A stretch of 64,000 nt of DNA from Halichondria panicea (taxonomy: Eukaryota; Porifera; Demospongiae; Suberitida; Halichondriidae): assembly GCF_963675165.1 (NCBI RefSeq), contig NC_087377.1:14690198-14754197 (forward strand). Direction: 5' to 3'. Shown here in pieces: positions 1 to 64,000 of the stretch (positions are counted from its first letter, which is position 1; each line of letters opens with the position of its first letter). Below the pieces are notes generated by a model that saw only the letters and a list, made by a program, of their open reading frames with translations, searched no databases and was not told the DNA's origin. The position numbers and the translations under genes were made by a program.

Positions 1-2813
1 AACAGCATCTATAGCAATAATAATATTCAATCTCTTTAATTAGTCTCACCATCATCATCCCTGACTGTTATTATGGTTTGACCAATATTTCCAACAGACA
101 CTCTTGAGATAGGACTAGAAATGTTTAACACAACAGTGACTGGTATTGGAGACGTCCCGTATATATCATCATCTGCCACTGTCAGCCATATACACGCCCG
201 AGTGTTTGCGTTTGAGTTAGCTGAGAAGATTGAAGAGTCCGATCCTACGTAATTAGAGCAATCACACAAAGACAACAGTATATAGTTTACACACCTCCAC
301 TCCAAGTAAACACAACAGTAATGGGTACACTTGTTCCACCAGATGGACTGTCCAGATTAGCACACACAGCAACCACACCACCCTCGATAGTTGTCATGGT
401 AGGAGTGACAATGGAGACAACAGCATCTACGTGAGTGTAATGCAATTTCTTCAATTCACAATAATCTCACCATCATCATCGTACACATTGATTATGGTGA
501 TACCAGTGGCAGTAACACGATCCTGGTTATCACTCAATGTCACAATAAATGATGCAAGGGGACTTGTGGTCTCAAACAGTTCATCATCGTTCACAGGGTC
601 AGTGTAAGTGATGCATCGTTCAGTAGCTCCACTAGGGAAGGTTACTATGTGTGTACAATAGAGCATAATCCATGCATTTAGTTAACAAGAGTGTATTCCC
701 AAACATACGTGTCTGTTGTCCATTAGGAGATAGGTTTGCTGGAGCAGTGAACTGGACAGTGACTGATTGTTCTAGACCACCTGGGGGCCCAGTGAGTATT
801 GCACAGACAGTGACACCACCATCTCCTTCATTTTGGTCCAAAGTTTCATTCTTCATTTCAATTGTGACATCTGCAGTGGATAAACTAGCAACTCATACAC
901 ACACATGACACTCATACCATCATCATCCCTGACTGTTATTATGGTTTGGTTTCTTGTTCCAACAGACACTCTTGAGTTGAAATTGCTTATCATAACAGCA
1001 ACTGGAGACGTCCCGTATATATCATCATCTGCCACTGTCAGTTGCATACACACCTCAGTGTTTGGGTTTGAGTTAGCTGAGAAGGTTTCAATGCTTGATT
1101 CTACATAATTAGAGCAATCACACAAAGACAACAGTATATAGTTTACATACCTCCACTCCAAACAAACACAACAGTGATGGGTACACTTGTTCCACCAGAT
1201 GGACTGACCAAATTAGCACACACATAAGCCACACCACCCTCGGTAGTTGTCACGGTATCATTGACCATGGAGATAACAGCATCTACAGCAATAATATCAT
1301 AGTAAATAATGTAACCTCTTCAACGTCACAGTCTCACCATCATCATCGTTGATAGTAACCATTGTCACTGTGTTTGTCAGATACAATCTTTCTTGATCAT
1401 CCATTTTGCTGAGGGTAACAGTCTGCATCAACACTGGACTTCTTTGGTACACATTGTCAATAGTAACTTTGATAGTCAGGCACTGGGTATCTTCCACAGA
1501 AGAGTTGGCAGGGAAGGTGAAGTCAACTAAGTGAAAGAAATAAAATAACAAGACAAAGTGAATCTGAAGACGAAGCATCATGCGAGATATCTAGATCAAC
1601 TGACTACTATTGAGTGTTATAAATATCTCTTTCTCTGTCCCTCCCACTGGAGAGTCTAGTCTAGCACACACTGAGACATCACCATCTCCTTCATTCTGCA
1701 TTATTATTGTGTTCACTAGCGATACTACAGCTCCTGTAAGAAGCAAGGGAAATATTTTAACCTTGTGCCCCCAAGTTTTCACTTTTATATTGCATGCCCT
1801 TCCAATATAAAAGTGAAAACTCAGCCTGGGACTGAGGATAAGTAAATCTGTAATTTCTAACTTACTATCCCCATCCCTAATGCAAACAGTTTTCTGTGCC
1901 CCAAGTCTGACCCTCAGATTAGCACTGGCATCAATTGACAGGTTCACACCAAATACCTCGTTATTCTCATAAATAAGGTCTATTCTTGCTCGAATAATAA
2001 TCATACAAACTTGTGATTCATTCGAAGTTAATGTTGCGTCCTTTGTAACATGTTTATAATCCATGTTCGAGGCTGTAAATAGTGGATCATAAAAATGTTA
2101 CAAGCTGTACTGTATTTTACTTACTTGCTGCCTTTGGATCGTCTTGCAGTTCGCTAGTAGCTACTTGCACCACCACCTCTCTCTCACTAATGGTTGCACC
2201 ACTGACTGAAACACACACCTCAACAGATTGCCCTTCTGCCACAAGAATAACACCTTCTATATTTTCTCCCGCTGAGGTTGTAAACTTTACCATCACCACT
2301 GCAAAAAGTATCAACTAATAATTGGCAAAACTTTGCATTATTACACCTTCATCATCCATTTCTGTGATAGTTGCAGTACTTGGATCTGTCAGTACAATAT
2401 CTGACGGAGTTGGGTTCACAAGAACAAGATTCAGTGTAAGTATCTGACTATCAGTTTCATAAATGTCATTGTCTGTGGCAGTAACCATCCAACAATCAAT
2501 AGTAGTAGTGTCATTCAGATGCAATGTGTTTGCAGGAACATCAAGTTCTCCTATAATTATACATTCATTCAAATTAACAGAGTAACTGCTTACCTGCCGG
2601 AGTGACTGATAGTCCCACCTCTACACTATCTCCAGGGTCCAGTATAGCCTCCACACAGACTGACAAACTGCCTCCCTCCATTACTATCTGAGATTCACTA
2701 CCACTGCAAAAGCTGACTGTTCCAGCTGCACTGCACTGACTGAGAGTGCCGCATAGCAACACCACAATCATGCTCTTAGTTACAAGTACCATCATATCTA
2801 TGCCATAACACAA
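1..2813 (-). CDS. Secreted Calx-beta-like repeat protein, 5' portion (gene runs off the left edge)
   Basis: Exons inferred from GT-AG sites and phase: 2594-2813, 2347-2550, 2125-2298, 1866-2072, 1608-1733, 1338-1526, 1151-1282, 918-1100, 709-870, 471-644, 295-426, 50-244, and 1-8 as the start of the next. All junctions are phase 1. Exon 1 carries a signal peptide (MMVLVTKSMIVVLLCGTLSQ; the ATG at 2795 is as likely as 2813). Exons then pair up: the first of a pair has an acidic EGxxSVxVC-type strand, the second has ADDDIYGTSP and ends in TVRDDDG. This is the usual pattern of Calx-beta domains (Ca-binding beta sandwich). About six repeats are visible. Exons 7+8 and 11+12 are nearly identical in DNA, so duplication was recent. 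Sponge aggregation factors and other adhesion proteins carry such repeats; which family this belongs to cannot be told without the C-terminus. The donor of exon 5 is the least certain. Confidence 0.72.
1774..1821. repeat. Short hairpin in an intron of the Calx-beta gene
   Basis: The 18-base arms at 1774-1791 and 1804-1821 are perfect reverse complements (AGTTTTCACTTTTATATT) around a 12-base loop. The sequence following the right arm (GCCTGGGACTGAGG) resembles the ends of the dispersed GCCTCGAT-type elements elsewhere in the window, so this is probably a decayed member of that family. Confidence 0.55.
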
Positions 2814-3539
2814 CGAGTAATAAGTAACTAAGAAAGTAATGGAAACAGTAGATGTGATCTATATGCAGTGAATAAGCTGCATATTTGATGCTAACATTTT
2901 GATTCCAGTACAGAAAATGAAATGATAATAATACAAGAGCAGATGGTAAAGATCATAATAACAACAAACAATGACAACATAAAATGATATCTATAGAAGT
3001 CATGCATGGTTGTGGTAAATTATACTGGATAAGACACATATAACATACATGTACACTAACAGTAACATTTTTGTTCTCACAGTCTCGTCTACATGTATAT
3101 CTGAAAGATAGCCATAATCATGATAGCCTCGAATCTGGGCCGATCAAAATACCAAATTTTGTCAGATGTCAATACTGAATCGTCAGCTAAAACGAAACAA
3201 AACGAGATTGATTCTAACTAACTGCACACACCAATAGGATGAATATGTATTGGACATGAGGCAATGACATGTCAGCGCACTTCGTTTTGTAACTGAGGAT
3301 GATGACATCACACTGACATGCTTCAGAGTCACCAATCACTTCGGGAGAACTTAGGTAAGTTGGAATAGTTTTCTGTTTGTGTTAGATAGAGAAAGTGAGT
3401 GACCGCTGGCCTCAAGTGCTCTGGCTAGCTAACTTCTGGATAACTAGCTAACTAGGTATATAGAATGAGCAGTCTATCACTGTCTTATTGATGAATAAAA
3501 GAGAAGGAGAACAGGTAAATAGCAGTTTTCTGCCATTTG
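2814..3539. other. Intergenic spacer upstream of the Calx-beta gene
   Basis: No coding exon recognised. It should contain the promoter of the leftward gene. It holds one copy of a dispersed repeat (3124-3238) listed separately. Confidence 0.5.
3124..3238 (+). repeat. Dispersed repeat, copy 1 (partner at 39969-40069)
   Basis: It starts AGCCTCGAATCTGGGCCGA and runs through TTTTGTCAGATGTCAATA, TCGTCAGCTAAAACGAA, GAGATTGATTCTAACT and CCAATAGG. The same blocks in the same order occur at 39969-40069 with small indels. The 5' end matches the terminal sequence of the GCCTCGAT-type MITE-like family found several times in the window. Confidence 0.7.
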
Positions 3540-3827
3540 CATGCGCTTGTAGGACCAGAAAGCCAGAAATCGGAAAAAGCGGAAGTGAAGAGTAAATGAG
3601 TGGGCGTAGCAGGGCAATGCATTCCAAGGTTAACCCTTGACTTTGTGCAGATGTAATGAGATGCTCTTGCCTGATCACTCTACTAGTATCAGTGTAAGTA
3701 AGTAGAAAGCTGGCCAGCCTAGTTTTAAGAGTCAGGTAAGTAGACTCTTCATTCTCTTCATTGTCTGCAGTATAGACTCGATAATATGGCTAGCTACTTG
3801 CACATGTCTGCAGTAGACTCTAGCTAG

Positions 3828-3878
3828 CCTCGACTCCAGCCCCTTGAATAGCCTTTCTCAGCGGCTTGGAATCGAGGC
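3828..3878. mobile_element. 51-bp MITE-like insertion with 14-bp target duplication
   Basis: The insert begins CCTCGACTCCAG and ends TTGGAATCGAGGC, so the ends are imperfect inverted repeats. It is flanked by TAGACTCTAGCTAG at 3814-3827 and again at 3879-3892. The other arm of the giant element (near 13305-13325, reverse complement) reads through with a single TAGACTCTAGCTAG and no insert, giving a direct empty site. The ends match the GCCTCGAT-type family seen at 25341, 26416, 36473 and 57102. Confidence 0.75.
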
Positions 3879-4059
3879 TAGACTCTAGCTAGCTACATGC
3901 ACAATGACTGAATGAATTATGTCTGTACATGCACAGAGCTAGATTTTGTGTGAATTTAACATTATCATTTTTTAAGGTGTGTTAATTCAGCCAGTCACCT
4001 AACTCCTACTTTATACTCCCCAATTTATTGTCCTGAGGTTATTTGGCTCTACTGAAACA

Positions 4060-5390
4060 CGCCGAGCCACTTTTCTGACTTTCTGAGAGCCATGATTCGA
4101 GAACGGGAACTGGAATAATTATGTTCAGTCCTGATATAATATAGACAAGCACGTATCAGCCAATAAGTTATGTTGAAATACTCAAGTTACTTTAATCGAC
4201 TGGAACTTGCTAAGAAGCTTTTCTGACTTTCCGAGAGCACTGATTCGTTAACAGGAACCCTGAAAATAATATATTCAGTGCTGGACTAGACATGCATGCA
4301 GATATCAGCCAGTATTTGATATAAATTATACTCAATTCTGAGGTTACTTTAATCGACTGGAACTTGCTGAGCAACTTTTCTGACTTTCCGAGAGCTGTGG
4401 TTCGTTAACGGGAACCCTGAAAAATAATATATTCAGTGCTGGTCTATAGACATGCATGCAGATATCAGCCAGTATGTTGATATAATTATACTCTTCTGAG
4501 GTTACTTCAATCGACTGGAACTTGCTGAGAAACTTTTCTGACTTTCCGAGAGCTGTGGTTCATTAACAGGAACCCTGAAAAATAATAATTATATTCAATG
4601 CATGCTGGTCTAGACATGCATGCATGCAGATATCAGCCAGTATGTTGATATATACTCTTCTGAGGTTACTTTAATCGACTGGAAGTTGCTGAGAAACTTT
4701 TCTGACTTTCCGAGAGCAGTGCTTAGTAAACGGAACCCAGAAAATATATTTAATGCTGGTCTTAGACAAGCAGGTAGCAGCCAATACGTTGATACACTCT
4801 TCTGAGGTTACTTTAATCGACTGGGAACTTGCTGAGCAACTTTTCTGACTTTCCGAGAGCTATGGTTCGTTAACGGGAACCCTGAAAAATAACATATTCA
4901 GTGCTGGTCTAGACATGCATGCAGATATCATGCAGCCAGTATTTGATATAATTATACTCAAGTTTACAATTCTGAGGTTACTTTAATCGACTGGAACTTG
5001 CTGAGCAAGAACTAGCTGAGAAACTTTTCAGACTTTCCGAAAGCAGTGCTTCGTAAACGGAAACCCAGAAAGTATATTTAGTGCTGGTTTTAGACCAGCA
5101 GGTATCAACCAATACGTTGATACACTCTTCTCGGGTTAATTTAATCGACTGGGAACTTACTGAGCAACTTTTTAGACTTTCCAAGAGCATGCAGTGATTC
5201 GTAAACGGAACTTGACCCTGAAAATGTTCAGTATACTGTTCTTAGACAAGCATGTATCAACTAATACCTATAATTATAATTATACCCAAGTTTACAATTC
5301 TGAGGTTACTTTAATTGACTAGAACTTATTGACTTTCCAAGAGCAGTGATTCGTAAACAGAAACCCTGAAAATTAATTTTGTTGAAACAC
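4060..5390 (-). repeat. Tandem array, left arm, about nine units of ~160 bp
   Basis: Units repeat the blocks ACTTTTCTGACTTTCCGAGAG, GTTCGTTAACGGGAACCC, TTCAGTGCTGGTCTAGACAT, GCATGCAGATATCAGCCAGT and TGAGGTTACTTTAATCGACT. Copies begin near 4069, 4217, 4375, 4533, 4697, 4838, 5026, 5169 and 5322 and become more diverged toward the core. It is the reverse complement of the right-arm array. Confidence 0.85.
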
Positions 5391-6130
5391 CCCTTAATAA
5401 TAACATTACAAGGTAAATTCTATACCAGGATCCAACACAGTAATGATACACAAACAATCTTCATTATATAGTCAAGTCCTGTTGTGTATAATTATATTAT
5501 AGTCTACAGCTATACAATATAGATGTAGGTATATGGATAAGCAGGACGATATCATGAAGTAGGCAGATGATGCTGCAATACTAGAGATTGAAGAAGATAT
5601 AAGAGTGAGCGAGGAATACTCATAATGTGCTGAATCAGAGGTATACAGGCATATATAGTTACAACATAAACTGTCAATGTGTACAATGTGTTAATTACGT
5701 AATGGTTATGCAATGTTTACTACGTTTATAGTTTTAGTTTTGTGGTAATACGTGCCAGGCCAGTTTCTTAAAATAATCGTCCCCATATTGGAAGGCAAGC
5801 ATATCCCTACCAACGATTGGAGCGCCCCAATGATAAAGGCTTACTACCATACACATATACCGTGACAATCTGTCAGTGGGTGAAATTGAAACCCATTAAC
5901 CAACCAGAAAGAAAAGCGCATGTGTTACGTACAGAAGAAAAAGGATGCCATCGAAGGGAGATTAAAAAGAAATTCGAGCATTAGAGGTGCAAAAATAATT
6001 ATATCAATAGTTCCTGACTCAACCAGAAAATCAAATTAAAGGAAGATTTGAGAAAACCATGCTTTAATAATTACGTCCAGTGCAATCCTTAGCGTCAAGT
6101 TCTAATGAGCATGATAGACTATCCTGCATG

Positions 6131-8199
6131 TAGACATATAATTTAGGTACAATTGCAAGTGGATAATGTCTTGCGCATTGATGTCTTTTCGGAGTATCTC
6201 ATTTTGCACAAAGCAACAAAGCAATCAGCAGTTGCGTCTCCAGATTTTTTTTGCTGATTTTCAATTTTTGTTGATTTTGGATTTCTGGTTCGGCTTGAGT
6301 GTGAAAGACGTTCTGAGTTGTGTGTGTCACTATGACGCTGAAAGTGAAAATTATTCGAAGCAGTGCTATATAATTATACTGAGACATCTCAATCCCAGCT
6401 AGGGCAAGGTAACTGCATGCATAAATTGTTTTATGCTGTAATAATTAACAATGTGCATTCTATATATATAATTATATAGATCTGCTATAACTGCAATGCT
6501 GTTTAATTTAGGAACCAATAGATTCTGTGAGGTCAGTTGGTATCTGTACACATTGATGGTGTCCTGCATGCATGTGTCCTATGAGCATTATTTATAGAAG
6601 AATAGAGTTTGATAATGTCTTCGTTCTTGATGTAATCTGCTGAAGATGTCATGATCAGGTCATTTATGCATATTATATGGGAACATGCAGATAAAAAATT
6701 TCAGTAGTTTTAAGCATCTAATAGTGTCATACAATTTGTCTCACTTTTTTCAAAACTCAGCTAGTGTATATTTAAATAATTATATAGGGCATACTCTTTC
6801 AAACTGGAAAAGCTCTGTTACCTGTACTGTGTGCATGCATGCATGTGAATAGCATTACACACTATTGGTGAACTGATAATTATATGAAAATTATGGCTAA
6901 GTGCATGTTACACATGTATACCCATGGCTATAACTATGCCATGGTATTATGTGAGATACCGTATATACGTATTGTGCTAGAAATAATATAGTTACTATAT
7001 CATTAATATAGCACTATACATTAACGGCAAGAGTATAAATAATATAAGAAGAGAAGAGTGTCGAACTACCAATACCTCTATACACAAAACTGTGCACAAA
7101 GTAACGTGATATCCTGTCAATTGCGCAAGCTTGCGCACACATTACGCAACGCACAGAATTTGTTAGCAGTGAGTAAAGAGTGGAAGTGAAGAGGATCAAC
7201 CCGACTATTGTCTCTATTTATGATTTTTGGGAAAAAATCGTCTTCTATCAGTGTGCAGTGAGCAGCTCTGAACGTTGAACGCAAACGAATATAGCTAGAA
7301 TCAGATGTCATTGTACATGCACCCCTAAAAACGTCACGGTTAACATTTTCTAGGAGATTACTAGTAAGTTTACAGTATACTTCATCACGTGCGCGAGTCA
7401 TGTTACTTTGTGTATGATGCCGCTGAGTAAAAATTGTAATGGACAAACACATAACATTATAGGCAGATTGTTAACACTAGCTATAGTTCTGGTAAGTTCT
7501 TATGCATGCAGTTCACGATACATCTGTTACAAGGGCATAGGTATAGTGGATTTAGAGAACAGCTTCTTGGGGTTGGCTGCTAGAGTTTTTGCTATAGGTT
7601 TGTGTCATAATCAATTTTAGGATCAGGGATTGGTTTTGTAATTGCAGTTCCTCTAGTTTGCATAGCTTGATAGTAGTGTATATTTCCTTAACCCATGCAA
7701 GTTTTTAACGTTATGTCTTATTCCTTGGTGAACCAGTTAAGGACGCTTTTGTGGCCGTTGCATGTCTGTATATACAATAGCTGATGTTGTCTGTTTTTAG
7801 TTCTATATGAATAGGCAGTTTTAACATAATTATTGGGAGGGTTAGGGAGATGATTGGGTGGAAGTACTGCTGAAGTTATAATTATAGCTTGAATTGTAAA
7901 AAAAAGGTTACTTGTGGATCAAATAGGCGGATTATAACTATAATTATAGTTGGCTGTGAGAGAGAATAAAACCAAGAAGTGGTCGTCGGAGTATAGTTAT
8001 ATATGGTTGATCCACTATACCGGCCTCTCTTGGTGTATCTGTTAAAATATATAAATCTAGAATATTGCCCTATATATGTGTGAGGGAGGCTATCAGTTGG
8101 ATAATTAAGTTTCAACGACACAACATTATTTTAACAGCCCCGGCCATATTAATTAAAGCCTGTCTGGTATGTACGTTGTATTATTATCTTGCTTTGTAT
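6131..8199. other. Single-copy core of the foldback element
   Basis: It lies between the two inverted arms. Short open frames occur on both strands (for example 7117-7452 minus and 7408-7620 plus), but none shows a transposase motif, a zinc finger or any family I recognise, and no convincing exon chain can be built. Short AT-rich ATAATTATA words are frequent. Confidence 0.4.
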
Positions 8200-9519
8200 G
8201 CCTACGGGATAGTCCATGCATAATGCTTATTATGAACTTGATGCTATAATTATATAAGGATTGCTTGAATGCATTGGATGGTTTATTCTCAAATCTTCCT
8301 TTGATTTTCTGGTTGAGTCGAGAACTATTGATATAATTATTTTTGCACCTCATCTTCGCTAATGCCAGAACACTTCATGGAATCTCTTTCTTTGACAGAC
8401 TTTTCGTCAATGGTTGAAACACCTGTGGCTTGGTGTATTTAATTATAATTATGGTGTAAACAAATTATTGACATAATTATTCATTTTACATACTGACAGA
8501 TTAATTGTCACGGTATGGTCACGGTACGGCCACGACAGTAGTAAGTCTTTTTTATTGGGGCGCTCCAATCTTTGGTAGAGATATAATTATGCTTGCCTTC
8601 TATAAAATGTAAGCAACATAAATTACTGTGTCAGGAAGTGCTTTGGATGCACCAGAATCACCTGCGGGGGGCTTCAGCCTCACCCCCATTTTCCTATCGC
8701 CTATATAATTATATAGGCCGGCCTTGCATTACAGCTATATAGGACATATAATTATATCTAGAGACGATGGTGTACAATCTACAAGCTTAACTATAGCGAT
8801 TATCATCTACTTGCAATGTAGTTTATGTTGTAACTATATACGCCTGTATTTATCCAGTGAGAGTTTTCCTCACTCTCTCTCATAACTGTCTTTCAATCGC
8901 AGCATCACCACTGCCTACTTCATTGTCACTGCATGCTCGTCCATATACCTATTGTATATAGGACTGGTGTAGACTACGTATATATACACTGCCAGGACTG
9001 AGGATTGTTTGTGTATACTGTTTTGCATGGATCCTGGTATAGAATTTAGTCTACACCCATGACACACACTATATTATATCAAATTATCAAGACAATACAC
9101 AGTAATACATCTATTCAAGCAAAACCTATAGTAATTAGCTGCTGACAACACACTATATATAGATGCATGCATGGTCATGCAACAAACCAGGTACACACCA
9201 GTCTATCAGCCCAGCAAAATGAAATTATATAGTATAGAGTCTACGTATAGTCCTATACACTTTGATTCAATCTCTATAGCCAGAACTCAATATAGTTTCT
9301 CATGATTGAATCTTCTGTCACGAACTTACTCAAAAGGCTATCTTTGCACTGAGCCGTGAACAATAATCTTGCATCTAGTGAAATATTGTAATCAACATTT
9401 GAATTACTGCCCATGGAACGTCAAGAGTCGTTCTATAGTTGAGTAAAGTAACAATAACTGAAGGTATGGATGGACTGACTGCCTGCATTGCTTGTCCGAG
9501 AAATGCTTTTTATGAATTA

Positions 9520-12500
9520 CAGTTGAATCACTACTCATGGAAAGTCTGAAAAGTTGCTCCAGGATCGAAGTTCCATGCAGTCGATTAAAGTATAGCCTCA
9601 GAATTGTAAACTTAGGTATATCAACATAATTATTGGCTGATACCTGCTTGTCTATATAGGACCAGCACTGAATATATTTTCTGGGTTTCCGTTTACGAAT
9701 CACTGCTCTCGGAAAGTCAGAAAAGTTTCTCAGCAAGTTCCCAGTCGATTAAAGTAACCTCAGAAGAGTGTATCAACGTATTGGCTGCTATACCTGCTTG
9801 TCTAAGACCAGCACTAAATATATTTTCTGGGTTTCCGTTTACGAAGCACAGCTCTCGGAAAGTCAGAAAAGTTGCTTAGCAAGTTCCAGTCGATTAAAGT
9901 AACCTCAGAATTGTAAACTTGAGTATATATCAACATACTGGCTGATATCTGCATGCATGTCTATAGACCAGCACTGAATATGTTATTTTTCTGGATTCCC
10001 GTTAACGAACCACTGCTCTCGGAAAGTCAGAAAAGTTGCTTAGCAAGTTCCAGTCAATTAAAGTAACCTCAGAATTGTAAACTTGAGTATATATCAACAT
10101 ACTGGCTGATATAATTATATCTGCATGCATGTCTTTATACAAGCACTGAATATGTTATTTTTCTGGATTCCCGTTGACGAACCACTGCTCTCGGAAAGTC
10201 AGAAAAGTTGCTTAGCAAGTTTCAGTCGATTAAATTAACCTCAGAATTGTAAACTTGAGTATATATCAACATACTGGCTGATATCTGCATGCATGTCTAT
10301 AGACCAGCACTGAATATGTTATTTTTCTGGATTCCCGTTAACGAACCACTGCTCTCGGAAAGTCAGAAAAGTTGCTCAGCAAGTTCCAGTCGATTAATTA
10401 AAGTAACCTCAGAATTGTAAACTTGAGTAAAAAAATTATATCAACATACTGGCTGATATCTGCATGCATGCATGTCTAGACCAGCACTGAATATATTATT
10501 GTTCAGGGTTCTCGTTAACGAACCACTGTTCTCGGAAAGTCAGAAAAGTTGCTCAGTAAGTTCCAGTCGATTGAAGTAACCTCAGAATTGTAAACTTGAG
10601 TATATATATCAACATACTGGCTGATATCTGCATGCATGTCTAGACCAGCACTGAATATATTATTTTTCTGGGTTCCCGTTAACGAACCACTGCTCTCGGA
10701 AAGTCAGAAATGTTGCTCAGCAAGTTCCAGTCGATTAAAGTAACCTCAGAATTGTAAACTTGAGTATATATCAACATACTGGCTGATATCTGCATGCATG
10801 CATGTCTAGACCAGCACTGAATATATTATTTTTCTGGGTTCCCGTTAACGAACCACTGCTCTCGGAAAGTCAGAAATGTTGCTCAGCAAGTTCCAGTCGA
10901 TTAAAGCAACCTCAGAATTGTAAACTTGAGTATATATCAACATACTGGCTGATATCTGCATGCATGTCTATAGACCAGCACTGAATATGTTATTTTTCTG
11001 GATTCCCGTTAACGAACCACTGCTCTCGGAAAGTCAGAAAAGTTGCTTAGCAAGTTCCAGTCAATTAAAGTAACCTCAGAATTGTAAACTTGAGTATATA
11101 TCAACATACTGGCTGATATATATCTGCATGCATGTCTATATACCAGCACTAAATATGTTATTTTTCTGGATTCCCGTTAACGAACCACTGCTCTCGGAAA
11201 GTCAGAAAAGTTGCTTAGCAAGTTTCAGTCGATTAAATTAACCTCAAAATTGTAAACTTGAGTATATATCAACATACTGGCTGATATCTGCATGCATGTC
11301 TATAGACCAGCACTGAATGTGTTATTTTTCTGGATTCCCGTTAACGAACCACTGCTCTCGGAAAGTCAGAAAAGTTGCTCAGCAAGTTCCAGTCGATTAA
11401 TTAAAGTAACCTCAGAATTGTAAACTTGAGTATATATCAACATACTGGCTGATATCTGCATGCATGCATGTCTAGACCAGCATTGAATATATTATTTTTC
11501 AGGGTTCCCGTTAACAAACCACTGCTCTCGGAAAGTCAGAAATGTTGCTCAGCAAGTTCCAGTCGATTCAAATAACCTCAGAAGAGTATATATCAACATA
11601 CTAGCTGATATCTGCATGCATGTCTAGACCAGCACTGAATATATTATTTTTCTGGGTTCCCGTTAACGAACCACTGCTCTCGGAAAGTCAGAAATGTTGC
11701 TCAGCAAATTCCAGTCGATTAAAGCAACCTCAGAATTGTAAACTTGAGTATATATCAACATACTGGCTGATATCTGCATGCATGTCATATGTTATTTTTC
11801 TGGATTCCCGTTAACGAACCACTGCTCTCGGAAAGTCAGAAAAGTTGCTTAGCAAGTTCCAGTCAATTAAAGTAACCTCAGAATTGTAAACTTGAGTATA
11901 TATCAACATACTGGCTGATATATATCTGCATGAATGTCTATATACCAGCACTGAATATGTTATTTTTCTGGATTCCCGTTAACGAACCACTGCTCTCGGA
12001 AAGTCAGAAAAGTTGCTTAGCAAGTTTCAGTCGATTAAAGTAACCTCAGAATTGTAAACTTGAGTATATATCAACATACTGGCTGATATCTGCATGCATG
12101 TCTATAGACCAGCACTGAATATGTTATTTTTCTGGATTCCCGTTAACGAACCACTGCTCTCGGAAAGTCAGAAAAGTTGCTCAGCAAGTTCCAGTCGATT
12201 AATTAAAGTAACCTCAGAATTGTAAACTTGAGTATATATCAACATACTGGCTGATATCTGCATGCATGCATGTCTAGACTAGCATTGAATATATTATTTT
12301 TCAGGGTTCCCGTTAACGAACCACTGCTCTCGGAAAGTCAGAAAAGTTGCTCAGCAAGTTCCAGTCGATTCAAATAACCTCAGAAGAGTATATATCAACA
12401 TACTAGCTGATATCTGCATGCATGTCTAGACCAGTACTGAATATATTATTTTTCAGGGTTCCCGTACGAACCACTGTTCTCGGAAAGTCAGAAAAGTTGC

Positions 12501-13110
12501 TCAGCAAGTTCCAGTCGATTGAAGTAACCTCAGAATTGTAAACTTGAGTATATATCAACATATTGGCTGATATCTGCATGCATGTCTAGACCAGCACTGA
12601 ATATGTTATTTTTCTGGGTTCCCGTTAACGAACCACTGCTCTCGGAAAGTCAGAAAAGTTGCTCAGCAAGTTCCAGTCGATTAAAGTAACCTCAGAATTG
12701 TATATATCAACATACTGGCTGATATCTGCATGCATGTCTAGACCAGCACTGCATAAATATGTTATTTTTCTGGGTTCCCGTTAACGAACCACTGCGGAAA
12801 GTCAGAAAAGTTGCTCAGCAAGTTCCAGTCAATTAAAGTAACCTCAGAATTGTAAACTTGAGTATATATCAACATATTGGCTGATATCTGCATGCATGTC
12901 TAGACCAGCACTGAATATGTTATTTTTCTGGGTTCCCGTTAACGAACCACTGCTCTCGGAAAGTCAGAAAAGTTGCTCAGCAAGTTCCAGTCGATTAAAG
13001 TAACTTGAGTATATCAACATAACTTATTGGCTGATATACTTAATTGCTTGTGTATAGACCAGGATTGAACATAATTATTCCAGTTCCCGTTCTATAATCA
13101 TGGCTCTCAG
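9520..13110 (+). repeat. Tandem array, right arm, about 23 units of ~160 bp with higher-order repeats
   Basis: Each unit contains CTCTCGGAAAGTCAGAAAAG, CAAGTTCCAGTCGATTAAAG, TAACCTCAGAATTGTAAACT, ATCAACATACTGGCTGATAT, CTGCATGCATGTCTAGACCA and TTTCTGGGTTCCCGTTAACG. About 23 copies of the CGGAAAGTCAG block are countable. Variant units recur about 800 bp apart: the GATTCAAATAACCTCAGAAG variant at 11566 and 12367, and the GATATATATCTGCATG variant near 11115 and 11917. This points to a five-unit higher-order repeat amplified as a block. Confidence 0.88.
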
Positions 13111-13659
13111 AAAGTCAGAAAAGTGGCTCGGCGTGTTTCAGTATAGAGCCAAATAACCTCTGCAGAAGTTATTTGGCTCTATGGACAATAAATTGGGGAG
13201 TATAAGTAGGAGTTAGGTGACTGGCTGAATTAAAAATGATAATGTTAAATTCATACTAAATCTAGCTCAGTGTACAGACAAAATTAATTCAGTCATTGTG
13301 CATGTAGCTAGCTAGAGTCTACTGCAGACATGTGCTAGTAGCTAGCTATTATATCAAGTCTATACTGCAGACAATGGAGAGTCTACTTAAAACTAGGCTG
13401 GCCAGCTTTCTACTTACTTACATAGACTAGTAGAGTGATCAGGCAAGAGGATATCTCTGTGCAAAATCAAAGGTTAACCTTGGAATGCATTGCCCTGCTA
13501 CGCCCACTCATTTACTCTTCACTTCCGCTTTTTCCGATTTCTGGCTTTCTGGTCCTACATGCGCTTCTACGTGATAATTAGTGGGTGTGGTTTTCGGGCA
13601 AACAATTTGCGAGGGCGGTTGCCTCCTTCCCGTAAATTTTCTAGTTACACCCCTGGAAT

Positions 13660-14010
13660 AATACCTGGACTGTTGGAAGAAACAGGCTTTATGAAGCAGC
13701 CAAGGAAATGAAAAAAAGTACATCCACTACATTTTCATAGACGACGATGTTCAACTATAGTAACATTGGATACAAAAACTCCATGGAGGATGTATGAGGA
13801 GTCTCTTAAGACCTTCCAACCAGCTGTAGCTGCCGTCCTCTTATACACTAATAGGAAATTCTCCGATGAAAGTTTTCCTGAGCAAGTGAATTATTGTGAA
13901 GCCACAGGATACATATACAAGTATACTACATGGATGCTATCTTCAATGCCTTTCACTATTGCTTTATATAGACCACATACTACTGCATGCTTTCCCCCAT
14001 TTTATGGGTA
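13660..14010 (+). pseudogene. Decayed fragment of a possible DDD-motif glycosyltransferase-like protein
   Basis: Three coding-like blocks appear in order on the plus strand but in different frames: YIHYIFIDDDVQL (about 13708-13757), EESLKTFQPAVAAVLLYTNR (13796-13855) and DAIFNAFH (13933-13956). The offsets between them are not multiples of three, so at least two frameshifts separate them. A hydrophobic strand followed by DDD is typical of the nucleotide-sugar site of many GT-A glycosyltransferases, and the spacing to the later blocks fits one domain. The family assignment is inference. It abuts the right end of the giant element. Confidence 0.35.
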
Positions 14011-14159
14011 ATTTGATAAACTGGCAATGCAACTCGTCGACAAGTGATTGTTGGCCAAAAAACAAAATAATAATTATTATGTGCATGATAATTATACATT
14101 TCCACAACAATTATTATTCACACAAGGAGATTGTCTAGAAACAGAGGTGTTGGAGCCAC

Positions 14160-15400
14160 AGCGGCCCGGTAAGTGATTTCTGTCATTCAGAGCCTTGATA
14201 TCACCTACCGGTATATAATTTATAGGAGCAAGATATAGGTTAAATGTGGTAATGAAAACTGATGTGCTTTCTTAGTTACATGTATATAACACTGAATAAA
14301 GTCCAATCAACTGCATGAACAGTGCCAGAGAAATTCAGAAACATGTAGGTACGCTTGGCTTCAAATTCCAACTGATCAAAGGGTTAACACGTCATCCTTA
14401 GCCTTTTTGTGAATAATACTGGTTATCTCGTTAATCTGGCCACTTTTGGGACAGTGCATGCAGCTTGGTCGGAATAGCGAGGTGGCCGCATACCAGATAA
14501 TAGCCACGACTAAAAAACGACCTCACCTCAATTCTAGTGCCTAATTTTGTGGTTCTGTCTCGAGGATAATGAATCATTATAAGTGTAATCCAATGTATTA
14601 TCTGCCAAACCACACCATATCTGGCCGTAATAAAAAATTTATTACAGTTTTCCAGGTGCATGCGGTTAAGCATCCCTTTGATCTCATCTGCGTGTTTCGC
14701 TTTTTAATTAGTGGAAACGATAGCGTTCACTTAGCTGCTCGAAAAACTCTGCTATAAGAGATGACAATTCAGGCAGGTATTGTTTATAAACAGTCTTTAC
14801 CAGTGCCTCGTGCTGTTATTTGAGAAAATTTCGAGGTAAGCTGCCTCTTACAGCTGTTTTTGTCTTGATTTCATGCATGTGTAATTTTATATTTTAACAG
14901 TCATTGTGTTAGTGTACATTGTGTTAGCGTACATGCGTCAGGAAGTTTATTAGCACTACATCTCCTTTCCCATGCACTTATATATTAGACATGGACTGGT
15001 AATAATATATATACTTCAGCTGGATTACGATTGGTTGGCAGAAGGCCGCCTCTAGCTGGAACTTATCCCAAGACACAAGGCATGCAGTAATTTTGGTCTT
15101 TGGGGTTTTACTCTGACTTGCATCCATGCAAAGGTCCTCTATATAAACCATCAATACAGCACTTCCAACAGTGCTATATACTCGTCATCACAGACACTAC
15201 TGTACTGGTTCTAGTCTTGCTACTTTGTTGTTTGTGTAGAACCATAGCCTCGATTAAACCGCGGGGAAACACGGATGGTACTTTGAGGGTGCTTCCGTTT
15301 CCAATCCCCCCTTTTTCCTATCTATGCCCAAACTAGGTTTTCAATGCAATTTTATTATGGCCGGATGTAAGGTTTTGGGTATGGTTTGGCAGATTACATT
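14160..15400. other. Spacer with no recognised gene
   Basis: No exon or RNA gene recognised. A 21-base block near 14472 (GAATAGCGAGGTGGCCGCAT) recurs in reverse complement at about 37008 inside a GPCR intron, so some of this is dispersed repeat. An AGCCTCGATT end of the MITE-like family lies at 15247. Confidence 0.4.
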
Positions 15401-15419
15401 TCATTATCCTCAAGACAAG

Positions 15420-16450
15420 AAACGCAACGGGAGGTGAGATGGTCGCTGTGTAGGTGAGGTTGTGGACCTGCAGAATCGATTACTACATACCTTGCATGCA
15501 TGAGCGAGTGGAACTTTATTTCTCCGCAAACTCTGTGGCACAAGACAAGAAAGTAGCCACTTTTCTGAGCGTTGTAGGACCCACTGTCTACTCTACTCTC
15601 TGATCTATTCGCACCAACATCACTTTAACTCAAGCCATTGAACAAGCTTTGGCAATGGAAGCTGCAACAAAGAATGCTTTTTTTGTAAATAGTCATAAGC
15701 ATGGCATCAATTAAGAAACTACACTTTCGACCAGAACAGCGGATGTCTCAACTACTAATGGTTGTTCCAGATGTGGAAAATCCAATCACACGGCAAGGGA
15801 TTGTAAATTCAAGGACGCTATACTTGCCATGCGTGTGGGAAGCGAGGACATATTGCTCCAGTTTGCAGATCCAAACAAGCCAACTGGATTGAACCAGCCA
15901 GCCAGCCAGAAGTCAGCACACAAATACCATTGTCGTATTGTCTATCGATCGACCATTGATTACAAGAAGTCCACCATATCTATCATAAGGCCTTGAAACC
16001 TGCAACTCAATACACTACCCACAGTACATTCAATAAAAATCCATTCTAATCTCCAAGCTGTTAAAGTACCCATAAGCAGTCAGCTAACTTTTCTGAGTAA
16101 AAACTGAATGAAAGCCAAACGGGCGACGAATGTGCTTTGTTGAAAACAATCACAGCCCAAGATCGACTCCAGTCATCAATTTCACTCGGGCTGAAATGTG
16201 TTTGGGGAATGTACACTTCCTCCCACTCCATTCTTTGAAGGTATTGTTGCTCGCTTCTTCCTCACAGAAGAATTTTACAACTTGAAGCTGACAGCACCAG
16301 CTGCTACTTCACCTATTGAAGTTTCTGAATGGAGATCGAAGGGAAAACATTGTCAATGGAAGTTGATACAGGAGCTGCCGTCTTTATGATTTCAGAGGTT
16401 ACTCGAAAAGCTATTCTTCCAAAGCTAAAACCCAAGAAAAGTACTCAAAA
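15420..16450 (+). pseudogene. Degraded Ty3/gypsy-type retrotransposon gag and protease
   Basis: Gag-like capsid sequence is readable near 15505-15660 (RVELYFSANSVAQDKKVATF and AIEQALAMEAATKN, interrupted by stops). Two zinc knuckles follow: CSRCGKSNHTARDC at 15763-15804 and CHACGKRGHIAPVC at 15825-15866. Both have the C-x2-C-x4-H-x4-C spacing but are 62 bases apart, so they are in different frames. A retropepsin core with VDTGAAVFMIS lies at about 16353-16385. The order capsid, double CCHC, aspartic protease is that of LTR retrotransposons. No reverse transcriptase, integrase or LTR pair was found, so this is a broken 5' fragment. Confidence 0.72.
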
Positions 16451-16548
16451 CAATCTTGAATGTTATGGCATACCTATAATGCTAACCACTATAAAAAGGA
16501 ATAGAAATGCACTATTATTATTCAAACTAATGCATGTGTGCATGCATA

Positions 16549-16975
16549 GAGCCAGTCAACAAAGCTGGTGACACACCCACTCTCTCTGGCCTATAAAAAC
16601 AGACACTTGGAGATTATCAAATATCTCGCTCAAGAACATCAGTGTGACCCAAAATGTGCGTGTGCTGCAAAGCAAACTGTTAACTTTCTAGTGTCCATAA
16701 TTTGCTTGTATCCACAATTGCAGTGAATAAGGCTGGAGACACTCCTCTCTCCCTTAAGTGTTCCCGTGGTAACCTGAAGATGGTCAAGGCTCTCATCAAC
16801 AAGCATGTTGATCCAAATAGTAAGTGTTTATCAGTGCTATTAAGTTGTTGATACATGGTAGTCTTCCACAGAGCCAGTCAACAAGGCTGGTGACACCCCA
16901 CTCTCTCTGGCTTGTGCTAATAGCCACTTGGACACAGTTAAGTACTTGCAAACGAGCATCATTGTGATCCTAGAA
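16549..16975 (+). pseudogene. Three ankyrin-repeat exons, decayed
   Basis: Three exon-like units (16549 to about 16660, 16724-16819, 16872-16975) each encode one ankyrin repeat starting PVNKAGDTPLSL or a close variant, followed by a helix such as RGNLKMVKALINKHVDPN. Each has an AG acceptor and two have GTAAGT donors. Unit 1 has one extra base in the ACACCCACTC stretch compared with unit 3, and unit 3 loses frame before the EHHCDP block, so neither reads through. No start or downstream exon is seen. The fragment lies just after the retrotransposon relic and is read toward the oppositely oriented pseudogene at 17041. Confidence 0.6.
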
Positions 16976-17040
16976 GTAAGTTTATCATTGTACATTACTA
17001 CATGTGTTTGTATAGCTTTTTTCTACTAATTGTTGCATAC

Positions 17041-18358
17041 ATGTGGCGATCCTCTGCACTGAACTTACCGATACAGACGACTAGCTTCATCTGTTTCAGA
17101 CAATGAAGCCACAAATCCATCCAAGCAGCTACAGTTGAACTGTCCCATGTTATTTAAACAAATAGAATTCTGACCACAGTTGCATTGTATGGGAGATAAT
17201 CTCATGCCTCCAGGGTAGATATAAGAATTGGCAACACTGAATCCATACACTGAAACACCTATAACGGCTGAGCTGTTTTGATGGCGGATAGAATGAGCTC
17301 CAGTGGACACATTCGTTCTACTTGTGTAGCCACAAATCTCTACACTTAAACAGACAACATTCCTCCAGCCAGTAATAGTGACACTATTTGTGCAGTTTGA
17401 AAAAACCATACACCGTAACATAGTTGGATACGAAAAGGGGAAACGCTTTAACAAAATAATTATTTTATTAACTGCTCAATTGGAGGGATTATCATCATGA
17501 ATGGGTCTCCCACGCCACCTCTCTCCCTAAAATATGCATATACTGTATGACCAGTACTGGAGAAGTGGATTCAATGTTATAAAAACTGTTAATAGGGATT
17601 TCAAATTCTCTGAAGCTCCCTCCACTTTGCAATTGAAATTGACCGACTGATACGTTAGTGTTGCAGTTCATATCTACACTTGCTGCTCGGGCACTAAGAA
17701 CACGAATACGTTCACCAGAAGATACCCTCGAGAGATGCTACGAGGAATTTTGAGCCCCATGTGACAGTCGGAGGTACTTGTTCAACCAGATGGTCACAGT
17801 ATAGGGTATACCTTGAGGAACATTAGCACAATCCGATCCACAAAACACGGACAAAGGTTTGGAGCTTGTTATTCTTGTTCCTGTGAGATCATTATCACTT
17901 TCAATCTGATACGTTTCCATACTATTGAGTGTTATTGTTGAGGAGTTGAATTTGACAACAGTTTCATTTTCACAAGCCTCCAACAAAATCAAATAGTTAG
18001 TAATAGTTTGCAGTCGCCCTCGTGCAACATGCCATATATTAATTGCACTGGATAACACAATGCCCGAGGGCCGCAGTGTTGCACTCGTGCTGGCCAAACT
18101 AATACTTGACTCTAGGTTTGTGATAAACAAAAACAACAAACTCGTGAGACCAACCCAAAAACCGCCCATGAATTTTTGCCAGCACTTGATGAAGTCTCAT
18201 CTAGGATTAATGGACAATTCAAGGATTACATGCATAATAATTATAGAACAAAAATTCAGTCCTATAATTATGCCTGTAATTTGACCATCACAAGATGGAG
18301 CAAATGTGATTATGATTATTGTCAATGCTAAAGTAGATCTAGCAATTCTGTAGCTCAT
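17041..18358 (-). pseudogene. Truncated copy of the IgGFc-binding-like/EGF exons of the adhesion GPCR
   Basis: A signal exon copy (18274-18358) encodes [20 protein letters not shown], matching the GPCR gene at 42268-42352, but its donor GT has become GC. The large domain exon follows with a deletion: the segment corresponding to about residues 60-140 of the domain is replaced by unrelated sequence (about 17980-18100). Later parts are close to the intact gene ([42 protein letters not shown] and the EGF block [18 protein letters not shown] at 17110-17170). Several frame changes separate the blocks. No GPCR exons lie downstream. It is a partial duplicate of the locus at 40886-42352. Confidence 0.8.
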
Positions 18359-18584
18359 TACTTGTTGATTATAGATTTAGTTCTCTACAATGATATAATT
18401 TATAGTGAGGCAACACTTTAGCAATTCTCACTATAATAATAGGTCTAGGTTTAATTATAAGACAGGCTAGATATCTCTAAAATATTGAATGGATCCCCTC
18501 TCCTGGTAGTACTTAATTAGCAAGTTGGTTACTACAGCTCTGGGGTTTTGATAAATATCTCTTCCTGTTCGGCGATTCATTATA

Positions 18585-18895
18585 GGAAACCGACCACGAA
18601 TTTTTTGCCAGCACTTGAGGTTTCATCTATGATCAATGAGGGCTTACATGGATAATTAAAAACTACAAGTGTTCAGTCCTACCTGTGGTTTGGGCATCAC
18701 AAGGTGAAGAAAATGTGATTAGATTACTGTCAATGCTCTGATAGGCCATGCACCTTCCAAAGGTCTGGCTTCAGTTGTATCTTGGTGGCTACGCCCTGTG
18801 CCCTTGTTATAATTATATAGACAGCTCAGCCCCACGCAATCCAATGGCAATGCCAAAGTAGATCTAGCAATTCTGTAGCTCATTATTTTTAGTGA
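18585..18895 (-). pseudogene. Second, smaller copy of the same GPCR 5' exons
   Basis: The sequence near 18590-18645 matches the start of the IgGFc-binding-like exon (KKFAVGFPT region and the LILDETSS region). Pieces of the signal exon occur near 18680-18745 and again at 18840-18885 ([12 protein letters not shown]), split by about 100 bases of unrelated DNA. It is too broken to encode protein. Confidence 0.65.
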
Positions 18896-18899
18896 CTGG

Positions 18900-19500
18900 T
18901 GTTGATGTATATAATTTACAATGCTCACTAGATATTAATATCAGATCTCACTAGCAAAATCTCTGATATTAGCCCCCCCCTCATATTATAAAACATAAAC
19001 GAAAAACAAAAACCATGGTGCATGGGTGCATGCCTTTATTAATTGGGAATCACAGTCACCCCTGCTGTAAATTTATACTACTGTAGATGTAATGTAATTG
19101 GATTTATGTTGCTATAGAGTCTCCCTCCACCCCCACACTGACAATCTGCTACTGCATGTAACACTATACTGTTTATAGTTAGCTCTAAACATCATTTTTC
19201 TAAGCTCCCTCTTGACAGGGACTGTCTAGTTTTACACACTAATCAAAGGTATAATATGCAAGAATGCATCACAGTAACTATCTTATAATAGCACTGCCAA
19301 CTGGTTAGATTTTGTCAACCATAAATTCGGTGGACTCATATCGTAATTTGAAGCCCTCATTGCTTAGTAGAACCCTCACTGTATTAGGGATATACAACGA
19401 TTAATTCTGTGATCATAAAAATACATTCAAAAACAACTGTGAAAGCAAACTGTTGACAATAGAAATGAATACAGTCGTACCATTATTGAAATTAACAAAC
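18900..19500. other. Spacer and 3' flank of receptor gene B
   Basis: No exon recognised. The part from about 19410 to 19518 (ACATTCAAAAACAACTGTGA, AGCAAACTGTTGACAATAGA) is nearly the same as 47577-47672 downstream of receptor E and resembles 52725-52790 downstream of F, so it is probably a shared 3' UTR/flank. Confidence 0.5.
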
Positions 19501-19518
19501 AGTTCAGTTCAATTCAAC

Positions 19519-21929
19519 TTAGTGTTTGATTTCTCCATAAGCCTGGTTCGACTGCATCTCAATGTTTCGCTTTACCGTCTAGAGTAGGATAATCATTACA
19601 CAAATATAATAATTATTTCCTCACTTGTCCATAAGCTTCATTAAACTCCACTTGAATGTCTTGTGTTCCTGGTGTCACTGCTAGACCAACTTCCTCGTAT
19701 ACTGGACCAGCTGGGATTTTTGGAGCTTCATTGCCTGACAGTTGGCTATCTATTTAGACAAACCACATAATTATAAACAGTGTATCGCAATTAAAAACTT
19801 CCGTTTACTTTTTTGTTTCTTAATGATAATCACTAAGAGAGCTATCACTACCAGGACAAGCAGTAATACCACTAACAGAACGCCAGTAACACCTCCAGCT
19901 ACAGAAGCAACGTTCCCACCAGTTACTGACACACCTATATATAAATATATAATTATAGGCCATTATGCAGCATAATATACATGCATGCAGGCAGACTCTG
20001 AACTCACACTCCAACGGAGTCAGGTCAGGTTCCCAGAGACCAGAGTTGTTACAAGTGGCAGTCACTGCACCCACCAGTGAGAACCCTGGATCACATTGGA
20101 AGGTAATGATTGAGCTCTCGGTTGGGTTGGTGTTCTGAGAGTTGGTGTTGAGTAATGCTCCATTGAGTGGAGGGGCAGGCAGGACACACGAAACTGCATG
20201 CATGCATGCATGTGTATACAAGTGTATGATTCAAGTGAACGCAAAACATAATGCTTTATTTTATTTGAAGTTAAAGCTGAAAGAGATGGAGAGATGAAAT
20301 TTGAATGTAATTATGCTTTCACTGCTATACATTTTACCTGATAACTAACTAATTGTCCCGGATAAAACATTTTACGAATGTTTTCTTTCTCACCATTAGG
20401 AAATCACTCACAAGATTCATTTCTACAGACGATCTCCCCTGGTTTATTGTTCCACTTTCCTGTAGCTAGACAGGTGGTAGTCATTATCCCCTCAGGGAAA
20501 AGTTCATCGTCACACTGGAAGGTCACTTGAGTACCGGGAATAGCTGGTACTAAATGACTGCTGATTGTGCCATTCTGTGGTGGGGATAGTGGAGCTGTGC
20601 AGTTCATTGGAGCTGTGAGGTGAAAAAATAAGTTTTTGTACAATCAAGAACTCAACTCACGAGTTGTGGGAGGGAGTGTGGGTAGTGATGTACACTCAAT
20701 AGCCTCAGGGTCTGGACTCCACATCAGTGTATCTTCACATGTCACCATTGTAACAACAGACACATGCCCAGCATCACACTGGATGGTTACTGTGGATCCT
20801 GGCAATCTGGTGGAGACTAGTCCAAATGCTCCATTCATGGGGTTGGTTAAAACAGAACAGCCACCTGCATGAGAGCTAGGGAACTATCCACAAAAATTGC
20901 TATGATGCTGTCAAACCACGTACCAATTCTGAAGTTGTACTCAACGGTTATACTGTTCCCAGCACAGTTGGTAGCCACAACACTGACAGTGTAGTTCACA
21001 TTGTATTGATCAGTCACAGTGACAGAGGTGGATGTGAGGACAGTAGCAGAGAGCTGGGCCGGAGGTGAGATGGTCACTGTATAGGTGAGGTTATCTCTAC
21101 CACCAGACTCAGTAGGAGAGTCCCAACCAATAGTCACATTAACTCCATCGACTGAGCTGCTTGAAATTGAGTTACTCAAACCAGTCAATGGTGACGGAGT
21201 AGCTACAAAGTATATGTTGTATATAAGTTGATAATTATAGAACCTCACTTGCTATCAGTATGGTGAGTTCTTCCCTCAACTCCGGCCTTCCTACAGGAAG
21301 ACAACCAATAGTGATCCCCTCCATCGCAGGGAATTTTAAACTGGAGGTGATCATTGAACTGGTGGAATTGAACACCACTGAGGTAATAGTGTACTGATCT
21401 CGTTGGTTTGGTACATCGAGTGATTGATCAATTCTGACAAGCTGTTGACCAGGGATTTCCCATTCAAAGAAAGAAGTGGACATATCAACAGGCACTGTGC
21501 AAGTGAGTGAGACCACATCTCCAACACAGGGAGTTCCAGTGTAGTCACGTGTCAAACCACCCAGCACAAACGGTATCATACCTATACATGCATGCAACCA
21601 TTAATTGTTATTATTGTGACGTTTTGTAGCCTTCACTATTGCATGGTATTAGTTATGCCCTAGCTCGTGCTTCAGTGCAATAATATGCCATGCATAAATC
21701 CCAATTAAGTGCCCATGTTGTAACTATAAAACTGATGCACCTATTTTGAGAGAAATACCAAATTTACCTAAACGTCATGCAGTAACATGCATACAGACCT
21801 ATTTATAATCAGACTATAGAGTTTAATGTCTATAGTGTAACTTACTAGCCAATACACTTTTCATATGACAGTCCTACAGTTTCTATACTCACCAACCATT
21901 AGAATCCAAACTGTCTCTGTGTCTGTCAT
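19519..21929 (-). CDS. Receptor gene B: Ig - FN3 - three CCP - TM - tyrosine tail
   Basis: Nine exons, all joining in frame (1551 nt, 516 aa): 21893-21929 (signal start MTDTETVWILMVG), 21249-21581 (Ig-like), 20924-21202 (FN3, with CAGNS near its end), 20661-20864 (CCP1), 20412-20612 (CCP2), 20008-20193 (CCP3), 19809-19934 (TM: GGVTGVLLVVLLLVLVVIAL then KKQK), 19625-19749 and 19519-19578 (tail). Junctions are phase 1 except the last, phase 0. CCPs show the usual four Cys and the late Trp. The tail carries VYEEV, FNEAYGQ and SNQAYGEIKH at the stop. YEEV resembles the Src-family SH2 ligand YEEI; that link is inference. It is probably a plasma-membrane recognition receptor; the ligand is unknown. 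It and gene D are the complete, undamaged copies in the window. Confidence 0.82.
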
Positions 21930-22433
21930 GATGAGAAGTATATCTAAACTCCAGAAGTGAGATGGCTGATCATGTGATCTATAGCCAATAACATCCATCA
22001 AACATCCAGTCATGTGACTGTACTTTAATTGATACCCTGAGATCATTGTAACGGATCCCAGTAAATTGACACTCATTAAACAGCACAATACATGCATGTA
22101 CCCCACTGTTGACGATTAATTTTGAGGTCGATATGTTAATTGTACTGCAATGGCTTAAACTGAGAAATATTGCGGGAAATTTGTAGGCTGTTATTTCAAG
22201 AATAAAAGAATGGAATATATAATAGGCAATTTCTCAGGCTCGATCCTGATCTACCAACTAAGGCCTATATAGACATCAGTCAGGAGGTCCATAGCATTGC
22301 AGGAATAATTATAGCATGCTGCATGCTTGTTTAGCCACACAATCTAGATTAATGGTTTAGCCAGCTGCTGTGATCATCAACAGTGAAAGTAAACTACAAT
22401 CGTACTATTATTGAAATAAACAAACAGTTCAGT
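21930..22433. other. Spacer between receptors B and C (promoter of B, 3' flank of C)
   Basis: No exon. The block 22020-22430 (TTTAATTGATACCCTGAGAT, AAACAGCACAATACATGCAT, CTCAGGCTCGATCCTGATCT) is matched by 47255-47640 downstream of receptor E, so this interval was part of a larger duplication. Confidence 0.6.
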
Positions 22434-24429
22434 TCAGTGCTTGATTTCTCCATAAGCCTGGTTCGACTGCATCTCAATGTTTTGCTTTATCGTCTAGAGT
22501 ATATAATAGGATAATCATTACATAAATCTATAATATAACCTCACTTGTCCATAAGCTTCATTAGACTCCACTTGAATGTCTTGTGTTTTTAGTGTCATTG
22601 CTAGACCAACTTCCTCGTATACCGGACCAGCTGGGACTTTTGGAGTTTCATTGCCTGACTGTTGGCTATCTATTGAGACAAATCACATAATTAATACGGT
22701 GTATCGCAAACAATTTTCATTTCCCTTTACTTTTTCTTTTCTTGACAATAATCATTAAGAGAGCTATCATTGCTAGAAAAAGCAGTAATAACAGACCGCC
22801 AATAACACCTCCAGCTACAGAAGCAATATTCCCACCAGTTGGAGCTGCCGCACCTATATAATTATATAGATGCGGCAGCATATACATATAGGCCATATGC
22901 AGTATAATATTATGTAAGTTCATTTATGCCTGTATACAGGCATAAATGAACTTACACTCCAATAGAGATTGATCAGGATCCCAGAGACCAAAGTTGTTAC
23001 AAGTGGCAGTCACTGCACCCACCAGTGAGAACCCAGGATCACATTGGAAGGTAATGACTGAGCCCTCAGTTGGGTTGGTGTTCTGAGAGTTAATGTTGAG
23101 TAATGCTCCATTGAGTGGAGGGGCAGGCAGGACACACGAAACTGAGCACACAGAATACAATTGTAACGTTACGCTATTCGAACTTTGAGCTCAAAGTAAA
23201 AAGGTTAATTGACACCATTAAACCATAAACCAGGTAACTTACTAGACTCATTTCTGCAGACGATCTCCCCTGGGATCTTGTCCCACTCTCCTGTAGCTAG
23301 ACAGGTGGCAGTCATTATCCCCTCAGGGAACAGTCCATTGTCACACTGGAAAGTCACATGAGTACCAGGAATAGCTGGTACTGAATGATCACTGATGGTG
23401 CCATTCTGTGGTGAGGATAGTGGAGCCTTGCAGTTCATTGGAGCTGTGAGGAGAAAAAATAATATTTATACAATCAAGAACTCAACTCACAACTTGTAGG
23501 AGGGAGTGTGGGTAGTGATGTACACTCAATAGCCTCAGGGTCTGGACTCCACATTAGTGTATCATCACATATCACCATTGTAACAGCAGACACATACCCA
23601 GCATCACACTGGATGGTTACTGTTGATCCTGGTAATCTGCTGGAGACTGGTTCAAACGCTCCATTCATAGGGTTAGTCAACACAGGACAGCCGCCTGCAT
23701 GAGAGGGGTCAGTGTAGTGTGCTGTTTAAAAACGATGTCAACTCACTAATCCTAAAGTTGTATTCAGCTGTTGTACTATTCCCAGCACAGTTGGTAGCCA
23801 CAACACTGACAGTGTAGTCCACATTGTATTGAGCAGTCACAGTGACAGAGGTGGATGTGAGAACAGTTGCAGAGAGCTGGGCCGGAGGTGAGATGGTCAC
23901 TGTGTAGGTGAGGTCATCTCTACCACCAGTCTCAGTAGGAGGGTTCCACTGTACAGACACACTAGCTTCATTGGCAGAGCTGCTCAGAGTGGAGTGTCTG
24001 ATGGTGAAAGGTGGTCCTGGTGGATCTAATTATGAATAATAGATAAACTTAATATAAACTGCTATTCAGTATCAGCAGAATGTAACTGTGTACAATGTAA
24101 CTTAACTGTACGTACCTCAACCAGCAACTCACCAACCAAACGAATCGTTGAAGATCCTATAGTGCTTACAGGCATAAACCCCAAACAGGACACAGTGATC
24201 CCATTCTCTGCTGTTCTTGACAGAGTAGATGTTAGTGTACTGTCATTGAATGCAAGCAGTGTCACAGTGTAACCTGAATGCATTAGTGGTGCATTGAGAC
24301 CAGAGGTGGAAAGGATAGTGATGGGAGTAACATCTGATGGCTCCCATCTCAAGAAAGTTCCAGCGCCAGTGCAGGTGAAAGTAACTGTTTCCATTGGACA
24401 TAGTCTCTCCACACTCACTGAATATTGTG
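22434..24429 (-). CDS. Receptor gene C: Ig - FN3 - three CCP - TM - tyrosine tail (first exon not found)
   Basis: Exons 24133-24429 (Ig, begins AQYSVSVERLCPMETVTFTC), 23747-24025 (FN3), 23491-23694 (CCP1), 23243-23443 (CCP2), 22956-23141 (CCP3), 22731-22853 (TM, GGVIGGLLLLLFLAMIAL), 22545-22669 and 22434-22493 (tail). All are open and their lengths keep frame. The tail keeps VYEEV, NEAYGQ and SNQAYGEIKH. The FN3 and CCP exons are very close to gene B, while the Ig exon groups with E and the fragment at 28975. No signal exon with a matching phase-1 donor was found between 24430 and 25300, so the gene either uses an unrecognised first exon or has lost it. Function as for B. Confidence 0.75.
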
Positions 24430-25338
24430 CTGCAAAGGAATTAATAAAGTAAAGAAAGGCACAAAAAGTTGTGTTGGCTCTTCTAGATCTATCACTTGAA
24501 ATACTGAAAGGTGCCTATTAATATTAAATCTACAAGTTTTACCACTGATGGCACTCCGAGAAGATAAACAGAATATGATAGCAAGATCTATGTAGAACTT
24601 GAGAGACAGTGGATTAGAGCCTATTCCACTCGAACTCCTGATCCCCAGTCGACTAGTCATGCTCCTGATTCCTATACTTCTTTTGTAGTGGCTCACGTAC
24701 GTACGTAATGTAACGTAATGTAACGTACACAGCAAAAACTGCTAACAAATACGGGAATTACGGGATGATCATTGAATGTCACACACACGGTACAGGTCAC
24801 AGACTTTCACGGGGGAGTAGTTTAACGGGAACCGTTGCCGTGGGGGAGGGGCTGGACGGGCAAACGTATGAAGACCGTGCAGTCTGGCCACATTAGCTGA
24901 CAGACAATAAAGAGACACCGTATATCTATAGAGTTTTGCTACTATATAATTATGTGCCCACTTCACCAATGGCTACTAATAAAAAAAACAGGGTGTACAT
25001 CTAGTTGATCAAGACGAGAGTGGATTAGAGCCACAACCAATGGCAAAGAGGACCAGATCTAGAGCTAGTGTCCTGTGTCCTCACTTGCGATCAGCACATA
25101 TCCAAATCTAGTTATTACAGTATTCAGATACAGACCTGAGTGACCCCATGACTTACCTGGATAGCTATATTCAACTGGAGTTGTACTGTCGACTCGTTAT
25201 AATAATAATAAACTTGCACTGTTTTATATTATTCTTACTGATAGGAGGAGGAGGAGGAGGAGCTCGTAATTGCGCATGCGTAGTATGAAACCCACATTTT
25301 AAGCGGGATGATTGGAGAAGCTGAGGACTTGGATTTTA
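24430..25338. other. Upstream region of receptor C
   Basis: No exon recognised with confidence. A possible donor (CAG|GTAAGT, minus strand) lies near 25152 but has no clear coding sequence before it. Small ACGTAACGTAATG-type repeats occur at 24700-24726 and a GGA repeat at 25246-25262. Confidence 0.35.
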
Positions 25339-26416
25339 ATAGCCTCGATCCCAGGCCGAGTTTTCGCTTTTATAACGGTTAGGCGAACAACTGGGCCTGG
25401 TACTAGTTGTCTGCGCATGCGTCAAATTTTCATTGTATATTTGTGGTCGGCAAAAATATTTAATAAATCAATAATTGAAATTTGTACACAGAAAATGCAC
25501 AGAGTGAGTACACAAAAGATGCACATAGGGAGCTGCTTCACAAAGGCCTGGGGAGTTGCCAGTTGTGCTGCAGCACAATTACAGTGACCCAGGGCAACTT
25601 CAGGATGATTGAATGCCTTCAAATTACGTTTCAAAAAGATTTAGCAGGCTGCTGGACTTCTCTGATTCTAGGCCCCAACTCGTAACTCATTGCTTGAGAA
25701 AACGTAGATTCTCTTGATGTCTCTGAGCTACCCAGCAACGCTCGAATGAGCAGGTCATACTCCAGTCCTGTGTCTGTGAGTATAGGACAATATTAAAAGA
25801 AACCAAAGACGGTTAAACCCTTACCTCAAACTGTCCAGTCTCGTCCGTTAGTATAGCCAAGAGGAGCACTGTTGGGATAGCTGGATATTAGCCATTGCTC
25901 CTGTACAGAGAAGTAGACATTTTAAATACATGTAGATCTATACATATTAAATTTCTCGGTTATAGTGTCATTGTCGACGAGCTGATGATAGCAGCACCAA
26001 GTTCTCTAGCTCACACTCTTCACTTGATCCACCATATTAATGATGAAACTATAGTCTACCTACATTCTTGCCAAACATGAACAAGACTTGATAGCATAGC
26101 CGGCCATAGGGCCCACACAAAAATATCTGACCTTAACAAGCTTGACAAAGCTTTATACCTCTTCCCTTGTTGTTCAGTCTTCAGAATAAGCTTCAGAGAA
26201 GAGAGAAGCTTCAGCTAAGAGCCATTCCAATTAATGATAAAACGGGAACTGACTTCTAGTACACGATAGTACACGAATATAAATGTCACGAAAGTGAACG
26301 AGAATATCCATTCGTCAGAATCTGACAAACGATTGACGCATGCGCAGACAACTAGTACCAGGCCCAGTTGTTTGCCTAACCGTTATAAAAGCGAAAACTC
26401 GGCCTGGGATCGAGGC
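25339..26416. mobile_element. TIR element of about 1.1 kb (GCCTCGAT family)
   Basis: The left end (AGCCTCGATCCCAGGCCGAG, then TTTTCGCTTTTATAACGGTT, GGGCCTGGTACTAGTTGTCT, GCGCATGCGTC, 25341-25431) is the near-perfect reverse complement of 26336-26416, giving inverted repeats of roughly 90 bp. No transposase is visible. Inside, on the minus strand, two exon-like stretches occur with splice-like ends: 25827-25903 (SYPNSAPLGYTNGRDW) and about 25690-25775. They may be captured or disrupted gene pieces. The same terminal sequence recurs in several smaller elements of the window. Confidence 0.7.
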
Positions 26417-26484
26417 TAGGATTTTAAGAGCCTTTACGTTGACGTTGAGCATGAGAGAGCCGGTGTCATAAAATTTTAGGCCCC

Positions 26485-26562
26485 CCATGAGATTGGGCCC
26501 CCCCCGGCCTAGAATTTTAACATTTTAGGCCCCCTCTTAAAATTTTAGGCCCCCCCATTAAC
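26485..26562. repeat. Low-complexity GGCCCCCC/AAAATTTTA repeat
   Basis: Imperfect repetition of the phrase AAAATTTTAGGCCCCC, with C runs of up to eight, lies between the TIR element and the TRAF-like gene. No coding potential. Confidence 0.75.
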
Positions 26563-27360
26563 GCGCAACAGCGGTAACATTATGTGACAGTGCATTCTGA
26601 AAATACACCAATACAGTCTTCTATGGTCTTCACAGTCTATGCAGTGCCAGTTACTGAATGCAGCTCTCCTCACACACACACATTTCATGCATGTACAGTA
26701 GTATACCACTGGTCTCACAGCCATCACACTGATTCTATGAATCAGGCCTCATGCAGCACGAAGCACATAGGTGCCAACTGTCCCGAATTGGTCAGGACTG
26801 TCCAAGATTACCCTTGTCCCGAAAGGAAACTGCTATTGTGAATCCACCATGATACAACAGTTTCTCTCTTGACTTCGAATTCATCTCTAATCTCGACCAT
26901 TAGAATTTGTTGACAGCGTATACATGCTCTCCGTTATGGGTGGCCCCCCCACTCGCACTCCTATGACATGACTTGTGCATGTGGTTCTAATTTTACCATG
27001 GAACATGTCCTCTCTTGCCGTCTTCTCTGACAACAGTAGAAGTCTGAAAAGCTTGTTTGCTCTTTCCACTGAGAGTTCTTACGAAGGTAATTGATTCTAG
27101 CGAGATTAATGTTGTCGTACCTCCTCTGCATGCATGCTATTTTATCAATTATCGAAGTGCCATTATATTTTCAGGACACAAGAATACATATTTTAGCATA
27201 ATCATCTATCCTCTAATACACAGATAATGATTCAGTCTAGTGTTAAGTCTGTACATTTATAGCTAAGACTATAATACTAAATTCGTTCACAGCAGTAATA
27301 TTTGGCGACCAATTACTTCATCTTGCCTTAGAATATGTGACGAGTCAAAGCAATCTGTGG
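26563..27360. other. Spacer downstream of the TRAF-like gene
   Basis: No exon recognised. The block 26873-26926 (TTCGAATTCATCTCTAATCT, GAATTTGTTGACAG) is repeated at 29176-29240 in front of a receptor fragment, so it is a stray piece of receptor 5' flank. Confidence 0.4.
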
Positions 27361-28620
27361 CTATCTACATTCATGTTTTGTTATGCAAATTTTAGCATAT
27401 AAATCATCTTCAACTGGACAAAATAGTGTCAAAATTGGTTTTTCATTTTGTCCTGGTTCAAAATATGTCAGATCGACATCGGTGCAATAATTGCAGAGCG
27501 GTATAGCAAAACTGTCTTTGTTGAGAGCTTGTCCTGAGTAGTATCGATTTGATAATGTCTTGTACGTGATAGTCATAATGTTGGGTATTGGCCAGGGAAG
27601 GAATTTATCGTTATTGCTCCGTTCAAGCACAAGTTCCACACTGAATTTTACTTGACCACGCCTCATATACATCTTGTATCCAGGATGTATGCGGAATGAT
27701 GGAGTGCGAATCGAGCCATTTTCTTTGGTAAAGTGAAGTGTGGCGTCTTTATTCGGAAGCAGCATAGTTGTCAGGATCGTTTGAATACAATCCAGTCTTC
27801 TTGTTGTGAGGATTGAACCTTGTTGGCTTCTGCTCTTGTCTTGATAGCTCAGCTCTTTCGAAACAGCCAAAAGAACAGTGTCAAATTTTTGCTGAAGCTC
27901 TTCATGCTCGGATTTTAGCTTTTGGTAGTTTGTAGCACTAGTTTTCATTGAAAGCTTTAAGTGATCTTGAAGGCTTGAAACTTCATGCAAATTCATCTCT
28001 TGGCGTGTCAGAGACAAGTTGCATCCAACTTCAATAAAAGGGCACTGTACTATCTCAAGCTTGCACTTCTGTCGGTGGCTTTGAACGTTTTTTCGCTTTA
28101 TATTGAAGGCTCCGCATTTATTGGGACAATGGATACTAACGTCAGGACAAACCTTAGTATGAACGCCTACTATTTCGTGATACTCTCCCTCGGTTTGGCA
28201 TAAATCACAAGCTATAATTCGATTTTCGCACTCCTCTTCCAAGTGTTGCTCCAGATCTTTCCGCTTAAATTGCTCCCTGCATTTATTGCTACAATCCACA
28301 ATTCCGTACGGACATTCACTCAAATGCTTATTAAACTTGCTATAAGTCGTAACTACTTCACACTCTTGGTTACCACAATTCATCTCAAGTTCGTTGATCT
28401 CTCTCTTCATTGGTTTGGACTCGATAAATTTGAAGTTTTTTTTCCGGCAATGAGGGCAAGTCTTGTTTGATTTGAGCCATTTGTTCAGGCAATCGTTGCA
28501 GAAATGTCCTCCACAGCACTCCGTTAGAAGAGGGTTGTTTAGAAGACTAGCACAGATAACACACTTGTACTTTGCAAGCAATTCTTTCAAAAACAATTGT
28601 TCAAGGATTGGAGTAGCCAT
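27361..28620 (-). CDS. Intronless RING / TRAF-type zinc finger / MATH-like protein (TRAF-like, 419 aa)
   Basis: Start chosen at MATPILEQ (28620); an in-frame ATG at 28725 would add 35 low-complexity residues. Residues 20-58 form a C3HC4 RING (C20, C23, C36, H39, C41, C44, C55, C58). Residues about 77-210 hold TRAF-type zinc-finger repeats (HLSECPYGIVDCSNKC, HLEEECENRIIACDLC and similar). A coiled-coil stretch follows (LKSEHEELQQKFDTVLLAVS). The C-terminal ~140 residues look like a divergent MATH/TRAF-C sandwich (FRIHPGYKMYMRRG, FLPWPIPNIMTITY). Proteins of this plan are cytoplasmic adaptors and E3 ligases acting below cell-surface receptors. It is one uninterrupted exon in an intron-rich region, and it lies inside the receptor cluster. 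A signalling link to the neighbours is inference. Confidence 0.85.
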   Translation of the reverse strand: MATPILEQLFLKELLAKYKCVICASLLNNPLLTECCGGHFCNDCLNKWLKSNKTCPHCRKKNFKFIESKPMKREINELEMNCGNQECEVVTTYSKFNKHLSECPYGIVDCSNKCREQFKRKDLEQHLEEECENRIIACDLCQTEGEYHEIVGVHTKVCPDVSIHCPNKCGAFNIKRKNVQSHRQKCKLEIVQCPFIEVGCNLSLTRQEMNLHEVSSLQDHLKLSMKTSATNYQKLKSEHEELQQKFDTVLLAVSKELSYQDKSRSQQGSILTTRRLDCIQTILTTMLLPNKDATLHFTKENGSIRTPSFRIHPGYKMYMRRGQVKFSVELVLERSNNDKFLPWPIPNIMTITYKTLSNRYYSGQALNKDSFAIPLCNYCTDVDLTYFEPGQNEKPILTLFCPVEDDLYAKICITKHECR

Positions 28621-28737
28621 CACTTGGTCTTGCGTTTGTGTGGTGATAATGTTTGTGCACTGCATGCATGTGTGCTTGTGTGCATGTTGTTTTGTTTTTA
28701 TACCCTCTGCGCATGCATGCTGCATGTACAGTCTCCC

Positions 28738-28890
28738 AGAAAAGGAGGATTCATGGAAATTGGATTCATTGTCTATAGGTTCTCAGAAAATGAGGGTTCA
28801 TTGTCTGTGGTTTTTAGGAAATTGGATTCATTGTCTGTGGTTTTTAGGAAATTGGATTCATTGTCTATAGTACTCAGAATATGAGGATTC
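28738..28890. repeat. Tandem ~34-bp minisatellite upstream of the TRAF-like gene
   Basis: Repeats of GGATTCATTGTCTGTGG followed by TTTTTAGGAAATT or CTCAGAAAATGAG alternate about five times. Two adjacent copies (about 28796-28829 and 28830-28863) are essentially identical. It is about 120 bp upstream of the chosen start codon and could affect the promoter, though nothing shows this. Confidence 0.8.
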
Positions 28891-28974
28891 ATGGAAATTA
28901 CTGATTTCCATGCACCCCGCCACATGCATGTGAATCTCTTTATAATATATATAGCCTTATCAAGAATTAATAGT

Positions 28975-29165
28975 ACGATAGTACTATCTGAAGACACTAT
29001 CTCAATTAAGGCATCTCCATTAGCAGTGCAAGTGAAAGTGACTGTTTCCATTGGACATAGTCTCTCCACACTCACTGAATATTGGGCTTTAAAGAGCATA
29101 AAGTACTGTAAGGAAACATAATTCGAATATTCTTTCTTATACTAGTGCTGAAGCCAGCCAGAACT
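28975..29165 (-). pseudogene. Fragment of a receptor: signal-peptide and Ig exon remnants
   Basis: The Ig exon start (AQYSVSVERLCPMETVTFTC, about 29040-29096) matches receptors C and E, then diverges after about 30 residues and never reaches the rest of the domain. Upstream, 29130-29165 encodes VLAGFST next to a GTATAAG donor, the same sequence that ends the signal exon of receptor E (49814-49840). No FN3, CCP or TM exon follows; the minisatellite and the TRAF-like gene do. A truncated duplicate. Confidence 0.72.
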
Positions 29166-30134
29166 ATAATGAGCTTCGAATTCATCTCTAATCTCATTGA
29201 ACTAGACCACTATAGAATTTGTTGACAGTGTATACATGCATGTTATAAGATTGCATTTAATTGTGATTGCTGACTAGACAACCTCACTGTGACTAAAAAT
29301 AGCATGTAGAACAAACGACAAAGTGTTTGCAGTAAACCTGTATTGATTGATTGGCTTCCACCCAGTTTAACCATAGGTAAGAGTTAGGCTCTTCAATCTA
29401 TGGTTAAACTCACCAATAAATGGAATCACGGAGTGCAACACAAACACAAGCAAATGTTGTATGGGAATCACTTCGAAAGTTTCTTATTAAGTATCAGCTT
29501 TTGGGGTCATTAATTTTAGGTGCTGTGTTCCCTTAAAGCACTGGCACACAATTGAATCTCAACCATGTGACGTATTTATAGAGCACTCACAAACTGAAGA
29601 GCTTTCGGTACTTTATAATAACCTCACGCCATTACAAATCCTCACACCAGTTTGAGCAGTGTTTCCAGGAGGTTGATGTGTTGAAGCGTTAGAGCACAGC
29701 TAGTAAAATAATAATTATAGGTTCGCTATAATTGTATAGACATAGTTTTATATGTATACTTCTACAAAACTTATTCTGCATGCTATTGGAGCCATGTACT
29801 ATTGCACTTTAGGCATTAATGTATACACGGTCCATGTGCAACAAATTGATTTGCACGTGTTTTACTCCATCCATGCACTCACAGCTTCTGAGCTACCGAG
29901 TTATGACATTAAGTCAAGCAGTTGGATTAATGTTAGCACGGCTATAATATTATTTGAAAGAAGCAATTAAAGATTAATTAATAGCTATATTCACTAATTA
30001 TGTGGCAATGTTTTGTTGGTTAACCGTTTTGTTTGTTTAGTTATCATAACGATACTATTCAGAAAGCAAAACTGTTGACAGAAACTACAATGAACAAAAT
30101 AAACACCAGTTCAGATTGCAATTTAGTTACTATA
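29166..30134. other. Spacer: duplicated receptor 5' flank, then 3' flank of receptor D
   Basis: 29220-29340 (AAGATTGCATTTAATTGTGA, GCTGACTAGACAACCTCACT, CAAAGTGTTTGCAGTAAACC) matches 49890-50010 upstream of receptor E, in the same order and orientation. No exon recognised in the remainder. Confidence 0.55.
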
Positions 30135-32222
30135 TCAACTCATGTATCCAATTTCTCCATAAGCCTGATTCAACTGCAGCTCAATGTTTTGCTTGGCCGA
30201 CTGGAGTAGGATAATCATTATTTGCAAATCAAATAATCTCTAATCTCTCACTTGTCCATAAGCTTTATTAGACTCCACTTGAATGTTTTGTGTTCTTGGT
30301 GCCATTGCTAGATCAACTTCCTCGTATACCGGACCAGCTGAGGCTTTTGGAACTTCAACAGACATTTGGCTATCTGTTGAGCCTAATCAAAAAATTAATA
30401 TACGAAATTATTATAGATTGAATAGGATTTCTGTACGATTGCAAACAATGTTCTCACTTTCTCTTTTCTTTGTGATAATGAATAAGAGAACTATGAGCAC
30501 CAGAACAATCAGTACCACCACAAACAAACCGCCAACAACACCTCCAGCTACAGCAGCAATACTCGCACCAGTTACTGGCACACCTATAATAGGCCATTTT
30601 ATACACATGTCTTTGATATGTAAATGAAATATACTCACGTTTAATTGCAAGTACACACATGATGGTGTCAGGCTCTGTGCTCCACACTCCAGCATTAGTG
30701 CAAGTGATGATGATGGGTCCAGTCAGTGAGAGTCCATTGTCACATTGGTAAGTCAGCACTGTTCCCTCCAACACTGTCTCATTCAACCTATGATAGTCCA
30801 CTATAGTACCATTGGATGGCTCAACAGGAACAGTGCAGTTGACTGTGTATACAACAGTAAAATAAGTGACAGCACTACCTGGAAAAATCCTGCACTACAG
30901 TACTGCGATCAATCTCACTATGAAACTCACCGATTGTTGGACACACAAAATTCTCAGGGTTAGGATTCCATCGTCCATCACTGCCACAGATAGAGGTTCT
31001 TATCTGATCACTCCCAGAACAAGTGAAGGTCAGTGTGGAGTCCACAGTAGGTACACTGGGTGTCTGGACATTGACCACTCCAATAGCAGTAGAGAGGGAG
31101 GAAGGACAAGAAACTGCATGGATTGAGAATAGAGGTAAGTTAAACAAAACTCTACAAATTAAGTGACACATTAATGCTTGCTGACCTGTGGACAGTGTAG
31201 TAAACAACATTGAGGCATTGCTCATTCCAGCACAGTTGACAGCTCTGATAGACACATTGTAGGGAGTGTTGTAGGAGATGGTTATCTGTGCTGAGGTAGT
31301 CTCCACGGTGACTGGTGATCCGGAGAGAGGTGTTAGGGAAATGGTGAGAATATACATGACAGACACACCACCAGTGAAGGAGGGAGGGTCCCAATTCAAA
31401 GTGATAATGGAAAACCTGACTAGGTTTTGTTGAGAAGTCACTATCAGAGCAGATGGAGAAGATGGAGGCTCTGTTTGAGATGCAATAACACTATTAGATC
31501 TACACAACAGCATTTACTATTTTTTTGTCATTCACCGGCTACATTGATTGTGAGTGACTCAGTTATATCCCCCAAACAGCTCACAACACTGCCGTTTAGC
31601 CTAGACACTTCAGTGATGGTTGTGAGGGTAGAGGTAAGAGTACCATTACTGGTGGCAGCCACAGCAGCTTGAAACATGAATCCTTCAACTCCAGCAGGTG
31701 GTATACTACCAGTTGAAGAAGTTATAACCTGTGTTACCGACACAAGATAGTCAGGTGTAGGGTCAACTCTCCACAAAAGTGAAGTTCTACCAACAGAGCA
31801 GGTGAAGACAACAGGGTCATTTGGGCATGCCACACCATCACCACTGCTGGATGTCAACTGGTTGGCTGTGAACAAAGTGTACATGCATGTATGTACTATA
31901 GCTTACGGATAAACCTATCAATGCATGTATAAAGGAATAGAACAACATCAATATAAGCCAGATCTATAGATTTTAGCTATAGCGTGTACATAATCTATTG
32001 TGGACTCTTTAATTATTATATGGACTGCATGTGAAGATATACTCAGCAATGATTACCTTTTATATGTATATAATTATAGCTTACACCAGGAGCTTACACA
32101 CTGTCACAAATAATAGATAGTAGACATTCTAACTTACTAGAGACTGTAGAAATGAAGTGACTGTGACTGACAATGAAATAGATACATTGAAAACAAAGCA
32201 GTTTACACTCAGAGATATCCAT
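30135..32222 (-). CDS. Receptor gene D: Ig - FN3 - two CCP - TM - tyrosine tail
   Basis: Eight exons in frame (1410 nt, 469 aa): 32138-32222 (signal, MDISECKLLCFQCIYFIVSH), 31536-31865 (Ig, CPNDPVVFTC and GSVVSC), 31186-31470 (FN3), 30931-31113 (CCP, VSCPSSLSTA to ENFVC), 30639-30842 (CCP, VNCTVPVEPSNGTI to DTIMC), 30458-30583 (TM, GGVVGGLFVVVLIVLVLIVL), 30252-30382 and 30135-30200 (tail). All junctions are phase 1 except the last, phase 0. It lacks one of the three CCPs of B and C. The ectodomain is well diverged from B and C, but the tail keeps VYEEV, NKAYGQ and LNQAYGEI and ends GYMS, a variant terminus. It is intact, so it is likely functional with a different ligand. Confidence 0.82.
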
Positions 32223-32394
32223 GTTCACAGAAGCAAATTTGTATTGGTAAGAATCATAATTTTTGAAAGATAAAACTACTGAGACTATACAATTATTTAG
32301 ATCTAACTATTTAAAAGATACGAAAAAGTCACAATAAGTAAATCGAGTGCACAATTAAAGCCGCCGCGTACAGCTGTAATTATATACACTAGCT

Positions 32395-33790
32395 CATTAT
32401 AGACCTAGTTCTACTGCATCCAATATTTTTCTTTGTTGCAACGGCCTCGTAGTTAACTTACCGTCTGCACAGCGCATGAACAACTTCTCATTATTTTGTC
32501 CATAAGCATCAACTTGCATTTTGTGTCATTGCTATAGGCCATTTTCTTCTATACGGGACCAGTTGGTACCACCACCAAGTGTGCATCATCACTCACTATA
32601 CCCCAATTGTACTGAATATAGTTACTGTAGTCCAGCTATAGATGTCTAATGATGTAATCGTATCAGTACAAAAGCTTGATAAAAAATTTATGTTAGAGCT
32701 GACCAAGGAATGTGAACTATAATTATGGTAACTGTGATAACATGCAGGCTATGAAAATAGGTCATTAAAGCTAGTGCATGCATGCACCGGCCATTATTAC
32801 ATTACATATAGGATTAATGTCAAAGTACCTGCTGTATATAGTGTGCTATGATATCAGCCAAACCAAATGTGAAAAACAAGAACTGCACCACAAGCTAGTA
32901 TGAACTATGAAATTATAACTCAAACAACAGCTATAATTATAACGATGCAAACAGCAACCCTCCAACACTAGCGTGCTCCTGCTACCTGCATATGCTTGGC
33001 CTCATGTGTTGAGTGGGAGCGCCCTCCACACAATAGTGTCTATCAAGATTAAACTAACGATCGATTAGTCCTGGAATCCTCAGATCTATTGAAGACATCA
33101 TTGAAGACCAACCTCATTCAAGCCTTTGGGCTGCTTTCCTGAAATGCCTGCCACTTTGTGCAAGAAGATAGCCGAGAATAAACCAGGCTGTCAGTTTGGA
33201 TATGAGGTGCATGTCCACCAGGGTTAGTGCTTATTAATAATGTGATCAGCACTATAAATAGACATGTTGGAGAAGTGAAAGGTTCGCTATGGAGAATGCA
33301 TGTGCTTTGACTGTTTTCCCTGTACACAATTCCGAATAAAAGGCGTGTGGAAAGGTGATTGTGTATCAGAGAATAAATGAAATTAGTCCAGCAAGAACAA
33401 TAAACACCAGGTATACATCAGTGATATCTATGTTGATGGAGTAAGCATAACACATGTGTTCCACGTCAGCACATCTGGACGTTTTCAGCTGCTATTGGTG
33501 AAACCTATACCATTCAAGTGCAAGCTGACCATAGTGCAGTACGTGCCTGCCCGTGTCAAAAACGTTTGATGATGTATATGACACAAACGTTCAATGTTTG
33601 CCACAGAATGTAATTTATCTTTTATAATCTCCCCTGGTGTATAATATTATTGCCCCATGCACTCTTCTGTATCTAGACATGTGGCAGTCAGTAGCCCCTC
33701 AGGGAATATCATGGTGGAAGGTCACTTGTGTATATACGCAGGAGTGCTCTGATATACGGTATAGCTGATATTGAATGATCAGTTCGTGGT
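32395..33790 (-). pseudogene. Heavily decayed receptor copy (tail and CCP2 exons)
   Basis: 32500-32570 (TGTCCATAAGCATCAACTTG, TATACGGGACCAGTTGGTAC) matches the tail exon of the receptors, and 32395-32455 resembles the last exon. 33625-33785 (AATCTCCCCTGGTG, AGACATGTGGCAGTCA, CCCCTCAGGGAATA, GGTCACTTGTGTATA) matches the CCP2 exon. Indels destroy every frame and other exons are not recognisable. It lies upstream of receptor D and downstream of the GPCR gene. Confidence 0.6.
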
Positions 33791-34388
33791 AAAAGGTGTA
33801 CTACTGTACGTGATTAAATTTGTCACTCTGTGGTTGCGTGTGCAGACTAAAATTGGTGTCACTTAGCTAGCTTGAACGTGGTGGTGTGTCATCAAGAGAA
33901 TGCGCTGCCCACTAATAACCTAGACCTATACTTACTTCATCTATCTATCTCATCACTTCACAGAATCCTTTGAAAGTCGATCACTTTGATCCTCAAATTC
34001 CCTGTACTTTCCACTATAATAATACCTATTATATACCCTTGTAAAGATGTATCGCGAACTTACCAAAAATCTGTCTCTGTTATGTGTTTTTCATATTAGT
34101 GATGCCTGTCTGACATGTCCGGAGGTCGAATGATGCATGGGGATCGAATCCATTGTGAACAATCATAAAAACTATATATGTGTGTTAAAAAGGTGACTAA
34201 ACATTACAGATATAATATTATAGGTCTTAAAATTTAATTATGTGTATACTGACAACAAATAGTATGGACTTCAAATAAAACTTCGCACTATATAATTCAG
34301 CAGCACTATGTGAAAAAGAAACTGTGTTAATTAGTAGCTGTGTTTCAAAGCTTTTCTGTGAGCGTGAAAATCTTTATTTTCGTGCCAT
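33791..34388. other. 3' flank of the adhesion GPCR gene
   Basis: No exon recognised. It probably contains the 3' UTR; a polyadenylation hexamer is listed separately. Confidence 0.4.
34373..34378 (-). terminator. Polyadenylation hexamer AATAAA after the GPCR stop codon
   Basis: AATAAA on the minus strand begins 10 bases past the TAA stop of the last GPCR exon. Very short 3' UTRs are plausible in compact invertebrate genomes, but a more distal signal could be used. Confidence 0.4.
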
Positions 34389-36189
34389 TTAATTGTCATT
34401 TTCAAGCAATTCAGCAATGTACGACTTCTCTGAGACGAATTCAGATGCAGCAGTCTCATCGACTTTAATGGCTTCATCTTTCATGGTACTATGATTATGT
34501 TTGCTGAATCTTGAGTGACTTGGCTTGAGCTGAACACCACTTGTCGGATTCTTGCTCTGCATGTAATAGATATTTCGCAATCTGGCACTATAAATATAAA
34601 CAGTCTAATTTCTAACTTGAACTACAATGGAAACGAGCATATACACTCTAATAATGCATATATAATTAATAATAGGCGATCCACGTCCTGTCTAGACATT
34701 AATTTAGGTAGATCTATGTAGTTATACCAGATCGTTTTTTCCTGAGGCAGAAGTTAATACAACGCTATTCATTCTCTTTCTGCACTGCTTTAGGAAGTTT
34801 GTGACCTAAAAAGTAGAAGAGATTTAGACATATAAAAATGCTAAAAAATAAAACACGCACCTTTTCACTCCTGAGCACATGGAAGATGAATACAAACAGG
34901 CCTTGCAGTGAGTTAAAGATAGAGAACAACCATGCAAATACAATAGTGCTGCTGTTGACTGAGAGTAGACCAAACACCCAAGTCAGCCCGAGTATTGGAA
35001 GGAGAATTACGGTGGTCTTGAAGAGTTGTCTGCATGCATAATTATATATATACAAGCATTGGGATCAACGTGTTACTGAATGATACATACATGAGAGTTG
35101 ACACACTCACGAGAATAACTGTAAAGATTCCTTTATCCCAGTTTGTTGCACGGTTGACTTTCTCAGATTATAGACACTGCGTAAAGCAGCCAAGAGGAAG
35201 AACACATTCACCTGTATATGTATAGTCATCTTATAAAGGTCAATTAATTTAACAGTGCAGATGTGTACTCTGAGTCAAAAACTGCTGCTATAATTATTAT
35301 TACATGCACTATAATTATTTCGATGCATTTGCAAGCTATATAGAGATCTCACCAGAACAACTAGTAGCATTGGTACAACAAATGCCCATATCGCTCCTTT
35401 ATCACCAGCACCAACAGCAATCCAACAACTGAATGTACAAAAATGAACAAATAAATAAATATTGTCAGTTGTAAAGGTTTGATAATTACACGAATTCTTT
35501 TTTGAGGGAAGCGCTGTATGTTGTAACATGCATGCAGGTATCTATAATAGGATTTGAAGATGAGGTTCCACTGAATTATACAATAAAACTTACTACTTTT
35601 CTGTGCCATACTGGTCATGAATAATTCCAGCAGATATAGCCACCGGTATCACTGGAACACCTGCAAGAAACATAGCCAAATGCACTCGACAGAATGCTAT
35701 TATAATGAAAGCACCACAGGTGCTGATGCCTCGGTGGAGGTGCCAAAGCTACATAACATAAAACTACTAATAGCTAGCTTTTATACACACATTGATCATG
35801 ATGAACATCTTTAATTTTGCTGCATGCAATCAACCTAATAGTAGGTAATGATCGACCATGATTTTTGTTAAAAACGATCTATGCCAAAAGTTCAAGTCTA
35901 AAATTAATGGCTGCAAGTCAGCAGAGCCTTGCAGCTCTCTGCTCACTCTTGCAGCTACCAATAGCTAGCGTTTTAGTGCATAGCTAACTACTAAGTAGAG
36001 TAGCAATACTCGGTGAACAAGTTTTGCTACGTGCTCTTCTGCAATGGCATTCCAAGTAAGCAAAACTAGGCATAACTCGAGAACAAAGAATTATTTTGCA
36101 AATCCACAAATTAAAATCCAAGTAAACATGACTAGAAGCCTATAGAAACTCTTACTTGCACTTGATTCATCCTTGAGCAGCCGTAGCGG

Positions 36190-36240
<51 letters not shown>

Positions 36241-39200
36241 ACAAACACACTACCGTATACCTTGCTTGTGCATGCGCACCGAGGCATAATTATATATATA
36301 GTTATCACTCATGCATGCATACATAAATGGATGAACCCTCCAGCTGCAGAGGGATATAAGTAATTCACGCATTTGTTAGAGAGAGGTTGTTTTCTTTATT
36401 GTGCTCAAGGGCTGACAGTGCATGCATGGGCAAGAAAGGACAAGCTTAGCTATAGTTAGCCTCGTTCCAACCGAGTTGTCTCTAAAATAACGCTAGATCG
36501 CCAACTTCAATCGTTTTATTTCGGCCTGGGAACAAGGCTATAAGCTGCAGTATGACATGTGTAGTATATTGTTTAGCCAAGCATGCAGTGAAAGTGCATG
36601 GTTGCTTATGCATATACTATAATTATGCATTCACGGTACATAATTATATAGTATATGCAATCAATCGTGCAATAGAAAAAAGTATTTACCCCATCCAATA
36701 ATAAAGAATATCCACCATTTCTTGGATATTTGGTTGAAGACAAGCACCAACATCAGATAGAGCATGATTCCCTCACACAGCATCCAAAAGAACACAGTAG
36801 TGAACAGGTAGTGAAGGAGAGCAGCCACAAACACACACGCTCCCTGCAAGTGATGGAGAATTGTAAAGGATCAATACAGTATAGACTCTCGCTAATCTGG
36901 CTCTCTGAATTATGGTCAGCTCGATAATAATTATACCAGCCGTTTTCGTTATAGGCATGGATTGCTATAATTATAGCTAGATCAATACTGCACAAACTCA
37001 CCCTGAAATGCGGCCACCTCGCTATTCCATATATATACTAGTCAGTTCTAACATGCTCCAAGCCAGATTCTTTAATGGGATACACATAATATATATTATG
37101 TAATACGAATATAATTATGAGAGCAAAAGGCCAAGTCATGGATCCTACTGTATACAGTAAAAGTTTGGAACAACAGTGAACAATCTAATTTGTGAATGAG
37201 CCAAATAAGCAGAAAAAATTGACACTTTGCTATCTGTATAACTTTTACAATCATGCAGGCAAGGATGGTGATATCATAAAAGTATACTGAAATAGGTATC
37301 TGCGATCTTATTTTTGAGATGCCATAAGCACTCACAAAGCGCAAATGGAGTATAATAGTATTATGATATATATAAGGCTTGCTCATATATGCATGAATTT
37401 CGGCATGCACGTTGTCCGTTAAAGTTTTAAGGTAAAGTGTACCAGCTATACAATACTGCTTATAGATACACGACTCAAGTTATACACCTCACCTTGTTGG
37501 CCACAGCAGTCTCTACTCCTGACAGGAACACCACGTAACCAAGCAGCAAAGAAATAGACAGGTTGAGATGGATAAAGCTATGAACCTTGGTCAGTAGCTC
37601 TTTTCTAAGTATCAACAGCATAATAATTAAGGTTTTATGTAGGCAAAGCTTCAATAATTACCTCAATGTCAAGAAATAGAGGATAGACAAAAAAAGAAAG
37701 AAGATGGAGATGGAACAACCAACATAAGTCACCACCGACAGAGCAAACCTGATCTCTGGAGTTGTGTCCTACAAAGATCAAACATAATTATGAACTGATC
37801 TAAAGTATTCGCTGCATGAGGCTCACATTCAGTGCTCCAGTGACATCCATTAGAACAGAAAATGCTGTGAAATGACTGCTCTCACAGACAATATTATACA
37901 CTCTCATTTGCTCGTCTTCACCCACACTGACTGTAATCACACCTTCCGTGGACCACGTGCTGTTGGCCGCATCACTGACAAAATAAATCTTTGACAACAA
38001 TAAACATTAGGAGGACATGCAGCTCACCTAGAAACACTCCAAAATACACATCTTGCATTTTCAGCAACTTCATCTTCAGAGAACTGCACAGTGACACACA
38101 TGCAAGCATGAATTAGTGTTGCTTGTAAGTCCAACTACCTTTTGGGTGGTGAATCTGAAGGTTGCCTGTGCCTGAGAGTTAGTTAACTTTACATTGGAGA
38201 AGACTTGACTAGAAATAACCTGTGACACTGGTCTGGTCGTGTTCCTGCATATATAAACACAATGAGACAGAATAGAACATGATTTAGTATAGTACATTTC
38301 AAAGTTGGTTTTTGGAAGAAAATTCTCCAAGTTGGAAAATAGAATGTTGACTGCTGTAACATTCCCATCTGAAAATTGAGACAGACACGGATAAATTGGT
38401 TACCACCATAGTTTATGAAATACTTAGAGCGCCTCTCTCCATAAGATGAGCAGCTGGTATCACAGTTTGGGCTGAGCCTGTTTCTTCACTGACTTCGATA
38501 ACTTCAGGAAAGATAATGTCATCCAAACTAGTGGTGTCAACTTCAATTGCAGCTAGTACTGGACGGTAAATGCAAATATACTAGCTTCAAATCAAGCTAT
38601 TTAGCAATGATTATAAATGCATGCATGGTGGAAGTACCCGTACCGATGTTCTGTCTCACAAGTGTGATCTCTGTCACGTTTCCTGTATCCACAGCTTTAC
38701 TCCTTAGTGCCAATGACACATACTGACCATATAACTCTGCACTCAACAGCAATTGCTGACTCTCAGCAGCAGAATCCTGAAGTAATATTTGCATGATTGT
38801 CAGTTAAGTACTGTATATTTGTATACCTCTTGTAATCTTTCCCATCCTTCTGTATTCCTCTCATCCAGAACATTGTTGAGAACGTTCATAACTTCCTGCA
38901 AGACACTAATAAAAGGGATGTTTTACTTAACTTATAGTCTTACTTCACTAAAATTGAGAGAAGACATGGGGCTAGCAGTCTCAACGTTTTGAACGAGGTA
39001 ATTCACACTTGACTTGACGATCGTATTAGTAATGCTGAGGCCTTGAGGGAATATGGTGGAGTCTCCAGTTGCATTTACACTAGTAGCCTCCGCAAGAGAA
39101 ACAAGAAGGTCATCAACTTCACTCTGAGATGCATTTCTAGAAAATAGTTCATTTGCCTGAATGGAGAATAAATCGTTATGAAACGACGATATCAAGGGCT

Positions 39201-42200
39201 TATATAGGGCATGCATGCAACTCAGGCTATTCTCAGACTCAGCAAACTTCATAATTATACTGTTACTCATTCCGCTGGGCGGAATGCTTGCCACTATACT
39301 GGACTCTATTTATATAGTACATCCTGTCTCTGAAATGAAGTTGGATGATTACATAGTTTCTCTTTAAGCCTTTGACGATATACACGTGCAACATTATTCA
39401 GTATATATACGTATGACAGACAGTGCATGTATTTGTGTAAATTAATACATGCAGTAACTGCAAAAGCCTCACCCTGTCAAGAAGTGAGATGAATACTTCC
39501 CTTAGGCTAGTGCATTTATCAATATTCACTGCTTCCCACACACCACTCAGTGTACAGAAACGATTTGCAGTACCTATTAATACATGCACATCAACACACA
39601 GTCACATGGAATGATAAAATGATACCTAAAGTTTTTCCATTTTCATTTTGTGGGCATTGCTGGGAATAGGAAAAGCCAGCCACAGTGGCAGGGAAGACAA
39701 GCCCCCATACAGAATCACGTTCAGCTTCACACTGAACCACGACTATAGATAAAAACCATAATTATAATCAAATTGTGTTTTCTATTCAGTTGCTACGACC
39801 ATGAACGAGGCAGAGTCCAAACAGCACATGCAAGTGTTTATGCATTCGCTTTGGTTGGACTCCACCCAACTAAATGAGTATGAGGATGCAATATCAAAGT
39901 TCGGCAGCCTCGCAGACCCGAACTGTATAGTCTGAACACATCAATTTCAGCCAGGAGGTATATAATTATAGCCTCGAATCTGGGCCGATCAAAATACCGA
40001 ATTTTGTCAGATGTCAATAATCGTCAGCTAAAACGAACAAAATGAGATTGATTCTAACTCCAATAGGTGGCTATGGGACTACTAACCAGTGAACATTTGT
40101 GGGTCAAATCGCTTCCAGTCGGAGCTGTGATCACTAGAAAAAACTGTCCAATCGTTCGATTTTCGGCGGGATGGGGCGTCTTACTATGCATAGTATTGCG
40201 GATTCACTATCATCTATACCACATTTCCTTGTTTGTATAATGAAGTGCTTTGTATGTGTGGCTGATACTGTTTGATCTGAATATCATTCAGTACAATGAA
40301 TAATGTCAGCAGCACTTAGCGGTTTGACATAATTATTATATGGCATGATTTGTACATACATACATATAGCTAGACGATACTGAATCATAAGACGCTCCAC
40401 ATCCACTCGTGTGCTCTTGCACTGACACATAGCACAGTATAGTGTTGAGCAGACTGAGAATATTCTCTTCTCGTGTAGTTGTGGAATATACAGCCTTGGA
40501 AAACATTGTAGCATTAATTGCCGTTTTCATTGAGCACATTCACTCTAATGCTTGCAAAAAGGGGGGGGGGAGGGTGACATTATCAGTAACTTTTACTGTT
40601 AAAAAAATGAGTTGTTTCAAAGTCTAGCTATGATAATAATGTGAGGGAGGTTGTTAGGATGATCAGCGGCAATCAATAATTGTCCAATAAAAGCGGATTA
40701 AGATATCAGCATGTTGAGGGAAATCCAAAAAAAGTGAATCATCACTTCAACCACGAGAGGATCTTTGCACTACTCTACTGCCATTACTCGCAGGAATACA
40801 GTACTTTTACACACATGCATGAACGTGTACATGAATGATATTCTAGTGATCTTCTATTTAAATAGTATTTAAATGCTCAACTTACTATTACAGACGACTT
40901 CACCAGTTCTAGACAATGAAGCCACAAATCCATTCAAGCAGCTACAGTTGAACTGTCCCATGTTATTCAAACAAATAGAATTTTGACCACAGTTGCATTG
41001 TATGGGAGATAATCTCATGCCTCCAGGGTAACCATACGAATTGAATGCATTGAATCCATACACTGAGACACCTAGAACGGCTGAGCTGTTTTGATGGCGG
41101 ATAGAATGAGCTCCAGTAGACACATTTGTTCTACTTATATGGCCACAAATATCTCCACTTGAACAGACAACATTCCTCCAGCCAGTAACAATGGAATTGT
41201 CTAGTAATATTTGTGCAGTTTGAAAGAACTCAGAAGGAACATACACCGTGACATAGTTGGATACGAAAAGAAGAAACGCTTTGACCAAATAATTATTTGT
41301 ATACTGCTCAATTGGAGGGATCATCATCATGAATGGGTCTCCCATGCCATCACTATCCCTACCATACGCATACTGTGTGACCAGTACTGGTGAAGTGGAT
41401 TCAATGCTACAGAAACTGTTAATAGGGATTTCAAATTCTCTGAAACTCCCTCCACTCTGTAACTGGAATTGACTGACTGATACAACAGTGTTACAGTTCA
41501 CAACTACATTTGCTGCTCGGGCACTAAGAACACGAATACGTTCACCAGAAGATCTACCCTCGAGAGATGCCACGAGGAATTTTGAGCCCCATGTCACAGT
41601 CGGAGGCACTTGTTCAACCACGTGGTCACAACCACCTATACCTGGAGGAACTAAAATACAATCAGATCCACTAAACACAGACAAAGGTTTGGAGCTAGTT
41701 ATTCTTGTTCCCGTGAGATCATTATCGCTTTCAATCTGATATGTTTCCATACTATTGAGTGTTATTGTCGAGGAAATGAATTTGACAACAGTTTCATTTT
41801 CACAAGCCACCAGCAAAATCGCACTAGGATAGACACTACTAATGGTGTCATAGGAGATTCCATAATATTCATATTCATCAACTGCCATTATAGAACATGG
41901 TAACGCTAAATAAGCATCTGCACTACCTGAATGAAAAGACAGCCCATACACACTGATGTTTCCATCAGCTTCAACAAAGATTCCCTTGTTCCTTTCATCA
42001 ACAGATAATACCTCAAAACTGGATGGAACGTTTACCCTAGTTGAAGAGTTAGAAATGTTCCCACTGATATTAATTGGAGTGACTGTGAAATTAACACTTG
42101 ACTTTGGGTTTGTGATAAATAAGAACAACTCGTCTGCGCCTTGACCAAAACTTGTTGGGAAACCGACCGCAAATTTTTTTCCAGCACTTGATGAGGTCTC

Positions 42201-42352
42201 ATCTAGGATTAATGGACAGTTCAAGGCTTAATACATGTTAATAGAGACTACAAGAATTCAGTCCTACCTGTAATTTGGGCATCACAAGATGGAGCAAATG
42301 TGATTATGATTATTGTCAATGCCAAAGTAGATCTAGCAATTCTGTAGCTCAT
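34389..42352 (-). CDS. Adhesion GPCR with IgGFc-binding-like and EGF ectodomain
   Basis: Twenty-one exons: 42268-42352, 40886-42226, 39626-39743, 39473-39573, 38944-39156, 38827-38895, 38644-38776, 38424-38558, 38296-38368, 38139-38244, 38028-38083, 37827-37974, 37662-37768, 37493-37604, 36690-36843, 35594-35660, 35353-35428, 35111-35211, 34861-35029, 34728-34805, 34389-34556. Order: signal ([12 protein letters not shown]); IgGFc-binding-like domain ([34 protein letters not shown]); EGF ([18 protein letters not shown]); hormone-receptor-motif-like stalk ([17 protein letters not shown]); GAIN; GPS (RCVFW, then [12 protein letters not shown]); seven TM (TM3 [20 protein letters not shown]2 YCW, TM6 [16 protein letters not shown]7 [16 protein letters not shown]); tail ending LLENDN. 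Splice phases agree throughout, but exon 3 has one extra base near 39718-39722 that breaks frame (3610 nt in total). About 1202 aa if that base is an error. The joint between exons 2 and 3 (1.1-kb intron) is the weakest link. Confidence 0.78.
36191..36237. repeat. (CA)n microsatellite in a GPCR intron
   Basis: An uninterrupted run of about 22 CA units is followed by CAGACACACAAACACAC. It is in the intron between the TM4 and ECL2 exons. Confidence 0.95.
36473..36541. mobile_element. Small GCCTCGTT-type inverted-repeat element in a GPCR intron
   Basis: It starts TAGCCTCGTTCCAACCGAG and ends TTTCGGCCTGGGAACAAGGCTA; the ends are imperfect reverse complements. About 69 bp. The ends match the elements at 3828, 25341 and 57102. 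Confidence 0.6.
39969..40069 (+). repeat. Dispersed repeat, copy 2 (partner at 3124-3238)
   Basis: Same blocks in the same order as 3124-3238 (AGCCTCGAATCTGGGCCGAT, TTTTGTCAGATGTCAATA, GAGATTGATTCTAACT, CCAATAGG) with a few indels. It lies in the large GPCR intron between the EGF and stalk exons. Confidence 0.7.
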
Positions 42353-42359
42353 TATTTTT

Positions 42360-43400
42360 ACATCTAATAGCAACTGTTTGATTAGTATAATATAGCTGAG
42401 CAACTGGTTGATTAGAGTATAGCATGCAACTGGTTGATTAAACAGATATTGATTTTCAGTGAGGCTAAACTAACAATGCTCACTAACTATATAAGTCTAG
42501 GTTTAATAGCCAGGTATAAATCTCTGAAATATTAACCCCCCCCCCCCATAGATCAATACTATATAAGCCCCCCATATGGTGGGTGCTTCTGAATCACAGT
42601 CCCCCCTGCTGTAGATCTAGATCTATTTGGATTTATGTTGCTCCCCCCCCTGCCCCCCCCTGACCACTGTATACTGCATTAGACAGTCTCCTGTCAGAAG
42701 GCTGGAGCTTAGAGAACTGTTTTTGTGCTATTCCCATAGACCCCACAGTTTTTCATAGCTATCCATACTTGAGAGGATCACCAGCAATAATACAACAAAG
42801 CACGATGGCAATAATTGCTTCACAGAGAGAGAGAAATTTGTTGAGCGCCAAGCGTTCAGAAAATCATAAGAAATGTGTCAACAATGCTGAAGTTATGGCT
42901 GCTGAAGATGTTCAACTGCAACCTCGACCCCCCTCCCCCCCTCTCCGTTTAATACAGATCTAGCCTCGGGGACTTTTTCAGCTGCCATAACATGAATTCC
43001 GTGTATTCAATTTCAAGAAAGAAAGATACCTTTCAGTATATGGAAACCCAAAATGACCATTCAGTTCTCCATAAATATATATTCCACTCAGTATAATGCC
43101 TTTTCATTCTAAACATCTGCTCTGGAATGCATTTCATATCTGCATGTCGTTCCATATTCCGTTCCACATTTCTTTTTTACCCCCCTGGAGAGCTGTGTCA
43201 TAATTAGCTATTAATATAGGAATGCTATACATTTGGTGTAATCACAATGTGATCTATGTATTATTTTTGATCGTTTGACATCTACATGGGATTGTACTTT
43301 TGACTGTCTATTAAAGGATGTATTTAGTAGCCCTTGGACCGAAGAGTTGTCACAGTGTCATTATAATTGAAGCCAAATGTCATAATTTGATGTTTTGTTC
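42360..43400. other. Upstream region of the GPCR gene, with poly-C tracts
   Basis: It contains the GPCR promoter by position. Tandem TGGTTGATTA phrases occur at 42374-42441, and runs of C at 42536-42547, 42641-42658 and 42928-42943. A plus-strand open frame at 42769-42963 has no recognisable content. Confidence 0.4.
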
Positions 43401-44412
43401 TCTTTCTATGTGTGCAGTGCTTAATTGTGACGGTGGCTGGATTCGTGGTCATCTTCTTGGTGGGCAGTTACAATGAGTCGGCCTTCCCTTACGCCTTACG
43501 CCATTGTCGGCATTGTACTCACCACTCTCATGATACAGCAGTTCCTATCGGGAATATTGTGAGCATTAGTTGTGTGTATGATAGCCTTGTGAGATATGTA
43601 GCAATAGAAATGAGTTGAATTCTGGCTCATGTTACTCTCCGCATACATCTGATGTACAGTATGCCTACGTTCGATACTCTCTTCTCTATCATATACTCTT
43701 GGTGAAACTTGGTCACCCTATAAGTAGGTTACACCCTCAGGCTCTACATAATGCAACCAGGTATTACTGCTCCATATAGTATGTGTTTGTGTACATACCT
43801 GTGTGTAGCAGACCACCTACTTATTACAGCCATTGTTACCATAATAAATGACCTCGTACTTGTATTCTAATCATGCAACTATTGTTTCATTCCCTCCCAC
43901 AGCCATCTGTGTGTGGACAAGGAGGGTGGTAAGACCCCCCCCCTGAAAAGATTGCCTATCGCAAGTATTGGGAACTTCATCATACCATCTTAGGTTAATT
44001 CCTCACCATAGCGATAGGACTGGGACAGGTGAGCATAATCATTAATTAATGCACTGTTATGATGACAGAGAGCTGCTAACTGTAACAGTTACGTAAATTA
44101 AACTTTCTGTTTACATTATGGGAACTAGAAGCGTGTTTATAGTTTACTTACATTTTAGGGTATGTTTTGCTATGCATATGTTTATCTGCTTACACACGCA
44201 ATAATTATTGTGTTGGCTTTTAATACACCTCGATCGTTTTCCCTTCATTCTGCAGGTGACTCTGGGGGTCTTCTTAACCAATGCCCCCTTGATTGTGTAG
44301 GATGTGTGGGCGGGTCTGGGAGGGGTCTGGGAGGCGCCTGGCTGATTGTGTGTGTTATGCACGAGTGTGTCTACGTCTGTTGCAAGATAGCTCACAGAGG
44401 GCAGAAAGGTTT
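43400..44412 (+). pseudogene. Decayed cytochrome b561 / ferric-chelate-reductase-like membrane exons
   Basis: Three blocks in order: about 43412-43560 (VTVAGFVVIFLVGSYNESAF then, after a frame change, IVGIVLTTLMIQQFLSG), about 43950-44030 (YRKYWELHHTILG, an in-frame TAA, then FLTIAIGLGQ before a GTGAGC donor) and about 44256-44412 (VTLGVFLTNAPLIV, later WLIVCVMHECVYVCCKIAHR). Acceptor-like GCAG and CACAG precede them. The order of hydrophobic helices, the HH before a helix and the spacing resemble the C-terminal half of DOMON/cyt b561 proteins, where His residues bind haem. Frame changes and a stop make it non-functional. It is on the opposite strand to the surrounding genes. Family assignment is moderate. 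Confidence 0.45.
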
Positions 44413-44636
44413 ATAAGGCAATCAGTAGAACATTGACTCTTCCCACACATATAATTATTACATGGCATGTTTTATCTTTCCCAAATTATGTAGCTATACA
44501 TCCACTCTGTTATAAGCTAGAGTATATACATCTATTCCTGGTTTATAATACCGGTACTTGTATATAATACATATGTGCCAAGGGTGTATTTTCTCTTTGT
44601 ATATACGTGCCCTGATTGTGCTATATATGTTGTCAC

Positions 44637-44735
44637 CAACCAGAACAAACCCAGTGTTACAACTGTACTTAGCCATGGCATTGAAAGCATAGTTGCCATT
44701 TTCATCAGAAGTAGAACTACTGTGTGTCACAAAAC
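44637..44735 (-). pseudogene. Isolated half-CCP (sushi) exon
   Basis: A 99-base open stretch with an AG acceptor and GTGACA donor, both phase 1, encodes GFVTHSSSTSDENGNY then YSCNTGFVLVG, the first half of a CCP domain. No partner exon with the second half was found on either side. It differs from the CCPs of the receptor family, where one exon encodes a whole domain, so it comes from another gene. Confidence 0.5.
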
Positions 44736-44884
44736 CTGCATGCATAATCACAGTAAAAACACATTCGTTACAGTAGCATAAAACATAATTTTTTGACATT
44801 TCATGTAGAAATAACATAAATTTCTGTCATTTTAACTAAAATACGATTATGCATCTCATTATAACATAAGTGTTTTGCTGTATA

Positions 44885-45093
44885 CCGTATTACTAGAATG
44901 TTTTGTGAGCATCAAACATTTGCGAACTTTGTGATGGTTGATTAATTCGCAACAATTAAAATCCGCAAAACCTAAACTATTACTAGTAAATACACATGAT
45001 CCTTGCCAGAACGCAATAGTTAGATCGCAAAGGGTCAAATTTTCTGGCTCATTCACAAAGGTTTTTCACCAGCAAAATATTCTAGTGATACGG
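44885..45093. mobile_element. Intact 209-bp MITE with TA target duplication
   Basis: Ends CCGTATTACTAGAATGTTTT and AAAATATTCTAGTGATACGG are inverted repeats with two or three mismatches, flanked by TA on both sides. A TA duplication fits Tc1/mariner-type mobilisation. The interior includes GATCCTTGCCAGAACGCAAT. A second copy at 45889-46932 is split by a palindrome. Confidence 0.85.
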
Positions 45094-45174
45094 TAGTAGC
45101 TTCATAAATTATTATGTAGCTTTAATTGACCACCTATATGACCACCGAGGCATCAGGACCCGTGGTATATATAT

Positions 45175-45405
45175 ATTGTGAGGAATCGAATTTAACGACA
45201 GTTTCATTTTCACAGGCCACCAACAAAATCACACTAGAGTAGCCTCCTCTACTATAAATGGTGTCATAGGAGATTCCATAATAATTAATTTGTATTCATC
45301 AACTGCCATTTTAGAACATGGTAACGCTTAGGCCAAATAAGCGTCTGTAGTATATGAATAAAAAGATTCCCATATACATACAGCTTCAACAAGGATCACC
45401 TTGGG
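45175..45405 (-). pseudogene. Fragment of the IgGFc-binding-like exon
   Basis: Matches 41775-41985 of the GPCR gene ([10 protein letters not shown] region, then [17 protein letters not shown] and the [10 protein letters not shown] region), with insertions such as TAGCCTCC that break frame. It ends where similarity to the GPCR exon stops; no splice sites remain. Confidence 0.75.
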
Positions 45406-45888
45406 GTCATTCCACATCAATTCAACAACAAAAAAAGTGACCGTCTCAGATTTGGACGAAACTTGGCACATAAGTAGTATATGAGGTGACATTGATGCAA
45501 CACAAGTTTTAAGCTCTTTTTATTTTATAGCTTCCGGGTTATGAATATATCGAAATCTGTACACTGGTAATGCCCAGTTTTTCAGTTTTAATTTTCAAAG
45601 TTTTGCACTTTACTATCTTATAGTACAGAAAATTCTCTTTCACGTGATATGTTATATGGCTTCAATCAATAAAGTAGCTGCGGGGAGGGTGTTAATTAGA
45701 ACTTTAATTACTTAAAAAGTGGTGTTTTAATTTTCCCGAAAATGGTTCCTAATTTATTTTTATTTTTATTTTGGGGCATAATCTAATATCTGTACGAATT
45801 TGGTTTGGGGTTTCTATATATAATTATATGGGCTCGAGAGAGAGAGATACAAATCAAAATGTGGTGACACATTCCATTCCCTTACATA
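45406..45888. other. Spacer with no recognised gene
   Basis: Sequence between the IgGFc-like fragment and the second MITE. No exon, RNA gene or clear repeat recognised. Confidence 0.35.
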
Positions 45889-46932
45889 CCGTATTACTAG
45901 AATGTTTTACGAGCATCACAAACATTTGCAAACTTTAATTTGTGATAGTTGATCACAATAAAATCTGCAAAACCTAAATTATACTAGTAAGTAGAGTAAA
46001 GGATGGAAATTCAAGCTACATGAAAATCCGGACGATTTAGCACGACGGCTAGCAAAAACAGAAAGAGCTATGCAGAAACTAACTGACACATAAAGAGAAA
46101 CATACCTTGTAATCGATCTGGTGCGGTATCAGCTTCACAGCTTTCCTCATAATGAGGTATTGAGCATGCAAAATAAACGTGCAGATAATTGCATTTTCGG
46201 AGAATGCTATGCAATTTCGAGTTGAGCTACTTAGAGCATCAATTAGCTAAATCTGAGGGTGCCATCAGCTTTTTCATGTCCACTTTACTCAGGATTAACC
46301 TTTAGCTGAGCAGAAACAGCTGCACTGCTGCACAAAACTTGCTGAGAAGTATTTGCACAAAACTGCTAGGTCAGCATTAATACCTACAAGTCAATTATCG
46401 AGGGCTAGCCGCACCTTGCTGTTGCTATGGTATTAATGCTGACCTAGCACTTTTTGTGCGAATACTTCTCAGCAAGTTTTGTGCAGCAGTGCAGCTGTTT
46501 CTGCTCAGCTAAAGGTTAATCCTGAGTAAAGTGGACATGAAAAAGCTGATGGCACCCTCAGATTTAGCTAATTGATGCTCTAAGTAGCTCAACTCGAAAT
46601 TGCATAGCATTCTCCGAAAATGCAATTATCTGCACGTTTATTTTGCATGCTCATTACCTCATTATGAAGAAAGCTGTGAAGCTGATACCGCACCAGATCG
46701 ATTACAAGGTATGTTTCTCTTTATGTGTCAAGTTAGTTTCTGCATAGCTCTTTCTGTTTTTGCTAGCGGTCGTGCTAAATCGTCCGGATTTTCATGTAGC
46801 TTGAATTTCCATGCTTTACTCTACACACGATCCTTGCCAGAACGCAATAGTCAGATCGCAAAGGGTCAAATTTTCTGCTCATTTGGCTCATTTGCAAAGG
46901 TTTATCACCCGCAAAATATTCTAGTGATACGG
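45889..46932. mobile_element. Second copy of the TA-flanked MITE, split by a nested palindrome
   Basis: The left half (45889 to about 45990: CCGTATTACTAGAATG to AAACCTAAATTATACTAGTAA) and right half (about 46825-46932: ACACGATCCTTGCCAGAACG to TCTAGTGATACGG) together align to the whole 44885-45093 MITE. The interruption is at the CTAGTAA/ACA point of the intact copy. TA flanks are present. Confidence 0.85.
45991..46824. mobile_element. 834-bp near-perfect palindrome (foldback element)
   Basis: Arms 45991-46384 and 46429-46824 are inverted copies about 395 bp long with only a few differences, around a 44-bp spacer. The outer ends are GTAGAGTAAAG and CTTTACTCTAC. Plus-strand frames in the right arm (46600-47004) are mirrored in the left arm, so they are not evidence of a gene. 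The interruption of the MITE marks the exact insertion point. Confidence 0.88.
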
Positions 46933-47672
46933 TATAGTATAGTCTACATGAATGCTGCACCGAAGAACATCATGCACAGCGATACAGATTGGCTGACAGC
47001 TTAGAATGATGCAGGCTGAAACAAGAAAAACTATCATATTAATAGTAAATTGAGTTTGTTCATTTCAAACAGCACCATGCATTACATGTATCCTCATATT
47101 ATTGCATGCACACTTTTAATTGATACCCTGAAATCACTCTCAGCTAGATCTATAGTGAACTATTCCTAAAATTATGTTAGCAGTATCCCTCATTCTAAAA
47201 TACCATTACGTATGTGCCCTATATTATTGCTCTGCATGCATGCACATGCATGAGCTGTTAATTGATACCACCCTGAGATCATTGTAACCGATCCCTATTA
47301 ACAGTAAATTGAGCATTAAACAGCACAATTCATGCCCCACGTACTGTTGACGGTTAATTTTGATCTATAATTATGTTGTATACTACATGTTTCGCTGAAT
47401 AAAAGAGAATGGTTATAATAATTATATAGGCAATGTCTCAGGCTCGAGCATAATCTACCAAGGCCTATAATTATAGATATCAGCTAGGTCCATTGAGAAC
47501 AGCATTGCGGGATATATATAACATGCTGTTTGTTTAGCCATGCATACAGGTTTAGCCAGCTGCTGTGATCATAAAAGATACATTCAAAAACAACTGTGAA
47601 AGCAAACTGTTGACAATAGAAATGAATTAATACAACCTTACCATTATTGAAATAAACAAACATCAATTCAAC
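46933..47672. other. Spacer: duplicated receptor flank
   Basis: 47255-47640 matches 22020-22430 (spacer of receptors B and C), with a partial extra copy of the TTTTAATTGATACCCTGA phrase at 47118. The last ~100 bases match the 3' flank of gene B (19410-19518). No exon. Confidence 0.6.
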
Positions 47673-49869
47673 TTAGTGCTTGATTTCTCCATAAGCCTGG
47701 TTCGACTGCATCTCAATGTTTCGCTTTACCGTCTATAGAGTAGGATAATCCGCATTACATAAATCTATAGCTTTATGATCCTCACTTGTCCATAAGCTTC
47801 ATTAAACTCCACTTGAATGTCTTGTGTTCCTTGTGTCACTACTAGACCAACTTCCTTGTATACCGGACCAGCTGAGGCTTTTGGAGCTTCATTGCCTGGC
47901 AGTTGGCTATCTATTTAGACAAATCACATAGTTAATATTGTATTCGCAAACAATTGTCACCTTTACTTTTTCTTTTCTTGGCTAAGAGAGCTATCATTAC
48001 CAGGACAAGCAGTAATAACACTAACAGGCCGCCAGTAACACCTCCAGCTACAGAAGCAACGTTCCCACCAGTGGGAGCTGCCACACCTATATAGGCCATT
48101 ATGCAGCATACATGCATGCATGCTGGCAGACACAAATCAATGAACTCACACTCCAATAAAGTCCGGTCAGGATACCAGAGACCAGAGTTGTTACAAGTGG
48201 CAGTCGCTGCACCCACCAGTGAGAACTCAGGATCACATTGGAAGGTAATGACTGAGCCCTCGGTTTGGTTAGTGTTCTGATTGTTTGTGTTGAGTAACAC
48301 TCCATTGAGAGGAGGGGCAGGCAGGACACAGGAAACTGCATGGGTACAAGAATATGTTTTGTAGCTGAAAGAGATGAAGAAGATATATGTACTTAGAAAA
48401 TTCTATGCGATGAATTGTGTTCACTGCTGCTAAATGTTTGCATTTTACCTGGATATAATAAAACTCAAGATAAACTATTTTTATGAATGGTTCCCTTTTT
48501 ATCATAAAGAAGTCACTCACTAGATTCATTTCTGCAGACGATCTCCTCTGGATTCTTGTCCCACTCTCCTGTAGCTAAACATGTGGCACTCATTATGCCC
48601 TCAGGGAATAGTCGATCGTCACACTGGAAGGTAACTCGTGTACCAGGTATAGCTGGTACTGAATGACTGCTGATAGTACCGTTCTGTGGTGAAGGTAGTC
48701 GAACTGTGCAGTTCATTGGAGGAGCTGGAGTGATGAAGAATTAATGTGAAATGTCCATACTATCAAGAACTGAACTCACGAGTTATACGAAGAGGCTGGG
48801 TTAATGGTGTACACTTAATAGTCTCAGGACTCCACATCAGTGTTCCCTCACAAGTCACCATTGTAATAGCAGACACATACCCAGCATCACACTGGATGAT
48901 AACTGTAGATCCTGGCAATCTGCTGGAGACTGGTCCGAATGCTCCATTTATGGGGTTGGTCAACACAGGACAGCCACCTGCATGAGAGGGATTGAACTAT
49001 TAATATTATAAAAAATGTACGATGCTGTCAAATCACGTATAATTATACCAATTCTGAAGTTGTACTCAGCTGTCGTACTGTTCCCAGCACAGTTGGTAGC
49101 CACAACACTGACATTGTAGTCCACATTGTATTGAGCAGTCACAGTGACAGAGGTGGATGTGAGGACAGTAGCAGAGAGCTGGGCCAGAGGTGAGATGGTC
49201 ACAGTATAGGTGATGTCACCAGTCTCAGAAGGTGGGTTCCAACCAACAGTCACACTAACTCCATTATTTTGCTGAGCTGCTCGAAGTAGAGTGTCTTATG
49301 GTGGAAGGTGGTCCTGGTGAATCTAATTGAACACCTTTTTAGACACAACCAAGCTTGCTAACACAGTCTCCTAATCTATACTACTACATGCACTTGAGGT
49401 CAAATCATGCAACGTGAAAACGGTTGCATGTATATACACAGAAAGCAATTTACTTACCAACCAAACGAATTATTGAAGATCCTATGGTTGTTAAAACAGG
49501 CAGTGGATACTCACACGACACAGTGAGACCATTCTCAGCTGTTCTTGACAGAGTAGATGTTAATATAGTGTCATTGAATGCAATCAGTGTTACAGTGTAA
49601 CCTGATACAACATTGGCTACATTGAGACCAGAGGTGGAACGAACAGTGATACGAGCTGCATCTGATGGTTCCCATCTCAAGGTATTTCCAGGAACAGTGC
49701 AAGTGAAAGTGACTGTTTCCATTGGACATGGTCTCTCAATACTTACTGAATATTCGGCTTTACAAACGCATGAATGTAAGGAGACATAATTATAATCGAA
49801 TATTCTTTCTTACCAGTGCTGAAGCCAGCCAGAGAGCAAGTCAGGAGAACTCTATATAACAAGCAACAT
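47673..49869 (-). pseudogene. Receptor gene E: complete exon set but broken
   Basis: Exons: 49814-49869 (signal), 49458-49757 (Ig), 49049-49322 (FN3), 48780-48977 (CCP1), 48521-48724 (CCP2), 48150-48335 (CCP3), 47967-48086 (TM), 47786-47910 and 47673-47732 (tail). Two lesions are visible. The FN3 exon is 274 bases where B, C and D have 279, 279 and 285, because of an insertion of about 4 bases after SSSA (AGCAAAATAATGG), which shifts frame and meets a stop. In the signal exon the only ATG (49867-49869) runs into TAG after five codons, although the sequence after it still encodes VLLTCSLAGFST in another frame. The tail has VYKEV in place of VYEEV. The TM lacks the usual residues after ALLAKKRK. 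All splice sites are intact, so inactivation is recent, or these are assembly errors. Confidence 0.78.
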
Positions 49870-50665
49870 TTTAATCTCTAGACTATTAACTTTGTTGACA
49901 GTTAAAAGATTGCACTTCATAATTATGATTGCAGTTGCTGACTAGACAATCTCACTGCATGTGACTAGATCTAAATCTACTCAAAAGACAAAGTGTTAGC
50001 AGCAAACCTGTATTATGGTTTGTATTCCACCCAGTTTCATTTAGCTCACACTGACACACACCAGCTAGTCCAGGAGTCACAGAGTACAACAAGAAAAATT
50101 GTATGGTAACCACTTTTAAGTTTCTTATAAATGCAGTGTCAGCTTTTAAAGTCCGTTAGGTACTCTGTTCACTTAAAGCACTGGTACACATTGAGCAGTA
50201 TTTCCACGATGTTAAAGTATCGAACTTCCTGAAAACACTGCTATACTTCTATATATATAGAGCACAGTAAATACATTGTTCCACTATAAAATTATATGCA
50301 GAGTTATAATATAATTATACTTCTACAAAGAATGCATGCATGTATTCCCCTGTGCATCCACCCACATGCAGTGCGTCCTGGTGCACGCAATCCTCAGAGG
50401 GAAAATAGACTAACACGATCCAATGTGAGTCTTTGCATAATGTCTAGATCTATTTTGTATAACTATCATGGGCGTTCCTAGAAATTTAAGCAGGTGCTCA
50501 AGGGAACAAGCAACGGGGGCACGCGCACAACGCGCGGGCAAAATTTTAAACCCCGTTTTTTCTTTGGACAAGTGGTACTCACAGAATTATAGCTTCATAT
50601 TTTACAGAAACCGGACGACACCCCAACATCTGATAGCAGTAACTTTCAAAGATTGTTTCTTACAT
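49870..50665. other. 5' flank of receptor E
   Basis: Matches the flank of the 28975 receptor fragment over about 49890-50010 and less clearly to 50260. No exon. Confidence 0.45.
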
Positions 50666-50855
50666 AGAAGCTGATTAGGTAAAGAGTGTTAACTAGAGTA
50701 AGCATCTTTCTTTGATGTTATTTCGGAAATCATTCCGTACAATCTGGACAAGGGTGACCAAGAAGCTGATTAGGTAAAGAGTGTTAACTAGAGTAAGCAT
50801 CTTTCTTTGATGTTATTTCGGAATCATTCTGTACAATCTGGACAAGGGTGACCAC
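50666..50855. repeat. Tandem duplication, two ~95-bp units
   Basis: The unit begins AGAAGCTGATTAGGTAAAGA and ends GACAAGGGTGACCA. The two copies differ by one deleted A (GGAAATCATT vs GGAATCATT) and one C/T change, so duplication was recent. Confidence 0.92.
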
Positions 50856-52814
50856 ATTTCATCATCATGCACAATTGCATTGTTAAAGTGATGACCATTA
50901 CCATGCACAGCCAATGGAAAGTAACAAAGCTCAATTTTAGCTTATAATTATGCACAATCATAGTTTCGTTATCACAGTCTCTTGTTTGTGTTTTGTTTGT
51001 TTATTCACCAGGGCCTTTTCACAATGAAGTGACATGCAGGAGTGACTGTTCTGCTTGCTGTGCATGCTCTACTCAATCTTCTTTGGTAAATGACCCATTT
51101 ACTTTTAACTACCCCACCTATAGGAAAGATGTACATAGTTGGAAATCTGCAGAGCTGGTCTGCTCTCATAAACAAAACCATCGTTTCATTCTGGTTTGCT
51201 CCAAAACAAGTTTTGCAGCCAGTGATGAAAAAATAGATACGCGTTTTTGGCTGATAATAACTGCATGACAATCTATACATACTCAAGTACAAAACAGTAC
51301 ATACTGCACCAGTACTAGAAACATTTATACCCACGAATGTTAATATACCATTCATACATGCTCTAAAAGGATGCCAGATATAGTCCACGGAAATTTAATC
51401 CGCGAAATCCTAGTATTTCCACGAAACCTCGAAATATACCTGCTATACGATACTTGCAAAGGCCATAGGAAAAAATCAAATTGTCCTTAGGAATACACTT
51501 AAAGTGCATGTTGACAGCCAGAGCCCAATCGGGCATAAGAAACCTTATCATTGAAAGATAAACTAACTACACTACCACAAACAAACATACATCCATTTTC
51601 CTATAATAACTATCCCAGAGAGGGACAACAACTAAGACATCAATGTGCTGTAATAGCGATCAGGGTCACTTATGTATGTGCATATACGTATACAGCTGTT
51701 TCATGCACACGCATTCATAAACAACAAGGAAAGTAAACACACTTCATAACCTAACATGGTCATACAAACTGCTTTCATAATCTAACATGCATTTGCCCAT
51801 ACAACACAATAAAAGCCACTAATGTCCGAAGTCCGAGTGCACAATTTCAATTCAGATAGGCAAAATATGATCTGATAACAGGCAAGCTTTATACTATATA
51901 GAAAATAGAAACACCAATCGAGTAGACCGTAATCATTTATAGGGGCTCCCGGTGAATTCCAAATAAGAGTTAGTAACATAAGCAGACTGGAAATCACAGG
52001 CCTATTACATACATGCATGGCTATGAGTGCCACCAGCTGTTTATTGGCCGGGTAGTAGATAGTGGTCAAGGGCCTTTACCGAGAAATCATTATCTACTAT
52101 AATTATACAAGAGCCAATAAATTGCTTGTGGCACAAATTGCCATGTAGTCTGTACCCATTGGTATTGCCATGGTAATACTAATTTGTTGCCTTGAAAACC
52201 GTTTGCTGCATATAGAAACCAGCATAGAAACCACTGCTACACTGAAGGTAGTTTTGTTCTATTTTTGGTGGCTGGAATTATATAATAACTGCATTGAAAC
52301 CATGCATATGCTGAATAGTAAATTTCTCACATGAACCACAAATGTCTCACTGCACTATAAACGCAATGCCGATTTAAAGTATTGGGTGGAGGTTAGACTC
52401 AGGTCTCAAAAGGTCACTTATAGCCCCAGTCATGCCATAATTATAATTATATCATTGGCCCTACAATATACCATAATTATATACTGGCACTGCTATAATT
52501 ATACAGTGGCGGATCCAGAGATAGTTTGTTGAGTTCGTCAAACTACCTTTCCAGCTAAGTATTGAGATCTACTATGCTAGCTATAGAGTAAACGTATAGC
52601 TAGTAAATAGAGATTGTAATGAAACAGCTAATTGCTAATTTAAATTGCTATATCTACTAAACGAAGTATTGCCAAGGGGTATATGAATGTATTGCTTGTT
52701 TATCCATACTGTGATCATCAATACATTCAAAATTAACTGTGAAATCATGATATTGACAATAGGGATGAATACAATCGCACCATACAAAAGTCATATAGAT
52801 TGTTAACCTAGCTA
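50856..52814. other. Spacer with no recognised gene
   Basis: Several open frames exist (51005-51388 minus is the longest), but none has recognisable domains or splice structure. ATAATTATA words are dense at 52430-52510. Confidence 0.35.
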
Positions 52815-53974
52815 TATATGCATGATTTCTCCATAAGCCTGGTTTGACTGCAATTCAACTTTTCACTGTCATGTTTTTTTTGTTTTGCTGTTCTTGTAAC
52901 TTTTTCATACAATGTTCAATACAGTTCATATTTCACACAAATGTCACAAATGATATGGGCAACAGAAATTGCTGCCTGGGGTAAGATAATCAGATGACTC
53001 AAATCTCTATCAGGTTCATTTTCTCACTTGTTCATAAGCTTCATTAAACTCCACTTGAATGTCTTGTGATCTTGGTGTCATTGCTAGACCAACTTCCTCG
53101 TATACGGGACCAACTGGAGATTTTGTAACTTCACTTCCTGAAAGTTAGTAATGTGCTGAGCCAAATGTGAGATAGATCTAGTGATTTTGTACAATTGCAA
53201 ATACTTTTTGCTCCGAGGACGAAGGTGAAGCCCCGAGACCAAGGATGGTTTGCATTGCCATAAATTTATATAGATGTATAGTGGATAATAGTTTATGGTA
53301 ATCAAACCACCCCAGTTGCTATGATACAGACCCCAAGTGAGATATATTTCGGACTTGCTCTTACTTTTTCTTTTTTTGATGATAATGACTCTGAGCACCA
53401 CGAAACTCAGCACCACTACAAGCAGACCACCAATAACACCTCCAGTTACAGCAGCAATGTTCCCACTTGTTAAATGACAAGCGACACCTGTATCGACACA
53501 AATGAACTTACACTCCAATAGAGATGGATCAGGATCCCAGAGACCAGAGTTATTACAAGTGGCAGTCACTGCACCCACCAGTGAGAACCCAGGATCACAT
53601 TGGAAGGTAATGACTAAGTCCTCAGTTAGGTTGGTGCTCTGAAAGTTGGTGTTGAGTATAACACTCCATTGAGTAGAGGGGCAGGCAGGACACAGGAAAC
53701 TGCATTAGTATATAATTATAATTATATGCACTGGAAGATGGTGATGCACACAGATAAAGAAGTCACTCACTAGATTCTTTTCTGCAGACGATCTCCCCCG
53801 GGTTGCTCTCCCATTCTCCTGTAGCTAGACAGGTGACAGTCATTTTTCCCTCAGGGAACAGTCCATTATCACACTGGAAGGTCACTTGTGTACCGGGAAT
53901 AGCTGGTACTGAAGGATCACTGACGGTACCATTCTGTGGTGAGGGTAGTGGAGCTGTGCAGTTTATTGGAGGAG
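52815..53974 (-). pseudogene. Receptor gene F: truncated copy (CCP2, CCP3, TM, tail)
   Basis: Exons: 53771-53974 (CCP2), 53512-53699 (CCP3), 53365-53487 (TM, GGVIGGLLVVVLSFVVLRV), 53028-53137 (tail with VYEEV and NEAYEQ) and a degraded last exon near 52815-52870 (SNQAYGEI readable, acceptor lost). Signal, Ig, FN3 and CCP1 exons are absent: the YWTD gene begins 43 bases beyond CCP2. CCP3 is 188 bases against 186 in B, C and E because of a 2-base insertion (TATAACAC vs TAATGC), which shifts frame. Confidence 0.78.
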
Positions 53975-54016
53975 CTGGAGAGATTATAACAATCAAAAAC
54001 TGGTACTATAGAAAAA

Positions 54017-56393
54017 TCAAGCTGAGAAACAAGCTTCATGCTGTCTTATAAATCTCCAATAGATAGGGAACGTGTATTTAGCTGTACACACTGCATGATA
54101 TACTGGCGTACCAGGTGGTTGTTTGGAGGGATGAACTACCATCAGCCCAAACAGTGTTGTGTATAATCCATTATTGTACAATTGAGTCTCATTCGAGTTT
54201 ATACCATTCCTGAACACTTTCTCTACTTGAGTGTAATAGCACTCATCTTCAAATTCATACTGTCCAATACCCCATGTGAACCCGACGTTTTGACCCGGGC
54301 CCACTTTAGTTGCTAGTAAGGACGCATCTAGTTCAGCTTCTACTAACAGTGAGAAACATTCGTCTATCCAGTACAATTTTCTCTTTATGAGGTCTATGGC
54401 GATCGTGGACGCACACAAATTATTAGACAAGAGAGTTTCTGGAACGCCATTGTCTGTGATTCTCATAAGTTTTGAGTTATGAATATCTGTCTTTACCATC
54501 ACAAATAGCCACCTGCATAGAAGTTGTTAGTCGATCAACATCAAATATTTCACAAAGTACAAAGAGATAATAGTTTTCAATAACACCTATGTATTATTCT
54601 GCATGTACTGAACTTGATAATCTCACCCTTTCCCAGTGTAGGGGAAGATGCTCAATCCTTGAGGTCGATCACTACCTTCAAACTGGAAGATGACTTCAGA
54701 TGTCTGAGCCACAATATCGTACAAATGGAGTGTTCTCCTGGTTTTATCCGTCCAGTACACTTTGTCGTTAATCCAGTCCATTGCCAGGCCAACTGGACTG
54801 CCTAAATCACACAAAATGCATAATTATAAATAGTGGACAGAGTTTAGATACGTTTTTTACAATAAATAAATCTGACGTACATACTCTTAAAAAATTTTTA
54901 GTGTTAATATGAAGAGGATTTATGAAATATTCTTGCTCTAATTTTACAAAATGAAGTCATCATTGGGTCTAAATTACTAAACTGATGAAACCCTTACCCG
55001 AAGTGTAAGATAATTGTGAGCCCCCTAAGCTCTGAGCAGCTACTGTTCCTGTAGTACCAGCATCAGTCAAGAGAGGAATGGAGAAGAGTCCAGGCGTGCT
55101 GTCGTTTATGTAAAATATTAAATTCCTCCTGTGAGGAAAAAATATAGCTTGAGGATAACTGCGTACTTTCAAAAAGCACAAAATGCATACACTAGCTGCA
55201 TTCATACATGGTAATTGTGAACTACAAAAATCATATATATAGAAGATTAAAGTTTGTACACAAAGTTTGTACACAAATGCAAATGCACAATTATACATGT
55301 AAACGAGAAACAAAAAAATTCGTTTGTTGCTGTGTCTATGACAATTTTATACTCATAATTATTCAGACTATTGGTATTAATATCGCCATTGATATAATAT
55401 CAGGAGCAGATGAGGGGATGGAGCTAGTCTTACTACGCAATTATATATCGGCTATCTATGTACAAATCATGCCATAATAAAACCACTAAGTGCTGCTAAC
55501 ATTATTCATTGTACTTAAGATATTCATTATAGATCAAACGCGTTATCAGCCACACATGTACATGTACAGAATACTTAGCACATTACAAACAAGGAAAGTG
55601 TTAAGACGATACTATATATATTATGCAGAGTAAGACGCTCCATCCCCTCATCTGCTCCTGATAAATAGCTAAAAATGGTCAAACTTTGAATGTTGAATGC
55701 AAAGTTTGCCTTTATTATGTTATATGAACAAGATATCTAATTATATACACACTTATTGCGAAGAAATGTAGTTACCTGTAGTGATAGTCCACGGCAATTA
55801 TTCCATTGTCCGAATGAATGACTTGAGCATCAGTGGAGCCATTTATTTCAATCCTCAGAATTGAGCCCCAGGCAGCCACCAGTAAGAAAGGAGCCCTGTA
55901 ATAAGGAAGGAAACAGCATGCAGCATTGATTTGTGCATTTGGTATCATACAGTGTCGGTTGACCACAGCTTATTGCTAGAGGTAAACATTTGAACAACAC
56001 CGCAACTATGTTGACAGTTATAGAGCTTGCCACAGATATATAGAGGGCTAATACTCCGATGTATCCAGTCTGTTGAAACAACAACTCTTAATGTCTGGTC
56101 ACGCAGCCTTGATGTATTTTATTATCTCTGCCCTCTATATAATTATATCTGTAGCAAGCTCTATAGTTGCGGTGTTGTATGGGTGCTATAGTATATGCAA
56201 TTGGTCATACATACAATCAACTGTGAGGTGGCCATGCAAGGATATGCATGCGCACTAAAAACTCTGGTAGCCGAGTTATAGAATCTTACACATCATCATC
56301 CAGAGCTCCTTGCACCTCAGGTTGGGCTGCAGCATCAGTTTGAGTGAAGAGAGCCAAGGCCAGCAGGGCAGCTATCAGTTCAGTGAAGATCAT
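54017..56393 (-). CDS. Secreted YWTD (LDL-receptor class B) beta-propeller protein, 341 aa
   Basis: Five exons in frame (1026 nt): 56290-56393, 55776-55895, 54998-55128, 54627-54801, 54017-54512; phases 2, 2, 1, 2. Exon 1 encodes a signal peptide (MIFTELIAALLALALF). Propeller blades are recognisable: LLVAAWGSILRIEIN, LIFYINDSTPGLFSIPL, GLAMDWINDKVYWTDKTRRT and AIDLIKRKLYWIDECFSLLV, i.e. the (L/V)YW(T/I)D strands. One propeller is expected to have six such blades. The protein ends HPSKQPPGT...ACFSA shortly after the last blade, where relatives usually continue into an EGF module. Such propellers bind extracellular protein ligands. The 3' end abuts receptor F, so the last exon may be truncated by the rearrangement. 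Confidence 0.78.
55396..55665. repeat. Inverted-repeat element in a YWTD intron
   Basis: ATATCAGGAGCAGATGAGGGGATGGAGC (55395-55423 region) is the reverse complement of GCTCCATCCCCTCATCTGCTCCTGATA (about 55638-55665), with AGTCTTAC and GTAAGAC continuing inward. Arms are about 40 bp, total 270 bp. MITE-like. Confidence 0.75.
55993..56190. repeat. Foldback repeat in intron 1 of the YWTD gene
   Basis: AACAACACCGCAACTATG, TATAGAGCTTGCCACAGATA and TATAGAGGGC (55993-56050) recur as reverse complements at 56138-56190. Arms are about 55 bp with small indels. Confidence 0.75.
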
Positions 56394-56880
56394 TCTTCTA
56401 CTGAGAAATTGAGACTTTAGTATTCAGCTATAGGCCTTCAGGCTATTATTACTGCATATTAATATAATTATAGCATACAATGATGGCATATTGCGTGTCT
56501 GTCAATGCGAGACTGTGGAAATGTGACTTTGGAGAGTTGCATTTATAGTGAAGTAATGAAGTTTTCATCTATAAATAAATGCAGGGAAGTGCACACCTAG
56601 GGAATTTGTAGGGAAGTCAACAGAAAACTCTTGCAGGAAATGCATGCACAGATGCTAGTCTGGGGACCAGACCTTTTCTCAGAGGGGGGAGAGGGAAAAG
56701 AGAAAAGGTCTGCAGCAGAGGAGGTCTGACACGTTCACGTGATCCAGTTTTTAATTACATTCCTGTTACATTCTTGTTATGTTTACATTCATTTTCCCAT
56801 CTAAATATGTTCCTTGATAAGTGCTTATCAAAATAAAATCATGCTACAAAACTTGGAGATATAATAATTCGGCTCTAGAC
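56394..56880. other. Upstream region of the YWTD gene
   Basis: No exon recognised; a purine-rich stretch lies at 56690-56720. Confidence 0.35.
56541..56547 (-). promoter_or_regulatory. Possible TATA box of the YWTD gene
   Basis: TATAAAT on the minus strand, about 150 bases before the ATG at 56393. In AT-rich DNA this may be chance. Confidence 0.25.
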
Positions 56881-57261
56881 AAGGCCCTGATAAATTATGC
56901 TCCGAATAATTTTAGCATAGTAGGGAATAATAGGCAACAATGTCCATTTTTGGAAAAGATCATTACATTAAGTTTTGCATAACGATGTTATCATGGCAAA
57001 AAATGGCTGAAAGTATGAATATTAAAGTGAATATCACTTCAAGTCAACAAGTTAACAATGAGAATCGTGATATATTAATTTTGTTGTTGTGTGTATAGCC
57101 TCGATCCCCATATAGTTGTTCGCTTAACTATTATAAAAGCGAAAACTCGGCCTGGGATGTGTCTACGTCTCATAATCACAGTGCAGATTTTTTATGAGAT
57201 TAATCGGATTTTTATGAGAATAATAGGCAGAATAATGGGTGAAAAAAATTTATCAGGGCCT
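56880..57261. mobile_element. TIR element of about 380 bp carrying a GCCTCGAT-family insert
   Basis: Left end AAGGCCCTGATAAATT (56880) and right end AATTTATCAGGGCCT (57246-57260) are inverted. Inside, AATAATAGGC occurs near both ends. A copy of the GCCTCGAT family sits within it (57098-57160: AGCCTCGATCCCC to AAAACTCGGCCTGGGAT). A related end occurs near 62325-62385. Confidence 0.6.
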
Positions 57262-58063
57262 ACTCCATATAATCGATAGGTACTGATATAGGTATCGGGG
57301 TGAACTGACGAGATATTCACTTTTGTCACGTACTATGTTCAGCCGTTTGGAACATAGAGAAGCTACAAAAACTTTACACCTTGCTATACTTATGTACAAT
57401 AATTATTAGATATCTGTAGTGCAAAAAACTCATGCTTTCTTTTGCACACCATATACTGATAAATTGTACTACTATATGAGAAAACAAGTAATATACATTG
57501 TGATCAGAGTGTCTAAAATTCATTGCGTAATTATCAAGTGTGGATTATGTCCGTGGTTATTCTAACACAATTTTAAACATAAAAACGACAACAAAATACG
57601 TGGGCGAAATAAGTCACATAAAACATTGCTTCTGCACTGTGATTGGTTATTATTGATTTTGGTGGGCGAATAAGTCACATGATATTGCTTTTCAGCACTG
57701 TGATTGGTCATTATCGATTTTGGTACGAGAAACAACTCGTTGATTGGCAGTTGACCTTTGCAGTCCCTTAACTGCAGATGTGGGACTGGCCTGGCCACAT
57801 ATTTCAGGCTGAGAAGACAGACATTCTGTTGAAGCAGTTCGAGATCACCTTGATCTCACATGCAGTTGCTCCACAACACTATCAAGCAGCTAACTGCTGA
57901 ACATTATCGTTATAATAGTATTTTCTGTGATTTGTAATTATTGTAATTGTTAATGGTATATATTAATTCATCATCTATACTACATCATTTATACAGCTTA
58001 TATCTCTAGCAAACTGTTTCACTATAGATCTACAGCACTATAAAGTGCACTGAATGTTCATGG
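57262..58063. other. 3' flank of the cysteine-rich gene and spacer
   Basis: No exon recognised apart from the repeat listed at 57602-57722. Confidence 0.4.
57602..57722. repeat. Tandem duplication, two ~60-bp units
   Basis: GGCGAATAAGTCACAT, ATTGCTT, CAGCACTGTGATTGGT and TTAT(T/C)GATTTTGGT occur twice in a row with a few substitutions and indels. Confidence 0.85.
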
Positions 58064-60548
58064 CTACCCTCTTCTGGAACAAGGAGGAGAAGCACAAAAT
58101 ACTGCATCACAGACACTGGTAACCTGCAAAGAAAGGATAATTATTATTCAGTGAGCAAATAATAATTATGCTTCAAAGTCCTTGTCGGGCTTGATATTCT
58201 AGTCTACAAACAAGTCTACAAGTACTGCTTATATATACTTGTACATTTACAAACTGCGTTGTAACTACCAAGGCCTATAATTATTGTTAATACCTGGTCC
58301 TGCATGTGGAAGTGACGGCCAATACATTGTGACCACTTCTCATAGCACTTGTTAGGGGAAGAGTAATCAGGACATTCTTCGCAGCTGGGAATCGTTGGGT
58401 TCTCCACTCCAAAAATGCACGCACTGCAGTAGGTTAGGCGACAAGATCCAGTGCAACCAGGCCGAGGGAGGGCGTCATTATGCGCAGGGCTGTTGGTGTG
58501 ACCAGAAAAAGTAGAGTTTATATTTGGGGGAGGATAGCATGTATAAGGGGACAAAACATTATTTTATTGTATAGATGAAAGCACTGCTATGTGAAGCTAC
58601 CATAATTATAATTAATATACTACCAAAATAGCTAACATGCAGGTTTTGCTATAATATTATTACAAGTATATAGGTTGTATACATAGCATTGTGACAGTGC
58701 ATGCTATAGTCAGAGTGTAGGATTGACAGTGCATGCTAGTCAGAGTGTTGTACAGGGGGGAAGGGGGGATATCCCCCTAGCTCCAATTCCCCCCCCCCTT
58801 TTTGCATTCAGGTATACTAGTTGTATGATTGAGTGTCCATATAGCTGGCAATTTTACATACTATAACTGGGTATTGAAATAGCAGTTGACCAGCAAAATT
58901 TTCTGTTCTTATTTCCCCCCTCTACTTCAAAATCCTGTATGACACCCTGCTAGTGTATAATTTATCAATTATTGCATATTATATACACGCTTTTCAGCCT
59001 ATACCATAATATACCTCACTTGCATGCGCATGCGCACAGAGGCATGCATATATACTATAATTATAGTCTCATGCAGTTAAACATTTGATATCAAGTTTTT
59101 GAACACCCCGTATCTCTCCGCATGCATGTGTGGCTATGAAAAATTGAACTCACTTTGAGCATAGACCCTTTCGATTGGCAGTGCAGTAATCCCTGGAGCA
59201 CTCTGGAGGGCAAGAGCACTGCACTGTGGGTGGACATGGTGAATGCACACACTCTACAGGCACGAGGCTGCAGATCTGATCAGACGAACAGCCTCCGTTA
59301 TCCAGTTCACAGTCTGGATTGCAGAATGTTTTTCCGGTTCTCTTATCAACTTCACATCGATGGCCGGATGGACAGTGAAGTTTACATGCTGCACAAACAG
59401 GCCATTTGAACCAATTATAGCACTTTTAGCCAATAATAATTATTAGAAGCTTATAATTATAGAGCGTAAAATGTACCTGAACACTGCACTGTGAGGGGGC
59501 AGGGTGCACGCACACACTCTACAGATACGAGGCTGCAGATCTGATCAGACGAACAGCCTCCGTTATCCAGTTCACAGTCTGGAATGCAGAATGTTTTTCC
59601 GGTTCTCTTATCAACTTCACATCGATGGCCAGGTGGACAGCGAAGTTTGCATGCTGCACAAACAGGCCATTTGAACCAATTATATAGCACTTTATAGGAA
59701 TAATAGCCAATAAGAAGCATTTGCACCTATAGAGCGTAAAATGTACCTGAGCACTGCACTATGGGGGGGCAGGGTGCACGCACACACTGCACTGACAAGA
59801 GGCTGCAGATCTCATCAGATGAACAGCCTCCGTTATCCAGTTCACAGTCTGGATTGCAGAATGTTTCTCCACTTCCCTTGTCGATTTTACATCGGTGGCC
59901 AAGTGGACAGCGAAGTTTGCACACTAAAAACAGGCCATGTTTGATTTATTACTATTATTACTATCATTAATTCAACCATGACTCAAGAATATTGGGTGAT
60001 AAATACCAGCTATACATGTAGTGATTAAGTAAAAAAGGATAATAATTTTAAAGTGATCTTATAATTAGGTACAATCACTATACATTATAATAGAACACAG
60101 ATAACTTGCGATGCATATGCATAGTAAATCAACGAACCATGCATGCATGTAGACATATAGACATAAACCAACCTTCTTTGACACAGATTGGACAGCATTC
60201 GCCCTCAGGAACTTCCAGAGTTTCTCCTTCCTCACAAAATAGCCTCGGGCAAGACACAGCCAAGCAAGCTAGACCAGGTACACAGATTGGGCAGCATTCT
60301 CCCACTAGGACCTGCAGGTTTGCTCCTTTCTCACACTCTGGCTCCCGGGGGCACAATACAACAGAGCAGTCTGGCCTACAGATAGGACAGCACTGGCCTG
60401 GTGGAGTGAATAAGTCCTCTCGGTTGCATTTAGGGGGTAGACCACATCGAACAAATGAGCAATCTATGGAAAAATCTATGGCAATAGCAGTGATCACTCC
60501 AATGGAGCCAGCAAGCACAAGTAAAGAGAGTGAAATTCTCAAATCCAT
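58064..60548 (-). CDS. Secreted cysteine-rich protein: three VWC-like motifs and three tandem repeats, 406 aa
   Basis: Six exons in frame (1221 nt): 60173-60548, 59747-59923, 59477-59653, 59154-59388, 58294-58489, 58064-58123. Exon 1 has a signal peptide (MDLRISLSLLVLAGSIGVIT), then three motifs ending CCPIC (GQCCPIC, GECCPIC, GECCPIC), as in the second half of VWC domains. Exons 2-4 each encode one 59-residue repeat: KLRCPLGHRCKIDK, NPDCELDNGGCSSDEIC, VQCVRAPCPPIVQC. Two are exactly 177 bases with phase-1 ends; the third is longer and runs into CPPECSRDYC. The last exons add further Cys pairs and end FCASPPCSRRG. Extracellular by signal peptide; VWC-type modules often bind growth factors or inhibit proteases, but no function can be assigned. 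The donor of exon 1 (GTTGGT) is weak. Confidence 0.8.
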
Positions 60549-60597
60549 GATTGTTCAATTGTTAATGTTGTCTTATAACTCATTATTTGGCTTGAAC

Positions 60598-60606
60598 CTT
60601 TATATA
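60598..60606 (-). promoter_or_regulatory. Possible TATA box of the cysteine-rich gene
   Basis: TATATAAAG on the minus strand, about 50 bases before the ATG at 60548. Position is reasonable for a short 5' UTR. Confidence 0.35.
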
Positions 60607-61184
60607 GAGATGTTCTCTTAGCTAGATATCTAATGCACATGTGCAAAGCAATTATAATTTTATGACACATTGTGACAGGCGATTGCAACAGCCAGGTGGT
60701 TTGCATTTGAAAGGATCTCTATCCTGTGTTTTGTAAGACAACATCCAACATCCTGACCTCCTGTATAGAGTCCACCACCACAGTTACAAGGTCTCCATTA
60801 TTGACTTGTGATATATAGAAGGGGCAATTCAAGTTCTAAACTTTAGCGGAAATAATTATGGTTAAAGCATATATATAAAGCTGATCGATAAGCTATGCTT
60901 GAAATCATATCCTGTGAGGCCAGCTCGCCTTCCTCTGTGGATATCTTATAATATTTCATGCGGTATACATGTATGCAGTAAATCATTATAGAGGAGGTGA
61001 CCTATAGCGTTCAATTGGAGACGGATCAGCCTGGGGTCGAGGCTAAGTATAATTATACATACATGCATGCATGCAGGTATACCATGTACATTCTGGATTT
61101 CACCACGTGGAGTTTTGTCGACCGATATTGGTGACCTTGTGAAACACTGTAAAAACAAGCAATATTATTGTTATCTTGTAAGGT
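60607..61184. other. Upstream spacer
   Basis: No exon recognised. A GGTCGAGGCTA end of the MITE-like family lies at about 61034. Confidence 0.35.
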
Positions 61185-61320
61185 ATATTGGTGACTCGGA
61201 GTTTTGGGTGTGACAAAGATCTCTGGTAAATAGATTACATGTAGTTGTATATTGGTGACTCGGAGTTTTGGGTGTGACGAAGATCTCTGGTAAATAGATT
61301 TACATGTAGTTGTATTATGG
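61185..61320. repeat. Tandem duplication, two ~66-bp units
   Basis: TATTGGTGACTCGGAGTTTTGGGTGTGAC, AAGATCTCTGGTAAATAGAT and ACATGTAGTTGTAT occur twice with one substitution and one inserted T. Confidence 0.92.
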
Positions 61321-61370
61321 TAACCATCGAAGTGTAATAAACTTGGATGGTTACCATAATACAACGTACA
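61309..61370. repeat. Hairpin directly after the tandem duplication
   Basis: TTGTATTATGGTAACCATC (61311-61329) and GATGGTTACCATAATACAA (61347-61365) are perfect reverse complements around an 17-base loop. Confidence 0.85.
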
Positions 61371-64000
61371 TGTGTATAGAATCCTTTATTACATAGTTAC
61401 ACTAAACCCCCTCTCAATTTATAGACGTATAGTAAAGGTGATCACAAAACCATGCACACACTGTAAAAAGTCTGTCCTTAGAAACACAGCCCCGTATCAG
61501 TAATTGCACGTCGTCAAGCGAGTAATTGCCCGGGGGCTTGTTTTCAAATAACGGCCGCGTCCAAAAATGTTACAAAACTGCAGAGAACTGCATCATACGA
61601 TTAGAAATCATTTCGTGTGCAATATTAAAGGGTAATATTAATAGCACTCATAACACCCTAGCTGGCAAGGTAATCACTCGTATACGCCTTGTGTAATTAG
61701 AAACCTTGCCTTTGCTTGTTACTCGTGCTATTAATCTCATAATTATTGCACAGATCCAGTCATAGAGTGCACACATGAAGGCTTCCTAAACAGTATAGAC
61801 ACAGTGACAATTCAATGTGAAAGCCTTAAACAGTAAAGAAGACTCATATATAAAATAAATAGTTATAAGACTTAGATCTAGTATAGAGTGAAGCAAGAAT
61901 TAGACCAAACAGAAATCAAAACGTGTCAGCCTATAATTATAGCTCAGTATACAGTTATGTATAATCCAGCAACTCATGTTGTACAATTCACAACAACAAA
62001 AATTATTCCCCCATGCATGATAGTTGCCACAATAGTCACGCACTTGCGTCAAAACCACACACCATTTTTTGAATAATAGGCAGTTTTTTTACAATTTGAA
62101 TAATAGGCACTGTGAAAATAGTTTCATTGAGTTGCACATGCGCAGTAGCTCAGAACATTCCCACATTTTACATGGCAAGCAGTAAATCTAATTTTACGAT
62201 TGTTAGTCCAATCAATGTTGAAACCATATTTTTGTGCTTATTTTGCTGCTGAAATTGACCATTTTTTGGTGCTATAGGTGTTTATTTTGCTGCTGTGTAT
62301 GTTGAATAATTTGAATAATAGGCTGATCAAGTGCGAATAATAATAGGTGGAACAAATTTTAATATTTGGCACAGGCCTACCAGGCAGTCTTCTTCAATCA
62401 CAATACAATCATGTCAAAAGTATTATACAGTCATGTATAATTATATACATGAAGGGACTTGAATATACACTACTGTTCAGATTAAGGTCATGCATGCATG
62501 CAAAGGGTAATTATTATCAAGCCATGCATGGAGTACACATGAAGGGTGCTATACCAGGGAAGTTCCCACAGTATATAGACACAGTGACTATATTCAGAGA
62601 GAAGAATGTGAGCTGTATATTGTGTGGACTGACAGGAAACCCAGAAGACTTTCAATGATTGGAGGATGCTATACATGTGCTGAATGGGGATTGGTGGGGG
62701 GGACGTGCTATAGAATTTAACCACTTCTATAATACCGGATATTTTAGTAGTCACCATGCATGCATGGTTAGAGGATATAGACCCTTATGAACTACATGCA
62801 TCCGTGTATATGCGAAGCAAGACGTGATTAATTTTAAAAAGAATTATATGAGAAGTCGGTCCAGGGAGTTAGGGCCAGTTGTGTACACATTTTTTTAGAC
62901 ACATGAAGCTCGAGTTACTTGTAGCTATAATACTTGTCAAAGAAACACTCGAAAGGCATGCACTGTAATAATTATTATACATAGGACTTCAGTATCATTA
63001 TAAGTCTAGACTATAATTCGATAACAAACAGTTTACATAATTATATAGATTATCTTGGTCATATAATTCTATATATGAGCTATATATAGCTAGATCTCTA
63101 TTGTCCAGTTTTTTCGAGTTCTATCAATTATACTGTACCTGTGCATGCATGCATGTTGTGATACTGCTGCATGTACATGCACCCATCCTTTGACTCTTGT
63201 CAGAGGCAGTTACCTTGTTCAACATTACAGTGGACAATGCACATGATAGGCAAACGTCTCTACCCTGCGTTTGTGATAAAAAAAAATGTGAATCTTGAGC
63301 GATGAATTGCTCTCAGCTGGATCAACTGCTTATACATTCTATATTTAATTATTATTATAGTACTGCATCATGCATGCATGCATGTATACTTATAGTTCTC
63401 ATGTGCACAGAGTTTACTTGTTTTCTGCTTTGTCTCATGAACACTCTCCGTTATTGCAATACTGTTTGCCATCACCAATATAGAGTATATACCGCATGGC
63501 TATTCTAATAATTATTGTAGCCAAAGATAAAATGCGTGCAGACTACATTTGGCGGGGTGATTATTATTATTATTTTGGTATGTATGCGGTGGGCATATAA
63601 TTTGACGTTATATACAGACTATACTAAAAAGCGAAGGCTTGGATTAGCCAAGTCGCTTCGCTTCCAGAACTGTATACACTAGAAAAATATTGCCTATAAT
63701 TATAGTAGTTCAAGATTTTGTGGAGCGTATATAATCTATCTCCAAAACTACACAGCTATAATTATAAGTAAACAGACACTATTATAAATTATAGTCTATA
63801 TAAAATTATATCCTGCATGTAAAAAAAACAACTGTGACTGGAAATATACTTTTGCTTGCGTGCATGTAAATTAACAAATAAACAGTTAAGTTAATTCAAA
63901 AGCTGCTATCAACTTTAGCCATATTTATAGCTATTATAATATTATACTCATGCACGTATCGATTTCTTCAGCATGGTTTTTACTGCGACTGAATGTATAG
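61371..64000. other. Right-end spacer with no recognised gene
   Basis: No exon chain, RNA gene or known domain recognised. AATAATAGGC-type repeats occur at 62075-62110 and 62310-62345, and a short hairpin (AAGCGAAGGCTTGG / CCAAGTCGCTTCGCTT) at 63629-63662. Confidence 0.4.

What the first reader, a model, noticed from the sequence alone, without database searches (positions are those of the whole stretch)
19519..53137. Receptor family with a conserved tyrosine tail under variable ectodomains
Genes B, C, D, E and F share the same last two coding exons. The tail reads GPVYEEVGLA..., then (F/S)N(E/K)AYGQ, then NQAYGEI near the stop. YEEV (YKEV in E) resembles the Src-family SH2 ligand YEEI, and the NxAYG phrase occurs twice in each tail, 21 and 15 residues apart. 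Receptor D has diverged strongly outside but keeps the tail. Ectodomains vary in sequence and CCP number. That pattern suggests selection on a signalling module shared by a receptor cluster. The sequence facts are direct; the SH2 role is inference.
Basis: partly seen in the sequence, partly recalled or inferred. Interest (0 to 1): 0.75.

Follow-up and report, generated by a model that had tools for sequence, protein, structure and literature searches.

The report
Giant receptor array, shared tyrosine tail
The five window genes belong to an array of about two hundred or more receptor gene copies, mostly on one chromosome, whose outer parts vary while a short inner tail with fixed tyrosines is kept, a layout like that of immune and self-recognition receptors in other animals.

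Summary
The tails are real, with one correction: gene F reads NEAYEQ, so NxAYG occurs twice in four of five tails. The five genes are a corner of a larger family: 211 distinct tail places, 208 on one contig, 188 within 3.75 Mb, a lower bound. Two main tail types with dissimilar membrane spans keep one grammar: PAGPVYEEV, a linker, then I-x-V/L-x-x-N-E/Q-A-Y-G. Protein-level selection is clear in family 2 (NQAYGP: 49 synonymous to 3 amino-acid changes) and between families (core pN 0.02, pS 1.07). In the window's own family the tail exon is also low at silent sites, so exchange or homogenisation contributes. Ectodomains and tails assort independently: gene C's Ig is about 80% identical to family-2 genes, 32% to neighbour B. 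The Ig frame is conserved, with variable patches near CDR positions; positive selection is not shown. ITAM and hemITAM were not found; ITIM in 1 of 77 family-2 tails. Best reading: recognition receptors with an SH2-type YEEV site and NxxY, PTB-type sites. Binding, expression, ligand and species are untested.

The parts
19519..19578 (-). gene B last coding exon, TVKRNIEMQSNQAYGEIKH*
   Evidence: sequence read
19625..19749 (-). gene B tail exon 1, ...PAGPVYEEVGLAVTPGTQDIQVEFNEAYGQ
19809..19934 (-). gene B transmembrane exon
   Evidence: splice signals read by eye
20008..20193 (-). gene B CCP3 exon
   Evidence: Pfam Sushi E 2.2e-7
20425..20613 (-). gene B CCP2 (approximate domain span)
   Evidence: Pfam Sushi 3.5e-7
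20689..20865 (-). gene B CCP1 (approximate domain span)
   Evidence: Pfam Sushi 3.5e-5
20925..21197 (-). gene B FN3-like domain
   Evidence: Pfam fn3 E 1.9e-4, 22 bits, below the 25-bit cut-off
21247..21558 (-). gene B Ig-like domain, diverged from gene C's
   Evidence: Pfam Ig_3 only E 0.2; aligned with gene C Ig
22434..22493 (-). gene C last coding exon, TIKQNIEMQSNQAYGEIKH*
22545..22669 (-). gene C tail exon 1
22731..22839 (-). gene C transmembrane segment (approximate)
22954..23142 (-). gene C CCP3 (approximate)
23256..23444 (-). gene C CCP2 (approximate)
23519..23695 (-). gene C CCP1 (approximate)
23748..24029 (-). gene C FN3-like domain (approximate)
24125..24430 (-). gene C Ig domain, up to 82% identical to Ig exons in the 11.5-13.9 Mb array
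   Evidence: AlphaFold2 mean pLDDT 86.7, nine strands
30135..30200 (-). gene D last coding exon
30252..30373 (-). gene D tail exon 1 (NKAYGQ)
30655..30843 (-). gene D membrane-proximal CCP (approximate)
   Evidence: Pfam Sushi 9.6e-8
31211..31471 (-). gene D FN3-like domain (approximate)
   Evidence: Pfam fn3 0.0016, below cut-off
31531..31866 (-). gene D Ig-like domain
   Evidence: 38% to gene C Ig in alignment; no Pfam match
47673..47732 (-). gene E last coding exon
47786..47910 (-). gene E tail exon 1 (YKEV variant)
48148..49758 (-). gene E ectodomain exons: CCP3, CCP2, CCP1, FN3, Ig (with introns)
52815..52874 (-). gene F last coding exon (approximate)
53028..53150 (-). gene F tail exon 1 (approximate start); first repeat reads NEAYEQ, not NEAYGQ
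53516..53969 (-). gene F CCP3 and CCP2; nothing resembling gene C's Ig or FN3 found up to 58000
   Evidence: Pfam Sushi 1.8e-6 for the CCP3 part

Best explanation
The window holds five genes of a very large clustered family of single-pass receptors (Ig-like, FN3-like, 1-3 CCP, transmembrane, short tail). The outer Ig domain differs between germline copies mainly in CDR-like patches, which suggests recognition of variable ligands (non-self, symbiont or self). Ectodomain exons and membrane-tail cassettes are exchanged between genes. The tail is a signalling adaptor: a ligand-engaged receptor would be phosphorylated at YEEV by Src-type kinases, recruiting SH2 proteins, and at N-x-A-Y-G, recruiting IRS/FRS2/Dok-type PTB adaptors; motif copy number would set valency. 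Shown: number and clustering of tails, modularity, selection on motif codons in family 2 and between families, predicted Ig fold, patchy Ig diversity, SH2 and PTB matches in the genome. Inferred: membrane topology in vivo, phosphorylation, partners, and the immune or self-recognition role.
For: (211 tail places, 208 on C1). (motif patterns far above reversed controls). (76 family-2 tails: omega-like 0.017 for NQAYGP, 0.128 for GPVYEEV, 0.25 linker, 0.67 TM, 0.81 juxtamembrane). (27 by 76 tails between families: core pN 0.021, pS 1.07). (ectodomain and tail similarity decoupled). Searches (YEEV unit in 1-3 copies; NQAYG unit doubled in L059). (Ig frame conserved, BC, CC', FG regions variable). 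(Ig fold prediction; weak best PDB profile hits are nearly all antibody chains and CD4). (14 IRS-PTB and 71 SH2 matches, exon by exon; one open frame with three tandem IRS-PTB domains, the third like FRS2/FRS3 and keeping LRRYG...GRRC). (passages): CD200R, a vertebrate immune receptor, recruits Dok2 through an NPxY/NxxY tyrosine whose proline is not conserved outside mammals.
Against: No phosphorylation, binding, expression or polymorphism data. Family-1 tail exon 1 has low synonymous divergence and dN/dS near 1 as a whole; motif against linker N:S there is p 0.59. In family 2 GPVYEEV against linker is p 0.07. Third tyrosine lost (NQAHGEI) in 3 of 20 family-1 last exons, and YEEV's tyrosine is H in 1 of 27 (L036). 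Proline of NPxY absent in 27 of 27 and 77 of 77. Ig patches have omega-like mostly 0.5-0.9 with one ten-codon window at 1.5, and one of 102 sites reaches uncorrected p 0.004, so relaxed constraint is not excluded; variability is not confined to loops. Some members look broken: a stop in the aligned last exon of L031, a stop before the second motif in L112.
Confidence: 0.6

Rival explanations
1. The tail looks conserved mainly because the genes duplicated recently and gene conversion or unequal crossing-over homogenised the 3' exons; there is no special selection on the tyrosine motifs.
For: Family-1 tail exon 1 has pS 0.12 against 0.45 in CCP3, with dN/dS near 1 over the exon; motif against linker N:S p 0.59; near-identical tails and evenly spaced repeats of tail groups recur in the array.
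Against: Amino-acid differences within that exon avoid the motifs (pN 0.03-0.04 against 0.18-0.22 in N-terminal part and linker). In family 2, NQAYGP has 49 synonymous and 3 amino-acid changes. Between families silent sites are saturated and the core protein is nearly unchanged. Flanking non-coding sequence differs more (0.28-0.51 per site against 0.12, sets include a few exon bases).
Confidence: 0.15
2. The tyrosines are trafficking signals (Yxx-phi for AP-2, or NxxY for clathrin adaptors of the Dab/ARH type) that set surface level and uptake, not phosphotyrosine docking sites.
For: Yxx[LIVMF] is present in 26 of 27 family-1 tail exons and 77 of 77 family-2 tails. Some PTB domains bind unphosphorylated tyrosines (passages). 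The CD200R paper says NPxY motifs mostly mediate trafficking (abstract and passages).
Against: At the first family-1 NxAYG the +3 residue is T or S in the 9 rows whose aligned exon start could be read so (8 T, 1 S; 5 unknown and 12 cut short or F's partial row), not hydrophobic, while N-3 and A-1 are kept. Both E residues of YEEV are kept, which AP-2 does not need (recalled).
Confidence: 0.2
3. The tail is an ordinary ITAM/ITIM-type immunoreceptor tail.
For: YEEV with YGEI or YGPV are paired Yxx-hydrophobic units; Botryllus FcoR tails can carry a Yxx[ILV] core motif (passages).
Against: ITIM in 0 of 27, 0 of 21 and 1 of 77 tails; ITAM and hemITAM patterns in none. Y-to-Y distance differs between families (22 against 17).
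Confidence: 0.05

Closest known systems
Botryllus fester co-receptors, FcoR (PMC12065747, passages seen)
   Same: Clustered multigene family (53 loci so far); Ig plus sushi ectodomain, one membrane span, tail with tyrosine motifs including a Yxx[ILV] core motif
   Different: FcoR tails can carry ITIM and hemITAM; order V-Ig, sushi, two C2-Ig; no FN3 or NxAYG unit named in the passages; chordate
Hydractinia Alr family (41 genes, PMC11999971 passages; the original paper was not read)
   Same: Clustered IgSF genes of an invertebrate with tyrosine motifs in the tail
   Different: Motifs reported there are ITAM/ITIM type (PMC12065747 passages); no CCP named in the passages; the family here is larger
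CD200R and Dok2 (PMC8007030, passages seen)
   Same: Receptor tail signalling by an NxxY site whose proline is not conserved, with a conserved P285-Y286 pair upstream
   Different: Not a large clustered array in that paper; no YEEV unit named in the passages
IL-4 receptor I4R motif and IRS PTB (PMC5962649, passages seen)
   Same: NxxY tyrosine read with the influence of upstream residues (-9 to -7); here I/M at -8 and V/L/M at -6
   Different: NPxY there, no proline here; different receptor class
Vertebrate Ig-receptor clusters KIR, LILR, NILT, CHIR (search listing only; details recalled)
   Same: Clustered Ig receptors with signalling tails under varied ectodomains
   Different: ITIM/ITAM signalling and no CCP (recalled)

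Membership tests
Immunoglobulin superfamily (outer domain) | Ig beta-sandwich with two core Cys and a Trp | tested here: met
   Cys20, Trp29, Cys82 invariant in 10 of 10 aligned; model pLDDT 86.7, nine strands. Against: Pfam Ig score far below cut-off or no match; fold search unavailable
CCP/Sushi proteins | Pfam Sushi above cut-off | tested here: met
   Gene B CCP1-3, one CCP of D and CCP3 of F above the 20.7-bit cut-off; C and E not scanned, similar by alignment
FN3 | Pfam fn3 above cut-off | tested here: inconclusive
   Gene B 22 bits, D 19 bits, cut-off 25; L059 27.5 bits, above; L062 17.9, below
ITIM receptors | [ILVST]xYxx[ILV] in the tail | tested here: not met
   0 of 27 family-1 exon-1, 0 of 21 joined tails, 1 of 77 family-2 tails; consensus recalled
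ITAM/hemITAM receptors | Paired Yxx[LI] 6-12 apart, or [DE]GYxxL | tested here: not met
   0 in all three sets; consensus recalled
Src-class SH2 ligands | Phosphorylated YEEI/YEEV-type sequence that binds | not testable with these tools
   Sequence YEEV present; consensus recalled; binding not tested
NxxY ligands of PTB domains | N at -3 of Tyr | tested here: met
   26 of 27 family-1 exon-1, 76 of 77 family-2 tails; binding not tested
NPxY ligands of PTB domains | P at -2 of Tyr | tested here: not met
   0 of 27, 0 of 21, 0 of 77
Allorecognition receptor family | Polymorphism that goes with fusion or rejection | not testable with these tools
   One genome only

The most novel reading that the evidence does not exclude
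An early-branching animal carries a germline repertoire of some two hundred or more V-like Ig receptors, diversified in CDR-like patches and shuffled by recombination onto a few membrane-tail cassettes, all signalling through one conserved two-part docking tail (YEEV for SH2, NxAYG for IRS/FRS2-type PTB adaptors such as a triple-PTB protein). It would be the missing self/non-self receptor system of its lineage, with a tail code independent of ITAM and ITIM.
Probability: 0.33. Interest if true: 0.92.

Novelty: new variant of a known kind. Interest (0 to 1): 0.72.

Why it matters
This array gives a concrete, clustered candidate set, predicted signalling partners (SH2 proteins and a triple-PTB adaptor) and a diversity pattern, all of which grafting, sequencing and phosphopeptide experiments could test directly.

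Tried and rejected
Five-gene cluster as the whole story: rejected by genome searches. Plain purifying selection as the sole cause of tail conservation in the window: rejected, because tail exon 1 is also low in synonymous divergence. ITIM, ITAM, hemITAM membership: not met apart from 1 of 77 ITIM. RNA elements: no Rfam match at gathering score in the window. Homologues in viral or prokaryotic contigs: none confirmed for one 82-residue query (11 pattern matches, 0 confirmed; 129 and 0). A YWTD-like reading by eye of ORFs upstream of gene F: no Pfam match, left open. Region borders were drawn after seeing the counts; one search repeats the test with loops as DSSP gives them (94.5 amino-acid changes in 19 codons of the BC, CC', C'-D and FG loops against 9.5 in 15 codons of the AB, DE, EF loops; codon permutation p 0.0002; N:S Fisher p 0.038; against strands p 0.09).

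All change counts come from Fitch parsimony on FastTree trees; recombination among genes violates a single tree. Rows dropped: family 1 used 27 of 30 loci for tail exon 1, 20 for exon 2, 26 for TM, 24 for CCP3 (short, broken or unmatched rows left out). Family 2 used 76 of 80 fetched loci (L041, L042, L056, L112 left out). Ig used 28 of 150 scored matches, with 171 first-look candidates. Loci were picked from similarity-ranked hits, so diverged tails and Ig domains are under-sampled. Literature: ten searches listed no paper that I recognised as describing this tail or array; I saw listings, and passages of eight papers; the library lacks most subscription journals.
Full report
WHAT WAS CLAIMED. 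Five receptor genes in the window share two 3' exons with YEEV and two NxAYG tyrosines, under variable ectodomains. I checked this and then asked how far the pattern extends, whether it reflects selection, and what the tail may do. The window is G000:C1:14690198-14754197 of a 131 Mb genome in 39 contigs.

THE OBSERVATION. All five tails are present on the minus strand. Gene B reads SQLSGNEAPKIPAGPVYEEVGLAVTPGTQDIQVEFNEAYGQ, a short GT...AG intron, then TVKRNIEMQSNQAYGEIKH and stop. E has YKEV, D has NKAYGQ. Gene F reads NEAYEQ, so the statement that NxAYG occurs twice holds for four of five. Shuffled sequence gives 0.04 and 0.05 such matches against 5 and 10 found.

THE FAMILY IS MUCH LARGER. 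A search with gene B's tail exon gives 118 matches at E up to 10. A search with a second tail type gives 282 first-look candidates, of which 150 were scored, each below E 1e-13. Merged within 400 bp these 268 entries are 211 distinct places, 208 on contig C1, 188 of them between 11.2 and 14.95 Mb at a median spacing of 7.7 kb. Places are tail exons, some possibly in broken genes; unscored candidates make the number a lower bound. The GPVYEEV codon pattern occurs 218 times genome-wide (reversed control 0), N[EQ]AYG 381 times (control 30).

TWO MAIN TAIL TYPES, ONE GRAMMAR. Family 1 (window type) has a separate membrane exon and two tail exons. Family 2 has membrane span and tail in one open frame, ending for example GPTVPAGPVYEEVSPKEEIELNTNQAYGPVGL. 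A third type at 9.31 and 9.92 Mb reads APIYEEVGLSGNDIQLEYNDAYGK or close to it (L041, L056). Membrane spans of families 1 and 2 give no useful match, yet PAGPVYEEV and I-x-V/L-x-x-N-E/Q-A-Y-G are shared. The Y-to-Y distance is 22 residues in 24 of 26 family-1 tails and 17 in 67 of 76 family-2 tails. The YEEV unit is repeated two or three times in some family-1 genes (three, one of them YKEV, in L022). The NQAYG unit is doubled in the upstream gene of L059, and pattern positions at 11480188, 11480242 and 11480296 suggest three in a row elsewhere (sequence not read). Kept motifs with family-specific spacing and variable copy number look like separate docking sites rather than one rigid tandem motif.

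ECTODOMAIN AND TAIL ASSORT INDEPENDENTLY. Gene C's Ig, FN3 and CCP1 are 79-81%, 86-90% and 83-88% identical to those of five genes with family-2 tails (L059, L124, L125, L126, L127), while the membrane span gives no useful match and the tail aligns at about 40% through the shared motifs. A sixth, L128, has the same kind of ectodomain (Ig 79%, FN3 86%), but its tail was not in the stretch held. Gene B, next door and with an 82% identical tail exon 1, has 32% identity to C in Ig (73 residues aligned). Gene D has 29-40% in its ectodomain but 57% in TM and 69% in tail exon 1. By similarity to gene C's CCPs, one is found in L124, L126, L127, two in L059 and L125, three in B, C, E. Gene F shows CCP2 and CCP3 and nothing like gene C's Ig or FN3 up to 58000.

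SELECTION. Family 1: tail exon 1 has pN 0.118 and pS 0.120, CCP3 0.239 and 0.449, TM 0.253 and 0.296, tail exon 2 0.111 and 0.406. Sequence beside the tail exons differs by 0.28-0.51 per site against 0.12 in exon 1; the sets include a few exon bases, and the 0.51 set is inflated by rows whose upstream 80 bases are a duplicated YEEV unit. So exon 1 is conserved at silent sites too, a sign of exchange, conversion or nucleotide-level constraint. Inside it amino-acid differences avoid the motifs: GPVYEEV pN 0.040, NEAYGQ 0.033, N-terminal part 0.18, linker 0.21. By tree counts the N:S contrast is not significant (14:7 against 74.5:25.5, p 0.59).

Family 2 (76 of 80 fetched tails): NQAYGP has 49 synonymous to 3 amino-acid changes, GPVYEEV 24 to 10, linker 49 to 45, juxtamembrane 102 to 235. 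Against juxtamembrane p is 2e-19 for NQAYGP and 6e-6 for GPVYEEV; against the linker 4e-8 and 0.07. Both tail tyrosines are Y in 76 of 76; the juxtamembrane tyrosine is Y in 66, F 5, C 3, H 1, T 1, so it too is mostly kept, but less strictly (0 of 13 against 7 of 13 changes are amino-acid changes, p 0.005). Between families the ten core codons have pN 0.021 and pS 1.07, that is, silent sites saturated; over all 17 aligned codons pN is 0.11 and pS 0.71.

THE IG DOMAIN. Pfam barely sees it (gene B Ig_3 E 0.2, gene C and D none). Cys20, Trp29 and Cys82 are invariant in ten aligned sequences, and AlphaFold2 gives nine strands at mean pLDDT 86.7 and pTM 0.79. The PDB profile hits are weak (best E 0.023); of the 60 shown of 103, nearly all are antibody chains and CD4. 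In 28 Ig exons the overall omega-like ratio is 0.49. Amino-acid changes concentrate in three stretches, residues 22-27, 31-51 and 83-90, at 5.3-6.7 per codon against 0.4-1.5 in most other elements; strand G is intermediate at 3.0 (borders drawn after the fact). With loop borders from DSSP alone the contrast holds for BC, CC', C'-D and FG loops against AB, DE, EF loops (permutation p 0.0002), though strands vary too. These are roughly the places of CDR1-3 in V domains (recalled). Positive selection is not shown: ten-codon windows in the patches run from 0.5 to 1.5, and one of 102 sites reaches uncorrected p 0.004. I read this as germline diversification of a binding face; relaxed constraint is not excluded.

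MECHANISM. YEEV resembles the Src-class SH2 ligand (recalled). NxAYG is an NxxY site. At -8 stands I in 26 of 26 family-1 first sites, I or M in 20 of 20 last-exon sites and I or M in 76 of 76 family-2 sites; at -6 V or L in 26 of 26, L or M in 20 of 20 and L in at least 72 of 76. There is no proline at -2. A review states that IRS PTB domains read NPxY with influence of residues at -9 to -7 (PMC5962649, passages). CD200R recruits Dok2 through such a tyrosine, and its proline is conserved only in mammals (PMC8007030, passages). The genome has 71 SH2 and 14 IRS-type PTB matches, counted exon by exon. One locus, C11:6542400-6545200, encodes three IRS-type PTB stretches in one open frame followed by proline-rich sequence and the motifs YDTV, YANV and YANI. 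Its third PTB matches FRS2 and FRS3 (E 4e-21) and Dok1 (4e-12), and keeps LRRYG...GRRC. A multi-PTB adaptor would be a natural partner for repeated NxAYG sites; that pairing is my inference.

RIVALS. Homogenisation explains part of the family-1 pattern but not family 2 or the between-family result. Trafficking signals remain possible; the first family-1 NxAYG lacks a hydrophobic +3 in the rows where it could be read (8 T, 1 S). ITAM and hemITAM were not found, and ITIM in 1 of 77 family-2 tails.

COMPARISON. Closest in design are Botryllus fester co-receptors (V-Ig, sushi, two C2-Ig, tail with ITIM, hemITAM or a Yxx[ILV] core motif; 53 loci; PMC12065747, passages) and Hydractinia Alr (41 genes; PMC11999971, passages). 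This family works like them in layout but is not a member by any test made here, and its tail code differs. Sponge transcriptome papers report Ig, FN3 and Sushi genes among those regulated after microbial cues (PMC6208332 and PMC8242945, passages), with no mention of this tail in the passages seen. I call it a new variant of a known kind.

LIMITS. One genome, unnamed; no expression, no population data, no second species. Counts rest on similarity-ranked hits. Near-identical blocks in the array may be real segmental duplication or assembly duplication.

Noticed in passing
G000:C11:6542400-6545200 (L129:742-2799 +): One open frame with three tandem IRS-type PTB domains, a proline-rich stretch and several YxxV/I motifs: a candidate multi-PTB adaptor, third PTB close to FRS2/FRS3.
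   Followed up: partly
G000:C1 11.25-14.93 Mb (positions): Groups of tails recur with similar spacing and similar scores (e.g. 11707517/11713314, 12425084/12430835, 13694429/13700009), suggesting large block duplications or assembly duplication.
   Followed up: no
window 27361-28782 minus: ORF of 473 aa with RING, two TRAF zinc-finger stretches and a weak MATH match, between genes C and D.
   Followed up: no
window 34765-42227 minus: Exons that look like an adhesion-type GPCR: 7tm_2 match at 36661-36870 and an IgGFc-binding ORF with a weak EGF match at 40869-42227; whether they form one gene was not tested.
   Followed up: no
L060 (G000:C1:12843300-12849300), 313-489 +: An IgGFc-binding-like stretch (E 9e-13) lies a few kb upstream of a tail of the SGPVYEEVTPIQ...NEAYGPL type; whether it belongs to the same gene is unknown.
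   Followed up: no
window 53516-53701 minus and L036 (just past the window end): The start of gene F's CCP3 looks frame-altered by eye, and the next gene, L036, has VHEEV in place of VYEEV and no good last-exon match: possible decaying members.
   Followed up: partly
L059 about 3194-4000 +: A long minisatellite-like stretch (repetitive in translation) between two receptor genes.
   Followed up: no
window 59150-60554 minus: Cysteine-rich ORFs with a VWC match (E 4e-9) and repeated antistasin-like units by eye.
   Followed up: no
L022, L023, L024 (C1 about 16.52-16.54 Mb): Third tail tyrosine replaced by histidine (NQAHGEI) in three related genes that carry two or three YEEV-type units.
   Followed up: partly
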